From Chloranthus sessilifolius (lineage: Eukaryota; Streptophyta; Magnoliopsida; Chloranthales; Chloranthaceae): DNA of 64,000 bases. The DNA lies in assembly GCA_021018995.1 (NCBI GenBank), contig CM037590.1, positions 83,608,097-83,672,096 on the forward strand, read 5' to 3'. Within the stretch, counting starts at the first letter, position 1. Every line of letters begins with the position of its first letter. Below the pieces are notes generated by a model. The model worked only from the letters and a program-made list of their open reading frames with translations. It was not told where the DNA came from and did no database searches. Both the position numbers and the translations under genes were made by a program. Shown here piece by piece: positions 1 to 64,000 of the stretch.

Positions 1-1347
1 AATTTTCCACACACAACTTGAGTCTCTGCCCATTTACTTTCATGATCTTCTCAGAAGTGGGGTCCATAATTTCCATAGCCCCAAATGGGAATGCATGAAG
101 CACAGTAAAAGGACCATCCCATCTGGTTCTCAGTTTTCTTGGAAAAAATTTCAGCTTGGAGTTGAACAACCATACCTTAGCACCATCCTCAAAGTCTTTT
201 CTCAAAAGGCTCTTGTCAAAGAAGGCCTTTTCTTTCTCCTTGTAGATCCTTGAGTTGGCATAAGCATCCAGCCTTAGCTCCTCTGATTCAAACAGCTGCA
301 GTTTCCTGTTATCACCAGTAGATGTTAGATCTATGTTTAATATTTTAATGGCCCAAAAGTCCTTGTGTTCCAACTCTACTGGCAGATGACAAGCTTTGCC
401 ATAGACTAATCTGAAAGGGGGCATTCCAACTGGGGTCTTATAGGCATTCCTATAGACCCATAATGCCTCAGTTAGCTTCACAGCCCAATCCTTCCTATCA
501 GTCCTAACTGTCTTCTCTAGGATATGCTTAATTTTCCTGTTAGAAATCTCCACTTTCCCATTGGTTCGTGGGAGATATGGGGTTGCAATCCTATGAGTAA
601 TAGCATACTTCTTGAGCAAGCTCTCGAAGTGTCTGTTACATAAGTGGTTGCCCTCTCACTGAAGATGGCTCTAAGGGTGCCAAATTTGGAGAAGATATTT
701 TCTTTGATAAATTATAGGATAACCTTGTGGTCATTGGTCCTTATGGCAGCTGCTTCCACCCATTTGGAAACATAATCCACAACCACAAGGATGAAGTTAT
801 AACTATCTGAAGGAGGAAAGGGGCCCATAAAATTAATTCTTCAGATGTCAAACAGCTCTACAACATGGATGGGTTGTAATGGCATTTAATTTCACTTTAA
901 AATGCCACCCATCCTTTGACATCTGAAATAGGCCTGGCAGTGTGCATGGGCATCCTTGAACAAGGAAGGCCAATAAAACCAACATTGCAGCACCTTTGCT
1001 GCTGTCTTTTTCCGACTAAAGTGGCCTCCACAGGCATTTTCATGGCACATGCTAAGAATACTGTGGAAGTCATAATCAGGGACACATTTCCTAATAATTT
1101 GGTCTGCACAATACTTGTATAGGCATAGATCCTCCCAGAAAAAATATTTGACTTGTGAGAAGAACTAGTCTTTGTCCATCTTGAACCAATGGGAAGGAAT
1201 CCTACCTACAGCCAAGTAATTCATAATGTTGGCAAACCATGGCACAACAAATTGGATGGTAAAAAGTTGCTCATCAGAGAAACAATCTCTCACAAGTGTA
1301 GCAGCACATTCTTTCATTAAAATCCTAGATAGGTGATCAGCCACCAC
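1..1347 (-). pseudogene. Integrase of element A
   Basis: Integrase region, read right to left. It holds an HHCC-type zinc-binding part (about 1347-880), a DDE core (about 880-400, with [12 protein letters not shown]-like sequence near 750-790 and [14 protein letters not shown] near 380-410) and the C-terminal domain at 1-180 ([26 protein letters not shown]). It would insert cDNA into the genome. The same three parts in the same order are found in C and D. Broken fossil, cut by the window edge. Confidence 0.83.
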
Positions 1348-1352
1348 ATTTT

Positions 1353-1904
1353 CTACTCCCTTCTTGTCTTTGATTTCAAGATTAAACTCCTATAGTAGGA
1401 GGATCCATCTGAAAACCTAGGCTTAGCATCTTTCTTAACTAGTAGGTACTTGAGGGCAGAGTGATCAGTAAATACAACAATTTTAGACCCAAGTAGGTAA
1501 GGTCTAAATTTTTCCATAGTAAAAACAATTGCCGAAAGCTCTTTCTCAGTTGTGGTATAATTGAACTGAGCTTCTGCCAGTGATTTGCTGGCATAATATA
1601 CCACACAGGGCAGTTTATCCTTCCTCTGTCCTAGAATAGCACCTATAGCCAGGTTTGATGTATCACACATCAGTTCAAATGAGAGAGAATAGTCACGGGC
1701 CTGGATCACAGGGACAGAGGTTAAGCCTTTTTTCAAGACCTCAAATGCTTCAAGGCACTCAGCATTAAAATCAAACGGCACATCTTGGCATGGCAAGTGG
1801 CTCAAGGGTTTAAAAATTTTGCTGAAGTCCTTGATGAACCTCCTATAGAATCCTACATGCCCCAAGAAAGACTTGATCTGTTTAACAATTTTTGGTGGGG
1901 GCAA
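1353..1904 (-). pseudogene. RNase H and connection domain of element A
   Basis: It begins in the RT connection (KQIKSFLGHVGFYRRFIKD) and continues into RNase H with FELMCDTSNLAIGAILGQR, YYASKSLAEAQ and the acidic TEKEL block, then VFTDHSALKYL. RNase H removes the RNA strand during cDNA synthesis. It is one of the longer open stretches of the element. Broken overall. Confidence 0.87.
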
Positions 1905-1959
1905 GTGTGAGATGAAGTCAACTTTGGCTCTACAACCTCAATGCCTCTATGAGAAATCA

Positions 1960-2662
1960 CATGGCCCAACACAATGTCTTGTGTTATTATGAAATGGCTC
2001 TTTTCCCAGCTCAAGACCAGGTTGGTCTCAGCACATCTTTATAGAACCAGGTTGAGGTGATTTAAGCACTGACCAAAACTATCCCCAAACACTAAGAAAT
2101 TATCCATAAATATTTCTAAAAACTTATCAATCATGTTCGAGAAAATTGTATATATGCATCTCTGAAAGGTGGCAGGAGCATTGCACAGTCCAAAGGCCAT
2201 TCTTTTATAAGCAAAAGTGCTAAATGGACATGTGAATGTGGTCTTCTCCTAGTCTTGATGGTACACAGGTATTTGGTTATAACCTGAGTATCCATCAAGA
2301 AAACACTATTATGCTTTTCCAGCCAATTTATCAAAAATTTGGTTAATGAAGGGCAATGGGAAATGTTCATTTCTGGTTTTGGATTTGAGTTTTCTATAAT
2401 CAATGCAAACTCTCCAACCAATGGTCTCCCTGGTTGGCATCAACTCCCCAAAATCAGATGTGACAACTGTTATATCAAACTTTTTGGGGACCTCTTGGAT
2501 AGGTGATACCCACTCTAAATCTGAAATGGGGTATTTGACCCCAGAATCTAACAGTTTCACTACTTCTTTAAGGACCACTTCTTGCATGTGAGGATTTAAT
2601 TTTCTCTGCATTTCCCTTGAGGGTTTGGAACCCTCTTCCAGATATATCTTGTGCATGCACAC
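1960..2662 (-). pseudogene. Reverse transcriptase of element A
   Basis: RT region with typical gypsy blocks: CMHKIYLEEG ahead of the fingers, GWRVCIDYRKL, then FPLPFINQIFDKLAGK. RT copies element RNA into DNA inside the particle. The polypeptide is closest to the RTs of C and D in this window, which places it in Athila. Broken fossil. Confidence 0.87.
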
Positions 2663-3112
2663 TGATGGATCAATCCCTCCTAAATCAGCTATGGTTCAAC
2701 CTATGGCTCTCTTGTGCTTCCTAAGGACACATAGTAATTCCCCTTCCTATTCAATAGTAAGAGATAAAGGGATAATTATAAGAAGCTTTTTATCCTCCCC
2801 TAGGAAAGAATATTTCAATGTGTCTGGCAGCTGTCTAAGCTCCAGATCAGGTGGACTCTCCATGGAGGGCAACAAAGGTGCCTTGGAGGTTTGAGGCAGG
2901 GGCAGCAATTTGGGTTTCCACATGGAGTGCTGCACTAGGCCCACTGAAGACTATGATTTGCTACTGTCTTCAGCCATAAGAACTTGGGCCTCCTCCTCTT
3001 TAACCTCACTCCATACATGTTCAAACTCCTCACATACTTTATCCCATAAATTTTCTTCAATTAGGTCCTCTAGTACATCCACTACAAAGCAGTCCTCATT
3101 GTCCAGCTGAGG

Positions 3113-3820
3113 TTACTTAGCAGCATTATACACATTTAACTTGACCTTCATGTTTCCAAAGATAACCTCCATCACCCCAGACCTGCATTGAATGCAGGCA
3201 TTGGTAGTGGCCAAAAAGGGCGTGCCCAAGATAATAGGGATAGAGGTGCTACTTTTTGAAGGCTTCATATCCAAGACCAAAAAATTAGTTGGGTAAAAGA
3301 ACTTGTCCACCCTCACCAGCACATCCTCAACCACACCCATAGGCCTCCTTTCAGACCTATCAGCCAGCTGGAGCACAATAGGAGTTGGCTTCAGCTCCCC
3401 CAAACCTAGCTGCTCATATACTTAATATGACAGTAGGTTTATACTGGCCCCCAAGTCTAAGAGTGCCCTGCCTATGGTATGGTCTCCAATAATAAAGGGG
3501 ATTGTAGGTACCCCTGGGTCTTGCAATTTTAGTAGTGTGGCAATAGACAACACAAATTTCACCTTTTCTGCTGTAAAGACCTTTTTGGATAGATGGACCC
3601 GTGCCTTTCGCTTTTGTGTACAGAGGTCTTTTAAAAACTTGGCATTGGCAGGGACCTGTTTTATAGCATCAAGCAGAGATAAATTAATCTTAACTTGCTT
3701 GAAGGTCTCCATCATTTCCTCCATTCTAGCATTCCCCTTGTCAAAAGGGGAAGGCCCATTTATAGCATGAGAAAATGGCAGTTGTGGTACTGCTGGTACC
3801 TTAGCTGCATGCCTATCCAC
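3113..3820 (-). pseudogene. Protease region of element A
   Basis: A retropepsin-like aspartic protease region that would cut the Gag-Pol polyprotein. The active-site motif LLDLGAS (the plant gypsy form of DTG/DSG) lies near 3447, followed by the family block VLQLADRSERRP and the flap and C-terminal region with ILGTPFLAT. It lies between gag and RT as in all Ty3/gypsy elements, and the same region appears in C, D and E. The part before the active site (about 3820-3560) is the gag-protease linker with the conserved FKQVKINLSLLDAIKQVP block. Broken fossil. Confidence 0.85.
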
Positions 3821-4449
3821 ATCAGAAATTTTTTTCCTTTCATTTTTCTTATATTTTTGGTTATGTTGGGGCTCAACTACTGCCCCTTTATTTTGTTCCT
3901 GCTACCCCTCAGTGGGAGATGAGTTCATATCCTCCTCTACACTCTCATTTTTCTCTATTTCTTCTTTCCTTTTCACACTCACCTGATTATCAACCAACCT
4001 ACCACTCCTAAGGGTAGTGATTGTCTTAGCCTCCTCATGAGTTGAGGAGCCCTCACCAATCATGTATTGACCCTTTGGGTTGGTCAAGGGTTGGCTTAGC
4101 AACCTGCCTTCCTCTCTTTTGGCCAAAGCATTAGAAATTTGGCCAAGCTGGTCCTTTATTTTCTTTATGCTTTAACTATGAGAGTTCACAGTCTAAGATA
4201 AGGACCTCAGGTTTTGTAGTGATGATAAAACTTGTTCTTCAAAAGAGGTAGTTCTAAGGTGGGTGGGGGCAAAGCCAATTGTTATGGATATGGGGCAGAC
4301 TGCTGAAAGGGTTGTCTAGGTACAAAACCCTTGTTATATTATTGTTGTTGTTGTGATCTATAAGGTAATGCATGTTGCTGCTGCTGGGGTTGCTAAAAGT
4401 CGTCTTGCCTCCACCTCAATTTGGGTGGTTTCTCCATTAATACTCAGTA

Positions 4450-5537
4450 GGCTGCTGCTCATAGGACTGAGCAGCATTGGCATGTTCCATGACCAATTCA
4501 AGGTACTGGCTGGCTGATAGACAGTCCACAAGGGAGTGTGTTGGTGACTGGCATATCAGACATGCCTCTCCCACTTGAGCAACCATTTTAGGTTGCATCA
4601 CCCCCATTAATTTGTCAAATTTTTAAGCCAGACTATCTACCTTTCTCTCCAAGTAATTGTACACATTAACTTCATGCATTCTCCCTTTAGCATTAGGGTC
4701 TATTGTCATTCTTGCAGGAGTCTCAATGTCACTTCTGGACAGAGACTCTTGCTGTAGTGAATTTTCACCAATAACATCAAACAATTTCCATGCCTCTTCA
4801 GCTGTCATGCTAAGGTATGATCTCCACAGGATGCGTCCATCATGTCCCTACTCTTAGGTCAATCCCTTGGTAGAGGCTCTGGATAAGCTGCCACTTTGGG
4901 ATTTGATGGTAGGGGCATTGTCTTAATAGCTCTTTAAACCTTTCCCATGCTTTATAAAAATCTTCAGTTGAGAATTGAGTAAAGAAAATTATGCTCTTCC
5001 TCAACTGACTAGGTTTTTGGTCATGGAAAAAAATTTAGGCAAAAATTAGCATTGGAGATCATTCCAAGATTGTATGTTGTTGGCTGGGAGCATGGAGACC
5101 CAAGCTTGAGCCTTATCCTTTAGGGAAAAAGGAAAGAGCCTCATTTTAGTTACTTCCTCTCCCATATCAGTAATATTAAAGGTTGTGCAAAGGGCCAGGA
5201 ACTCATCAACATGCTTGTAGGGGTCCTCCTTGCTTAGCCCATGAAATGAAGGCAACATTTGGATGGTTGAGGATTTAATCTCATAGTTTCCCTCAGCTGC
5301 AGGGAATTGAATGCAAAAGGGGGATGTGTATACCCCTGGTGCATAATATTCCCTGAGTGGCCTTAGTTGCTCACCCATCACTGCTGGCTCAGTATTAATT
5401 GCAGGGGTTTGTGTGGTGTTTTTAAGTCTAAGGGTACTCTCGACCTCAGGATTTAGAGGTTCTAAAACGGGTCTAAGGGACCTCTTACCTAGCATGCACA
5501 CACACAAATAGCAAGGAAACAGACCCTTACAACACAA
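4450..5537 (-). pseudogene. gag of element A
   Basis: This segment encodes Athila-type Gag, the capsid/nucleocapsid precursor that packages element RNA in cytoplasmic virus-like particles. The first part (5537-5046) carries the family signature around FHGLSKEDPYKHVDEFL and the block LRLFPFSLKDKA-like followed by W. A CCHC zinc knuckle, Cx2Cx4Hx4C (CLICQSPTHSLVDC), lies at 4521-4562. The same blocks recur in C, D and E. It is a broken fossil. The assignment rests on similarity between the copies in this window and on known Athila gag. Confidence 0.85.
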
Positions 5538-5804
5538 TTAAAGAATAACAAATAAAAATTACTGCTAACTACAACTTCTTAAAATAAGATTCAACAGAAA
5601 TAAAACTAAAGAGAAGGGAGAAAGAAATGAAAACTAAGGCCAGCAAAGCTCCAGCTGCAGCTCTAGCTTCTCCCTTTTGTTTTGGTCCCAGATCTGAAAA
5701 AACCAAAATACATTCAGTAGTACTTTTATTCAAACACAAGCACTGCTACAAAGAATTTGTAAACACAAGATTAAAAACTCAGGTCTACTAAATAGATCAA
5801 ACAT
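5538..5804 (-). other. Leader of element A (PBS to gag)
   Basis: About 270 bp of A-rich noncoding sequence between primer site and gag. The block ACTCAGGTCTACTAA also occurs in element C, where the solo LTR inserted. No further signal was seen. Confidence 0.6.
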
Positions 5805-5820
5805 CCCCGGCAACGGCGCT
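5805..5820 (-). promoter_or_regulatory. Primer binding site of element A (tRNA-Asp type)
   Basis: On the minus strand the sequence reads AGCGCCGTTGCCGGGG, which matches the 3' end of plant tRNA-Asp except at its first bases. It lies directly inside the LTR and would prime minus-strand DNA synthesis. This site is typical of Athila. Confidence 0.85.
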
Positions 5821-6833
5821 AAAAACATGTTAGGGTGTATTTATGATTGATTGTTATTTTTATTTAAAAAGATGTGTGAAAATTTTAATCAAACTAAAAT
5901 AAAAGATGAAAGAGATGAAAACTGCAAATCTAAAATACACACACAGTCCTGCAAGATCAAGGCCCTGTTGTTGCAAGTTTTGATAGGAAAGGGTTTGTCC
6001 CACAGGGAAGATTGATCTAGAACCACAAGGGTTATTTTAGTAGATCTCTATATCTGAGTACATATCTAGCAATCCTAAAGAAAGGGAGTTTTGGGTTGTC
6101 ACTAAACTAAAAAATAAATCTAAAAGAAAATTACAGTCCTATGCTATGAGAAAGGGTTTTGGAGAAGGATAAAATGGAGTTAGAAAATAAAAAGAAAATG
6201 GTGAGAAGTAATAAACTAGGAGCTACTATTTTTGGGCTGAAATAGGGGTTGGTTAAGCTGAGAAAAGCTAAATCCACATCAATCCCTCATTTGGCTACAA
6301 GCTCAAATGCAAGGAAGAAGAATCCAATCCAATCCAAGGATATGGACTAGTCTTAAGGTTATGATCTGTCCACTGAATGGTCACAGATCATCCCCAAAAG
6401 ATATACTCCAATCTAGGGATTGAAATCAGAATATTGAAAATTACTGCAGTTGCTATGGTTGCCTGGCTATAAGCTCATGCAACCATAGGAGTATGCAATC
6501 TATAGAGATCTAAATAAAATATAAAAGATCCTTACAGGTTGAATGATTGAAATAAAAATATCTTTACATTGCATAAAAAATACTTACAATGAAGCCCTCT
6601 TCACTGCAGCCAATGCAGAATCTATACCCTTCCACACTTTCACAGTCTTTTTACAGCCGAAAAACAATAATGCTAGCTATTACAAAGATCTTAGTCAGCA
6701 AGTGCTGAGCTAAGGAGATAAGAAAAAGGAAGAAGATGACCTAACCCTAACCCTCAATGACCCAAGCACGGAGAACTCTTTGCTCATAGCCAAATTAGGT
6801 TAAGGATCATATGATTATTTATGCTAAACATAG

Positions 6834-6842
6834 CTTATATAC
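6834..6842 (-). promoter_or_regulatory. TATA box of LTR A
   Basis: The minus strand reads GTATATAAG. The same box and its surroundings (AGCTTATATAC on the + strand) recur in LTR C, which supports it as the pol II promoter. The word island lies about 200 to 700 bp upstream and the stem-loops downstream, so the latter are transcribed. Confidence 0.7.
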
Positions 6843-7039
6843 AACCCATGCCAAAATATCTTACTCTGGCCAATAGGAATGTAGAAGAGAGAATGCCCGA
6901 TTTACCCCTGCTATCGTGGCCCATTGATAGCCAAGTGTTGCCTCGGGAGTGTGTAATAGCTCAGCACCTTAGGGAGTGTGCCCTAGCTACTATGAAATCT
7001 CAGAAAAGTCCCTTTGTATGGACTGAGAAGTTGGGAGCC

Positions 7040-7530
7040 CACAGCTCGCGAGGATGGATTTGCCAGATTTGCTTTTCGCGTGGCTCTTCGCATGGTTGGG
7101 TGGACTGTTGAAGAAGAGCTCATGAGGTTGGATTTACTGTGAACAACATAGCTCACGAGGATGGGCTCCAGGTGATTCAGGTCACTAGGATGTCTCCAAG
7201 ATGGAATTCAATGACTGTTACAGCTCACGAGGATGATTCTGTAGCTTGTGTGGATTCTTGCCAAGATAGTCTTAACTTCTCACGGGGCTGGCTTCAACTT
7301 TGAAGTGCACGAGATCTATGAGAGAACTTTGTGAGGAGATTTAATGAAGCTCCAATCCTCGCGGGAGCTTCGCGAGAGAGTTTTTTTGAAGCTGTTCTTT
7401 CATGGACTGCATGAGAACTATGCAAACACTTTATCTGCTGTGTGTCTAAACCACTAGAGATCCTCGTGAGGTAGCTTTAATAGGTATTCTAACTGTGTGA
7501 GAACCACTCAAGAGTTGTGCGAGGCCTGAT
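7040..7530. repeat. CTCGCGAG word island in U3 of LTR A
   Basis: This stretch is densely and irregularly strewn with CTCGCGAGG, TTCGCGAGAG, CTCACGAGG, CTCGTGAGG, GTGCACGAG and GTGTGAGAAC. These are one self-complementary word and its CpG-to-TpG/CpA variants. The spacing is irregular (about 20 to 60 bp), so it is not a tandem repeat. The same word fills the equivalent place in both LTRs of element C and a second, internal island in C. Confidence 0.85.
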
Positions 7531-7919
7531 ATCTGCTCCTCTACTGCAGTGCACATGTTACTGCAGTAGTCTTCTCTGCTTGGCCCATCTTCCATTCATT
7601 TGGTGGATTTCTAGAGCCCATGTAAGCAACCAAAATGGTCACCATGGTGTGTACCACCATGGTGTATCCTCGGTTCTTCCATCAACTGCAACCCTTGGCT
7701 TTACATCACTCTCTCTTCTTGGCCTCAAAATGGGTAAACTGTGACACTAGCTGCATTTATTTTCTTACTATAAAAACATGCTCCAAAAGGTCATTATTAG
7801 ATGGCTCCAACGTGTAGTAAAGGCAAGGTTAAGAGGCTAAAGATGATATTTTTCGGTGCTTAACAGGTATGCATCAATTTTTGAAATCTCAATAAGGCAT
7901 GCCCAAAAGATGACTTCTC

Positions 7920-8570
7920 CCTACCACACATTGACACTCTGGTCGATAACACTAACGGACACGAGATGTTATCCTTTATCGATGGTTTCTCCGGATATAA
8001 TCAGATTAAATTAGTAGAATCAAATCAAGAGAAGACTTCGTTCACTACGCCATGGGGAACCTATTGTTGCGTCGTCATGCCTTTCGGGCTGAAGAACGTA
8101 GGAGCCACGAATCAATGCGCCATGATGGCTATCCTTCATGACAAGATGCATAAATGTGTCAAAGTCTACGTCGATGACATAATAGTAAAGTCTCAGACAT
8201 GAGCAGGACATGCAAAAGCACTATGCCTAGTGATGCAAAAGTTCGAGGAGTATCAATTGAAGATGAATCCAAAGAAGTGCATATTCAAAGTAACCTCCAA
8301 AAAACTACTAGGATTCATAGTCAGCAAGAGAGGAACCGAGGTTGACTCGGTAAAGGTCAGAGTCATTTTCAAGATGCCGCCTCTCAACAACATCAAAGAA
8401 CTATGAGGTTTGATAGGAAGATTGTAGTTTATCAGGAGATTCATCTCTCAGCACTCTGATTGATGTCATCCTTTCTATAAGTTACTTAAAGGAGGAGTCG
8501 AGTATAATGGGATGACTAGTGTCAGCAGGCCTTTGACAATATTAAGAAGTACCTCCTCAACCAGCAGATA
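7920..8570 (+). pseudogene. Reverse transcriptase of element B
   Basis: RT palm region with FIDGFSGYNQIKL, TPWGTYCCVVMPFGLKN and the catalytic YVDD box (VYVDDIIVKS, about 8165-8200). The wording MPFGLKNVGAT and DDIIVKS is typical of the Tat/Ogre lineage rather than of Athila (FMDDF). The thumb and connection follow to about 8570. The 5' part of this element lies beyond element A and outside the window. Broken fossil. Confidence 0.88.
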
Positions 8571-8573
8571 ATA

Positions 8574-8829
8574 TTGCCACCAGTTTCTGAAAATTCCCTA
8601 ATTCTCTATGTATCCGCAAAGGACAAGGCGATGGGGGTAATTCTCGAACAATATGAAGAAGACAGTAAGAGAGAAAAGGTTATCTACTACCTCAGTAGGA
8701 CGATGGTCGAGTATGAACAAAAATACACGCATATGGAGAAGACTTGCCTCACACTAACGTGGGCTTCAACAAAATTACGGCACCACTTCAGAGCACACAA
8801 AATACTTGTATTAGCACGCATGGACCCTC
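8574..8829 (+). pseudogene. RNase H (first) of element B, left part
   Basis: RNase H region with LILYVSAKDKAMGVILEQ, IYYLSRTMVEYEQKYTHMEK and LTWASTKLRHHFRAHK. It stops where the LTR of C begins at 8830, and the rest of the domain lies from 28944 on. The element is split by a nested insertion, which is described and not undone here. Confidence 0.83.
8825..8829. other. Target-site duplication CCCTC (left copy, element C)
   Basis: CCCTC directly before the left LTR of C. An identical CCCTC lies directly after its right LTR at 28939-28943. Five base pairs is the usual duplication size for gypsy elements. Confidence 0.9.
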
Positions 8830-9281
8830 TATTGGTTATCTTAGGGTGCTGTCTTATTATTGGTGAGAAAATAGTGGTGAAGAAAAATAAATCAAAAAGT
8901 GAAGAGATGAAATTTGGTGAAAACAATAAGTCTGAAATACACAGCCTACAAGACACACGATTGTTGTAACAAGTTTTGAGTAAGTAAGAGTTTGTCCCAC
9001 AAAGAAATTGATCTAGAACCCAAAATAGGTTATATTAGTAGGCCTCCAGATCTGGCTACAAATCTGATAATCCTAGAAAAAGGGAGTTGGATGTCACAAC
9101 TACACTAACTAACACTAAAAGAATAGAAGGAAAGTGCAGTCCTATCCTAAAGAAAGGGTTAAAAACAAGGTGGTGAATGTGTGTGTTAAAATAAAGATAA
9201 AAATGGTGGGAAGTAAACAATTAAGCTAAGGTTAATACAATTATGTAACTCAGATTTAGGGTTGTCTCTGCAGCAGTCCTT

Positions 9282-9990
9282 CAGATGGCTACAAGCACAT
9301 CTGCCAGGAAGATGTTTCTAACTCAACTCTTATGGTTTGACCTGATCTCTTAAGGCTATAACCTGTCCACTTCAATGGTCACAGGCTATCCAATAGAGAG
9401 GATCAAACCACATGAATTAAGTCAAAAAACCAATCTGATTTAATGGAATAAATTGATCTTAAGGCTATAACCTGTCCACTTAAATGGTCACAGATTATTC
9501 AATAGACGTCCTCCACCCAATGGATCAAATTAGAACATTAAAATCATTGTAGACACCGTGTTTGCCAGGCTACAAGCTCAGGCACCCATGGGAACAAATA
9601 GCTCTTGAAAAACCAGTGGAAACCACAGTTGTTCAAGGGCTATTTGGGAACTAAAATGCAGCTGGTCATTGCTACAAAAGGTTTATAATGAGTCAGCTCA
9701 CAAGTCTACAATCTCTATAAGGAAATCAGATCTAACATCTGATGTTGGTCAAGTACAACAGAGGGGAGCTTGTTCTTGCAATAACCTCTCACAAGGCTAC
9801 AGGCTCAAGTGCAGAGGGGAAAAAACCCTCTCAGATCTATGGCTTGGAATCACCCTAGAGCTATAGTCTGTCCACTTAAATGGTCGCAGGCTATCCACAG
9901 AGGTTATCCACACCATAGAGGACAGAGATGGAACATGAAAATTACTACTACCACCATGGTCCCAGGGCTACAAGCTCAAGCTTCCATGGT
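9282..9990 (-). other. Stem-loop series in R/U5 of 3' LTR C
   Basis: Two kinds of hairpin alternate. Kind II has the loop GGCTACAAGC(TC) between complementary arms, for example CAGATG/CATCTG at 9282-9303 and ACCATGG/CCATGGT at 9953-9990. Kind I has CCA-CTTaAA-TGG inside a longer stem, near 9361, 9472 and 9865. They lie downstream of the TATA box and so are in the transcript. Arms differ between hairpins and between elements, with both sides changed together. Confidence 0.7.
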
Positions 9991-10360
9991 TATTTCAAAT
10001 CAGCTCAAGCCCTAAATGTATGGCATAGATTGAACAAAACTATGGACATATAAGAAAATAATAGATTGAATAAACATTAAAATAGACATTCATTGATTAA
10101 ACCAATACTTACAATGAGATGTCCTCAAGGCAGCAGCCTTGTACATAACAGCTCATCAATAAATCCCAATGTTCACAAGACCCATTACAAAAACTAATAA
10201 AATTAAGCCTAATTGATTACAGAGAACATAGCCAATAAGTGCTTAGCTAAGGAAGAAGAAAAAAATATAAAAAGAAGTGATCAAACCCTAACCCTAATCT
10301 GCTGGATCTCACAGCTGACTGAAGTTGAAGGAGAGATATTTTTCTAAGTTAAATTTATAG

Positions 10361-10369
10361 CTTATATAC
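10361..10369 (-). promoter_or_regulatory. TATA box of the 3' LTR of C
   Basis: The minus strand reads GTATATAAG, identical to the boxes of LTR A and of the partner LTR. Confidence 0.65.
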
Positions 10370-10544
10370 TCAGTCACTAATGCCTTGGCCAAGAGAAGAT
10401 TAAACCCTAATTTTCTAATAGGCGTGGCTTGGTTACAACCCTTGGATACCTTGGGAGGTGTGCCTCAAGATCAGAGCCTCGGGACGTGTGCCCTGGACTT
10501 AGGAAAATACCCAAAAGGTCCCTGAGTAAAGACTGAGAAGTGGA

Positions 10545-11125
10545 GAGCCCGAGCTTCGCGGGGCTGGCTTTGTTCTTTTAATGCAGTCACGCAGTTGTAG
10601 AGTGCTAGAGAGGTGGGAGTTGGCTTGGAAGGTTTATCGCTCACGCAGAAGGATTTTCCATGTCGGGTAGTTGAGCTTCAGATATTTTACTCGCATAGGT
10701 GTCGCGTGGATGAATCACTGAATTTTACACCTCGCGTGGATAAGCCCTGAGTTCCCGCGTGGTTGTTTACCAAGACGGATTTTTCGCTTCGCGTGGCTAA
10801 CTTTGACACTGCAGTGCACAAGAGCTGTGCGAGAGCTTTTCTGAGCATCTCTCTCCTCCAGAGCTACGCGAAAACTACGTGAGTGGCTGGAGCCTTATAA
10901 CTAGATGAGCTGCGCGAGAACTCTTCGCACGACATTTCTGCCATGGACTCCGCGAGAGCCTCGCGACATGAACTAAGACTGAATTACCCTGACTTTGTGA
11001 GAACTTTGCGAGAAGGATTTCTGAAGATCCTCTTCAGTGAGCTGCATGAGAGCTGCGCCAGCTGGCTTTACAGTAGATTTGAACAGTGCGAAATAGCATT
11101 TCTACTGTACGAGATAACACCTCTG
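10545..11125. repeat. CTCGCGAG word island in U3 of 3' LTR C
   Basis: Many irregularly spaced copies of GCGAGAG, CTCGCG, CGCGAGAAC, GTGCGAGAG, CGCGTGG and their TpG/CpA variants, about one every 20-40 bp. The right LTR has the same island at 28060-28600 with a partly different set of decayed copies. Confidence 0.85.
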
Positions 11126-11450
11126 CTCCTCTACTGCAATGCATATGCTGTTGTTCGGGCTTTCTCCACTCACATCCATACTTCTCTCATCTACTAGACT
11201 TCCTTCGTCCATCATGACAAACAAAATAGTCACCATGGTGCGTACCACCATGGTGTTCCATCAGTCTTTGGCTCAGCAGTCATCCTTGGCTTGAATTCTC
11301 TCTTTTTGGCACTAAAGGCATGGACTTTATATTAAGCTATATAAATTATTACTACTACAAAATAAGCTAAAAAAATAGTTACTAGTTAGCTTCAAGGTGT
11401 AGTAAAGGCTAGGTTAAGAGGTGAAAAGTGGTACTTTTCAGTGAATAACA

Positions 11451-11466
11451 TTCTCAAACCTAATCT
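11451..11466 (-). promoter_or_regulatory. Polypurine tract region of element C
   Basis: Directly inside the 3' LTR the minus strand reads TTAGGTTTGAGAA. The equivalent site of D reads TTAGGTTTGGGGGTG next to its LTR, a better-preserved purine tract for priming plus-strand DNA synthesis. Confidence 0.6.
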
Positions 11467-13419
11467 TTGGTAGTCCTCGAGCAAAGCAAAATTTAAACAA
11501 CTACTCTAAGCATGTAAATACCACTTTCGTAGGGAGCACGGATGCATTTAGCTTATTCATCAAGCCTTTTAAACCCCTAGGTGATCCCTAGTGGAGGAGT
11601 GAAGTCTCCTGAGGATTTTCAGTGAAGATACCCATAAACTTCTCACTAAAACAGTTAACCAAAGTGCAACATTCATCAAATCAGCTTTCAATAAATAGAG
11701 CATCAGTCAACCTTTGATTCTTTTCAAAATGTAAGGAATTTAAACAAATGAAATGCATAGACCATTTAGTATGAAAAACTCTTACATGTATGCACATCAT
11801 TTCCAATTAGCTTACACAAAGAAAAATAGCAAATGAATTTCAGTACTGAGCTCACCATTAATTCAAAAATTATGTTTAGACATTGCCCAATACATTCAAT
11901 GTCAGACCCAATGCTTACCAGGGCAGTCTCTCACAAATAACTTTGAGGGTTTTCATTTTCACACAAGCTCAAGAGCAATTACAACTCCCAACTGAGTCTG
12001 CAAGAATGAGCATGGGCAAGGCTTCTAAATTCTGACATCATTGACTATTTCTCACCATAGATTGGACAACTCCTTATCTCCCCATAACAGTTCATTCCAC
12101 TTAAGATCACAAGGTCTTATGATTGTGTAATGTGACTTATGGGTGTAGGTTACAAAGAATGGAAGGGTGAAAAGGATGTAAAATTGAGAAATCAGCAAGT
12201 GAAGGAGGTGATTCATGACTTCTTCTTTTAATTTCAGCATATTTCATCTTCTTTGATATTTTTCAGATTTGAAATGGCCAGCTTCTTCTCTTATTTTTAC
12301 TTTTTACAATGAAATTTCCTCTTGACTCCTCTCTTTTCCTTTTCATTATATATTTTTTTCCTTTGGATATATTTTTCTTTTCTTTTTATTTTTATCTTTT
12401 TGAAATGCCACCCTCTTATTCCCAGCTGCTACACTGTTGTCTTCCTTTTGTGTTTCTTCTCCATTCACCAAATATTGACCCTAACTTGTCCATCTTCAAC
12501 TCTTCCTCCTTTACCTTCTGAATTCTAAGAGTGGGGGTAGGTTTGAATTAGGTCCACAAGTTAAGGGGCAAATACTCAGGTGTATTTTGAAGAAAAATTA
12601 GAAATAAAGGCTCAAAAGGTGTATGCACAAGGGCAGTTTACTGGGTTTGGTATCTTTAAGCTCAAACTTTCTAAGAGAAGGCCTTGATCCTTTCCTAAAT
12701 GTCATGGGTGTTGTCAGCTATTTTAACTTGGAGATGCCTAACTTCTAATGAGGAAATAAACTCAGTCAGTCCTTAGAGCAAAAAGAATTGCCTAAGACAC
12801 TCCTCAAAGAGAATATATATATATATTTTTTTTTGTAGGCCCATATCTCACTAGGTATGGTCTTCCATTGAACTCATGGGCATGCCCTTACCTTTTTCTC
12901 TCTTTAATGGTTCACTCAGTGCTGACACAAATGAGGTTTCTTAGTGTTCACCTCAAGGAAATGTTAAAATTTAAAAGCTTTTAATGCTTAAAGGTCTGTA
13001 AATTTTTTTAAGTTTTCTCATTTTCAAAGTTCCTTAGATGAACTTAGCTCTATTTCTATCTTACATAGTTCTGCTGCACTTAGGTTAACTATATGATTGG
13101 CAAACCTTGCCACACCCCTAAACCTATGAGGAACAGTGTCCTCACTGATTCAAAGAGAAAGGATATGTGCAGCAAGGTATTTTGGTAAAAATAAGACACA
13201 AAATAAGGCAGGTAAAAGTAAGAAATAAAACTCACACAAACAAGTAAAACAAACAAGTAAACAGCAGAAATAAAGTACCCCAAAAAAAATCCAGATAAAA
13301 GCTAACAAAAATACTTTCATTTATAAAACAGGGAATTGTACAATGCAAGTGAAAATAACTATAAAAACATCCTAACTAAATACATGTACACAGTTTTAAT
13401 CATCTGAATTTACATCAGC
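11467..13419 (-). other. 3' noncoding region of element C (env-like ORF to polypurine tract)
   Basis: Nearly 2 kb without a supported gene. Two blocks are strikingly similar to the equivalent region of element D: 11535-11640 (with CCCCTAGGTGATCCCTAG) and 13110-13150 (with CCTAAACCTATGAGGAACAG). A pyrimidine-rich stretch lies at 12300-12530 and a short AT microsatellite near 12815. Short open frames here look like chance. Confidence 0.65.
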
Positions 13420-14082
13420 CTATTCTTGGACTCCTTTCCCTTTCCCCTTCTTAAGAACAGTAGCAGTGGATTTGTTTCTCTTGGAAGTAGTTTTTCTCTG
13501 CTTGGTGACGCTTCTCTTCTTTGGAGTTGGCTCTGGCTTTGATGTAGGCTCCTTTATGTTGATCTCAGGTTTTATTTTTTGGGGCTCTAGGGGTTTAGGA
13601 GCAGTTGCCCTGGGAGGGGCAGCAGCAGTGAAGAGAGAGGCAGTAGCTGCTGCTAATTCTCTGTCACCAATATTAGATAAGGTTTGTTGCAATGTTGCAG
13701 CAGTCCTAGTATAATCATTGGCCCTCTCCTCCACTAGTCTCAGTGCTAATTGCAGATTCTTGATCACATCTTCCATCCCATCAGCTCTATTTTTCTCTTC
13801 ATTATATTTGAGCAGTGTCTCCCTCCATCCATGTTTTATCCTTTTTCTCTTCATCTTATGAGTGAGTTCTAAAAATTTGATTTGATCTAGGAGTGGCTGC
13901 TTAACTGAAGTTCTGAGGCCAGCCATGCCTCTAACCACATCCCTCTTGATGTAGGTATTTTCTTTCATTGCTTTTAGGAGGGTGGAGTATGGGGGCATGG
14001 GATTGAAAGAGGTAGGTAGTACGGGCTGCTCAACATTGGAAGAAGGGCCAGCCAACAATGATGAAGGGATGGATGATGGCAT
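13420..14082 (-). pseudogene. env-like ORF region of C, C-terminal part
   Basis: An open stretch of 220 residues at the C-terminal end of the Athila 'env-like' region. It has a conserved block (ENTYIKRDVVRGMAG, then KQPLLDQIKFLELTHKM) that reappears in element D as ENPYIKRDIIRGMAE and KQPLLSQIKLFMLAHKM. A charged, coiled-coil-like stretch follows, then a very lysine/arginine-rich tail (PKKRSVTKQRK, KKGKGKG). No membrane segment is seen here. The basic tail suggests nuclear import or nucleic acid binding. Part of a broken fossil. Confidence 0.65.
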
Positions 14083-15500
14083 GGGTGGGGTAGAGCTAGA
14101 GGGTAAAGGTTGGTGGACTTCAAGTTCAGGTTCTAGGACGTCTATTACCTCAGGGAGTTTGGGTTGGAATTGAGGAGGTGGGGATTAGGTCCTCCACATC
14201 TGTGGTAGCATCAGTTGTTGCTACTACAGGTGGGGTTGCAGGTTGGGGTTGTGGGTAAGTGAGTTCCAACGGTGGGGCAATAATGGGTGGCTGTATAAGG
14301 TCAGGTTCAGGTTCAGGGACAGTTTGAGTTGAGGCAGTGGTAAATATAATTTGAGGGGCTTCCTGAATAGGTTAAATGGATGTAACAGCAACTGTTGTTG
14401 CTGCTAAGGTTAAGGGTTGGGGAGATGGGGGATAGGTATATGGGTAGGTGGAGGGATAAATGTTTATTGGGAAGGTTGGGTTAAGATTGATTGGATGGCT
14501 TGTAAACTAGTTTGAATGGAGGCCTGGTTTTGGAGGGTGGAGTTCATGGCTTGAAGGTTGGCCTCTATGGATGTTTGGGTTTGGGTGTTGGCCATCACTT
14601 GGGTTTGAAGGGAGAGGATGAGGTTAAGGATTTGGGGTAGGGGATCAGGTATGATAGTGATTGTGGGTTGGTGGTTATAATTGGTTGAAATGGTGAAGTG
14701 GGTGCATGATAAAAGTTAGTTGGCTATGGTGAAGTAGGAGTAGGGGTAAAGTGATGGAGCTGTGGTGAATCTGGGAGAGGGGTAAACTCATAATTGATGT
14801 TCCCTATAATAGAGTCCATCATAGCTGAGTATCCCTCTGATGAGATGGGGTCTTGGTCATGGGTAGGGGAATAAGGAATGGATTGGCCCAAGGGTTTAGT
14901 TTCAGTGTGTGTAGAGGTTTCAATGGGTTGAGATGAGGCTACATGTAAGCTGTGTGGGATGTCAAGGATTTGAGGCTCAGGTTCAGCCTGGTGAATTGAA
15001 GAGGCTTGGGCTGGTGAGGGTGGTTGTACATCTGTGGTTGGGTCTGATATGGCTGTTGTTTCAGGGATAGGGATAGGTTTGGGAGATATGGGTGGGTTGG
15101 GCTCAGTGGGGGCTTTGGTTGGTTTCCTTTTTCTATATGTAACCATGATAAGTGGGCTGGGATGGGCTATGTATGTAGGCACAGACACTGGGATGGGTAT
15201 AGGTGATGTAGTGGTGGCTGAGGTAATGGATATGGTTGGCTCAGGGATAGGCGATGTAATGGTGGAAGGTTGTGAGGTTGGGGTTGCGATAGTGGCTGGC
15301 ATAGGAATGGAGATGAGTGTGGAAGGTGATTGTGTAGATGATGATGATGGAATGGGTTGAGATGGTAATGGGATGGTGGCAATAGGTATGGTAGGGATGG
15401 CTGCATGAGAGATGGCAGCAGAGCTGACAGCAGAGGTGGCAGCAGCTATCTCTTGAATTATGGGGGCTGCTTGAGCTAGCAGCTCCTTCTTTTCAATCAA
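14083..15500 (-). pseudogene. env-like ORF region of C, Pro/Ser/Thr/Ile-rich middle
   Basis: A low-complexity section dominated by Pro, Ser, Thr, Ile and Ala (SPIPIPVSVP, ISPKPIPIPE). On the + strand it appears as the matching G/T-rich track of GGTTGGG-type runs. Element D has the same kind of section in the same place but with different sequence, so composition rather than sequence is kept. It is probably a disordered linker between the conserved N-terminal and C-terminal parts. Broken fossil. Confidence 0.6.
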
Positions 15501-15590
15501 GGTACCACTGATCTCCTATTGCTTCTTTCCACATTTGCTAGGGGCTAGGGTGAGGGTCTCCTCATTCATCTGAAAGTGGTAGCCCCCCAA

Positions 15591-16220
15591 CTACAGCAGG
15601 GCTATAATGAGCCTGCAGTAGAGCAAGGAATGGGGCTTCTGCTCTCTCTTTACCTTCTCATGTATATCTTTCATTCCTTCAAAGATTAACTTTACGACAT
15701 CAATGTAGTGGTTGCAGTGGTAGGAGTAGAGGGCATCAGCAATTGGGGACCTCTCTTGTTGGTGTCCAGAATAATATACATTCTTTCTCAGCACCCCATC
15801 CATGAATCTTAGACTAGGGTGCAAGTCTCTCTTACTAATGGACACCCCAGAAGCAGTGACTCCTCCAGTGAGCTCCTTGGCAATTTCTGGGATTATGACT
15901 GTCAATGGTGCACCCAAACCACACTTTGGATCATATGTGGCTGGTTTCCCAAGTATTTCAGCAATTGTTGCTTGGTTATACAACATCTCAAAATTATCAA
16001 TCAGAACCAGCAATGCAAGGTTCCCATCATCTCCAGTCTTCACTCTGATATTTTGGTAAAATAACTGCACTAGTCTAGGGAAGACTAGCTGTAGTGGGGG
16101 CCTTAACAGGGGTACCAGTGAGGCTTTTGTTAGGTACTCCATTGAAGCAGTTATCTCTGGCTCTTCCTCAAAGAAAGCCTTGTCAAAGGCAGTCTCTGCC
16201 TCAAGCTTAATTGCAGCCAC
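15591..16220 (-). pseudogene. env-like ORF region of C, conserved globular domain
   Basis: A 209-residue open stretch with the best-kept part of the env-like region: YLTKASLVPLLRP, VFPRLVQLFYQNIR, a hydrophobic LALLVLIDNFEM strand, AEILGKPATYDPK, RDLHPSLRFMDGVLRKNVY and SGHQQERSPIADALY. The same blocks occur in D (40877-39736) and E (61796-62532). It resembles the domain often labelled 'putative plant transposon protein' in plant annotation. The function is unknown. No signal peptide or membrane helix was seen. Confidence 0.72.
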
Positions 16221-16310
16221 AAACTCAAAGGGGATTCTGGGTGACTCATCATCAGATTCATCCTCTTAGGCAACCTCAGGGACCTCAGGGGTCACTTCCT
16301 TGCCCTTCTT

Positions 16311-16640
16311 TTATTTTTTCTTTGGTTTCTCAGGGCTTTTACCAGGTGAGTGGGTTCTGACCCTCTTCTTAGGGGCAGATTTCTTCTTTAGAGCAAGGGC
16401 ATCAGAGGCCACAGATTTGGCCTTCTTCACAGGGGCAACCATTTTCGTAATTTGTTCCCCTTGGGACTCTACAATTGGTGTAAGCATCTCAGAGGTCTCC
16501 ACAGTGGAGGCCTCTACAATCCTCACAAATTTGTGTGTGGCCACAGGGCTACCAATAGGTGAAGGGTTTAGCATGGCAGCAAAGGTATCAATAAATTTAG
16601 AACTTATGGCCATATCTACACAAAATCTTCAATTTAGGTC
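16311..16640 (-). pseudogene. env-like ORF region of C, N-terminal part
   Basis: Likely N-terminal part of the env-like ORF. A start at MAISSKFIDTFAAML is followed by an acidic/serine-rich stretch and a lysine-rich patch (KKSAPKKRVRTHSPGK, PEKPKKK) that looks like a nuclear localisation signal. D and E also place a lysine-rich tract near the N-terminus, before the conserved domain. The word island begins about 380 bp upstream of this start. Confidence 0.6.
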
Positions 16641-16989
16641 TTTAAACTCAAAGATTGGCTAGTGCACACTCCAAAGACAATATGGCACACAAATTCCTCT
16701 CTACCCAACACTGAAATAGCATACTAATTTAAACCACAGGGGAGAGTGAGACAACTTACCAAACGAGAGCTAGGGTTCCACTTCAAACATTGCATAGAGG
16801 ATAAATCTCCCCAAACTGAGTTCAAACTAATCGGGAGTTGTTGTGGAACATAGTGGTGGGATAAAAGTAGCTGAGTTGCAGTGGTTTTCGCAGTAGAGAA
16901 GAAAGAAGGGAGAAGGGAGCTCGCTGGTGTGCAATGGAAGCTAGGGCAAAGAGAGAGAATGGAGAAAATAAAAAAATTTGCAGGGTATA

Positions 16990-17490
16990 AGTGGAGGAAC
17001 CCGTGCCTCGCGCGCTTCTCGCCAGATACTCGCGGAGCAAAGTCTTCTCTTGAGACAGGGTGAGATATCATGAGAAATGAAAGTCACGAAGAAGAAAGAT
17101 GCCTCGCGAGGAATGTAATTTAAGAGATCCAGGAGTCTCGCAAGGTCAGTCACGGAGCTAATTGGGGTCTGAGCGCACGAGTGGACATTTGTATATTTCG
17201 TGTAGCTGAGCTTTTAAACTCGCGAGACTCATAAGTTCAAAGCATCAAGGGCCTCGCAAGGCAGTTAATAGTGCAGGCTTCAGATATTTTCTCACGAGGC
17301 TCTCACGAGATATAAAATGTGTGATTTCCAATAGTCGCACAGCTCAATGTCGCGGAGAAGAGGTAGCCTCGCAAGGTTCATTTGCAGGCGTTCTTCAGAT
17401 CTTTAGCTCGCAAGGCTCTCGTGAAGTAACAATTTCCATATTAGAGCCCCACGAGAAAGCCCACAAATCGCTCGCGAGAGTGAAATTTAG
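16990..17490. repeat. Internal CTCGCGAG word island of element C
   Basis: A second island of the LTR word, between integrase and the env-like ORF: CCTCGCGAGG, CTCGCAAGG, ACTCGCGAGACTC, CTCACGAGGCTCTCACGAG and GCTCGCGAGAG. It lies 380 to 870 bp upstream of the env-like start, similar to the distance of the LTR island from its TATA box. A TTATAC stretch near 16988-16995 is a weak TATA candidate on the minus strand. Confidence 0.83.
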
Positions 17491-17920
17491 TCCAGTGAGC
17501 CTCATGACAAATCAGAATTCACTCTCTCTCAATGCTTGCACACTGGCATGCACTATGCCCTTATGTATTAACACCACATTGCTTCACTATTCATCTAGTT
17601 CACCATGATAATCTCCATGTCCATTACTACATATTCACAGCAAAAATTCAGAATGCAAATGATTTTCAATTATAGCAGATTCATGAACATTTACATGACA
17701 GCAAATCAACCACACAACAGCAACAGAACATGCACATCAACAGCAGGTCCATGCACATTAAATTCATATGACAAAACATGCACCTCAATAACAACAACAA
17801 GACAAAACAAGACAAAACATGCACATCAACACACAACACAAACAACACATGACAAATTTTTAAACAAAACAACACACAAATTCACAAAGTATGGTACATA
17901 GTGTACAGAGTTGTGGATCA
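17491..17920 (-). other. Noncoding spacer of C between word island and integrase end
   Basis: About 430 bp, A/C-rich, with many loose repeats of ACAACA and CATGCACATCAAC between 17690 and 17880. No gene was seen. Confidence 0.55.
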
Positions 17921-19250
17921 CTAATCCGTGGGAGGTTCATGCAGGTGAATGGTCTGAGGAGGCTCCAAAGACTTTTCTACACAAAATTTTAACCTTTGAA
18001 CATTCACTTTCATAATTTTCCTAGAAATGGGATCCAAGATCTCCACAGCACCATATGGGGAGGCATCGATGACAGTGTAAGGTCCATCCCATCTGGATTT
18101 TAATTGCCCTGGAAAAAAATTTAATTTAGAGTTAAATAGCCAAACCTTGGCACCAGCATTGAAGTCTTTCCTCATGAGTTTCTTGTCAAAAATGCCTTGG
18201 ATCTTTCCTTGTAAATTCTTGCATTTGTATAGGCCTCCAGTCTCAACCCATCAAGCTCTGACATTTACAATTTTCTGTGAGAACCAGCAACAGTTAGATA
18301 AAAGTTCAATGTTCTAATAGCCCAGTAGGCTCTATGTTCTAAATCCACTCTTAGATGACAAGCCTTGCCATAGACCAGCCTAAAAGGGGACATACCAATT
18401 GGGGTCTTATAGGCAGTCCTATAAGCCCACAAAGCATCATTCAGTTTCTATGTCCAATCCTTCCTATCTACCCTCACAATCTTCTCCAAGATGTGCTTAA
18501 TCTCCCTATTAAAAATTTTAACTTGCCCACTGGTCTGTGGGTGGTAGGGAGTTGCAATCCGGTGTGTAACAGAATACTTTTTTAGTAGATTCTCAAAAGG
18601 CCTGTTACAAAAAATGACTCCCCCCATCACTAATGATAGCTCTAGGGGTTCCAAATCTGGAGAAAATAGTGTCCTTTAGAAATTTGAGGACAACTGTGTG
18701 GTCATTTGTTCTTGTGGCAATGGCTTCCACCCATTTGGACATATAGTCCACTGCCACAAGTATAAAATTGAAACCCATAGTAGGAGGAAAGGGGACCATA
18801 AAATTAATCCCCCAGATGTCAAACAGTTCTACCACAAGGATGGGTTGCAATGGCATTGAATCTTTCTTGGAAATGCCTCTCACCCTTTAACATCTTTCAC
18901 AGGCTTTGCAATGTATATGAGCATCTCTGAACAAAGAGGGCCAGTAGAAACCACATTACAATACTTTTGCTGTAGTCTTTTTGCCACTAAAGTGACCTCC
19001 ACAGGCCTGCTCATGGCACATAGAAAGAATGTTGTGGAACTTTCATGCACACGTCTTCTCACAATTTGATCTGCACAATGCTTGTATAGGTATGGGTCCT
19101 CCCACAGAAAATGTTCGACTTGAGAGAAAAACAGGTCTTTTCCATCTTGGACCAGTGAGGGGGGATCCTACCAACAGCAAAAAAATTCATAATATGTGCA
19201 AACTAGGGCACACTAGACTGCATAGCAAAAAGTTGCTCATCAGGGAATAA
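17921..19250 (-). pseudogene. Integrase of element C
   Basis: The zinc-binding N-terminal part lies at about 19250-18890. The catalytic core (18883-18448) holds [14 protein letters not shown] (first acidic residue), [29 protein letters not shown] (second acidic residue) and [12 protein letters not shown] (third). The C-terminal domain at 18175-17921 has [22 protein letters not shown] and MKVNVQRLK. It would insert the element's DNA. Very similar to the integrases of A and D. Broken fossil. Confidence 0.87.
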
Positions 19251-19940
19251 TTCATTGACAAGTGCAGCTGCACATTCTTCCAATATAATTTTAGAGAGGT
19301 GGTCAACCACCACATTCTCAACTCCTTTCTTATCCTTGATCTCAAAATCAAACTCCTGCAACAGGAGGATCCATTTGATCAGCCTTGGTTTGGCATCCTT
19401 CTTAGCCAACAAGTAGTTCAGGGCTAAGTGATCAGTAAAAATAACTATTTTAGACCTAAGGAAGTAGGGTATAAACTTGTCTACAACAAACACAATAGCT
19501 AGCAGCTCCTTCTTAGTGAAGGTATAATTGAGTTGAGCCTCTGCTAGTGTTTTGCTTGCATAATAAATCACTGCAGGCAACTTATCTTTTCTCTATCCTA
19601 AGACAGCACCTATGGCCAAGTCTGATGCATCACACATCAGTTCAAAGGGGAGCCAGTAATATGGGGCCTGAATTACAGGAGCAATGGTAAGATACTTTTT
19701 TAATACCTCAAAAGTCTCAAGGCACTCAGCAGAAAATTTAAATGGCACATCCTAACACAGCAGGTGGCACAGTGGCTTTGCAATTCTGCTGAAGTCCTTA
19801 ATGAACCTCTTGTAGAATCCAGCATGTCCTAAAAAGGATCTGATTTGCTTGACAGTCCTGGGTGGGGGCAGGTATGAGATTAGGTCCACTTTAGTTTTGT
19901 CAACCTCAATACCTCTGTGGGAGACCACATAGCCTAACAC
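19203..19940 (-). pseudogene. RNase H and connection domain of element C
   Basis: The connection region MLGYVVSHRGIEVDKTKV and RSFLGHAGFYKRFIKDFSR (19940-19752) leads to RNase H (about 19740-19203) with YYASKTLAEAQLNYT, KKELLAIVFVVDKF and IFTDHLALNYLL. Same family and order as in A and D. Broken fossil. Confidence 0.86.
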
Positions 19941-19959
19941 AATTCCTTGTGTTACTATA

Positions 19960-20876
19960 AAGTGGCTCTTTTCTCAGCTTAAGACCAAATTGGTACCTTC
20001 ACATCTTTGCAACACCAAGTAAAGGTGACTCAAGCACTGGCTAAAGCTGTCCCCATAAACTAAAAAATCATCCATGAAGATTTCCAGGAACTTGTCAATC
20101 ATATCAGAGAAAATGGCATACATACACTTGTGAAATATGGCTAGGGCATTGCACGGTCCAAAAGGCGTCCTCCTTTAAGCAAAGGTGCCAAAGAGACATG
20201 TGAAAGTAGTTTTCTCTTGATCTTGATGATACACAGGGATTTTGTTATACCTTGAGTATCCATCAAGAAAGCAATAAAATATCTTCCCAGCCAATTTATC
20301 TAGAATTTGGCCAATAAAAGAGAGAGGGAAGTGGTCTTTCCTGGTCTTGGAGTTAAGTTTTCTATAATCAATGTAAACTCTCCAACCAGTGGTCTCCTGA
20401 GCTGGCATCAACTCTCCAGAATCATAAATAATAACTGTTATACCTGACTTTTTGGGTACCACCTGAATAGGTGACACCCACTCTAAATCTAAAATGGGGT
20501 AAATCACCCATGCATCCAACAATTTTACTATCTCTTTCAAGACCACCTCCTGCATGTGAGGATTAAGCTTCATCTGTTTCTCCCTAGAGGGTTTTGCACC
20601 CTCTTCCAAGTGAATTTTGTGCATGCAAACTGAGGCATCAATGCCCCCTAGATCAGCAATTATCCACCCCGTTGCCTTTGTATGCTTTTTGAGAACATTC
20701 AATAATTCCTCCTCCTGCTCACTAGTGAGAAAGGAAGAGATAATTATTAGAAGCTTTTTGTTTTGTACCAAGAAGGCATACCATAATGTGTCTGAGAGTT
20801 CCTTAAGCTCCAGATCAGGGGGACTTTCAATGGAAGGCAACAAAGGTGCCTTGGTGGTTTGAGGAAGGGACAGCAA
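19960..20876 (-). pseudogene. Reverse transcriptase of element C
   Basis: RT blocks in order: the leader LSDTLWYAFLVQNKKLLIII, VCMHKIHLEEGAKPSRE, GWRVYIDYRKLNSKTRKDH, FYCFLDGYSRYNKIPVYHQD and, near 20071-20090, the catalytic FMDD. The FMDD form and the CMHKIxLEEG leader are shared with the other Athila copies here and separate them from Tat element B (YVDD). Broken fossil. Confidence 0.88.
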
Positions 20877-20949
20877 AGTAGGTTTCTAACTGGAATGCTG
20901 CACTAGGCCCACATAAGACTATTTTGGTGTTGTCGTCTGTCATGAGAGC

Positions 20950-21570
20950 TTGGGCCTCCTTCTCAACCATACTCCAAATATTTTCTAGGTTTTTAACAAT
21001 ATTATCCCAATCTAGCAGATTAGATAACTCATCTTTCACAAGGCCATCTAGTACATCTATTGCACAGCAATCCTCAATGTCCATTAGAGGCTGCATAGCA
21101 GTATTGTACACATTTAATTGGGCCTTCATATTCCCAAAGGTTACCTCCATCACCCCTGACCTGCATTGAATGCAAGCATTGGCAGTGGCCAAGAATGGAC
21201 TGCCAAGGATGACAGGAATTGGGGTTTTACTTTTGCAAGAGTCCATGTCCAAAACTAGGAAATCAGCAAGGTAGTAGAACTTGTTCACCCCTACCAAAAC
21301 ACCCTCCACCACACTCACAGGTCTTCTCTCATACCTATCAGTCAGTTGGAGCATAACTGATGTGGATTTGAGCTCCCCCAAACCTAGCTCCTCATACACA
21401 AAATATGGGAGCAGGTTCACACTGGCCCCTAAGTCCAAGAGGGCTCTACCAATGGTGTGGTTTTCAATTATGCAGGGGATAGTAGGTACCCCTAGGTCCT
21501 GCAATTTCTCAGGTGTGGCTATGGACAGCACTGATTCAATATGTTCAATAGCAAAAATCCTTTTAGACAA
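20950..21570 (-). pseudogene. Protease region of element C
   Basis: Aspartic protease region with active-site block RALLDLGASVNLLPY (about 21400-21450), LQLTDRYERRPVSVVEGVLVGVNKF and VILGSPFLATANACIQCRSG. It lies between gag and RT and would process the polyprotein. One of the longest open stretches in the window (247 residues, running on into the RT linker). Element broken overall. Confidence 0.87.
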
Positions 21571-23495
21571 CTACACCCTTGCTTTTCTTTTTTGTGTGCA
21601 AAGGTCCTTCAAGAATTTGGCATAGGCAGGGACTTGTTTTATAGCATTAAGCAAGGGAAAAATAATCTTGACCTACTTGAAGGTCTCCATCATTTCCTCC
21701 ATCTGAGCATTCTCCTTATCAAAAGGAGATGGGCCAACAAGTGCATGAGGAAATGGAAGCTGTGGGACTGCTGGTGCCACAGTTGCATGCCTAACAACAT
21801 CATGATCAAATTTTTATTTTTTTCTCTTTTCTTCATTTATTATTTATTGTTGGGGCTCAACATTAGCCCCTTTATTCTATCCTTGCTGCTCTATAGTAGG
21901 GGATGAATTCATTAGTTCTTCAACACTCACATTTCTTCATTTTCACTCTCCATGGCCTCTTTAGCTATCCTGCCCACTAAATTGTCAACCACCCTGCCAC
22001 TCTTTAGGGTAGTGATTACATTAGCCTCCTCATAGGTAGAGAAGCCTTCTCCAATCATGTACTGTCCTTTAGGATTGGCCAAGGGTTGACTAGGCAACCT
22101 TCCCTCCTCTCTCTTATTCAAAACATTGTAAATTTGACCCAGCTGGTCCTCAATTTTTTTAATGCTTTGCCCATGAGAGTTCACAGTTTGTACCAAGTTT
22201 CCCAGATTTTATATTGATGCCAGTATTTGCTCTTTAAAGGAAGAGGATCTGGGTTGTGATGGGGGTAAGACCAACTGATTTGGCTGTAGGGCAGGCAACT
22301 GAAAATTTTGCCTTGGTGCATATCCTTGGTTGAATTGGTGCTAAGGTCTATATGGAGCTGCCAACTGCTGCTGCTACTAGGGCTATGGGTATGTGTCTTG
22401 TCTCCACCTCAAATTGTGGTGGTTTCTCCATGTGTACCCAGCAGGTTGCTGCCCATATGCTTGGGCAGCATTGGCATGTTCCATAACTAAGTCAGGGAAC
22501 TAGTTGGTTGATGGACATTCTTAAAGTAAATATATAAGAGATTAACATATCAGACTTGCCTCTTCCACTTGTGCAGCCATCCTAGGCTGCATCACATTCA
22601 TTAATTTATCAAACTTTAAACTCAGATTGTCCACCTTCCTTTCTAATTCACTCTGCACCTTGACCTCATACATTCCACCTCTAAGGGTGGATTCTTTCAC
22701 TAATTTAGCTGGGGTCTGGCTGTCATTGCGAAACAGTGACTCCTACTACATGGAATTTTCACCTATAATATCAAACAACTCACATGCCTCTTCAGTTGTC
22801 TTGTGGAGGTAAGTACCCCCACATGAGGCATCTTCCATGTCCCTACTCTTGGGATTAATTCCTTGGTAAAAGACTTACACAAGTTGCTACTGTAGAATTT
22901 GATGGTGGGGACATTGTTTTAACATTTCTTGAAACCTCTTCCATGCCTCATAAAAATCTTCAATTGAGGACTGAGTTAATGACAACATGTTGGTCCTCAT
23001 ATAACTAGTTTTATTCATGGGAAAGAATTTTGTCAGAAATTGGCTTTAGAGGTCACTCCATGTCTGGATGCTATTGGCTGGGAGCTTAGAGAGTTAGGTG
23101 CTGGCTTTATCCTTTAAGGAAAAAGGAAAAAGCCTAAGTTTGGTGGCTTCAGGTCCCAGGCCAGCAATGTTAAATGTGGTGTAAAGTGCCAAGAATTGAT
23201 TAATGTGCTTGTAAGGATCTTCCTTACTGAGCCCATGAAAAGATGGCAGCATGTTAATGATGGTGGACTTGATTTCATAATTTCCCTCAACTGAAGGAAA
23301 TTGTATGCAGAAGGGAGATGTGTAATCCCCACATGCATTATATTCCTTTAGAGTCCTTTGCCTCTCAGCCATTACCGTTGGCTCAGTGTCAACAATAGGG
23401 GCTTGTGTGGTGTTTGTCAGTCTAAGGACCCTTTCAACCTCAGGAATTGGAGATTCCAACTCAAGGTTAAGAGACTGTCTACCAAGCATACACAC
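21571..23495 (-). pseudogene. gag of element C
   Basis: Athila-type Gag, beginning near MCMLGRQSLNLELE (23495) with the capsid blocks YTSPFCIQFPSVEGNYEIK, MLPSFHGLSKEDPYKH and LRLFPFSLKDKA. The part at 22196-21927 matches the post-knuckle region (VNSHGQSIKKIEDQLGQI, KREEGRLPSQPLANPKGQY, then the TLKSGRVVDN block) that recurs in A, D and E. Broken fossil. Confidence 0.85.
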
Positions 23496-25329
23496 ACAGA
23501 ATCAGTAGGTAAAGAAAATGCTCACAGCACACAAAAAACATATAAACAAAATTACAACTCAACAGAGTTACAACTAAACTAATGACAGGGAATTCAACAC
23601 AAATGGACTGAGATTTAGGATAAAAGAAGTGTAAACAGAGCTAGCTAAACTCCAGCTATAGCTCTAGCTTTTCCCTGCTACTATTATCCAATTCTGCAAA
23701 AATTCCATAAAAAATCAGTAGTACTTTTTATTCTATTAAAGGCACAACTACAAAATATTTTCTAGACAAAATTACAATACAACTCAGGTCTACTAATGTG
23801 GCAGCCCGGATTTCAACACCCAAAAACCCGTGCCATCAGCATGATCCTCCAGACCGTGCCCCATGGATATGTACAGAACATTGGTATAACAAGCAATAAT
23901 AGAGAGATAAAACAAATAACTGCATAAAGCAGAATAGTGACTATGCCCATCGGGCACATACAAAAGACAGTTCTACTTTCATGCCACTGCATGAACAGAG
24001 AACCGATCCGAACCATCAGTGATAAACAAATCACCCCAGATGGTTCGCCCAAAAGAATTATATCTATCTAATTACATTGTTTATTAAAATAAAGGCTTGA
24101 CATACCAAGCCATACAATCTGCTCTCAAAACTGACTCTCTATCAAAGTACATAGCAGAGTCTCCTAGAAGAAGTCCTCAAGAGGGGGCTCCAACTCGTCC
24201 CCAGGCACGTAATTCAAATCCCCCGGATCCACGTCTCCCGAAGCCCCGGCCGCTGCTAATAATGGACCTGCGACGTATATTCTAAAGGGTGAGCTATATC
24301 CTAGCTCAATAGGGAACAACACAATGAATATATAAGTCAAAATCTCACATATATTCCATGATATTCTAAGCATGATGTATCTATGCACTTGCTGGAAAAA
24401 TAGTTTAAAAGATTGTAATTTGCATTTAAATTTACTGGTAGTTCGCATGTTTCACTTTACTGTTAATTAATCATGAATGACACTGAACAGGCCTAAAGCA
24501 AAACTTAAATTTTCAACTTAAGTAATCCCCGAGCAATATAGCATCGAGCCCCGATGGAATACCCTTCATCGTCGTCTAAATAGACAGTTGTTAAAATATA
24601 TTCCCAGGGAATACTATCCAAGCCCCTTTCTCAATAGGCGGTGGGGTTAAATCTCATCTCAACATCCCTGGGATGTACTTACTGTGTACGGATAAACCTC
24701 CGTACCGATGTACGGATTGGCCGCTGTACCGGTCACGGATATCCTGCTGAGTCAGTCGTGGGTATCCCGCCACGTCGGTGAGGTATCCTAAACAAATTTC
24801 AAATAACAAAAAGAACATGTGCTTTACATATAGTTGTTCACCGTGTAAATGTGCTATCTTATATCAATTAGGCCTTAACAGTAGTTATTCAATCTTACTT
24901 ACATTCCTGGGATGTCTAAATTACTTGCATCACACTGATGCCTTTATCACTTTCTTATCCCCTGGGGATGCCTCATTTTCATTAACTTACTTGGTCTCAG
25001 TTATTCGCATCACACTGATGCCTTTATCACTTTGTTGATGTCACACATACACCCATTTTTACAAAGATTTACACAGTTAAAATCTTTTTAATTTGATCTC
25101 TATATCACTACATACATGCTCTTGCAATTAAAGTACATGCTCAAGGTGTTCCCTACCTCAAGTCTCTGAAGGTCCAAGCATCAAGGTCTCACGCAGCTCC
25201 CTATGCTTGCTTTCACATGTACCACCTATGGTATATCATAACACATGCAACACATCACTAAAGATGCAATAGAGAAGGTCCTAGACCCTCCATGAACCTC
25301 AAGGTCCAATTGAAAAGTCAAGTGAAACT

Positions 25330-25690
25330 ACTAAAATCAATTAATCGAACCCTAAATCGATTAATCGATTAATCGAAATCCAACATGGCAAAGTCGATTC
25401 TCAAATCGAGTAGTCGAAAGTCTGAAATCGATTAGTCAATCCCAAATCGATTAATCAGAATCCAAAATCGATTAATCAATTTCCCAAATCGATTAGTCGA
25501 TTTCCCCAAGTCTTTTCTCTCCAGTCACTGGAGGTACCTAGTCGATTAGTCGATTTCCAAATCGAATAATCAAAATTCAAAATCGATTAATCGATTTCCA
25601 GATCGATTAATCGAAATCGGGCATCCTTGCTTTTTCAACTTCTAGACCAAAATCGATTAATCGATTCTCAAAATCGATTAATCGATTTAG
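25330..25690. repeat. AATCGATTAATCGATT word island in the solo LTR
   Basis: About a dozen and a half copies of AATCGATTAATCGATT and of shorter or decayed forms (AATCGATTAGTCGATT, AATCAATTT) sit between ordinary sequence at 15- to 50-bp intervals. The word is fully self-complementary. Unlike the Athila LTRs, this island lies downstream of the TATA box in transcript direction. Confidence 0.88.
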
Positions 25691-26060
25691 CCAGACTCAG
25701 CCCCTTTTCGGGCTGTTCCTCCAAATCTTTTCCTCATTAATTCCTCCCTTTTTCTATGCCTTTTAATCTATCTTTTAATTACATTTAACTAATTTTAATC
25801 ATCTACAATTTATGCATTTACTTTAATTAGAAACTCACCTCCAATTAAATCTCAATTTGATCAATTTTCTAGGTTGGAATGGCTAGGGTTCCAACTTTGT
25901 TTCAACGATTTCAATCGCGTTGAATCTGGCAATCAATGCTTGATCCCCTCTTGGTTTGCATTAATTTTTGGCTCAATAACTCCTCTTTACTCTCTCTCTC
26001 TCTCTCTTCTTAACTCTCTCTTCACCAACCCAAACAAAAGAATTCTAGGGTTATTAAACC

Positions 26061-26069
26061 CTTATATCC
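26061..26069 (-). promoter_or_regulatory. TATA box of the solo LTR
   Basis: The minus strand reads GGATATAAGG, with a GA-rich stretch just downstream, as in many plant LTR promoters. It sets the LTR's direction as minus. Confidence 0.55.
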
Positions 26070-26296
26070 TCTCTCCGATTTCGGTACTAAGCGCATACAC
26101 TAGAGATAGGTGTGCGTGACCACTAACTCACTCTATACACTACACTTATGTCACATTGACATCACATTAGTTCATCACTTCACGAGTCCACTATTTGACC
26201 ATCACTTGGTCAAACCTACGACCAGTCGGGCATGGATCTCGAGGTCACTGATTAACGCTCAATTTTTCAGGATATTACAACTAAAAAGACCAATAT

Positions 26297-26313
26297 CCCC
26301 GACAGCGGTGCCA
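26297..26313 (-). promoter_or_regulatory. Primer binding site of element C (tRNA-Asp type)
   Basis: The minus strand reads TGGCACCGCTGTCGGGG, matching the tRNA-Asp 3' end used by Athila (TGGCGCCGTTGCCGGGG) with a few differences. It lies 6 bp inside the 5' LTR. Confidence 0.85.
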
Positions 26314-26771
26314 AAAACTTGTTGATTATCTCAGAGTGTTGTCTTATTATTGGTGAGAAAACAATGGTGAAGAAAAATAAATCAAAAAGTGAAGAGATGA
26401 AAATTGGTGAAAACAGCAAGTCAGAAATACACAACCTACAAGATACAGGGCAGTTGTAGCAAGTTTTGAGTAAGTAAGAGTTTGTCTCACAGAGAAATTG
26501 ATCTAGAATCCAAAATGGGTTATATTAGTAGGCCTCCAGATCTAGCTACAGATCTGACAATCCTAGAGAAAGGGAGTTGCGTGTCACAACTACACTAACT
26601 AAAACTAAAAGAATAGAAGGAAGTGTAGTCCTATCCTAAAGAAAGGGTTATGAAGAAGGTGGTGATGGTGTGTGTTAAAATAAAGATAAAAATAGTAGGA
26701 AGTAAACAATTAAGCTAAGGTTAATACAATTAGGTAACTCAGATTTAGGGTTGTCTCTGCAACAGTCCTTT

Positions 26772-27476
26772 AGATGGCTATAAGCACATCTGCCAGGAAG
26801 ATGTATCTAACTCAACTCTTATGGTTTGGCCTGGTCTCTTAAGGCTATAACCTGTCCACTTCAATGGTCACAGGCTATCTAATAGAGAGGATCAAATCAC
26901 ATGAATTAAATCAGAAAACCAATCTGATCAATAAAATAAATTGATCTTAAGGCTATAACCTATCCACTTAAATGGTCACAGATTATCCAATAGATGTCCT
27001 CCACCCAATGGATCAAATTAGAATATTAAAATAATTGCAGACACCATGTTTGCCAGGCTACAAGCTCAGGCATCCATGGGAGCAAATAGCTCTTGAAAAA
27101 GTAGTGGAAACCACAGTTGTTCAAGGGCTATTTGGGGACTAAAATGCAGCTGGTCATCGCTACAAAAGGCTTGCAACGACTCAGCTCACAAGTCTGCAAT
27201 CTCTACAGGGAAATCAAATCTAATATCTGATGTTGGTCAAGTACAACAGAGGGGAGCTTGTTCCTGCAACAACCTCTCACAAGGCTATAAGCTCAAGCGC
27301 AATGGAAAAGAATCCCTCTTAGATTTGTGGCTTGAAATCACCCTAGGGATATAGTCTGTCCACTTAAATGGTCACAGACTATCCACAGAGGTTATCCACA
27401 CCACAAAGGACTGAGATGGAACAAGAAAATTGTTGCTACCACCATGGTCTCAGGGCTACAAGCTCAAACTTCCATG
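26772..27476 (-). other. Stem-loop series in R/U5 of 5' LTR C
   Basis: The same series as at 9282-9990. The clearest kind I stem is ATAGTCTGT/ACAGACTAT at 27351-27382, a perfect 9-bp stem. Element A uses ATGATCTGT/ACAGATCAT at the equivalent hairpin, so two base pairs have changed on both arms. Confidence 0.7.
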
Positions 27477-27849
27477 GGTATTTCAAATTAACTCAAGTCC
27501 TAAATGTATGGCATAGATTGAACAAAACTATGGATAAATAGGAAAATAACAGATTGAATAAATATTAAAATAAACATTCATTGTTTAAACCAATACTTAT
27601 AATGAGATGTCCTCAAGGCAGTAGCCTTGTGCATAACCGCTGATCAACAAATCCCAATGTTTATAAAACCCATTACAAAAACTGATGAAACTAAGCCTAA
27701 TTGATTATAGAGAATATAGCCATCAAGTGCTTGGCTAAGAAAGAAGAAAATAAATGGAAAAAGAAGTGATCAAACCCTAACCCTAATCTGCTCGAGCTCA
27801 CAACTGACTGAGGTTGAAGGAGAGATATTTTTCTAAGTTAAATATATAG

Positions 27850-27858
27850 CTTATATAC
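27850..27858 (-). promoter_or_regulatory. TATA box of the 5' LTR of C
   Basis: The minus strand reads GTATATAAG. It is the expected pol II promoter for the element transcript, with the word island 200 to 750 bp upstream. Confidence 0.68.
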
Positions 27859-28059
27859 TCAGTCACTAATGCCTTAGCCAAGAGAAGATTAAACTCTAAT
27901 TTTCTTACAGATGTGGCTTGGTTACAACCCTTAAATGCCTTGGGATGTGTGCCTCAAGATTAAGGCCTCTAGATGTGTGCCCTACACTTGGGAAAACTCC
28001 TAAAAGGTCCCTAAGTAAAGACTGAGAAGTGGAGAACCCAAGCTTCTCGGGCTGGCTTT

Positions 28060-28600
28060 GTACTTTAATTCAGTCGCGCAGTTGTAGAGTGCTCGCAAGG
28101 TGGGAGTTGGCTTAAAAGGTTTATCACTCGTACAGAAAGATTTTCCATGTCGCACAGTTGAGCTTCAGATATTTCACTCGCGTAGGTGTCACGTGGATGA
28201 ATCACTGAATTCTGCACCTCGCGTGGATAAGCCCTGAGTTCCCGTGCGGTTGTTCGCCAGGATGGATTTGTCACTTCCCGTGACTGGCTTGGACACTGTA
28301 GTGTGTGAGAGCTGCGGGAGAGCTTTTCTGGGTTTCTCTCTCTTCCAAAGCTATGTGAAAGTTGCGTGAGCAGCTGGAGCCTTATATCTAAATGAGTTAC
28401 GCGAGAACTCTTTGCGCGGCATTTCTTAGGTTGTTTTGCCATGGACTCCGCGAGAGCCTCACGACATGAACTGAGAATGAATTGCCCTAACTTCGCGAGA
28501 ATGATTTCTGAAGCTCCTCTTCAGTGAGCTGTGCAAGAGCCACATCAGGTAGCTTTGTTATAGATTTAAACAGTGCAAGGTAGCATTTCTACTGTGCGAG
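28060..28600. repeat. CTCGCGAG word island in U3 of 5' LTR C
   Basis: Partner of the island at 10545-11125, with words such as CTCGCAAGG, GTCGCGCAG, CGCGAGAAC and CCGCGAGAGCCTC. Differences from the partner are mostly C-to-T or G-to-A at CpG, as expected if the words were methylated. Confidence 0.85.
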
Positions 28601-28938
28601 ATAACACCTCTGCTCCTTTGTTGTAATGTATATGCTGCTGTTGGGGCTTTCTCCACTCACATCAATACTTCTCTCATCTACTAGACTTCCTTGGTCCATC
28701 ATGATATGCAAAATAGTCACTATGGTATGTACCACCATGGTATTCCATCAATCTTTGGCTCAGCAGTCATCCCTGGCTTGAATTCTCTCTTTTTGGCACC
28801 AAAGGCATGGACTTTGTATTAAGATGCACAAATTATTACTAACTATAAAATACGCTAAACAAAGAGTTATTAGTCAGCTTCAAGGTGTAGTAAAGGCTAG
28901 GTTAAGAGGTGAAAAGTGGTTCTTTTCAATGAATAACA

Positions 28939-28943
28939 CCCTC
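28939..28943. other. Target-site duplication CCCTC (right copy, element C)
   Basis: CCCTC directly after the right LTR of C, matching 8825-8829. The pair shows that everything between was brought in by one integration event plus later nesting. Confidence 0.9.
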
Positions 28944-29099
28944 TAAAGTATATCTTCGAGAAACCTGCTACCTCCGAAAGATCGCCCCATGGCACATGTT
29001 ACTACAAGAATTCGACATCACCTATGTCACACAAAAATCTGTCAAAGTACAAGTGATCACTGATTACCTCGTTTACTTACCACTCCCTGACGACGAGCC

Positions 29100-29560
29100 T
29101 ATGCACGTAGACTTCCCTGATGAAGACCTACTCTCAATTCATAACGAAGAGCCCGATAAAACCTCATGGACTCTATACTTCGATGGTGCTCTTAACCACA
29201 AAGGGAAAGGTATCAGGATAGTCCTACTAAGCCCAGAAGGAGTAGTCATACCAAAGGCTTTCCTGCTCAACTTCCCAATCACCAATAATATTGCAGAATA
29301 TGAAGCTTTCATCCCCAGACTACGAGCAACATTATAGTTGGGCGTCAAGCAGTTGAAGACGATTGACGACTCAAAACTTTTGATATTGCAAGTCATTGGG
29401 GAGTGGAAAACAAAGAAAAGAAGACTGATGGCCAATCTAGAAACAACTTAGTTCTTGATAAAGAAATTTGAAAGAATTTCCTTTACACACATTCTCAGAT
29501 TAGAGAATGAGCTTGCGGATTCCCTCTCCACGTTAGCCTTAGTCATATAAATACCGATCG
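29100..29560 (+). pseudogene. Additional ('archaeal-type') RNase H of element B
   Basis: The motif WTLYFDGALNHKGKGI opens a second RNase H fold, followed by IVLLSPEG and ITNNIAEYEAFIPRLRATL (acidic residue in the EYEA block) and a later region ending in LADSLSTLA-like sequence near 29515-29545. Tat-lineage gypsy elements are known to carry this second RNase H after the usual one, so it supports the family call. Broken fossil. Confidence 0.82.
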
Positions 29561-29759
29561 GACAAATTACAAAATCCTACTTCATCGAGAGACTAACGAT
29601 GCCAGCACACAAGGTATCTTGGTAAGTGAAACCGAAACTACCAATCGAACCAGAAGCTCGCACGAATGAAGGGCAGCCTGCCCCAAGTATTCCCACAGAG
29701 AAAGAAGCCACCATCACTACTTTCAGATTCGAGAAATCACCAAATGATGACAGACAACC

Positions 29760-30640
29760 ATGGTAGTTCGACATTTAAAATCATACGACAAGGCTACTTT
29801 TGGCCAACAATGATAAGGAATTACCACCACTATGTCTAATGTTGTAGACAATGCCAAGAACATGCCGCACTCATTAAAGCTCCATCAGTGGCATTGAACC
29901 CTATAACTTTGCCATGGCCATTCTCAATGTGGGCCTTTGATATCATCGGGCCCTTCACAAACACAATTGGGAACACTCACAAGCATGCATTCATACTCAC
30001 TGTGATCGAATACTACACCAAATGGGCAGAAGCTGAATCTTATGTCAGAATCACCACTTCAAAACTCATGAAGTTTATTATTCCGAATATTATCACCCAG
30101 TTTAGAGTACTCAAGATGTTCGTCACCGACAATGGACCGTAGTTCATCGCAGAGAAGATGAAGAAGCTATGCAAGAAATTCAGCATCGATCTACACCACT
30201 CATCACCACCCTCAAGGAAATGGACAAGCAGAAGTTACAAATAAAATGCTAATTCAAATTCTGAAACAAACAATGGAGTCGACTGGCTTGAACGATTACC
30301 AGAAGCACTCTGAGTCTACAGGACTTCTATACGTATGATCACTAGCCAAACTCCCTACCTCCATACGTACGGGATGGAAGCAATCCTACCCTACAAGATA
30401 CAAGTGTCATCACTATGAATCCAACTCGATGATGAGTTATCCCTAGACAAGAGGAGAATTACTCTACTCGCTGAACTAGAACAACTCGATGAGGTATGTC
30501 TAAGGGCAGCTGATCACGCTCAGGTATATCAAAGGAGAGTGGCTAGAGCTTATGATAAGAAAGTCCTCGAGCGAACTTTCGATATTGGAGAATTAGTCAT
30601 AAAAAAAATCATACCTTCCAAACATGCCCATCCAAAAGAA
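29760..30640 (+). pseudogene. Integrase of element B
   Basis: Integrase region. A zinc-binding part around 29760-29870 (CRQCQEHA) leads into the catalytic core at 29888-30142, with the first acidic block WAFDIIGPF, then FILTVIEYYTKWAEAE and the second acidic block VTDNGP. Beyond this HPQGNGQAEVTNK-like sequence carries the third acidic residue, and VARAYDKKV precedes the C-terminal part. Broken fossil. Confidence 0.8.
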
Positions 30641-30779
30641 AAACTGAAATTGAACTAGGAAGGCTCATATGTTATAGCAGCCGCATACCCAGAGAATCCA
30701 TACAAGCTGGTGAACCAGGATGGGGAAGAACTCCCCAGCCCTTAGAATGCCATGTACCTCAGAAGATACTATCCATGAC

Positions 30780-31365
30780 CCTGTGATTGTCACATCCTGT
30801 AGTCAAAATACTTTTACTTATCACTCCCGTAGACATCACGACTCATTCAGTGGTCGTACACCTTCAATTCTCATAATACCTTTAAGCCTTTCAATTTACT
30901 ACCCACCTTCTTATTCAAGCAATTTGATCAAAGGACTAGTGACATACCTGACCTCTTTCAAATGCATGGGTAACACCCGATTCTCATCCCCTTCCCCTAC
31001 CATTGGAGGAGACATTAAAGCACAGAAAATGAAGATGTTAGGCTCAATCAAAACTCACCATTCTTGCATTAGCTGCTAGCAGGTTGCTTATAAAAAAAAT
31101 GAGAGAGAGCAATACGATGAATGAATCAGTCAATGAGCTCAGGGAAGCATAAGCAAATCCGTGAGGACATCCCTAGTAACTCTACTAGAAATATATAAGC
31201 AAGCTGCAAGGGCATCCCTGATGTCCCCATATTACTAGATGTCCTCGTAAGCTAGTGGGAGGAGGACAAACTCCCGCTAACCTTAGAATGTGAGACTTTG
31301 ATGGTGCCAAAACATGACGGGGAGCTCAATCATGGCACCCCATGTCCCCCTCTGAGAAAAAAAAC
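30780..31365 (+). other. 3' noncoding region of element B
   Basis: About 590 bp after the integrase with no supported coding sequence. It holds the loosely repeated phrase GCAAGCTGCAAGGGCATCC-like near 31140-31220 and ends in the purine run GAGAAAAAAAA just before a possible LTR start at 31366. It is probably the 3' untranslated part of the Tat/Ogre element. Confidence 0.5.
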
Positions 31366-31667
31366 TGTTACATGCCCTTTTTAGAAAGCGTCAGATATAA
31401 ACTATTCCCTCACTTCACAGAGCCTTGTCGCTTCTTTCACCCTTTATTTCTTTTTTCAGATGATATGTCAATAGCCTCCCAGGATATTTCCAAAACTAAA
31501 ACCAAAAATTGGTGAATGATGACTGATGCAATCACCTACTATACACCACACACCCCTTAATAATGACCACAAGATGAAATGACCATATCAAAGGTAGACC
31601 CCTAATATTCGATAGATACAACTAAACGACCTCTTGTTGAATTGTTTTACCTTGTAATTATTAAGAT
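31366..31667 (+). repeat. Possible start of 3' LTR of element B
   Basis: TGTTACATG follows directly after the polypurine run GAGAAAAAAAAC, the usual arrangement of polypurine tract and LTR start, and a TATA-like ATATAAAC lies about 30 bp inside. Only about 300 bp are present before element D begins. No second copy is in the window to confirm it, so the call is tentative. Confidence 0.35.
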
Positions 31668-32105
31668 GTTAAAAACAGTAAACTAAAAGAAAAATCACAC
31701 CAAAAGAGAATTTGGACACCAAGGTAAAGCACAAGCCTGCAAGACTTCAGGGCAGTTGTGGCAAGTTTTAAAAGGTAAGTACAAGTTGTCCACAGGGAAA
31801 TGTGTTAAAGAATATAACAAATCTCCATATCTGGAACAGATCTGGCACTCTAATCTATTCTAACTTAAAATAAAGCAAGAAAAAGATAGAGGAGAGGTAT
31901 TTTTTTGTTGTCACTTTAAACTAAAACTATAGAAAACTAAATCTAAATGCAGCTGATTCAGAGATGAATAGAAAATAGATTTGAAGAATAGAGAAAAGGT
32001 TTTAGGGAATTAAAATCAAATATGGAGAATAGTAGCTTGGGATTTGGTCTCACTAAAAATTGATTGGTTAAACAGCAATGCAGGGGATGGATCTACAGCT
32101 ATCCT

Positions 32106-32302
32106 TCATCTGGCTACAAACACAAATGCAAAGTAGAATAATCCAATCTAAACCAGAGGGTTGAATTGATCTTAAGGCTATGATCTATCCACTTCAATGG
32201 TCACAGATCATCCTAGGGATTTCCTTCAATCCAAAGGCTTCAATTAGAACAAGAAAAGCACTACAGATATTGTGGATGTAAGGCTACAAGCTCAGGCATC
32301 CA
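32106..32302 (-). other. Stem-loop series in R/U5 of LTR D
   Basis: Kind II hairpins have arms GTGGATG/CATCCAC around AAGGCTACAAGCTCAGG (32272-32302, perfect 7 bp) and CATCTG/CAAATG (32106-32128). The second pairs in the transcript with one G-U wobble. A kind I hairpin lies at 32180-32211 with ATGATCTAT/ACAGATCAT, again pairing with a G-U in the transcript. Confidence 0.68.
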
Positions 32303-32702
32303 CGTGAGCATTAAATCTAGGAAAATCTAATGGAAATCAAAAGATCTATAGGTTAAATGAATGGGCATTCCCAAATACATAAATCCTATAAAAAATCTAA
32401 TGGAATCAAAAGATTTATAGATTTAAATGATCATTAAAACTAATAATTCATTGATTCAAATATATCTTATAAGAAATTGTCCTAAGATCTGCAGCCTCTG
32501 CTCCATCCAATCCTCATACAAGCTCTTAAACCTCTTAATTTTATAGATCTACCTTACCCTAGATGCTAAAAGGATTTAGCCAACCATAGTTGGGCTAAAG
32601 AGAGAATGGGGAAGAGGGAAGAAGGCTAGAATTTTGAGGGGAAGAGAATTCAAAATTGATCTCTGGATTTCTCTCGATGGTTCTTCTATTATGCTTCTCC
32701 TC

Positions 32703-32711
32703 TATTTATAC
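32703..32711 (-). promoter_or_regulatory. TATA box of LTR D
   Basis: The minus strand reads GTATAAATA, in the place equivalent to the TATA boxes of A and C relative to the stem-loops. Confidence 0.6.
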
Positions 32712-32996
32712 TCTTCCCCCTCTGTTCTCAGATCTGCTTTAGCCAATCAGAACAAAAGGAAATAATTCTGTTAGGCTTGCTGATGTGGCTAATTTCTCAT
32801 CTAGAAGCTCCCACAAATTGGTTAGAATTGGGTAAGCACACGTGAGGTAGTTAAAGCATTCACATTCTTGCTCATTTGCATTCCAAAAATACCCTCCAAG
32901 TGTTGGTTTGCACTTTTTCTGGGTTCCTCTCGGCTCCCGTTGAATCGGTGGCTTCCAATTTTGTCTAAGTGAACTCTAGCAATGCGGCATTTGGAA

Positions 32997-35302
32997 TGTT
33001 AAAAATAAAGGGATTTCTAGGAAGGTTCCTAGTTTGTTGTGATTACCAGCTGCAAATATTTATCGACGCTACAACACGTCAATGATCACGCTTAAGAGTG
33101 GGTATGGGTTACTTCTATACTGAATCGTTTGCCTGCGAACATGAGCAGCAGTTTTTTCCTTGATTTAGATAGTTTAATTTCCTTTTATTTCCCTTTATAG
33201 TTATAATTCTGGTCAGTTTAGACTTCCGTAGTTCTATGGTAAGTTTATTTATGAATTTGTCAGAGTGAGTAGATCTATTCTAATACTATAATTCTATCAT
33301 AAATCTGATTAATTTAGCTTCTTAGACTTATTAGAATTCTAATTAATTTAGTGTCCTAATACTACTAAGAGTCCGATTAATTGTGGTCTCCTAATCCCAT
33401 TAGAAGTCTAATTAATTTAGCTTCCTAATCGTACTAGGAGTGCACATGTAATATTTCTGGTGAAATTCTAATTAGTTCAGGCATACCAACGGTATTAGGA
33501 TTCTAACTAAATCAGGTATAACAATTCTATTGAAATTCTAATTAAAGCAATTATAACAGTCCTGCTAGAATTCTAATTGAAGGAGAAAACTAATTTTACT
33601 GAAACTCTAGTTTAGGCAAAGGAATTAATGTGACTGAAATCTAATGAAAACGAATAAACTGATTTTTATCAAAATCTAATTAAAATAGATAAACTAATTT
33701 TATAATAATTATAATCAAAGCAATGAATTAACTATGCTAAAAGTCTAATTAAGGTAATGAAATTGATCATACTAAATTCTAGTTGAAGCAAGGAATTGAT
33801 CAATTAAATTCTGATTTAAAGAGATTAATCAGTCATACTAAGATTTAAGACACTTAATTAATTAAACATGCTGAAATAAAATAAACCTACTAATCAATTA
33901 TACTAAGAGGATAAAACTAAAGCAATTGATTAATTCTAAAAAAATTTTAAAAAGGGGGGGTTTGGGCTCGCTATGCTAAGGAGGATTGGCCTCGTTCCTG
34001 AGTACCCTCCGTAAGCTCCCTTGGGCAAATCGGGTGGCTAAAATTAAAGGCAAATCAGATTTTGGACCATGAAATAATATTTTTAAGCTTTTCAGAGTTG
34101 ATTTCGGAGTAATAATTATGAATTAAATTGTAAACTAGGATTATAAAAACTAGAATTAATATTTAGGATTTTTGGAGTTATTAAATTAAGAAATTAAAAT
34201 TAAAAAAACTAGATTTTTAGGACTGAATTCGGATCCGAAATCAGAAAATCAGGCCATATGATTAAGGACTGGTTCTGAATCGAAGGATTAGAACCAGAAA
34301 TTAATAATAGAACTGTAAATCGAGATTTTAGAACGGAATCAGAGCCTAGGGTCGGTGTATCGGACCGTCGAATTAAGGGCTGGTTCTAGAAACAGAGAAC
34401 TAGAACTAGATATAGAGAATTACGGTTCGAAAAGGGTGCTACGGTCTAAGACTGACGATAAATTCCTAAACCTAGAGATTATAAGCTATGGTAGGAAACT
34501 AAAAATTAAATTATTACCTAAGGGCCGGGGCTGCGGAGAGAAATCTCGAAGATTAGAAGCTTAAATCTCGAAACCATGATTAGGGTGCTCTATGGGTTTG
34601 TCCTCAGAGTTCTCTGGTTTCGGAATCCCAAAAAAAATTCGTTCTCTCTCGAAAAATTTCCAGCCTCGTGTTGTGTTTTTTTTTTAAATTAAAAAAAAAA
34701 TCTTTTATAGGTTTTTCTTCAATTACGCACTATTTTCCTAGTCCTAATAGCGTTAGGGCTAATTGCACGCTTGGTAGTACGTGCACAATCTAATTGAGCA
34801 TTTCTTTCGAAGCATTTAATCGAGGAAACTTAAGGGTTAAGGACAGTAAGGCTAGGCTGGGCATAGGCCAATTGCGCGCTGGTGTTGTGGTGCTTAATCC
34901 GATCGCGCGACTAATTTCAGTCGCGTGATCGAGTCTCGAGATGGTCTGGAAAAGGAAGTTTGGTCAGAAAGGGGGACTGATTATGCGCTTGTGATGTGGC
35001 GTGCAATCAAATTACTCGCAGGGTTTCAGGCACTTAATTCGGGGTTGTCTAGGTCTGGTCTCTAGACTGAAATGCAAGACTATTGTTTTAGTCTGCATTT
35101 CGATTATATACTATTATTTCAGTATATAGTCTCCCTACTTCGAGATCTGAGCCACAGAGCTATTGTTTTAGCCTTTGTTCAGCCATGTACTATTGTTTCA
35201 GTGCATGGTTCCCATATCAGAGTTTTAAAGGTCAAAGGTTGACCGAACAAAAGTATATTCTAAGAAGGCAAAATGGGGGTGTCTAAACCTAGGTTGTCAA
35301 CA
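32997..35302 (-). mobile_element. LTR-like insert inside the 3' LTR of D
   Basis: A 2,306-bp stretch with TG...CA ends (TGTTAAAAATAAAG ... GGTTGTCAACA) that splits LTR D. On the minus strand it begins TGTTGACAACCTAGG, followed by a GACACCCCC stretch, in the style of Tat/Ogre LTRs, so a solo LTR is likely. A clear 5-bp target duplication was not found (TGGAA against TGCCT). It holds degenerate AT-rich repeats of about 45 bp (33290-33560, around TCTAATTAATTTAG) and repeated TACTATTGTTTCAGTG phrases at 35075-35215. No gene is present. Confidence 0.5.
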
Positions 35303-35379
35303 TGCCTTGGGACATGTGCAGCAAGTCACTGACTTGATGTGCATTCTCGGCTGCCACTGAGAAGTTCCAAATTCATTCC

Positions 35380-35880
35380 TCGAGAGGTTCAGAGAACCTC
35401 TCGACCGGTTCTAAATGTGATTTTTCTCCACTCGATAGGTTGAATATAGCCTTCGACAGATTCAGATGAACTGCTCGACAGGTTCAATTCACTGCTTAAC
35501 TGCTCCTTTAGCTTCAGCCACCCTCTCGATAGGTTATGGCAACCTCTCTATATTCAGTGTAGCTTCAGATAACCCTTCGACGGGCTATCTCTATCTTTTC
35601 GACATATTCTCGATGCACTGGCCTGGCAGGTTGGCTGCTCATTTCTTCTGCTCAATAGGTTCAGGGAACCTCTCGACATCTTGATTGGCTTCAGGCATCC
35701 TATCGACAGGTTCATCTTCACTACTCGACAGGATGTTTGCTTTAGTTTAAACCACTCGGCAGGTTCATAGAACCTCTCGATAGGTTCATTTCTTCACATC
35801 AGAACCTCTCGATAGCTTGCTCTTTAGCACCTAGACCTCTCAACAGGTTGTTTTCTTTGCTTCCACAGCTTGTACATAAC
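35380..35880. repeat. CCTCTCGACAGGTT word island in U3 of LTR D
   Basis: Dense copies of CCTCTCGACAGGTT, CTCGATAGGTT, ACCTCTCGATAG, CTCGACAGGTTCA and decayed forms, roughly one every 20-35 bp. The core TCGA is self-complementary and flanked by near-complementary CCT and AGG. The same word fills a second, internal island of D at 41390-41860. Confidence 0.87.
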
Positions 35881-36246
35881 TTAGGGAGCTGGAATTCAGC
35901 TGTCCAATACTCAGTGCCCTTTTGAGGGGTTCATTCTTCATTAGATGTAACTATTTTTACTCTCATGTGTACACAGTTGAACACATGCCATTGCCATAGA
36001 ATTCTGAGGCACCTTGAATCTGCTTGATGGCTGGCTTTTTGGGTTGCATGAGCAAATGTTGAAGTTGTTCTGTATTGATGCAACTCTCCAATAGGTCTCT
36101 TCTTGGCACTTTTGGATGGATTTTTGCATTATAGCTATAATTTATTGCTAACTACAAAACATACTCAAGACACATTTTTAGTCAACTCAAAGGTCCATCA
36201 AAGGTCAGGTTAGGAGGTGAAAAATGATATTTTTCACTGATTAACA

Positions 36247-36260
36247 CACCCCCAAACCTA
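36247..36260 (-). promoter_or_regulatory. Polypurine tract of element D
   Basis: The minus strand reads TTAGGTTTGGGGGTG directly before the LTR start TGTTAATC. This primes plus-strand DNA synthesis in the family. Confidence 0.75.
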
Positions 36261-38160
36261 AGCTTTGCTAGTCCCAGATCAAAGGAAAAATTACAACAAT
36301 TATTAAAAATAGAAAATTTCCACTTTTGTTGGGAGCACAGATGCATTTAGCATATGCATCAATCCTTTTAAACCCCTAGGTGATCCCTAGTGGAGTAGTG
36401 AAGTCTCCTGAGAGTTTTCAGTGAAGTTACCCACAAACTTCAATATGAACATAATTAAATCAAGTGCAAACAGTTACAAGTTAGATTCCAATAAACGCAG
36501 CTTTATTCCATACCTTACCCTTTTAAATTCAGAAGTTTCAAAATAGTAAATGTAAATAATTTAATACCTAAATCCTTTTTCAAACTCATCACAACCAATC
36601 TAAAATCATCAAGGGAATGATATGTGCAAAATAGTATATACTTCACCATTAATTTGAGAATCAGGTTCAAACAATGCCTAAATAAGTCCAATCTCAGACC
36701 CAATTATCTCACAGGCATACTCTCACAAATGATTTCAAAGGTGTCTAGTTTCACTCAAGCTCAAGAGCAGTTACAACCCTCAAATAGGACTGCAAGCATG
36801 AGCATAGGCAGTTGCTCTAATTCTTGAAATCCTTTAGTAATTCCACCATAGATTAGACAGTTCCTCCTCTCCACATGACAGCTCAATTAATCTTCAAATC
36901 AGTAAGGTCTTTTTATTGGGTTGTAATGTGGCTTATGGGTTGAGATTAAAAGACTAAAAGGATAAAGAGGGATTCAAAATTGAGAAATCAGTAAGGTAAG
37001 GAGGTGGTTTGCAACTTCACGACCTTCATTTCAGCACAACTCCATTTTTCTTGATATTTTCTATATTCGAAGTGGCCATCTTCTCATCTTCTTCCAATTT
37101 TCAAATGAAGTGACTTCTCTTCCCTTTTTCTTCTTTTTATTTTTCTCTTCTTTTTTTATATATGACTTGAATGCCACAGCTACACCACTGATACACTATT
37201 TTATTTGGAATTTTTTTTTTCTCCCTTCTCTTTCCACCAATTATCAAACCTTGCTCCTCTATCCTCACTTCTCCCTCTACCTCGTGAATTCTCAGATTGA
37301 GGGTGAACTGAAATAGGTCAAGAGGTTTAGGTTCAAATTTTTTGGTTTTTGTCAAAAAAGAATGGATTTTTAAGCTCAAAGAGTGTATACAAAGGGTAGT
37401 TGAATGGGTAAGGAGTTTTGGTTCAAACTGTCCAAGGGATGGCCTTACATCATGTCTTCAATGTCATGAGTACTGTCGATTTGCTTCAATTTGGAGTGCC
37501 TAACTTCTAGTGAGAAGAACTAGATTCAAACAGTCCTTCCAGCAGAATTAAAATGCCAAACACTCTTCAAATAGAATTTTATAAGCCCAAGTCTCACTGG
37601 ATATGGTCTTCCTTTGGATTCACAAGACATGTTCTTACTTTTTCTCTCTTTAATGGTTCACTATATACTGATTATGACAAAAATTTCTTGATGATCTCTT
37701 TCTTGAAAGTGCTGAATTTTTAAAGGATCCTAGTATTAAACAGTCTACCATACATTTTTACATCTTCCTTTTTCAAAATTGCTCAATTTGGAATTTTGCT
37801 AAATTTGTTTTGATCTTACTCACACCATTGCACTTGGCTTAACTACCCCATAATTTTTCAAAATTATCCTGCAATACCCCTAAACCTATGAGGAACAGTG
37901 CCCTCACTATTTCAGAAATATAACAAATAGGAAACAGTAGGGTAGGCACAAAGAAAGGATTGATCAATAGACATAAAGAACATTCAAGAACAAATTTATG
38001 CACAAAAGAAAATAATAAGCATGGTTGGAAATGAAAAAGAGAAATTTCATTGAACAAAAAGTACTTACAAAGAAACAGTAATATATACAGCACAGAAAAT
38101 ACTAACTAACATCAATAAAATCCTAAGTACATTCTACACCTAGTCAGAATCTGAGTCTAA
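36261..38160 (-). other. 3' noncoding region of element D
   Basis: About 1.9 kb with no supported gene. It aligns with the 3' noncoding region of C over long parts, best at 36331-36440 (GGGAGCACAGATGCATTTAG, CCCCTAGGTGATCCCTAGTG) and 37865-37905 (CCTAAACCTATGAGGAACAG). Confidence 0.65.
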
Positions 38161-38178
38161 GAAAGCCTCAGGGTTGCA

Positions 38179-38690
38179 TCAATATTTTTCAGCAGTTTTC
38201 TTCAACTGTTCAATATTCTCAGCACCAGCCTTTGTCCTCTTTGCAGTTTTTCTTGTTTTGGTGTTGCCTTGCTGCTCTTGAGTGGGCTCATTGATGGTTA
38301 CTCCTGCTAATGAGGGTGGGTATGAGACATTGAAGGTGGATTGAAGGGTATCATTAAGCTTGGCAAACATCTCTGCCTTCCCTTTTCCGTTTGGTATAGC
38401 TGATAGGCTTTGATCACCATCTGCTCTAGCCTTTTCTTCTCCATTTTGTGAGCTAACATAAACAGCTTGATTTGACTGAGAAGGGGCTGCTTGATAGTTG
38501 TTTGAATCTCAGCCATTCCTCTGATGATATCCCTTTTTATGTATGGATTTTCATCCATAGCTCTTTGAAGAGTGGAAAATGGGGGTGTAGGGTTGAAGTA
38601 TCCAGGGAAGATGGCCCTCTCGACTAGGTCATCAAACAGATGGTATGGAGTGGATGAAGAGGATGGGAGAGAAAGGGAAAGTGAGATGGT
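38179..38690 (-). pseudogene. env-like ORF region of D, C-terminal part
   Basis: It holds the conserved block ENPYIKRDIIRGMAE, KQPLLSQIKLFMLAHKM and KKRLEQ that matches element C's C-terminal part, and a lysine/arginine-rich end (TRKTAKRTKAG). The function is unknown. The conservation of this block between two well-diverged Athila subfamilies shows it was under selection while the elements were active. Broken fossil. Confidence 0.62.
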
Positions 38691-39733
38691 AGGTGTCAGC
38701 TCCTCCTCAAAAGGTATGGGGTCTGTCTGGGTATGGGAGGAGGTGAAGGTACAATCACTTTGGGTAAAGGTAGAAGGGTGACAAGGACTGTTATGGGTAA
38801 GTCCTCTTCCAAAAGGTCTGCCTGGGTAATGGTACTAGGAAAGACTGGTAAGGTTTCTAGTTCAGGCTCTATCTGCATGAATGTGGAAGTGATTGCAAGG
38901 GATAGCAGTGGTAGATCTTCCACCAATGGGTCAGATTGTGTGGAAGTGGATACCAGGATAGGTGGAATAAAAATGAACACTACGGGCTCAGGCTCAGTCT
39001 GTGTTGTAGTAGATGTTGTTACCACAAAGGGCAATTGCTGAGGTAATAAAGGTGAGGTAGCTATAGGAATAAGTAATTCTGCTTCCTCCAAGTCAGTTTG
39101 AGTAGCAGCAGAAGAGGTGACCACCATAGGGGAAGATGGAGGAGAAAGATGTGATGGTGATGGACCGGGTGTAAGGGTAGGAGTAGTAAGAGGTTGGGTG
39201 GTTGAGGTAGATGGGATTAATGTGGACTAAATGGCATGTAGATAGGTAGCTATTAGGGATTGGTTTTCTGTGTTGGTGAGTAGTTGGGATTGGATGGATT
39301 GAAGCAAGGAAAGGATTTGGGCAAAAGAGTCGGGTAGGGAATGGGTGTGGGTAACAGGTGGACTAGGTAAAATGGGCTGAAATGGGGATGTAGACACATG
39401 CTGGAATTGGATAGGTTGTGGAAAATCGGGTAAAGGGGAGTATTCATGCCCAATATCTTCCACAATGGAATCTATTAGGGATGAATACCCCTCAGTGCAG
39501 AAGTGTTCCAGCCCCTGAGTATGGATAAGAGAACTGAAAGTAACAGGGTTAGTAGAAAAAGGTGGGGATGGTGAAGTGGATGAAATAGAAGTAATTGGGT
39601 CAAATATAAATGGTGATGCTGGTTCAAGGCTTAAAGGTTCTAAGGTTGGGATGGATGGGTTAGCTGTAGTGGTTGTGGAGGTGACTTGCTTGGTTTTTCG
39701 CTGGTAGGTGATTTTTATGGTTGGTGAAGACAA
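38691..39733 (-). pseudogene. env-like ORF region of D, Pro/Ser/Thr-rich middle
   Basis: Low-complexity sections rich in Pro, Ser, Thr and Ile (TSTTTQTEPEPVVF, PLLPQQLPFVV, PFSTNPVTFSS), equivalent in place and composition to 14083-15500 of element C. A repeated 'STxTQxxPE'-like phrase is visible. It is probably a disordered linker. Broken fossil. Confidence 0.58.
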
Positions 39734-39735
39734 GG

Positions 39736-40877
39736 TTAGTATTGGGTTAGTGGTAGGAGGGCTGACACCATGATAGTGGTGGTGAGTGTAGAAGGGATGA
39801 ATGTGGAACTGGAAGGTATGGGGACAAATATGGATGGTATGGAAGTAGATGTAATGGTATTGGCAGAACTGACAACAGAAGATGTAACAATAGTAGGGGT
39901 GACTGATATAGATGCAGAGGTCACAGGTGAAACAAAACTACCAGCAGAGGTAGGCAAAGGCACTAAGCTAGTTGCTGAAACTATAGAGATCACAGGAGCA
40001 GATGTTAAGCTGGGCACCTGAGGTGCTTCTTTCTTTGGACTCTCAAGTTTCTTCTTTCTCTTCCCAATCAGAGTCATGATAGTGGACCAGGCTTTTCCCC
40101 CAAACTCCTTTGGACTCACCTTTTCAGTTGGCTCATCTTTCTTCACCACATACTTCCCTTGTTTCAGCAGAGCAGTTATGAGTCTGCCATAAGGCAACCC
40201 TGGCACAACTTGTCTCCTCTTAACCTTGTCATGCACATCAATCATGGCATCAAATATCAGCTTAGGGGCACTGAAGCACTGACCCTTGGAGAAGAAATAG
40301 AGGGCATCCACTATGGGGGTTCTTCTCTCTTGCTGATGCCCACTAACATACACATTCTTTCTCAAAATTGTATCAATGAAAATAGGTTGGGGTCTAAGTC
40401 TCTCCTCATTAAAGACTCCCTAGATCTAACTATGCCCTAAGTCAAATGTCTAGCCATGTTCCCAAATGACACACTGTCAGGGGCTCCCAAACTGCTGGTT
40501 GGATCATATAAACATGGAACTCCCAACACCAAACCAATGTCTTTGTAATCCACTACTAGCTCCCAGTCATCAACCAACACCACAAGTACAGGATTAGTTA
40601 ACCCTGGCATCTTCTTTTCCCTGATCTTCTGATACCATAATTTGACCAATCTGGGGAATACTTTTTCTTTCAATGGGGTCAAAAGAGGTGTTAGAGAAGC
40701 CTTTGCTAAATAGGTCAAGGTCTCCTTGCACTCCTCTACCTTAGTAAAATAAGGTAGGTCAAAGACTGTCTCAGGAATCAGACCTAAAGAATCCACAAAC
40801 TCATTAGGAGTTGTTAGGGCCACAGGTAACTCAGTCTTAGGCTCAGGGTTAGGTCCAGGCATCTCCTCAGTAACCAC
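39736..40877 (-). pseudogene. env-like ORF region of D, conserved domain
   Basis: Two neighbouring open stretches carry the conserved domain. At 40877-40437 it shows TTPNEFVDSLGLIPETVFD, YLAKASLTPLLTPLKEKVF, PRLVKLWYQKIR, VLVVLVDDWELV and LVLGVPCLYDP. At 40365-39736 it shows RKNVYVSGHQQERRTPIVDAL and RLITALLKQGKYVVKKDEP. The same blocks occur in C and E. No membrane helix is evident. Broken fossil of unknown function. Confidence 0.7.
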
Positions 40878-41060
40878 CTTAATGATTTTGGCCTTTTTAG
40901 CTTTCTAAGCCTTCTTGGGTTTGTCCATAGCTAGCTCCCTCTTAGCAAGTGGGTCTGCCTTAGGCTGTGAGGTTATCCTACTAGACTTCCTAGTGGATTG
41001 GGAAGGGGATTGGAGTAAATCGGTCAAGGTACCCTCAAATTGCTCAGGGTTGGCCATTGA
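40878..41060 (-). pseudogene. env-like ORF region of D, N-terminal part
   Basis: A plausible start (MANPEQFEGTLTDLL) lies at about 41058, followed by a serine/lysine-rich segment with a basic patch (KPKKA, KAKKAK) like those of C and E. The word island begins about 330 bp upstream. Broken fossil. Confidence 0.58.
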
Positions 41061-41389
41061 AACACAAACCTAATTTCACACAGGTCTTTCACTCTCCACA
41101 ATATACTTCACTTAATTCTCACTTTTCACACCACAAATTCCCCACAAATGCAAAGCACAGAAATGGATGATTCAAAAACAACAGAGATTGTGAAGAAAAA
41201 CTTACCCAAACCTAGGGTTTCTCGATAAATGCAATACACAGAACCAAATCTGTAAAAACCAAGTGCAAAATATCGGCGTTGCAAAGCTGGTGCAATTGAA
41301 ACAAGGGCAAAGTAATTGGAACTGGAACCAGGGAGATGGAGAAGAAAGAAGAAGATTGAAACTCGTGCAGAGGAAAAGCAAGAACTCAA

Positions 41390-41860
41390 CTCAAGGTGTC
41401 TAATGGACAGAATGAACCTGTCGATAGGTTTTAAAGAAGCAAAATATGATTTCAACAAGTTAGAAAGAGGATTTCGATAGGTTGAATCAACCTCTCGAAC
41501 AGTTAAAACCACTTGAATATGCAGGACTCTCAGACTAAAGATTTTGAGAGGTTGTTCAAACCTCTCGACAGGTACACAAGCTTTAGAAATTGCAATTCGA
41601 GAGGTTCATCCAACCTCTCGACAGGTTAAAAAAAATTTTAGCAAGTAAGGTTCCAAGAGGTTTCTCAACCTCTTGATAGGAACATAGAACCTGTCAAAAC
41701 CCCAACAAATACCTTTAGAACCTGTCAAAAACTTGGTTCATCCTATCGACAAGTATTAGTACCTGTCAAATTCACCTCAATTACCTTCAAAACCTGTCGA
41801 ATTACTCTTCCAACCTCTCAACAGGTTTTAGTTTATAATCCAAACTTACTTCACATCAGT
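41390..41860. repeat. Internal CCTCTCGACAGGTT word island of element D
   Basis: CCTGTCGATAGGTT, CCTCTCGAACAGTT, CCTCTCGACAGG, ACCTGTCAAAA, CTATCGACAAG and similar words, 330 to 800 bp upstream of the env-like start, repeat the word of the LTR island at 35380-35880. Confidence 0.86.
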
Positions 41861-42071
41861 GCACTCTCCACACTCAACACAGATTCATCAATCCTCCTCA
41901 ATTCCCATTTATTTCTCAGTCATTTGAATATCCAAAAGTTCCCCATAGTGCATACATAGTGCAAAATGAAAAACCAAAGAAAAATGACAGATTTATGTAC
42001 AATAAAAGATGGAAAAATAGCAACCAATAATCTAACTGACAGGTATGGTACATAATGTACAATGTTGAAAA

Positions 42072-43330
42072 TCATTCACACTTTGGAGGTTCTTGAAGGT
42101 TAACGGTCACCATAGGCTCAATTACATTTTCAGCACAGATTTTTAGCCTTTGAGCATTAACTTTCATGATCCTTCCATCCTTAGGATTCATTATTTCAAC
42201 AACTCCAGATGGGGATACATGCATCACAATGTAAGGTCCATCCCATCTAGATTTCAACTTGCCTGAGAAAAATTTTAACTTTAAATTAAACTAACATACC
42301 TAATTACTTGTAGCAAACTCCTTTCTCAACAAATGCTTATCATAAAAAACGTTGGCCTTTTCTTTGTAAATCCTTGCATTGGAGTAGGCATCCAATCTCA
42401 GCTCTTCAAGTTCTGACAGCTACAACCTCCTGTGCATACCAGCAACAGTTAGATCAAAATTCAATGTCTTAATAGCACAATAGGCTTTATGTTCTAACTC
42501 TACTGGTAAATGGCATGCCTTGCCATACACCAACCTAAAGGGGGACATCCTTACTGGGGTCTTACAGGTAGTCCTATAAGCCCAAAGAGCATCAGTCAAC
42601 TTCAGGGACCAGTCCTTCCTATCAGCTCTCATAATTTTCTCTAGAATGTGCTTAATTTCTCTGTTAGAAATTTTCACCTGCCCACTGGTCTGTGGATGGT
42701 ATGGAGTGGCAACTCTGTGTGTAACAGAGTATTTTTTGAACCGATTTTTAAAATGCCTAATGCAAAAATAGCTTCCCCATCACTAATGATAACTCTAGGG
42801 GAACCAAACCTAGAGAAAATGTTGTCTTTCAAGAACTTGATGACAACTTTGTGATCATTGGTTCTGGTGGCTATGGCTTCAACCCACTTAGACATATAGT
42901 CCACAGCCACAAGAATAAAATTATACCCATAAGGAGGGAAAGGACCCATGAAGTCAATCCCAAAATGTCAAATAATTCAACTACAAGAATGAACTGTAAA
43001 GGCATAGAATTTCTTTTAGAAATACTTCCCATTTTCTGGCATTTTTCACAGGCTCTGTAGTGCTGCAATGCATCTTTGAATATAGTAGCCCAATAGAATC
43101 CACTTTGAAGTACTTTTATAGCAGTCTTGTTTTCACTAAAATGGCCTACACAAGCCTATTCATGATACATTATTAGTATGATGTGGAATTCATTTTTAGG
43201 TACACACCTTCTCACAACCTGGTCTGTACAATTCTTGTAGAGGTATCAATCCTCCCACATAATATCTGATATGAGAGAAAAATAGATCCTTATCCATTTT
43301 ATTCCAATGTGGGGAATCCTACAACCTGCC
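42072..43330 (-). pseudogene. Integrase of element D
   Basis: The zinc-binding part lies at about 43330-42960. The DDE core (42949-42420) shows [51 protein letters not shown] and [20 protein letters not shown]. The C-terminal domain (42257-42072) shows SRWDGPYIVMHV and MKVNAQRLKICAE. Equivalent to the integrases of A and C. Broken fossil. Confidence 0.86.
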
Positions 43331-43369
43331 AGATAATTAACTATGTTTGCAAACTAAGGTACACTCATG

Positions 43370-44109
43370 TTGATAGTAAAATGTTGCTCATTTGAAAATG
43401 AATCATTGACAGGCAATCCATCAAACTCAGCAGCTAGGATCCTAGACAAGTGGTCTGCAACCATATTTTTAACCCATTTTTTGTCTTTAATCTCAAGATC
43501 AAACTCCTGTAATAGGAGGATTCATCTGATTAATCTTAGTTTAGCTTTCTTTTTAGACAAAAGGTATTTTAGGGTTGAATGGTCTGTGAACACCACAATC
43601 TTAGATCCTAACACATAAGATCTGAACTTCTCCAAAGCAAAGACAATAGCTAATAGTTTCTTCTCGGTTGTGGTGTAGTTTAACTAAGCATCAATCATTG
43701 TCTAACTTGCATAAGCAACCACACAAGTTAACTTGTCCTTTCTTTGCCCCAAAACTGCACCAATTGCAAAATCTAATGCATCACACATCAGCTCAAAGGG
43801 CAGAGAATAATCAGGGGCTTGAAAAGTAGGTGCCAAGGTTAAACATATTTTAAAAAACTTGAAAGCAGTGAGACATTCATCATTGAACACAAAAGGAACC
43901 TCTTGACACAGCAGGTGACAAAGAGGTTTTGAAATTTTACTGAAATCTTTAATGAACCTCCTGTAAAAACCAGCATGCCCCAAAAAGTATTTGACCTGCT
44001 TGACAGTTTTAGGTGGGGGCAGATGTGTAATCAAATCATTTTTAGCCTGGTCAACCTCTATGCCTCTGTGAGAAATAACATGACTAAGGACAATGCCTTG
44101 GTTGACCAT
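43370..44109 (-). pseudogene. RNase H and connection domain of element D
   Basis: The connection block VISHRGIEVDQAKNDLI and KYFLGHAGFYRRFIKDFSK (44109-43960) is followed by the RNase H blocks FELMCDALDFAIGAVLGQR and, downstream, VFTDHSTLKYLL-like sequence near 43570-43600. Broken fossil. Confidence 0.84.
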
Positions 44110-44130
44110 AAAATGACTCTTTTCCCAATT

Positions 44131-45120
44131 TTAGACCAAGTTGGTCTCTTCACATCTCTGTAGCACTAGGCTGAGGTGATGTAGGCACTGCCTAAAATTA
44201 TCCCCAAAGGCAGAAAAATCATCCATGAATATCTCTAAAAATTGGTCAATCATATCCGAGAAGATGGCATACATACACCTTTGGAAAGTTGCAGGGGCAT
44301 TGCACAGTCCAAATGGCGTCCTCCTATAAGCAAAGGTGCCAAATAGACATGTGAAAGTTCTTTTCTCCTTGTCTTGTGGACACATAGGAATCTGGTTATA
44401 CCCAATGTATCCATCAAGAAAGCAATAAAAAGCTTTGCCTGCCAACTTATCCAAAATCTGGTCTATGAAGGGCAAAGAAAAATGGTCTTTTCTTATTTTT
44501 GAATTGAGCTTTCTATAATCAATGCACACCCTCCAACCAGTGGTCTCCCTGGTTGGAATTAGCTCACCAAAATCTAATTTAACCACAGTGATTTCAAATT
44601 TTTTAGGTACCACCTGAGTAGGTGTCACCCATTTAAAATCTGAAATGGGATAGATGACTCTTGCATCTACCAATTTAACCACCTCCTTCATCACTACCTC
44701 TTGCATATGACGGTTTAGCTTCCTCTGCATCTCCCTAGAGGATTTGTAACCCTCTTCCAGGTAGATCTTATGCATGCAAATTACAGGATTAATTCCTCCC
44801 AGATCAGCAATAGTCCAACCTATTGCAATCTTATGCCTTTTCAACACACACAATAGTTCTTCTTCCTGCTCCTCAGTGAGGGAAGAAGGAATTATCACTA
44901 ATAACTCCTGATTTGCACCCAAAAATGCATACTTCAAAGACTTGGGGAGTTGTTTCAGCTCCACATCAGGTGGGCTTATGAGTGAAGGCAGTAAAGGTGC
45001 CTTAGAAGGTGGTGGAAGAGGCAACACAGTTGGTTTCCAAGGAGGATACTTTACTGGCCCCACTTCAAAATTTAAGGTTTTTACCTCTTGAATCACAGGT
45101 GTGGGGGCCTTCTCTTCCAC
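44131..45120 (-). pseudogene. Reverse transcriptase of element D
   Basis: A long open stretch (329 residues) with the RT leader LPKSLKYAFLGANQELLVII, CMHKIYLEEGYKSSREMQ, GWRVCIDYRKLNSKIRKDH, AFYCFLDGYIGYNQIPMCPQD, TPFGLCNAPATFQRCMYAIF and catalytic FMDDF. It is the best-kept Athila RT in the window. The element as a whole is broken. Confidence 0.9.
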
Positions 45121-45129
45121 AGTTTCACT

Positions 45130-45860
45130 CTAAACATTTTCAAAAGCATCAAACATGCCATCACAATGCAGCAACTTGGGTAAAGTTTCTTCCACAAGCT
45201 CATCCAGCAGATCAATCATAAAATAGTCCTCAATATCCAAGGGAGGCTGATTTGCTGCATTGTGGACATTCAATTTTACTTTCATATTACCAAAAGATAC
45301 CTCTATTATACCTGATCTACATTGTATACAAGCATTGGTAGTGGCCAAGAATGGCCTGCTCAAAATTACAGGAATGGAGGTAGTGCACTTGCTTGGTTCC
45401 ATGTCAAGAACCAAAAAATCTGCTACATAAAAGAACTTATCAACCCTAACTAACACATCTTCAATAATTCCCACTGGCCTCCTTTCAGATCTGTCAGCCA
45501 GCTGTAATACCATATGTGTGGGCTTCAATTCCCCCAAATCTAACTTCTCATATATTGGATATAGAAGTAGATTCACGCTGGCCCTCAGATCTAATAAGGC
45601 TTTTTCAATGGTGTGATCCCCATGATACAAGGGATTGTGGGAACTCCAGGGTCTTGGAGTTTTGTTGGGATTGCAATGAATAAAACTTGGTTCACTTTCT
45701 CAGTAGAAAAGACCTTGGATAGGTGTATCCTAGATTATCTTTTGTGTGTGTATAAATCTTTCAAAAACTTTGCATAGGCTGGCACTTGCTTGATTGCATC
45801 AAGTAAAGGCAAGTTGACCTTCACTTATTTAAATGTTTCCATCATTTCCTCAACTTTAGC
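45130..45860 (-). pseudogene. Protease region of element D
   Basis: Aspartic protease region with the active-site area IEKALLDLRASVNLLLY, then MVLQLADRSERRPVGIIEDVLVRVDKFFYV and VILSRPFLATTNACIQCRSG. It matches the protease regions of A, C and E in order and wording. Broken fossil. Confidence 0.85.
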
Positions 45861-45899
45861 ATTCCCCTTATCAAACAGAGAAGGTGCTTGAAGTGAATT

Positions 45900-47603
45900 G
45901 GGAAATGGTAAATGAGGGACTGATCTCTGATTTGCTGCCTTAGCAATCTCATCAATTTTTTTTCTTATTTTTGTTTTTATTTTTCCGTTGGGGTTCATCC
46001 ACACCCCCCTTATTTCTTATATGTTGCTCCTGCTGCATATCATGATGGGTTGTTCTCTCTTTTTCTACACTCTGATCAGGCTCAACACCAACCTTGTTGT
46101 CAACTAGCCTCTCACTTCTCAAAGTGGTGATGGATTTAGATTCTTCATGTGATGAAGAAGACCCACCCACCATATACTACCCTTTTGAATTATTCATAGG
46201 CTGACTAGGCAATCTCCCCTCTTCTCTCCTAGTCAAAGTACTAGATAGCTGACCAAGGTGGTCCTCTATCTTCTTAATACTTTGACTATGGGAGTTAACT
46301 GTTTGAGACAAAGTGCTTAGGTTCTTCAATGAAACTAGAACCTGCTCTTCAAATGAGGGTATTCTAGGGGGTGCTAGGGCTGGTGCATTTTGATGCACAG
46401 GTTGCATCATTTGTTGGGCCATAGGCTATAGATATTAGGGCCTTGGGAAGAAATTCTGCTGGTAAGGCTGGACAGTTCTATAGGGCATTGGCTGCTACTG
46501 TTGGTGGTTTTGGAAATTGTCCTACCTCCACCTCAGGTTGGAGTGGTTTCTCCATGGATAACTAATAGCTGGCTGCTGTCCAAAGGACTGAGCAGCATTA
46601 GCATGCTCCATAACTAGATCTAGAAATTATGCAGCAGAGGGACATTCTTCAAGGGAGTGAGTGGGAGACTGGCATATCAGACATGCCTCTTCCACTTTGG
46701 CAGCCATTAGAGACTGCATTGCTCCCATCAACTTATCAAACTTCTGAGTCAAACTATATACCGATCTCTCTAAATCATTATAACCACTGACTTCATATAT
46801 TTTTCCTCTTATTGTGTTCTCTTTCATCAATTTAGTTGGAGACTCAATTTCCCTACACAAGGTTTCCTGCTGCATTGAATTCTCTCCAATAACCTTAAAC
46901 AACTCCTAGGCTTCATCAGCTATTTTATGAAGGTAAGTACCTCCATAAGAGGCATCCACCATATTTCTACTTTTTGGATCAATTCCTTGATAGAAACTTT
47001 GTACAAGTTGCTATTGAGGAATTTGGTGATGGGGGCATTGCCTTAACAGCTCTCTAAATCTTTCCCAAGCCTCGTAGAAGCTTTCAGTTGAGAAAATGAT
47101 ATGATACTTTTTCTCAACTGACTTGTTCTAGACATGGGAAAGAACTTAGCCAAGAATTTACATTGCAGGTCATTCCAAGAGGTAATACTGTTGGCTGAGA
47201 GCATAGACAATCAGGCCCTAGCTTTGTCCTTTAATGAAAAAGGAAAGAGTCTAAGCTTGTTGGCTTCCTCCCCCAAACCAACAATATTAAAAGTAGTAAA
47301 CAAAGCAAGAAATTCATCAACATATTTGTATGGGTCCTCTTTACTCAACCCATGCAAAGAATGTAACATCTGAATTGTTGAAGACTTGATCTCATAATTT
47401 TCCTCCACAGCAAGAAATTGTATACAGGAAGGAGAATTATATGCACTAGGTGCATAATATTCTCTCAACAATCTACGTTGCTCACCCATTTCAGTAGTCT
47501 CTGATTCAGCAGGTGTATGTGTAACTTGTCAAAACCTAAGAATCCTCTCAACTTCAAGATTTCATGGTAAAATCTCAGGGTCGAGAGTTCTTCTTCCAAA
47601 CAT
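45900..47603 (-). pseudogene. gag of element D
   Basis: It starts at about 47603 with MFGRRTLDPE, the same opening as in E. Capsid blocks include LREYYAPSAYNSPSCIQF, FKxLHGLSKEDPYKYVDEF-like sequence and KLRLFPFSLKDKARA (47489-47211). A CCHC knuckle ACLICQSPTHSLEECPSA lies at about 46640-46690. The post-knuckle block VNSHSQSIKKIEDHLGQL is at 46422-46177. Tat element F is inserted just outside the start. Broken fossil. Confidence 0.86.
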
Positions 47604-47989
47604 ACACCACTGTAGACACCCAGATTTTACCCAAGGCCTTATCGAAGCACATTTCGAGAGAGGCGCATTCTCGAGCTTTTGATGGCATGTATGGAACCCT
47701 TAGGAATCACCCTAGATCCCCTAGGAACTTGCCCCAAACTTTTAGAAATCAATCCTAACCCTTAGAATCCGTTCTGAACCTAAACCTAACCTTCTGAGCC
47801 TTGGAAAAGGAGTGGTACACCGGAACTAGCTACGGCCTTCTACTATAATCAAATCTTATACCATTGCAAAGTAGAAGTCGCCAGCTTTTCAACAGTCTAA
47901 GAATCACCCCAATCGAAGTTATACATCGAAATATATGGCGGTTCAAACCTGGAGGGCAAAGGAGTAATTTCAAGTGGGCCCCCTTGGGA

Positions 47990-48240
47990 TTTGGCGCAAC
48001 TTATAGTTGCGCCAGGCCATTTCTTCCCAGAAATGGGTTGTACCAGTTATACTTTTGCCTGGTGCAACTATTAGTTACGCCAGGCCATTTTCCCAGAATT
48101 TAAGCCTGGCACAACTAATAGTTGTGCCAGTATTAAAGTCGACCCTACCCTCGCGAGGCAAGTTCCAAGGCACTGTTCAACACTGTTTTACTATACATTT
48201 GCCTGGCGCAACTATTAGTTGCACCAGGCATATGAATAGT
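47990..48240. repeat. GCGCAACTATTAGTTGCGCC word island in LTR F
   Basis: Six or so copies of GGCGCAACTATTAGTTGCGCC, GGCGCAACTTATAGTTGCGCC and variants (GCACAACTAATAGTTGTGCC) at roughly 50-bp intervals. Each is a near-perfect palindrome of about 20 bp. The same word returns at 50035-50175 in the leader of the same element. Confidence 0.88.
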
Positions 48241-48509
48241 AACCCTGTCTTTTTGCCCAAAAATTTGTGATTGGGGTTTGACTTGTTGACCACCTTGACC
48301 TTTGGGGTGTATTTTGATAGTTCTGTTGCACCCTTCTACACCCTATTTGTAACCCATTAAGTGGCCTAAAGCCTCACCCTATCATCCACCATTGGAGGAC
48401 CTTCTCCCACATTTTAAGACTCCAAGAACCCTAGAAAACCTTAGATGTTAGATTACCTAATTCATAATCTTGATTAGCATCTAAACACCCTCCTAACCAA
48501 CCCATTTCC

Positions 48510-48518
48510 TATAAATAG
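48510..48518 (+). promoter_or_regulatory. TATA box of LTR F
   Basis: TATAAATAG followed by GACCCCCGCCCC, a strong plant TATA context in the middle of the LTR. Confidence 0.72.
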
Positions 48519-49241
48519 AGACCCCCGCCCCTTGGTTTAGGAGTTGAGAAATTTGCTTAAGAGAGAAAGAGCTCAAAGTAAGAAGTTCTTCCTCCCTTTT
48601 GTGCACCATTTTTACCTAAATTCCAAAATCTCTCAATCTCATTTCAAGCTTGTTCTTGCATCCAAAACCCTTAGGCTAGGTGTGTGTGATCCCCTAGCCT
48701 CCCTTCTCTACCTCTTAGCTTCAAGTCTTTAGAGTTAGAACCCTATTCCATACCATACAAAGCCTTCAAGATCTCATCAAAGCAAGCCACGCAAGGCTCT
48801 CCTACGATGCTAGAAGTGCCCGAGGGCTCCGGCTCTCCCCTTTCTTCTCCTATCTCTTTTTGGCGTTTCCCATCCCCCCATTTGTGCCGTTACACCACCG
48901 AATTTTAGGAAGGAACGGAGGGGCACAAATAGGATTGGAAGCCCATTTGGGCAAGAGGAAGCTATTTTTCTCTCTTTTACTTTATTTTTGTTTTGGCCAT
49001 AAGTAGAGACCGCGTTAAGCGGGTTGATCGAGTGTCTAACACCTTCCCGATCGATAACCGAAGCCCCTACCCAAGAGTCTTTGGTGTGGACCAGAATCAG
49101 AGTCATATTTTTAGCACTTCGGTGTTCATAAAAAGGAACTAGGTTTCTCGGGACACTGAAAGCTCCGGGTGGCGACTCTATATTTTCGTTAGAGAGCGCA
49201 TCATCGTGGTGGGATCGTCAAAAATCCCACGGTTGCACAGA

Positions 49242-49259
49242 TGGCGACTCTGCTGGGGA
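49242..49259 (+). promoter_or_regulatory. Primer binding site of element F (tRNA-Arg type)
   Basis: TGGCGACTCTGCTGGGGA, two bases inside the LTR. This is the primer site usual for Tat/Ogre elements and differs from the tRNA-Asp site of the Athila copies. Confidence 0.85.
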
Positions 49260-49378
49260 TAGCTTGTAGAGCTTCCCCTTGAAATTTGGCTATTTATTGT
49301 TTGATTTGACTAATATTTTTACTATTTTTTTGTGTATTATTTTTTATTTTACTCACCCCTACTTTTCCATCGTTTATG

Positions 49379-49560
49379 TGCCTTAGCTGATTGGTGGGCC
49401 TACATGCGCATTATCCTTTAATTTTCTTTACTTTTCTATCATTTTTGGTGCCTTAGCTGATTGGCGGGCCTACTTGTGTATTGTCTTTCAATTCCCTTTA
49501 AATTTCTGTCATTTAAAGTGCCTTAGCCGATTGGCGGGCCTACTTGCACACTCATATCTC
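49379..49560 (+). repeat. Tandem repeat (about 70 bp x 2.6) in leader of F
   Basis: Three successive copies begin TGCCTTAGCTGATTGG at about 49379, 49450 and 49519, each followed by GGGCCTAC and a T-rich part, the last one partial. They lie in the leader shortly after the primer site. Confidence 0.85.
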
Positions 49561-50657
49561 AACAGTGGACGCCGGCCGTAATGGCGGCACGAGATCATCA
49601 CCCTCGGACTTTGAACTAAAGAAAACTTCCATAAAAAAAAAAGTTTTGAAAGAAAATTAAAATTGAACCAAGTTAGGGAGCTTAATTAATTTGCTTTTAC
49701 GGGATAGATTTTAAAAGGGCTGGGTTTAGGCACACATACAACCACCCAGGTCTTAGTATGGGGCAGCCCCTAGTGGTGATGATCCAGAAAAGTCCCAGCC
49801 CACCTAGTATCTGAGAAAGCGCTTACGTCAGAGGTATATCAGCTGGGTTCCCATTTCAAAGCTTAAAACCCTTGGGGAGCGCGCTAGCGAGTTATACCAG
49901 ACTCAAACCTTTAGGATTCGGTGAGGAGAGAATCGATCATATAAAGTCAAGTAGTTCTCGGAAGCCCAACTTCCACAGAAACCCAAAACAGACCCATCTT
50001 CAGGCTGTTATTCCCTGTTGTTTTAGAATCTGGAGCACCATTTTTGCCTGGTGCAAGTATTAGTTGCACCAGTATAAAATTGGGAATTTATAACTGGCAC
50101 AACTAATAGTTGCGCCAGTGTAAAAAAGGGCCCCTGCAACCTTTGCGCATGTATTAGTTGCGCCAAGTTTGCCTTGACAGTAGCAGCCCAAAATCTGAGG
50201 CTCTTTTCACCTCCCGAGTCTCTCGGTCAGTGTGCTTAGTGCCTTTATTTGGGCCCCGCTATCTCTGACACCCAATACGCCCCTGCCGGTCAAAAGAAGG
50301 CAACTTCTTTTTGGCTCATCCTGGGGGATAGGGTTGTTTGCCTCGATTTTTGTGCCTTCAATAGATCGAAGGTCCTCTTTCAATTCTTCTGAAGTGCATC
50401 AAAATCGTCGCCGCGGGTCTCAAATCAGGGTACGAAGGCCACTCGAGAAGGGAATTTTAAGGCCTCAGAACCTTTATTTTACAAAAAAGGTCTTTCCAGA
50501 AAAATTAATTAATTAAAAATCAAAAAACCTAAAAAAATAGAGTTCTTGTGGTGCCGACACGACGACATCATCTTGCCCTCCATCATCCTGTAGGGGAAAA
50601 AGGAGGAGGATTTTTTGGCCTTATCCAAGGCACCCTTACCCAACCCGTTCCCGTAGA
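49561..50657 (+). other. Leader of element F (rest)
   Basis: About 1.1 kb between the tandem repeat and gag with no supported coding sequence. It contains the second word island of F at 50035-50175. Long leaders are usual for Ogre-type elements. Confidence 0.65.
50035..50175. repeat. Second GCGCAACTAATAGTTGCGCC word island of F (leader)
   Basis: Three copies: a decayed GGTGCAAGTATTAGTTGCACC, GGCACAACTAATAGTTGCGCC and GCGCATGTATTAGTTGCGCC. They are the same palindrome as in the LTR of the same element, 480 to 620 bp upstream of the gag start. Confidence 0.83.
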
Positions 50658-53110
50658 ATGTCGTGGGTAGTAGACTCGGCTTACGCCAATCCCGACTCAT
50701 CCCCACCACATTCTCCAACCCACTCCCATTCGGGAGAAGTTTTTTCCACCATCCGCCTCACCCAATCACCCTTTGCCGTTACCGGCCCATTTGGCGCCCC
50801 CATTTTCCCCACCACTACCTCCCAAAACATCCAAAGTCCAACCCCCAACTCCCCATCTTTTGCTCAAACCATGTCCATACCAAATCCATCACATTTCCCA
50901 CCCATATCCATGACGAACCCAAACCCATTCTCCCAATCCACATCCATGCCCCATTTCCCATCTTCCCCCTATAGGCCCAATCCACCCATATTCACATACA
51001 CTACATCCGCCCTATCCAACCCCCCACAAATCCCCCCATCTACTCAGGTCATGCCCATTTTTATCGGGGCCATGCCTTGTTTTTCCCAAACATCCACACC
51101 CCACCATCATCATCCCTAAACATCCCTAATCCTTTCCCATCATTTACCCCACCTCAACTCTCCAATCCACCTCATACCCCCTCACATATCATGGTCATGC
51201 CAAATTATACTAGGGCCATGCCCAATTTTCCTTCCACATCCATCCCATCCATACCCAATCATCCCTTAAATCCACCACCCACATCTGATCCTCCCTCCAT
51301 GACCATGATGGAGGAGATGTTTCAAGCCTACTCCTCATGGAAGGCTTCCCAAAATACCTCTCCTCCACACCCCACATCCTTGAACCCATCCCAAACCTTA
51401 GCCAACCTCCATGATTCACTCCCCCATGACCCCCATCAACCTCCCATAATTCACACCATCCAAACCCCCACTACCCACTTGCCCTAAGGCCCCATGGCCC
51501 AACCTCCCACTGCACTTACACCCCAAGGCCCAATGGCCCAATCTCCAACCTCCCACATGCCCCAAGGCCCATTGGCCCAAACCCCCTTTTTCCAGGGCCC
51601 AATGGCCCAATACCCTACCACCCAAACCTACCCATGGCCCATACCCATCAAGGGCCCATGGCCTAGACCCATCATCGGCCCATGGCCTAGACCCACCAAG
51701 GGCCCATGGCCCAAACCCACCAAGGCCCACTGGCCCAAACCTATCAAGGGCCCATGGCCCAAAATGACCAAGGCTTCATGGACCAAGCCCAAACCCCACA
51801 CTCATACCTTCCACAATACCCCCAACATTTCACCCAACCTTCACAGCGGGGTCAAACCCATGCCATACCCCAAACCCAATTTTCTCATGGCCCCACACCC
51901 CAAGGCCATCTCCAAACCTTCCCCCATATCCAATGGCCCCATCAGGCCCCACCCCAAAACCAAACTTCCATTTATCCCATCACCCAACAAACCTTTCCTC
52001 ACCCCCAATGGGCTCACCCAACTCCCACTCATGTCATTCCCATCCAACCAATGCAACACCAACAAGAGAATCCTGCCCTCACTGCACACTATGCCGACCA
52101 ACAGTATGAAGAGGACGATTTTAGGAATAGTGAAGCCTATGCTAGGGCATTGACCAGCCTTAACCCTCCTCCCATTATTGCCCACCCCTTGGTGGCCCAG
52201 AGTGAAGTCCAGCCAACGGCCGAGAAAGCAGCCCCTGTATCGAAAGAGTCAGAGCAGCTGAAAAAACAGTTGGATAAAATTCAAAAGCAATTAATGAAAA
52301 TGGGTGGTGCCGAAATCCACGCCACAAACGTCACAGATTTGTGTTTTTTCGCTGAGGTCCCCTTGCCCTCCAAATTTAAAATGCTGGCCTTCGACAAATA
52401 TAACGGCACCGACAATCCTATTGCACACCTGAAGTCCTACTGTGGGGACATGTGCCAATATGGAGGGGATGAAAGACTACTAATAAAAGACTTTCAGAAG
52501 AGCTTGACCGGTCCGGCTTTGAGATGATTCATATATTTGGAACCATCCATGATGAAAACATGGAAGGACTTGACGCACCTCTTTCAAGAATAATATATCT
52601 ACAATATAGACATTGAGCTGCATAAGTCGGACATGGCTCGCTTGAGGCAGAACTCGAATGAGACCTTCAGCGACTATCTGGGACATTAGAGGGCACTGGC
52701 AGCTCAAGTCAGAAATAGAATACCTGATGATGAGCAGATAGAGATGATCTCAAAAAATACTCTACCAGTGATATCAGACTTTTTGGTGTACCAGCAGCAA
52801 TCCAGCTTTGCTGATCTGGTAAAAAATGTTAGTCGATGTGAGGATGCCATCAGGGAAGGCCGTCTGAATAAGAACATACCGAGTGGAGCCAGTGGGGTTA
52901 GGAGGTTTTCAGAACAAAGGAATGAGAAGAGAATAGGGGCCGATATTTAGAACATTGCCAATAACAGGCCCAATAATAATACCACCCTGTTTCAATTTCA
53001 GGCAGCCCCGCTAGCACCAGTTAGAACTGAGTAGATGCAGAGAATAGGGAATGGGCAAGAAATGTAAATGACTCCGGAGCAGAGGAGAGCCTGCTATGAT
53101 CGAGTTTTTA
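50658..53110 (+). pseudogene. gag of element F
   Basis: Tat/Ogre Gag. The N-terminal half (about 50658-52080) is very rich in proline, with an expanded section of GPMAQ and GPWPKPTK-like repeats at 51490-51780. The capsid part (about 52330-52900) has the family block LPSKFKMLAFDKYNGTDNPI, then HLKSYCGDM and TGPALR, and a later SSFADLVKNVSRCEDAIREG. It would form the particle shell. Broken fossil. A cell-wall extensin was considered for the proline-rich part and rejected because of the context. Confidence 0.82.
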
Positions 53111-53189
53111 TGCCTCTGAGGTAATCTTTGATTGTACTTTCACCCTTGTTAGTAGAAAAGGGATTAGTCACTGTTCGTCAGTCGCAACC

Positions 53190-53520
53190 TCCTCCTCACC
53201 CGATCCCAAGGAACTATGACCCAAGTACCCACTGTAATTTCCATCAGGGTCGAAGTCATCCGACTGATCGCTGCTTCCCATTGAAGCACGCAATCCAAAA
53301 TTTGATTGATGCCAGGAAAATAATTCCACCAGCACCTTCTCAAGTAAACCACCACGCAAACATCCATCAAGTCCCATTACCCCCACATCCTACCAGAGGA
53401 GCAGGTCCCAGACCCACCATCGGGGCAATAGAAAGTGAGGAGGAATTTGAATTTGATCCGTCCGATTACATCAATGATCGGGAGAGTTATGTGGCACCAT
53501 TGCCAAGGAATAATAAGAAA
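53190..53520 (+). pseudogene. Gag C-terminal finger region of F
   Basis: YDPSTHCNFHQGRSHPTDRC holds a Cx2Hx4Hx4C arrangement, the nucleocapsid-like finger characteristic of Tat/Ogre Gag (Athila uses Cx2Cx4Hx4C). It is followed by LKHAIQNLIDARKI, a block usual in this lineage. Confidence 0.78.
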
Positions 53521-54340
53521 GGAATGTTGGGGTGATTGAACCCCTAAATTTATCTGATTATTTTTCTAGCCCCGCACCACAAGTCGAGCCCTTAGATCTC
53601 AGGGCATACTTTCCATCACCCACACCTGACAATTATGTACACATAAATGCATATCAATCATACACCACCACCCCCATCAACTACCCAATGAACCAGTAGG
53701 CCCCCAATCCTCCATCGCCAATAAATTATCAATGGCCTATGCCCACCCCATTACCCCCAGTTCAACCACCTGTAAGATCTACCACTCCCATTAATTACCC
53801 CATGGCCCATCAAACCCCCAATCCTCCACCACCCATCAACCACCAATGGCCTACCTTTACCCCTTTTCTCCCGGTACCACCACCCTCAAGCTTCACCACC
53901 CCCATTTGGCCTAATCTAGCCACCCGACCTGCCACCACCGAAATAAACCAAGTGTTGCCCACACCTCCAGAGCCACCTGTACATACCCATCAAGTATTGA
54001 CAGCCATACTTTTCTAGCTCTCGGGACCAACCTATGATCCTCATCAGGTCTCGCTAAGCTACGAGCAAACAGATGTCAATACCGACAGTAGCAGTGGACT
54101 TCGTCACGCAGTCTGGGAGGATATCAAAGTAGCCAGAAGCACCAGTAGCAGCACAAGCCCAACCAGAGGGGAAGAAGGATAGCAAACTAGAGACTCAGCT
54201 AAGGAGAATGCCTGCCCATATCACTGTGTGGGATCTGTTAATGATGCCCCCACTCCATTTCCAAGCATGAATGGGGGCGTTGAAAAATGCACATGTGTCG
54301 CTCTAAGTTAGCCCAGACGAAGTCCGGCAGATAATTGGTC
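53521..54340 (+). pseudogene. Gag-protease linker of F
   Basis: A proline-rich linker (PMPTPLPPVQPPVRS, NHQWPTFTPFLPVPPPSS) with repeated INYPMAHQ / INYQWPMPTP phrases, followed by HITVWDLLM-like sequence near 54220, a block seen before the protease in Ogre-type polyproteins. Broken fossil. Confidence 0.6.
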
Positions 54341-54342
54341 AA

Positions 54343-54800
54343 GTGATGGCTCCTAATGCCATTTCATTTTCTGGCGCTGACTTACCAGAGGAAGGAGGTA
54401 GCCACTCGAAATCCTTCAGTATAATCGTTGAGTTAGGAAATATTATTATCCCCTTGGTTCTAATTGATAATGGGTTCACATTGAATATATGCCCATTAAG
54501 AACTGCCACCAAGATCAGGGTCGATCCATGCATGTTGAGGCCCACGAGAACCAGCACTAGAGGTTTTGACAATACCAGGAGAGAAATACTGGGAGAAGTT
54601 GATCTTGAACTATTGATAGGGCCAATGACCTTTTTCATCTTGTTTCAAGTAATGGACATCAAATCCTCATTTAATATGTTTTTAGGGCGCCCATGGCTGC
54701 ACGAGGTCGGAGCCATACCTTCAACATTGTACCAGAAACTCAAATTTACATCTGGGCACAAGATTATCATAATCATCGGCGAGGGGCATAGTGAGAAAGA
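54343..54800 (+). pseudogene. Protease region of F
   Basis: Retropepsin-like region: HSKSFSIIVELGNIIIPLVL leads into the active-site area LIDNGFTLNICPL. The TSTRGFDNTRREILGEVDLEL and FLGRPWLHEVGAIPSTLYQK blocks are typical of Tat/Ogre proteases. It is part of one of the longer open stretches of F (251 residues). Broken fossil. Confidence 0.78.
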
Positions 54801-54939
54801 GAAGGCCGCTAATAGCGTTGAGAAGCCCAATATGCTGGATATACCGCGCACCGCTGAGGATGTCGACCTCCACAGCTTCAAATATGAGGTGTTGGCAATA
54901 CTCCTGGAGCCCATGGAGGGCATCATTCCTAAAAGTAGA

Positions 54940-55085
54940 GGCAGAATGGTAGCAGCAGTGGCTATGCTCCAAAAGTGGGGCTATCAGAAAGGAAGGGGTC
55001 TAGGACTCAGATTACAAGGAAGGAAAGAGCCAGTTATCTCCAAGGGGCAGAAGGTCCAATTCGGGTTAGGTTACAAGCCCACGGA
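54940..55085 (+). pseudogene. G-patch-like domain of F
   Basis: MLQKWGYQKGRGLGLRLQG fits the G-patch pattern (hydrophobic, K-x-G-Y, then G-x-GLG), followed by FGLGYKPT. Tat-lineage polyproteins commonly carry such a motif after the protease. In betaretroviruses a G-patch next to the protease helps RT and RNA binding. The role in plants is not known to me. Confidence 0.7.
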
Positions 55086-55099
55086 GGAAGAGGTTTGAG

Positions 55100-55624
55100 A
55101 GGCTAAAGAGAAAGTTAGGGTCACTGCAGCTGCAAGAGCTCAAGGAATCAGCATAGAAGTGAAACCTCGCCCTAGGCCGCACATCAGGGAATCCTTTGTC
55201 GGTGCTGGGGTCATAAAGATCGATCGAAATGGGGTAACCCATTTGACCCTTCACAAACCCATAGCCCCAATCCATCCCACCAATCCCTACATCACCCTTC
55301 GAAGCCTAGAGATAGACTTGGTCGCGTTATCCCTCTTCGAGGAATGACGGCCAGTACCTGAACAAACTCTCCCTGTGGTGAATCACCATAAAACTATGTT
55401 AACATTTGAGGGTATCATCTTAGACGAAATGGGGATCAACATGATGGAGGCTTACTCTAATAGGCCATATCAGTTAGCACCCTCCATCCAATCAGGTAAA
55501 GAAGCGGCCTCTCAGGTACGCAACTGGGCATCTTTTCCCCAAACCCGAGAAGCAGAGAGTGACCTAAAATTTGGCACCTATTTCCCAAAAAAAAACAACC
55601 TATAAAAAGTTAAATAAGCCCTAA
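55100..55624 (+). pseudogene. Protease-RT linker of F, up to element E
   Basis: It contains RPRPHIRESFVGAGVIKI near 55165 and a further open stretch to about 55605. It ends in an A-rich run and the GCAGG target site at 55625. Ogre elements are known to splice out an intron between protease and RT, and the A-rich sequence on both sides of element E would fit that intron. Confidence 0.5.
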
Positions 55625-55629
55625 GCAGG
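55625..55629. other. Target-site duplication GCAGG (left copy, element E)
   Basis: GCAGG directly before LTR E, repeated at 63408-63412 directly after the inverted end of E. The match shows that the odd two-ended structure integrated as one unit. Confidence 0.82.
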
Positions 55630-55889
55630 TATTAAGTGGTGAAAAATACCACTTTTCACCCTTTAACCTGACCTTTGATAAACCTGTGAGGACACTAATA
55701 AACCTCTGTTGAATTTATTTTGTAAATAGCAATAAAAGATGAAAACAATGCAGAAAAACACTTAAGAATGCCCACAAAGAAGTCATCTCACAGCATAGTA
55801 CAGACCCAGCAATAGCACATTAGAGGGTCGCACACCATTGGGCCCTTGGAGTGTGTGGCCACAGCAGAGCAAGGCATAGGAAGTGAAAA

Positions 55890-56480
55890 CAGGCTGAAAA
55901 CATCCTATCGGGAGGTCATCTGAAGACTTCGATAGGAGCTGAGAGTTAAACTAGAGGAATTCATGCAGTTAGTGAGGCTTCGATAGGATCTAAAGGTAGA
56001 GAAAAGAAGGATTCGTGAGGATTATGGAATTTGATAGGAGCCAAGGACCTATCAAACAGCTAAAAGAAAGATAGAGTTCATCCTGTCAAAAACTGTCTAA
56101 GGAGAAAAGGGAACCTATCGGAAGGTTTCTTGAACCTATCGGAGGACCACCTGGACCTATCGAAATGGAGATGCTGGAACAGCACCTATCAAAGGATACT
56201 TGAGCCTTTCGATACGAGTGAGGGCCATCCTATCGAAGTGATGGCATGTAAAGCTAAAACCTGTCAAAACAGTCATCCAACCTATCGAAATGCTCCTCCA
56301 GCCTGTCGAATGCTCCAGATAAAGCGCAGTGAATGCTGAAGCCTCAAGGCTCGTCCTATTGGAACTTATCAAAGAGATTGGAGAACCTAGTGAAAGGACT
56401 AAAAATCTCTACTTGAACCTGTCGGAAGCTTCCCCAACTTGTCAAAATCGTGTACAAAACTTCTCAGAAAATCAACTATG
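55890..56480. repeat. CCTATCGA word island in U3 of LTR E
   Basis: CCTATCGGGAGG, TTCGATAGG, CCTATCGGAAGG, CCTATCGAAATG, CTATCGAAGTG, CCTGTCGAATG and decayed CCTATCAAA forms occur about every 20-40 bp. The word is close to that of D but reads CCTATCGA(A) rather than CCTCTCGACAGG. It recurs internally at 60905-61265. Confidence 0.85.
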
Positions 56481-56655
56481 CACACGCTACAACTTGGTGA
56501 CCTACTACACGCAACTCGAGGCACTTGGTGACCGACATGACAATTCTAGGAGGTGCCCTAGGAAACCCTAATCGACCCACGTGCTCTAATAGAACCCTAA
56601 CAAACTTTGAGGACCTTCGAGAAGGGAGTTTTGGTAGGAAAATAGGAGAGAAAGC

Positions 56656-56663
56656 TATATATA
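56656..56663 (+). promoter_or_regulatory. TATA box of LTR E
   Basis: CTATATATAGAG, a standard plant TATA context, 200 to 770 bp downstream of the word island. Transcription is expected to start near 56690. Confidence 0.7.
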
Positions 56664-57150
56664 GAGATCCCCAATTGAAAGCAAAGGGGATCGAGATCTG
56701 AACCAAAATTTTGGAGATTGGAGCTTGCAAAGAAATTCCATTTTCTCTCTTTTAGCTCAACAATGGTTGGCTAATTCCCTTGGAGTAGCGATGAGAGAGG
56801 TTAGATCTGTAATTGGGTAAGGTTGAGAGTGCTATTTTGGGATCAATGCTGCACAGACTACTGATCTGAGATTATTTTCCTTGTAGAGTGATTTTGATTA
56901 CAATGTAAATATTGTTTTTAATGTTGTAATTAAATCTAAAGCTCCTTTGGTTTCATTTGGTGCTCGATCAGATTTGTGTAGAGGAGTCTGTAGATCAGCT
57001 CACCCACTTAACTGGTAGACCTCTTGGATACCATCTAATCTCCCTGGATCGGATATCCCTGTAATTCCCTGAGTTTGTGACCTAGAAATTATAGTATCTG
57101 TAGTGGTTTTTATGTCAGATTTATGCCTTTGCTTTGGAGGAAATCCCTAG

Positions 57151-57303
57151 GATGATCTGTGACCATTAAAGTGGACAGATCATAGCCTTAAGACTAGTCC
57201 ATTCTCAGGTCTTAATTGGATTCTTCTACTGTAAATCTTTAGATCGGATAAAGTCTATAGGATGGTATGTGACCATTAAAGTGGACAGATCATAGCCTTA
57301 AGA
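57151..57303 (+). other. Kind I stem-loops in R/U5 of LTR E
   Basis: Two hairpins in transcript sense have the inner part GACCATTAAAGTGG. The first (57151-57186 and on) has arms GATGATCTGT / ACAGATCATA; the second (57261-57303) has a partly mismatched left arm. They match the hairpins of LTRs A, C and D, which are read from the other strand. Confidence 0.7.
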
Positions 57304-57794
57304 CCAGTAGATCCTTTGATTTGGAGTGGAGTCTTCTACCCTACTGCTGTGCTTGTAGCCAATCGAGGGATTTGTGTGCTCTCAACCCCTGTGGCATGAT
57401 TAACCTAGCCTGATTTTAGTAAGACCAATTTCCAAGCTACTCTTCTCCATTTTCTATTTTTAATTCCTTTCCCCTGCAACATCTGGATTTCTAAACTCGA
57501 TCCCAGCTCGTTTTCATTTTATTCTAGTATAGCTTAAGTGACAACCCTTTTTAAACCTCTCCCCTGTCTTTTAGCTAATTTAGCATTAGTTAGGGTGCCA
57601 GATCCCTTACAGATCTGGAGATCTACCACATTTTAAACCAACCTCCCTGTGGACATTCCCCTACTTACCATCTTTTTAAAACTTGCTACAACAGTCCCTG
57701 ATTACTTGCAGGTCTGTGTAAGTGTGATCTGCCTAGATTTATGAGTGAATTTTATACCCTTTTGAAGGGAAGGCAGAAACACCAACAAGTTTTT

Positions 57795-57810
57795 AGCGCC
57801 GTTGTCGGGG
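57795..57810 (+). promoter_or_regulatory. Primer binding site of element E (tRNA-Asp type)
   Basis: AGCGCCGTTGTCGGGG, close to the Athila site and nearly the same as in A. Confidence 0.84.
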
Positions 57811-58106
57811 AGGTGTATTTTGAAATTGGAAGATCTAAGTTTTGATCTAGTTTAGACCATAGATCTGTAGTAGTTTGTTTGATTTTACTAACTGTGTTTG
57901 CAAGTTTTGTTATTTTTTGTGTGCATTTTATCAGATCTGAAGCTGCTGTGTGGGAGGAGCATTGTGCTGGAGGCTGCTCTGTAGTTTGCACCCCTCTACT
58001 CCCCTGTTATTTTTCCGATCTGTTGATTTTTAGATTAGTTAGTCATTTGTGTTGTTTCTACTTGTTGTGTTAAGGTTTTACTCTGCATTCAGACTTTGAG
58101 TGTTGT
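57811..58106 (+). other. Leader of element E
   Basis: About 300 bp between primer site and gag, T-rich. A short open frame here (57879-58073) has a hydrophobic composition but no family match and is taken as chance. Confidence 0.5.
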
Positions 58107-59531
58107 ATGTTTGGTAGGAGAACTCTCCATCCTCAGATTGTTCCACTAAACCTAGAGGTTGAAAGACTTCTCAGATCCAGACAAACTCCACCCACATCTG
58201 TTGCAATTGACTCTATAGAAATGGGAGAGAAACAGCAGCCGAGAACCCTCAAAGAATTTAATGCACCAGGGGTTTACAATTCCCCCTTCTGCATTCAATT
58301 TCCAGCTGCTCAAGGAAACTATGAAATCAAATCTTTCATAATCTAGATGCTACCCTCATTTCATGGCTTGACTAAGGAGGATCCCTACAAGCACATTGAT
58401 GAGTTCCTGGGACTATGCAATACGTTCAACATCACAGGTTTGGGGGAGGAGGCCACCAGGATGAGACTCTTTCCTTTTTTATTAAAGGATAGAGCCAGGA
58501 CCTAGTTTTCAATACTTCCACCCAACAGCATTCAGTCCTGGAGTGACCTCCAATGTCAATTCTTGGCCAAATTCTTCCCTATGTCAAAAACCAGCCAGTT
58601 GAGAAAGAGTATCATCTCATTTGCCCAAGATTCAACTGAGGATTTTCACCAAGCTTGAGAGAGATTCAAGGAACTCCCAAAGAAGTGTCCCCACCATCAT
58701 ATCCCTGAATGGAAACTTGTCCAAAGTTTTTATTAAGGGATTGATTCCAAAAGCAGAGGCATGGTAGATGCTTCTTGTGGTGGCACCTACCTCCATAAAA
58801 CTGCTGAGGAGGCCTGGGAGTTGTTTGATATCATTAGTGAGAACTCTATGCAAAGGGAAACCTTGGCTAGGGATCAAGAGCCTCCTAGGTTGGTGAAGGA
58901 AAATACTTCAAGAGGGAAGTTGTATGAAGTGAGTATACAAAGTGATTTGGAAAGGAAAGTGGACAGCTTGGCACTGAAATTTGATAGACTTATGGGAACA
59001 ATGCAGTCACCTGTGGATGCTAGAGTGGAGGAGGGATGTGCTATATGCCAGTCCCCTGCTCATTCCCTTGAAGAATGCCCATCTGCTAGTCAATTTCCTG
59101 ATTTTGTAACAGAGCATGTGGCTGCAACTTAGTCTTATGGGCAGCAGCCGGCTGCTGGCTATCAATGGAGGAACCACCCCAACCTGAGGTGGAGACAAGA
59201 TGCATACCCAAGCCAGCAGCAGCAGCCCCAGCAGCCCATGCCCTACAGAAATGCTCAGTCCTATCACCAAGGTTATGTTCCAAGGCCCCGTGCACAGCCC
59301 ATGGCCCAACATGGCTCCACAATGCGACAACTGCACCCCCCCTCCACCTTTGAGGAAAAAGTTTTGGCTTCACTACAGAATTTGAATTCCTTACCTCAAA
59401 CTGTGCACTCTCACAGCCAGAGCATAAAAAAGATGGAGGACGAACTTGGTCAACTGTCTGATGCCTTGACTAGGAGAGAGGGAGGAAGGCTGCCTAGCCA
59501 ACCACAGGAGAACCCACGAAGATAGTTTATA
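58107..59531 (+). pseudogene. gag of element E
   Basis: Athila Gag starting MFGRRTLHPQIVPLNLEVER at 58107. Capsid blocks include LKEFNAPGVYNSPFCIQF, AAQGNYEIKSF and a LRLFPF-like region. The knuckle GCAICQSPAHSLEECPSA (Cx2Cx4Hx4C) lies near 59037-59080. A glutamine/proline-rich part then leads to VHSHSQSIKKMEDELGQL and REGGRLPSQPQENPR. It is the plus-strand counterpart of the gag regions of A, C and D. Broken fossil. Confidence 0.87.
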
Positions 59532-60440
59532 GTGGGTGAAGTTTCCTCCACCTATGAGGAAGCCAAATCTATTACAACATTGAGAAGTGGTAGGCTAGTG
59601 GACAACCAAGTGGGCTGTGCGCCTGTGAGGAGCTTGGAGGAAGAAAAAGAAGTGATTTATGTAAGAACACAACAAGGGCCACCAGTGGTGGACCTAAAGG
59701 AGCAACCAACTGAGAATAAAGAGGATAAAGAGGATCCTCAAGAAAAGGAAAAAATCAAGAAGAAAGATGCCCCATTGGCTAAGGCTGTAAATGAGAGAGC
59801 AATCCCACATTTTCCATTTCCTAAGGCACTGCAAGCACCTTCCTCTTTCGATAAGAGGCAAGGTAAAATCGAAGAAATGATGGTGACTTTCAAGCAAGTA
59901 AAGATCAATTTGCCTTTACTTGATGCAATTAAACAAGTCCCAGGCTATGCCAAGTTTTTGAAGGGCATATGCACCCATAAAAGACAGTCTAGGATACACC
60001 TATCCAAGAAGGTCTTTTCAGCAGAGAAAGTGAAACAAATTCTATCTATTGCAACCCCAACCAAACTACAAGACCCTGGAACCCCCACTATCCCCTGCAT
60101 CATTGGGGATCACACCATTGGCAAAGCCTTATTAGATCTGGGAGCCTGTGTAAATTTGTTTCCATATTCACTATATGAGAAGTTGGGCTTAGGAGAATTG
60201 AAGCCCACACATGTGGTTCTTCAGCTTGCTGACAGATCTGAAAGGAAGCCTGTGGGGTTAATTGAAGATGTTTTGGTTGGAGTTGACAAATTCTTCTATC
60301 CTGCTAACTTTTTGGTACTAGATATGGAACCAAGTAAGTATGCCACTTCCATACCTGTGATTCTAGGCAGGCCCTTTTTGGCCACTGCCAATGCTTGCAT
60401 ATAATGCAGGTCTTGAATCATAGAAGTATCATTTGGAAAC
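59532..60440 (+). pseudogene. Gag-protease linker and protease of element E
   Basis: A long open stretch (290 residues) with the linker (TTLRSGRLVDNQVG, a lysine/glutamate-rich part, FKQVKINLPLLDAIKQVPGY) and the aspartic protease: IGDHTIGKALLDLGACVNLF (active site near 60135), VVLQLADRSERKPVGLIEDVL and VILGRPFLATANACI. It is the best-preserved protease region in the window. Element broken overall. Confidence 0.87.
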
Positions 60441-60904
60441 ATGAAGGTTAAGTTGAATGTGTACAACACCGGCCATCAACCCTCTCTTGAAGAGACTTGT
60501 TTTTCCATTAATGCACAAGAGAAGGTGATGCATGAAAATACACATCGGTTGTTGTAGGGCAATGCTTGGTTCACAGATGGAAAACTGCACCCAGGGGAGG
60601 GACACATGCTAAGGAAAGGATCCACAAAAGGTACCAAAATTGATGACCATGCAGAGACCGTGGACCTTTCAGATCCTCCGGATTAGCCCCTGAAGTCCAG
60701 TATGTACCATATGTACTATATTTTGCTGTTGTTCTAAGTGCTTTATGTTCTTTTTGTAATAAACATGCCATCATATATTATTTTAATCTGGCCTGAGATA
60801 ATGAGAGTTGTCCACCAGGGAAACAAACTATAGAGCAGTACAGCAGGAAAGCCTGCTGAGTGCTACAGTTGAGAATGCCTGGAAATGCAGTTTATGTGGT
60901 TTTT
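60441..60904 (+). other. Noncoding stretch of E between protease and word island
   Basis: About 460 bp. After the protease comes no RT; short open pieces and an AT-rich part (60700-60790, with TGTAATAAACATG near 60756 as a possible polyadenylation context) were seen. No recognisable gene. Confidence 0.5.
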
Positions 60905-61265
60905 GGGAGCTTTCGATAGGTCAATTGAACTTTTCGTTCAGTCACTATATAGTTTCGACAGGATAATTGAGGGTTTCGATAGGCCCTGAGCTGATCGACA
61001 GGTGAAACCAACTTCTCGATAGCTCAATAGGGGTAAAATAATGATTTCAATAAGTTATGGATACCTATCGGGAACTTATCGAAAAGATGAGTCAGGTCCC
61101 ACTTAAACCTATCAGAAATACCATTCCACCTATCGTGAACCTATCGAATCATCCACTCTGAAAGCCTTGACTGTTAAGCTTTCGATAGGACACATCAACC
61201 TATCGAAACCAACCTATTCATCCTATCAAAATCATATTTCTTCCTTTAAATACCTATCGATAAGT
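60905..61265. repeat. Internal CCTATCGA word island of element E
   Basis: TTTCGATAGG, TTCGACAGG, GATCGACAGG, CCTATCGGG, CCTATCGTG, CCTATCGAAACC and decayed forms repeat the word of LTR E, 300 to 660 bp upstream of the env-like start at 61568. A TATA-like TTTAAATA lies at 61245-61252. Confidence 0.85.
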
Positions 61266-61567
61266 CATTTCCGCCCCATTTGGTACCATCTGCAAACCCT
61301 AGCTCTCTTCCTCATTTTTCGCCTCCCCCTTCTCTCTATTAAATCCCACAGAAACCTTCAGCTGTTCAATCTGCCATTTTGTGAGTACATTTAGTCTGCA
61401 CAGAGGTGCATTTTGCCTCGAATTTTAGAGAAATTGGAGCTGTAAATTGCGACATCTAAAAAAACCCTAGGATTCTCGGGTAGGTTGTCTTCTTACTTTC
61501 CCTCTGACACTTTCCTAGCAGTTAATTCAGCGTTTTCCTACATACTGTTCCATTTTTGAAAGAAATA

Positions 61568-62532
61568 ATGGCCGATTTTGAAGAAACCCTCGCTGACTTG
61601 TTTCAGCAACCAACTGCTTCCACCCCTAAATCTGCCAAGAAAGCAAAGCCTCTCACTAAACCACCTACCAAGAGGAAGCTCTCTAAAGAGACACCCAAGA
61701 AGGCCCATAAAACTAAGAAAGCTAAAGCCGTTGAAATTCAGGAGTCTGTGGTAGAAACGCCCTGAGAGAGAGCTGCTCCAGCTGCAGAAATACCTGTGCT
61801 CACCCTTCCAGTGGGGTTAACTACCCCCAATGAATTTGTGGACACGTTGAGTCTTGTCCCTGAGACAGACTTTGACCTGGCATACTTTTCCAACATTGGG
61901 GAGTGCCAGGGGACATTGACCTATTTGAAGAAAGAAGGTTTGTTACCCCTGCTTTCACCTTTGAAAGAAATGGTTTATCCCAGGCTGGTGAAATTGTGGT
62001 ATCAGAACCTGACCAAGAAGGTGGTGCCTGGGACTGAGGATGTACTTGAGATTTTGATCGATGATTGGTAGCTGATTGTAGACTGCAACGATATTGGGAT
62101 GGCTTTGGGAGTCCCATATCAATTTGACTCCACCAAAGCTGAGGGAGCACCTATTTGGGCTACCTTTAGGGAAATGGCAAAGCAGCTCACCAATGGTATT
62201 GTGGGCTCTGATGGTTAATCTCTGATGAGAAGAGACCTCCCTCCTACCTTAAGACTCATGGACACCATTTTGAGGGAAAATGTCTATGTCACTGGCCATT
62301 TGCAAGAGCGGAGGGCCCCATTAGTGGATGCCCTATTCTATTGTTCAAAGGAGCAATTTGTAAATGCACCCAACTTGATTTTTGAAGCATTGGTGGACAT
62401 CAATGACAAGGTGCTGAAAAGGCAAGCTTTTGCAAAGGAAGGTGGTCTGCCCTTCAGTAGACTCATCACATGCCTGCTCAAGGCTGGGAAATATGCGATC
62501 AAGAAAAATGAGCCAGTGGAGAAGGTGACCCT
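61568..62532 (+). pseudogene. env-like ORF region of element E
   Basis: The start MADFEETLADLFQQP at 61568 is followed by a very lysine-rich tract (KSAKKAKPLTKPPTKRK, ETPKKAHKTKKAKA), then the conserved domain: TTPNEFVDTLSLVPETDFD, YLKKEGLLPLLSPLKEMVY, PRLVKLWYQNL, MALGVPYQFD, RRDLPPTLRLMDTILRENVY, GHLQERRAPLVDALF and RLITCLLKAGKYAIKKNEP. The same blocks are in C and D. There is no signal peptide and no membrane helix. The region ends where the inverted LTR piece begins. Broken fossil. Confidence 0.75.
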
Positions 62533-63407
62533 TGTTGGTGTTTCTGCCTTCCCTTCAAAGAGGGTTTAAAATTCACTCATAAATCTAGGCAGATCACACT
62601 TACACAAACCTGCAAGTAATCAGGGCATGTTGTAGCAAGTTTAAAAAAGATGGTAAGTAGGGGAATGTCCACAGGGAGGTTTGTTTAAAATGTGTTAGAT
62701 CTCCAGATCTGTAAAGGATCTGGCACCCTAACTAATGCTAAATTAGCTCAAAGATAGGGGAGAGGTTTAAAAAGGGTTGTCACTTAAGCTATACTAGAAT
62801 AAAATAAAAACTAGCTGGGATCGAGTTTAGAAATCCAGATCTTGCAACGGAAAGGAATTAAAAATAGAAAATGGAGAAGAGTAGCTTGAAAATTGGTCTT
62901 ACTGAAATCAGGCTAGGTTAATCATGCCACAGGGGTTTAGAGCACACAAATCCCTCAACTGGCTACAAGCACAGCAGCAAGGTAGAATACTCCAGTCCAA
63001 ATCAAATGATCTAACTAGTCTTAAGGCTATGATCTGTCCACTTTAATGGTCACAGACCATCCTATAGACTTTATCCGATCTAAAGATTTACAGCTAAAGA
63101 ATCCAATTGAATCCTGAGAATGGACTAGTCTTAAGGTTATGATCTATCCACTTTAATGGTCACATATCATCCTAGGGATTTCCTCCAAAGCAAAGGCATA
63201 AATCAGAGCATTAAAACCACTACAGATGCTGTAATTTCTAGGTCGCAAACTCAGGGAATTACAGGGATATCAGATCTAGGGAGATCGGATGGTATCCAAG
63301 AGGTCTACCAGTTAAGTGGGTGAGCTGATCTACAGACTCCTCTACACAAATCTGATCGAGCACCAAATGAAACCAAAGGAGCTTTAGATCTAATTACAAC
63401 ATTTACA
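62533..63407 (-). repeat. Inverted LTR piece at the right end of E (R/U5 part)
   Basis: It begins TGTTGGTGTTTCTGCC and is the reverse complement of roughly 56905-57787 of LTR E over 875 bp, with about 5% differences by eye. It covers the transcribed, U5-side part of the LTR including the stem-loops (about 62960-63265). It ends TTTACA directly beside the GCAGG duplication, so its last bases again read CA. Confidence 0.85.
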
Positions 63408-63412
63408 GCAGG
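63408..63412. other. Target-site duplication GCAGG (right copy, element E)
   Basis: Matches 55625-55629 on the other side of E. Confidence 0.8.
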
Positions 63413-63640
63413 CAATACCTTGAATATACACAAACTCGCACTGCCAAGGGTCCGTCTTTGAAGAAAACAAAAATCTCAAAAACATTGAAAAAATACAAAA
63501 TTCCAAAAACATCGAAAAAATAAAAAGTCCAAAAATATTATCATTTAAAATTCCATAAAAAGATGCCTTAATCAAAATAACCGTCCCACGTAAAATCGAC
63601 CCCGTTCCTGTAGAAATACAAGAAGAGATAGGTGTTACGA
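63413..63640 (+). other. A-rich stretch of F between element E and RT
   Basis: It contains imperfect repeats of AAAAACATYGAAAAAATA and AAAATTCCAAAAAC-like phrases (63465-63560), then GTTCCTGTAGAAATAC near 63605, a possible 3' splice site. It fits the intron known between protease and RT in Ogre elements. No gene. Confidence 0.5.
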
Positions 63641-64000
63641 GTCGATGAGGATGTCCCCTTTGAGCAGCTCCCCAATGAGCTCCTTGAGCGGTTTGCCAAA
63701 TTTGAGCATGGCCCCACCCCCATTATCAAAGAAACAGAAGATATCAATTTAGGGACTGAGGAGATTCCCAGAATAACTAAGATCGGAATGTCACTGTCTC
63801 CCAAAGAAAGGAAAAGCATGATCGAATTCCTTTGGTCATACCAAGACGTTTTTGCCTGGTCCTACGAGGACATGCCTGGTCTGGACACTGATTTGGTTGA
63901 GAATGAGTTGCCTCTCAACCCTGATATGAAGCCAGTTCAGCAGAAGCTGAGACGTCTCCGACCCGAGTGGATGTTGAAAGTCAAAGACAAGGTCATCAAG
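63641..64000 (+). pseudogene. Start of reverse transcriptase region of F
   Basis: The RT leader of Tat/Ogre type: VPFEQLPNELLERFAKFEHG-like sequence, then MSLSPKERKSMIEFLWSYQD, VFAWSYEDMPGLDTDL and LPLNPDMKPVQQKLRRLRP, running off the right edge before the catalytic region. The SYEDMPGLD block is a strong marker of the lineage. Confidence 0.85.

Follow-up and report, generated by a model that had tools for sequence, protein, structure and literature searches.

Why should an LTR retrotransposon carry many copies of a self-complementary word at two distant sites of the same element? The question is raised by a 64-kb stretch of DNA (the window), in which five nested Athila/Tat elements and one solo LTR contain 11 family-specific word islands among them. 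A preliminary description proposed that matched words need a common reader, namely a sequence-specific DNA-binding protein, small RNAs, or repeated copying from one site to the other. Direct observation covers the arrays and how they match, the phasing in elements D and E, array placement, and D spacers that lack a clear copying sign. We consider it moderately probable that the islands are putative protein-read operator (enhancer) arrays at two promoters.

Elements and word islands

Each family is represented in the window by one or two copies (Table 1). The Athila-type PBS has no mismatch in A, one in E and three in C; none was found for D, the 5' end of which is absent. An RVT_1 domain is found in D and RT_RNaseH in A, the pol blocks of A, C, D and E are 66-74% similar in nucleotides, and on pol the placement in the Athila lineage is provisional. 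A search of viral contigs with the RT found no relative. C, D and E have an additional ORF (ORF3) between pol and the 3' LTR, broken in all of them; that of A lies outside the window. The D LTR starts near 36246 (minus strand); a presumed insertion at about 32.9-35.06 kb apparently separates off its downstream part. The word array of U3 is upstream of a TATA-like box in A, C, E and F; TATA-like candidates of D occur at ~35.11-35.13 kb, and another was noted by eye at ~32.70 kb. Downstream of the internal island, a TATA-like element was seen in C and E but not in D. From the end of the internal island to the ORF3 start codon downstream of it, the distance is 293-347 bp in C, D and E, all three elements with an ORF3 in the window.

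Table 1. Retrotransposon features and word islands, in positions of the window.
Feature	Position	Strand	Remarks
Athila element A, LTR	5828..7868	-	Edges read from sequence; PBS adjoins at 5804-5819, 0 mismatches
A LTR word island	7000..7530	-	CTCGCGAG, many degenerate copies; in U3, upstream of TATA-like ~6841
Athila element C, 3' LTR	8832..11467	-	88% to 26322-28956
C 3' LTR word island	10540..11130	-	CGCGAG-type
C ORF3 region	13423..16613	-	Start codon 16611-16613; ORF broken by stops and frame changes
C internal word island	16960..17510	-	Between pol and ORF3; ends 347 bp upstream of ORF3 start codon
Solo LTR word island	25330..25700	.	AATCGATTAATCGATT; solo LTR inserted within element C
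Athila element C, 5' LTR	26322..28956	-	Alignment to C 3' LTR
C 5' LTR word island	28030..28620	-	No significant 10.5-bp phase
D LTR word island	35370..35870	-	16 dyads around TGAACCTnTC|GAnAGGTTCA
D ORF3 region	38310..41057	-	Start codon 41055-41057; broken
D internal word island	41390..41840	-	14 dyads; ends 333 bp upstream of ORF3 start codon
F (Tat-like) LTR U3 word island	47985..48240	+	CTGGCGCAACTAwTAGTTGCGCCAG-type, 4 sites
F leader word island	50030..50180	+	3 sites; between PBS (49242-49259) and gag
E LTR word island	55890..56470	+	CCTATCGA-type, 17 sites; followed by TATA-like ~56656
E internal word island	60900..61275	+	14 sites; ends 293 bp upstream of ORF3 start codon
E ORF3	61568..62530	+	Start codon 61568-61570; contains stops; truncated at 62531 by inverted LTR fragment

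The islands were found where the preliminary description had placed them, far above chance both in word density and in a 7-mer scan. In the D and E islands, words with at most one mismatch to CCTATCGA, CCTCTCGA or CCTGTCGA reach a density of 15.5-39.9 per kb, compared with 0.30-0.56 per kb in the remaining window, which makes them 28 to 120 times denser inside the islands than elsewhere. For AATCGATT the density is 56.6 per kb within the solo LTR, which has tandem units of 20-21 bp, vs. 0.27. The CpG observed/expected ratio is 0.40-2.20 in the islands and 0.27 for the window. An unbiased scan of the 64 kb for locally over-represented 7-mers returned 10 of the 11 islands within its 24 strongest separate windows, the F leader island not being among them. 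The remaining 14 windows comprise runs of A, stretches rich in AT or in C (the latter partly coding), and three words with CpG, at 24526, 34501 and 59101. The borders of the islands were drawn with knowledge of the words. Two scans do not depend on these borders: the 7-mer scan, and another whose 40 best entries do not include the LTR/internal pair of C.

Degenerate copies of a word make up most of the arrays, and exact ones are scarcer than first described: CTCGCGAG occurs five times in the window (one in A, three in the C internal island, none in the C LTRs, one in F) and GCGCAACTAATAGTTGCGC not at all. The word of D and E is a dyad of 18-20 bp, TGAACCTnTC|GAnAGGTTCA, which occurs in variants. 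Neighboring elements had been said to carry different words, which does not hold throughout, since A and C have one common word, and D and E another.

Matching of LTR and internal sites

All four elements with both places inside the window (C, D, E and F) show the same word at two distant sites, as had been claimed; A and the solo LTR have a single site each in the window. The second site is internal and noncoding in all four, as described, except that in F it sits in the 5' leader before gag and not after pol. When a model is trained on the LTR island, the internal island is the best other place in the 64 kb for D and F, the first after the other LTR copy for C, and the second for E, with the D LTR ahead. 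Within-element scores are reached by 0-1 of 200 dinucleotide shuffles. Inside the D/E clade the matching extends across elements (z 7.4 for D_LTR to E_int and 8.5 for E_LTR to D_int), which makes it mainly a property of clades; the four cross-clade pairs that were run do not match (z -3.0 to -0.2). Position 4 of the word offers a finer mark, the variant CCTC, found in D in 7 of 16 LTR half-words and 7 of 19 internal ones and in E in none of 12 and none of 10, respectively (D vs. E, Fisher P 3.5e-4, the half-words not being independent). The presence of this variant at both D sites and at neither E site, together with D spacers that bear no sign of copying, supports the common reader proposed initially.

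Helical phasing of the dyads

The spacing of the words had been described as irregular. This is contradicted in D and E, where 49 of 57 adjacent dyads are in phase (no more than 0.2 turn away from an integer number of helical turns; best period 10.4-10.5 bp), and also in the A LTR for one of the two lists of sites. A pooled D and E period scan from 6 to 30 bp gives the same optimum (z 9.4, 0/1000 jitters), and at 10.5 bp the islands taken singly are reached by 0/2000 (D_LTR), 0/2000 (D_int), 5/2000 (E_LTR) and 16/2000 (E_int). Steric packing as the source was rejected, because a hard-rod packing null attains 49/57 in-phase spacings in 0/2000 cases. The same null gives 0/2000 for pooled gaps of at least 26 bp (21 of 26 in phase) and 26-281 of 2000 for such gaps in single islands except D_LTR. 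A spacing of 21 bp accounts for 20 of the 57 cases. Tandem duplication of a 21-bp unit was rejected in turn, since the spacers are unrelated: identities of adjacent/distant pairs in the four D/E islands are 0.31/0.31, 0.32/0.33, 0.33/0.27 and 0.26/0.28. A threshold-free score autocorrelation, in which the site model of one island is run on another, peaks at 10.4-10.5 bp in four of six runs; both runs on D_int peak at 18.1-18.2 bp and not at 10.4-10.5. Among the three proposed readers, phasing at 10.4-10.5 bp favors a DNA-binding protein; small RNAs, a less likely reader, leave the phasing unexplained.

The phase of the A/C clade is uneven. In the A LTR, 20 looser sites give a best period of 10.5 (0/1000; 16 of 19 adjacent in phase), and six strict sites do not show the 10.5-bp phase. 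For the strict words of A and C_int the period scan is non-significant (11.8 bp, 455/1000), and the value at 10.5 bp is 6/1000. Looser sites of C_int give 4/1000 at 10.5 bp, with 9 of 18 adjacent in phase, and those of the C LTR islands are not significant there (C_3LTR 105/1000, C_5LTR 247/1000). When the looser sites of the four A/C islands are pooled, the best period is 11.9 bp, yet the value at 10.5 is 0/1000. The solo LTR has a best period of 10.2-10.3 bp, and its adjacent sites are not in phase (8 or 10 of 22).

Proposed operator arrays and the gene after pol

These features may be explained by one protein acting at two promoters; protein binding, promoter activity and promoter coupling are what we infer. 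Each D/E site, an 18-20 bp dyad, would be of the type bound by a protein dimer. As successive dyads are mostly whole helical turns apart, dimers bound to them would all stand on the same side of the helix and might cooperate. The first array, in the U3 of the LTR, precedes the TATA-like box of the promoter for genomic RNA, and the second, matched array, just upstream of ORF3, would control an internal promoter; in the Tat-like F, the second array is that of the leader before gag. With matched arrays at both promoters, a single reader protein would couple them. A change in its specificity would force both arrays to follow, so that the word would stay the same at the two sites of an element and vary from clade to clade. 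Candidates for the reader are the ORF3 product, which is related to PF20167 and has a basic N-terminus, and a host factor.

The ORF3 product is a plausible candidate. A Pfam scan of 11 stop-free pieces of the ORF3 regions found PF20167 in two; weak matches to Herpes_capsid and ACC_epsilon were judged spurious. The PF20167-like stretch of C (15594-16265; E 3.2e-9) scores 37.4 bits, below the Pfam cut-off of 45. D has a PF20167-like stretch in 39739-40419, and its positions 40440-40904 are a homologue of the N-terminal half of that of C. The predicted structure of the PF20167 stretch (A1, 4 rows) has a mean pLDDT of 43, and protein searches with the C stretch and with A1 returned nothing at E 1e-3. 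The N-terminal stretches of ORF3 are basic (K+R vs. D+E, 19/8 in C, 9/6 in D and 15/8 in E). In C and E no stretch in the frame of the start codon exceeds a 19-residue hydropathy mean of 1.34; the D region has stretches of 1.70 and 2.03 in possibly non-coding frames, so membrane parts are possible in D. An envelope nature of ORF3 is doubted. In sunflower Athila, the 3' additional ORF is similar to PF20167, and its product is predicted to be nuclear (PMC11728184). The ORF in env position is reported as the source of many Athila ESTs of A. thaliana (PMC2410132), which would be compatible with an internal promoter. Tentatively, Athila ORF3 might be a dimeric, nuclear, family-specific DNA-binding protein and not an envelope, which would read phased dyads in the LTR and at its own promoter, act in self-family activation or anti-silencing, and be an LTR-retrotransposon counterpart of VANC, with co-evolution of word and reader.

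Alternative readings

A host transcription factor is a possible, though rather doubtful, reader; one host activator would then be recruited by both the LTR promoter and the internal one, and each clade would have adopted a different activator. LTRs have repeated cis-acting boxes for host factors, and Sirevirus motifs were matched by their authors mainly to stress-related sites (both from the available part of PMC2829016); moreover, the Tat-like F has the same two-site pattern with no ORF3 in the window. In our judgement, however, numerous dyads of 18-20 bp and clade-specific shifts at both sites seem excessive for a host factor.

Copying is unlikely, whether as an internal island left over from an LTR fragment or as repeated homogenization of the two sites by recombination or template switching. 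LTR and internal words are identical in type, the F LTR and leader sites have a common 85-bp alignment at 78%, and the likeness of E_LTR and E_int spacers is reached by 2/40 shuffles, a weak hint that some copying may have occurred between these two. However, no alignment of LTR and internal islands of at least 80 bp at E 1e-5 exists in C, D or E. Block copying of the LTR site to the internal site was rejected in D because the D_LTR and D_int spacers are dissimilar (16/40 shuffles reach their score), whereas those of D_int and E_int are alike (0/40), and the D and E internal islands look orthologous. Repeated copying, as one of the readers first suggested, thus finds no support in D.

Quite unlikely is an origin of the words as hairpin or small-RNA features, with palindromic transcripts feeding or decoying the silencing machinery. 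Palindromes of Sirevirus LTRs are reportedly tied to siRNA in maize. Relative to 50 shuffles each, folding z-scores are -11.8 (solo), -10.1 (F_LTR), -7.2 (F_lead), -6.9 (D_int), -6.1 (E_int) and -4.7 (D_LTR), about -2.5 for A, C_int and E_LTR, and -0.05 for C_3LTR, with -1.5 and 0.5 in two pol controls (C_5LTR left out). Yet good folding is expected of any self-complementary array and is thus non-discriminating, and a hairpin model predicts neither the 10.5 bp phasing nor the one-sided sites of E. Chance, or a base-composition artefact of CpG-rich, partly tandem DNA, would fit the few exact words and CpG-richer islands but has a negligible probability given the shuffle results and word densities above.

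Relation to known systems

The arrays have a nearer precedent than the VANDAL/VANC system invoked in the preliminary description, namely the repeated motif of Sireviruses (Ty1/copia; Bousios et al., 2010, PMC2829016), which that description did not name. As far as the accessible text goes, Sireviruses also have element-specific palindromic words, in many copies, CpG-rich and in U3 upstream of TATA, which begin 200-400 bp into the LTR and extend for 300-500 bp. More copies lie upstream of the env-position gene, as here in C, D and E, and the authors proposed an internal promoter. Since this two-site anatomy was published in 2010, the kind of arrangement is already known. The hosts here differ in being Ty3/gypsy Athila/Tat elements (Athila-type PBS; Athila-position ORF with PF20167) and not Ty1/copia, so the arrays would work like the Sirevirus motif without being a member of it. 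In addition, the CGG-CCG core is missing from the words, as it is from that of Tnd-1 among Sireviruses, and the second array of F is in the leader. The searched text of the Sirevirus paper has no mention of helical phasing. The open-licence literature searched yielded no report of helical phasing, of Athila hosts or of a parallel shift of the word.

Of the VANDAL parallel, only the function stands. According to the available text (Hosaka et al., 2017, PMC5735166), VANDALs have family-specific short motifs in several noncoding places, differing between families, and encode an extra protein. However, they are DNA transposons, and VANC has DUF1985/DUF287, neither of which was found in the 11 stop-free ORF3-region pieces; the ORF3 found here is PF20167-related. 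As the ORF3s are broken, a VANC domain may have been lost. Palindromes go unmentioned in that text, in contrast to the dyads here, and VANC target motifs expand by tandem repeat formation, unlike the unrelated spacers of D and E. The 21 bp centre-to-centre distance of EBNA1 dimer sites in Epstein-Barr virus oriP (accessible part of PMC3798644) recurs in the 20/57 D/E spacings, a geometric analogy only, the genome and protein being unrelated. The sunflower Athila ORF has in common with ORF3 the position after pol and the Pfam family PF20167, and an NLS is predicted for it; that element has a separate antisense ORF with a predicted membrane segment, and word arrays are not described in the accessible text (PMC11728184).

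Significance

The purpose of the extra post-pol gene in plant retrotransposons is still debated, according to the available text of PMC11728184, and so is the family-by-family response of LTR elements to silencing. With phased, matched arrays before the genomic promoter and ORF3, binding of ORF3 to its own dyad becomes directly and cheaply testable. In sunflower, Athila LTRs show clade-specific methylation, and the role of element-encoded factors was left open by the authors in the text available (PMC12844716); arrays of this kind may offer an explanation for that methylation.

Elements and word islands

The window is plant DNA made up of LTR retrotransposons nested in one another. A PBS of Athila type is present in three of the four Athila-like elements (A, C and E), and the pol blocks of all four share 66-74% nucleotide likeness. 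In C and D the ORF that follows pol (ORF3) resembles Pfam PF20167; that of E is assigned through its D homologue (60% identical across 92 residues). Element F, in which a G-patch domain terminates the gag-protease region, is taken here to be Tat-like. The sample is this one window, with one or two copies per family. C seems to have landed in what looks by eye like an older pol gene of the plus strand, the LTR of D is suspected to be split by an insertion, and the right end of E seems rearranged. The LTR starts of A, C, D and E can be aligned across clades, unlike most of U3, and contain an inverted repeat, which in D and E is of the GTGAAAAATAyCAyTTTTCAC type.

Positions of elements and associated features in the window
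Feature	Position (nt unless kb is stated)	Strand	Remark
Athila-like elements A, C, D		minus	four with E; PBS, pol likeness, post-pol ORF
Athila-like element E		plus	same basis
Solo LTR			within C
Alignable LTR starts (A, C, D, E)	7769-7865, 11354-11458, 28842-28946, 36150-36254, 55639-55736		first ~100 bp of LTR
Older pol gene pieces	7900-8831, 28957 onward	plus	by eye; either side of C
Suspected insertion in D LTR	about 32900-35060		
AT-rich repeats of 34-35 bp	33304-33558		in suspected D insertion
CpG-rich stretch	about 34.0-35.1 kb		in suspected D insertion
TATA-like boxes of D	~35.11-35.13 kb; ~32.70 kb		second by eye
450-bp windows with CpG words	24526, 34501, 59101		unbiased scan; CCCCGGG, AATCGCG, CGGCAGC
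Exact A/C word	48150-48157		one copy, within F LTR island
70-bp tandem repeat, 2.7 copies	49360-49547		F leader, between PBS and word sites
Tandem repeats of 24, 35 and 39 bp	51403-51791		F gag region; proline-rich reading
Inverted 0.87-kb LTR fragment	62531-63403 vs 56920-57789		94% identical; truncates E ORF3

Eleven islands, dense clusters of mostly degenerate copies of a clade-specific palindromic word, were analysed, the two LTRs of C being counted separately. Allowing at most one mismatch, the D and E islands hold 15.5-39.9 words per kb against 0.30-0.56 elsewhere in the window, and the solo LTR 56.6 against 0.27. At the same tolerance the A/C word, CTCGCGAG, occurs 6 times in the A LTR island, 11 times in the C internal island, 2 and 3 times in the two LTRs of C, a single time in the D and in the F LTR island, and 3 times in the entire remainder of the window. 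An unbiased 7-mer scan places 10 of the 11 islands among its 24 strongest windows, from which the island in the 5′ leader of F is absent; the other 14 windows are not islands, and three of them have CpG words. Enrichment falls into four blocks: A and C form one, D and E another, and F and the solo LTR one each. There is some spill of the E internal island into the solo LTR block, ATCGAT being common to both.

Matching between LTR and internal islands

When 6-mer spectra of windows at least 2 kb apart are compared all-against-all, the LTR-internal pairs of D, E and F rank 3rd, 9th and 10th among the best 40 pairs; the C pair is not among these 40. Models trained on the LTR island rank the element's own internal island first in the 64 kb for D and F, first after the other LTR copy for C, and second, behind the D LTR, for E. 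Models trained on internal islands rank the LTR top in all four cases run. None of 200 dinucleotide shuffles reaches the within-element scores, with the exception of the C internal model on the C 3′ LTR (1/200). At clade level the word match is firm, because islands from different elements of one clade match as well (A LTR to C internal, z 5.5; D LTR to E internal, 7.4; E LTR to D internal, 8.5) and the four cross-clade pairs score no higher than their own shuffles (z -0.2 to -3.0).

The finer match inside the D/E clade rests on the model ranking and on word position 4, where C is found in 7/16 and 7/19 half-words of the D LTR and internal islands and in 0/12 and 0/10 of those of E. The pooled difference (14/35 vs 0/22) gives a Fisher P of 3.5e-4, which is a guide only, since half-words within one island are not independent events. 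With word cores masked and 40 shuffles per pair, the spacers of the D and E internal islands are alike (0/40 shuffles reach the observed score), which argues that the internal island predates the D/E split. Spacers of the two D islands are not alike (16/40) and those of the two E islands slightly so (2/40); the remaining pairs give 3/40 (D LTR with E LTR), 38/40 (D LTR with E internal) and 19/40 (D internal with E LTR). The words of D and E thus differ at both sites, in D with no clear sign of copying between them.

Dyad and helical phase

Aligned on their TCGA centre, the D and E words yield the dyad consensus TGAACCTnTC|GAnAGGTTCA, near-symmetric in D and with one half stronger in E. The 57 adjacent spacings are 21 bp in 20 cases, 31 bp in 7 and 8-116 bp in the remaining 30, and 49 lie within 0.2 turn of an integer number of helical turns. 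Scanned from 6 to 30 bp, the pooled sites have a best period of 10.4-10.5 bp (z 9.4; 0/1000 jitters), the pitch of B-DNA, and the single islands give 0/2000, 0/2000, 5/2000 and 16/2000 at 10.5 bp. Randomly packed rods with a minimum spacing of 8, 18, 20 or 21 bp do not reproduce the pooled phase (0/2000 at every spacing); even among gaps of at least 26 bp, 21/26 are in phase (0/2000 pooled). The weakest single island under this null is E internal (10-56 of 2000). Spacers of neighbouring sites are barely more alike than those of distant ones. Threshold-free autocorrelation peaks at 10.4-10.5 bp in 4/6 runs; both runs on the D internal island peak at 18.1-18.2 bp, which counts against the 10.5-bp phase.

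Outside this clade the phase varies among the islands with enough sites for such an analysis, those of A, C and the solo LTR; F has too few. The 20 refined sites of the A LTR follow a 10.5-bp period (0/1000), 16/19 adjacent sites being in phase; in the C internal island the phase is weak (4/1000; 9/18), and in the C LTRs it is not significant (105/1000 and 247/1000). Strict words of A and C internal, pooled, do not follow it: their best period is 11.8 bp (scan, 455/1000), with 6/1000 at 10.5 bp. The four A and C islands together peak at 11.9 bp, yet give 0/1000 at 10.5. The solo LTR, which contains 20-21 bp tandem units, has its best period at 10.2-10.3 bp (25/1000 in the scan), with adjacent sites out of phase (8/22 or 10/22 in phase).

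Placement and the ORF3 product

LTR islands are placed at about 0.27-1.0 kb within the LTR, and those of A, C, E and F have a TATA-like box downstream of them. D, whose LTR is seemingly split by an insertion, has candidate boxes at two alternative places (~35.11-35.13 kb and, by eye, ~32.70 kb). Internal islands end 347 (C), 333 (D) and 293 bp (E) upstream of the ORF3 start codon, from which pyrimidine-rich runs separate them. A TATA-like box follows the internal island in C and E; none was found at this place in D.

All ORF3 copies in C, D and E are broken or truncated. PF20167 scores (37.4 bits in C, 20.4 in D) lie under the Pfam cut-off of 45. N-terminal stretches are basic (K+R vs D+E: 19/8 over 100 residues in C, 9/6 over 50 in D, 15/8 over 65 in E), and by eye the middle of the C product is rich in P, S and T, and its C-terminal part is basic and probably helical. 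The maximum 19-residue mean hydropathy, over stretches of at least 30 residues in the start codon's frame, is 1.34 in C (7 stretches) and 1.01 in E (4 stretches); in D, where the frame changes, 2/8 stretches reach 2.03 and an other-frame piece 1.70. In an active sunflower Athila the post-pol ORF matches PF20167 and is predicted to be nuclear (PMC11728184), and in A. thaliana the env-position ORF is the source of many Athila ESTs (PMC2410132).

A possible reader of the arrays

The arrays, their matching, the D/E phase, the placement and the parallel word difference are shown by this window. A dimeric protein may read the arrays along a single face of the DNA at two putative promoters; such a reader would couple the two. 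The same two-site anatomy is described for Sireviruses (PMC2829016), elements of another superfamily (Ty1/copia); helical phase, seen here, goes without mention in those passages of that paper that were searched for it. Anti-silencing is among the possible outputs, plain activation being the simpler one. Reading by a host factor would extend to F as well, but explains the same data less fully than reading by the ORF3 product. If ORF3 encodes the reader, an auto-regulatory loop would be closed, and this would account for both the matching of words within clades and their divergence between clades.
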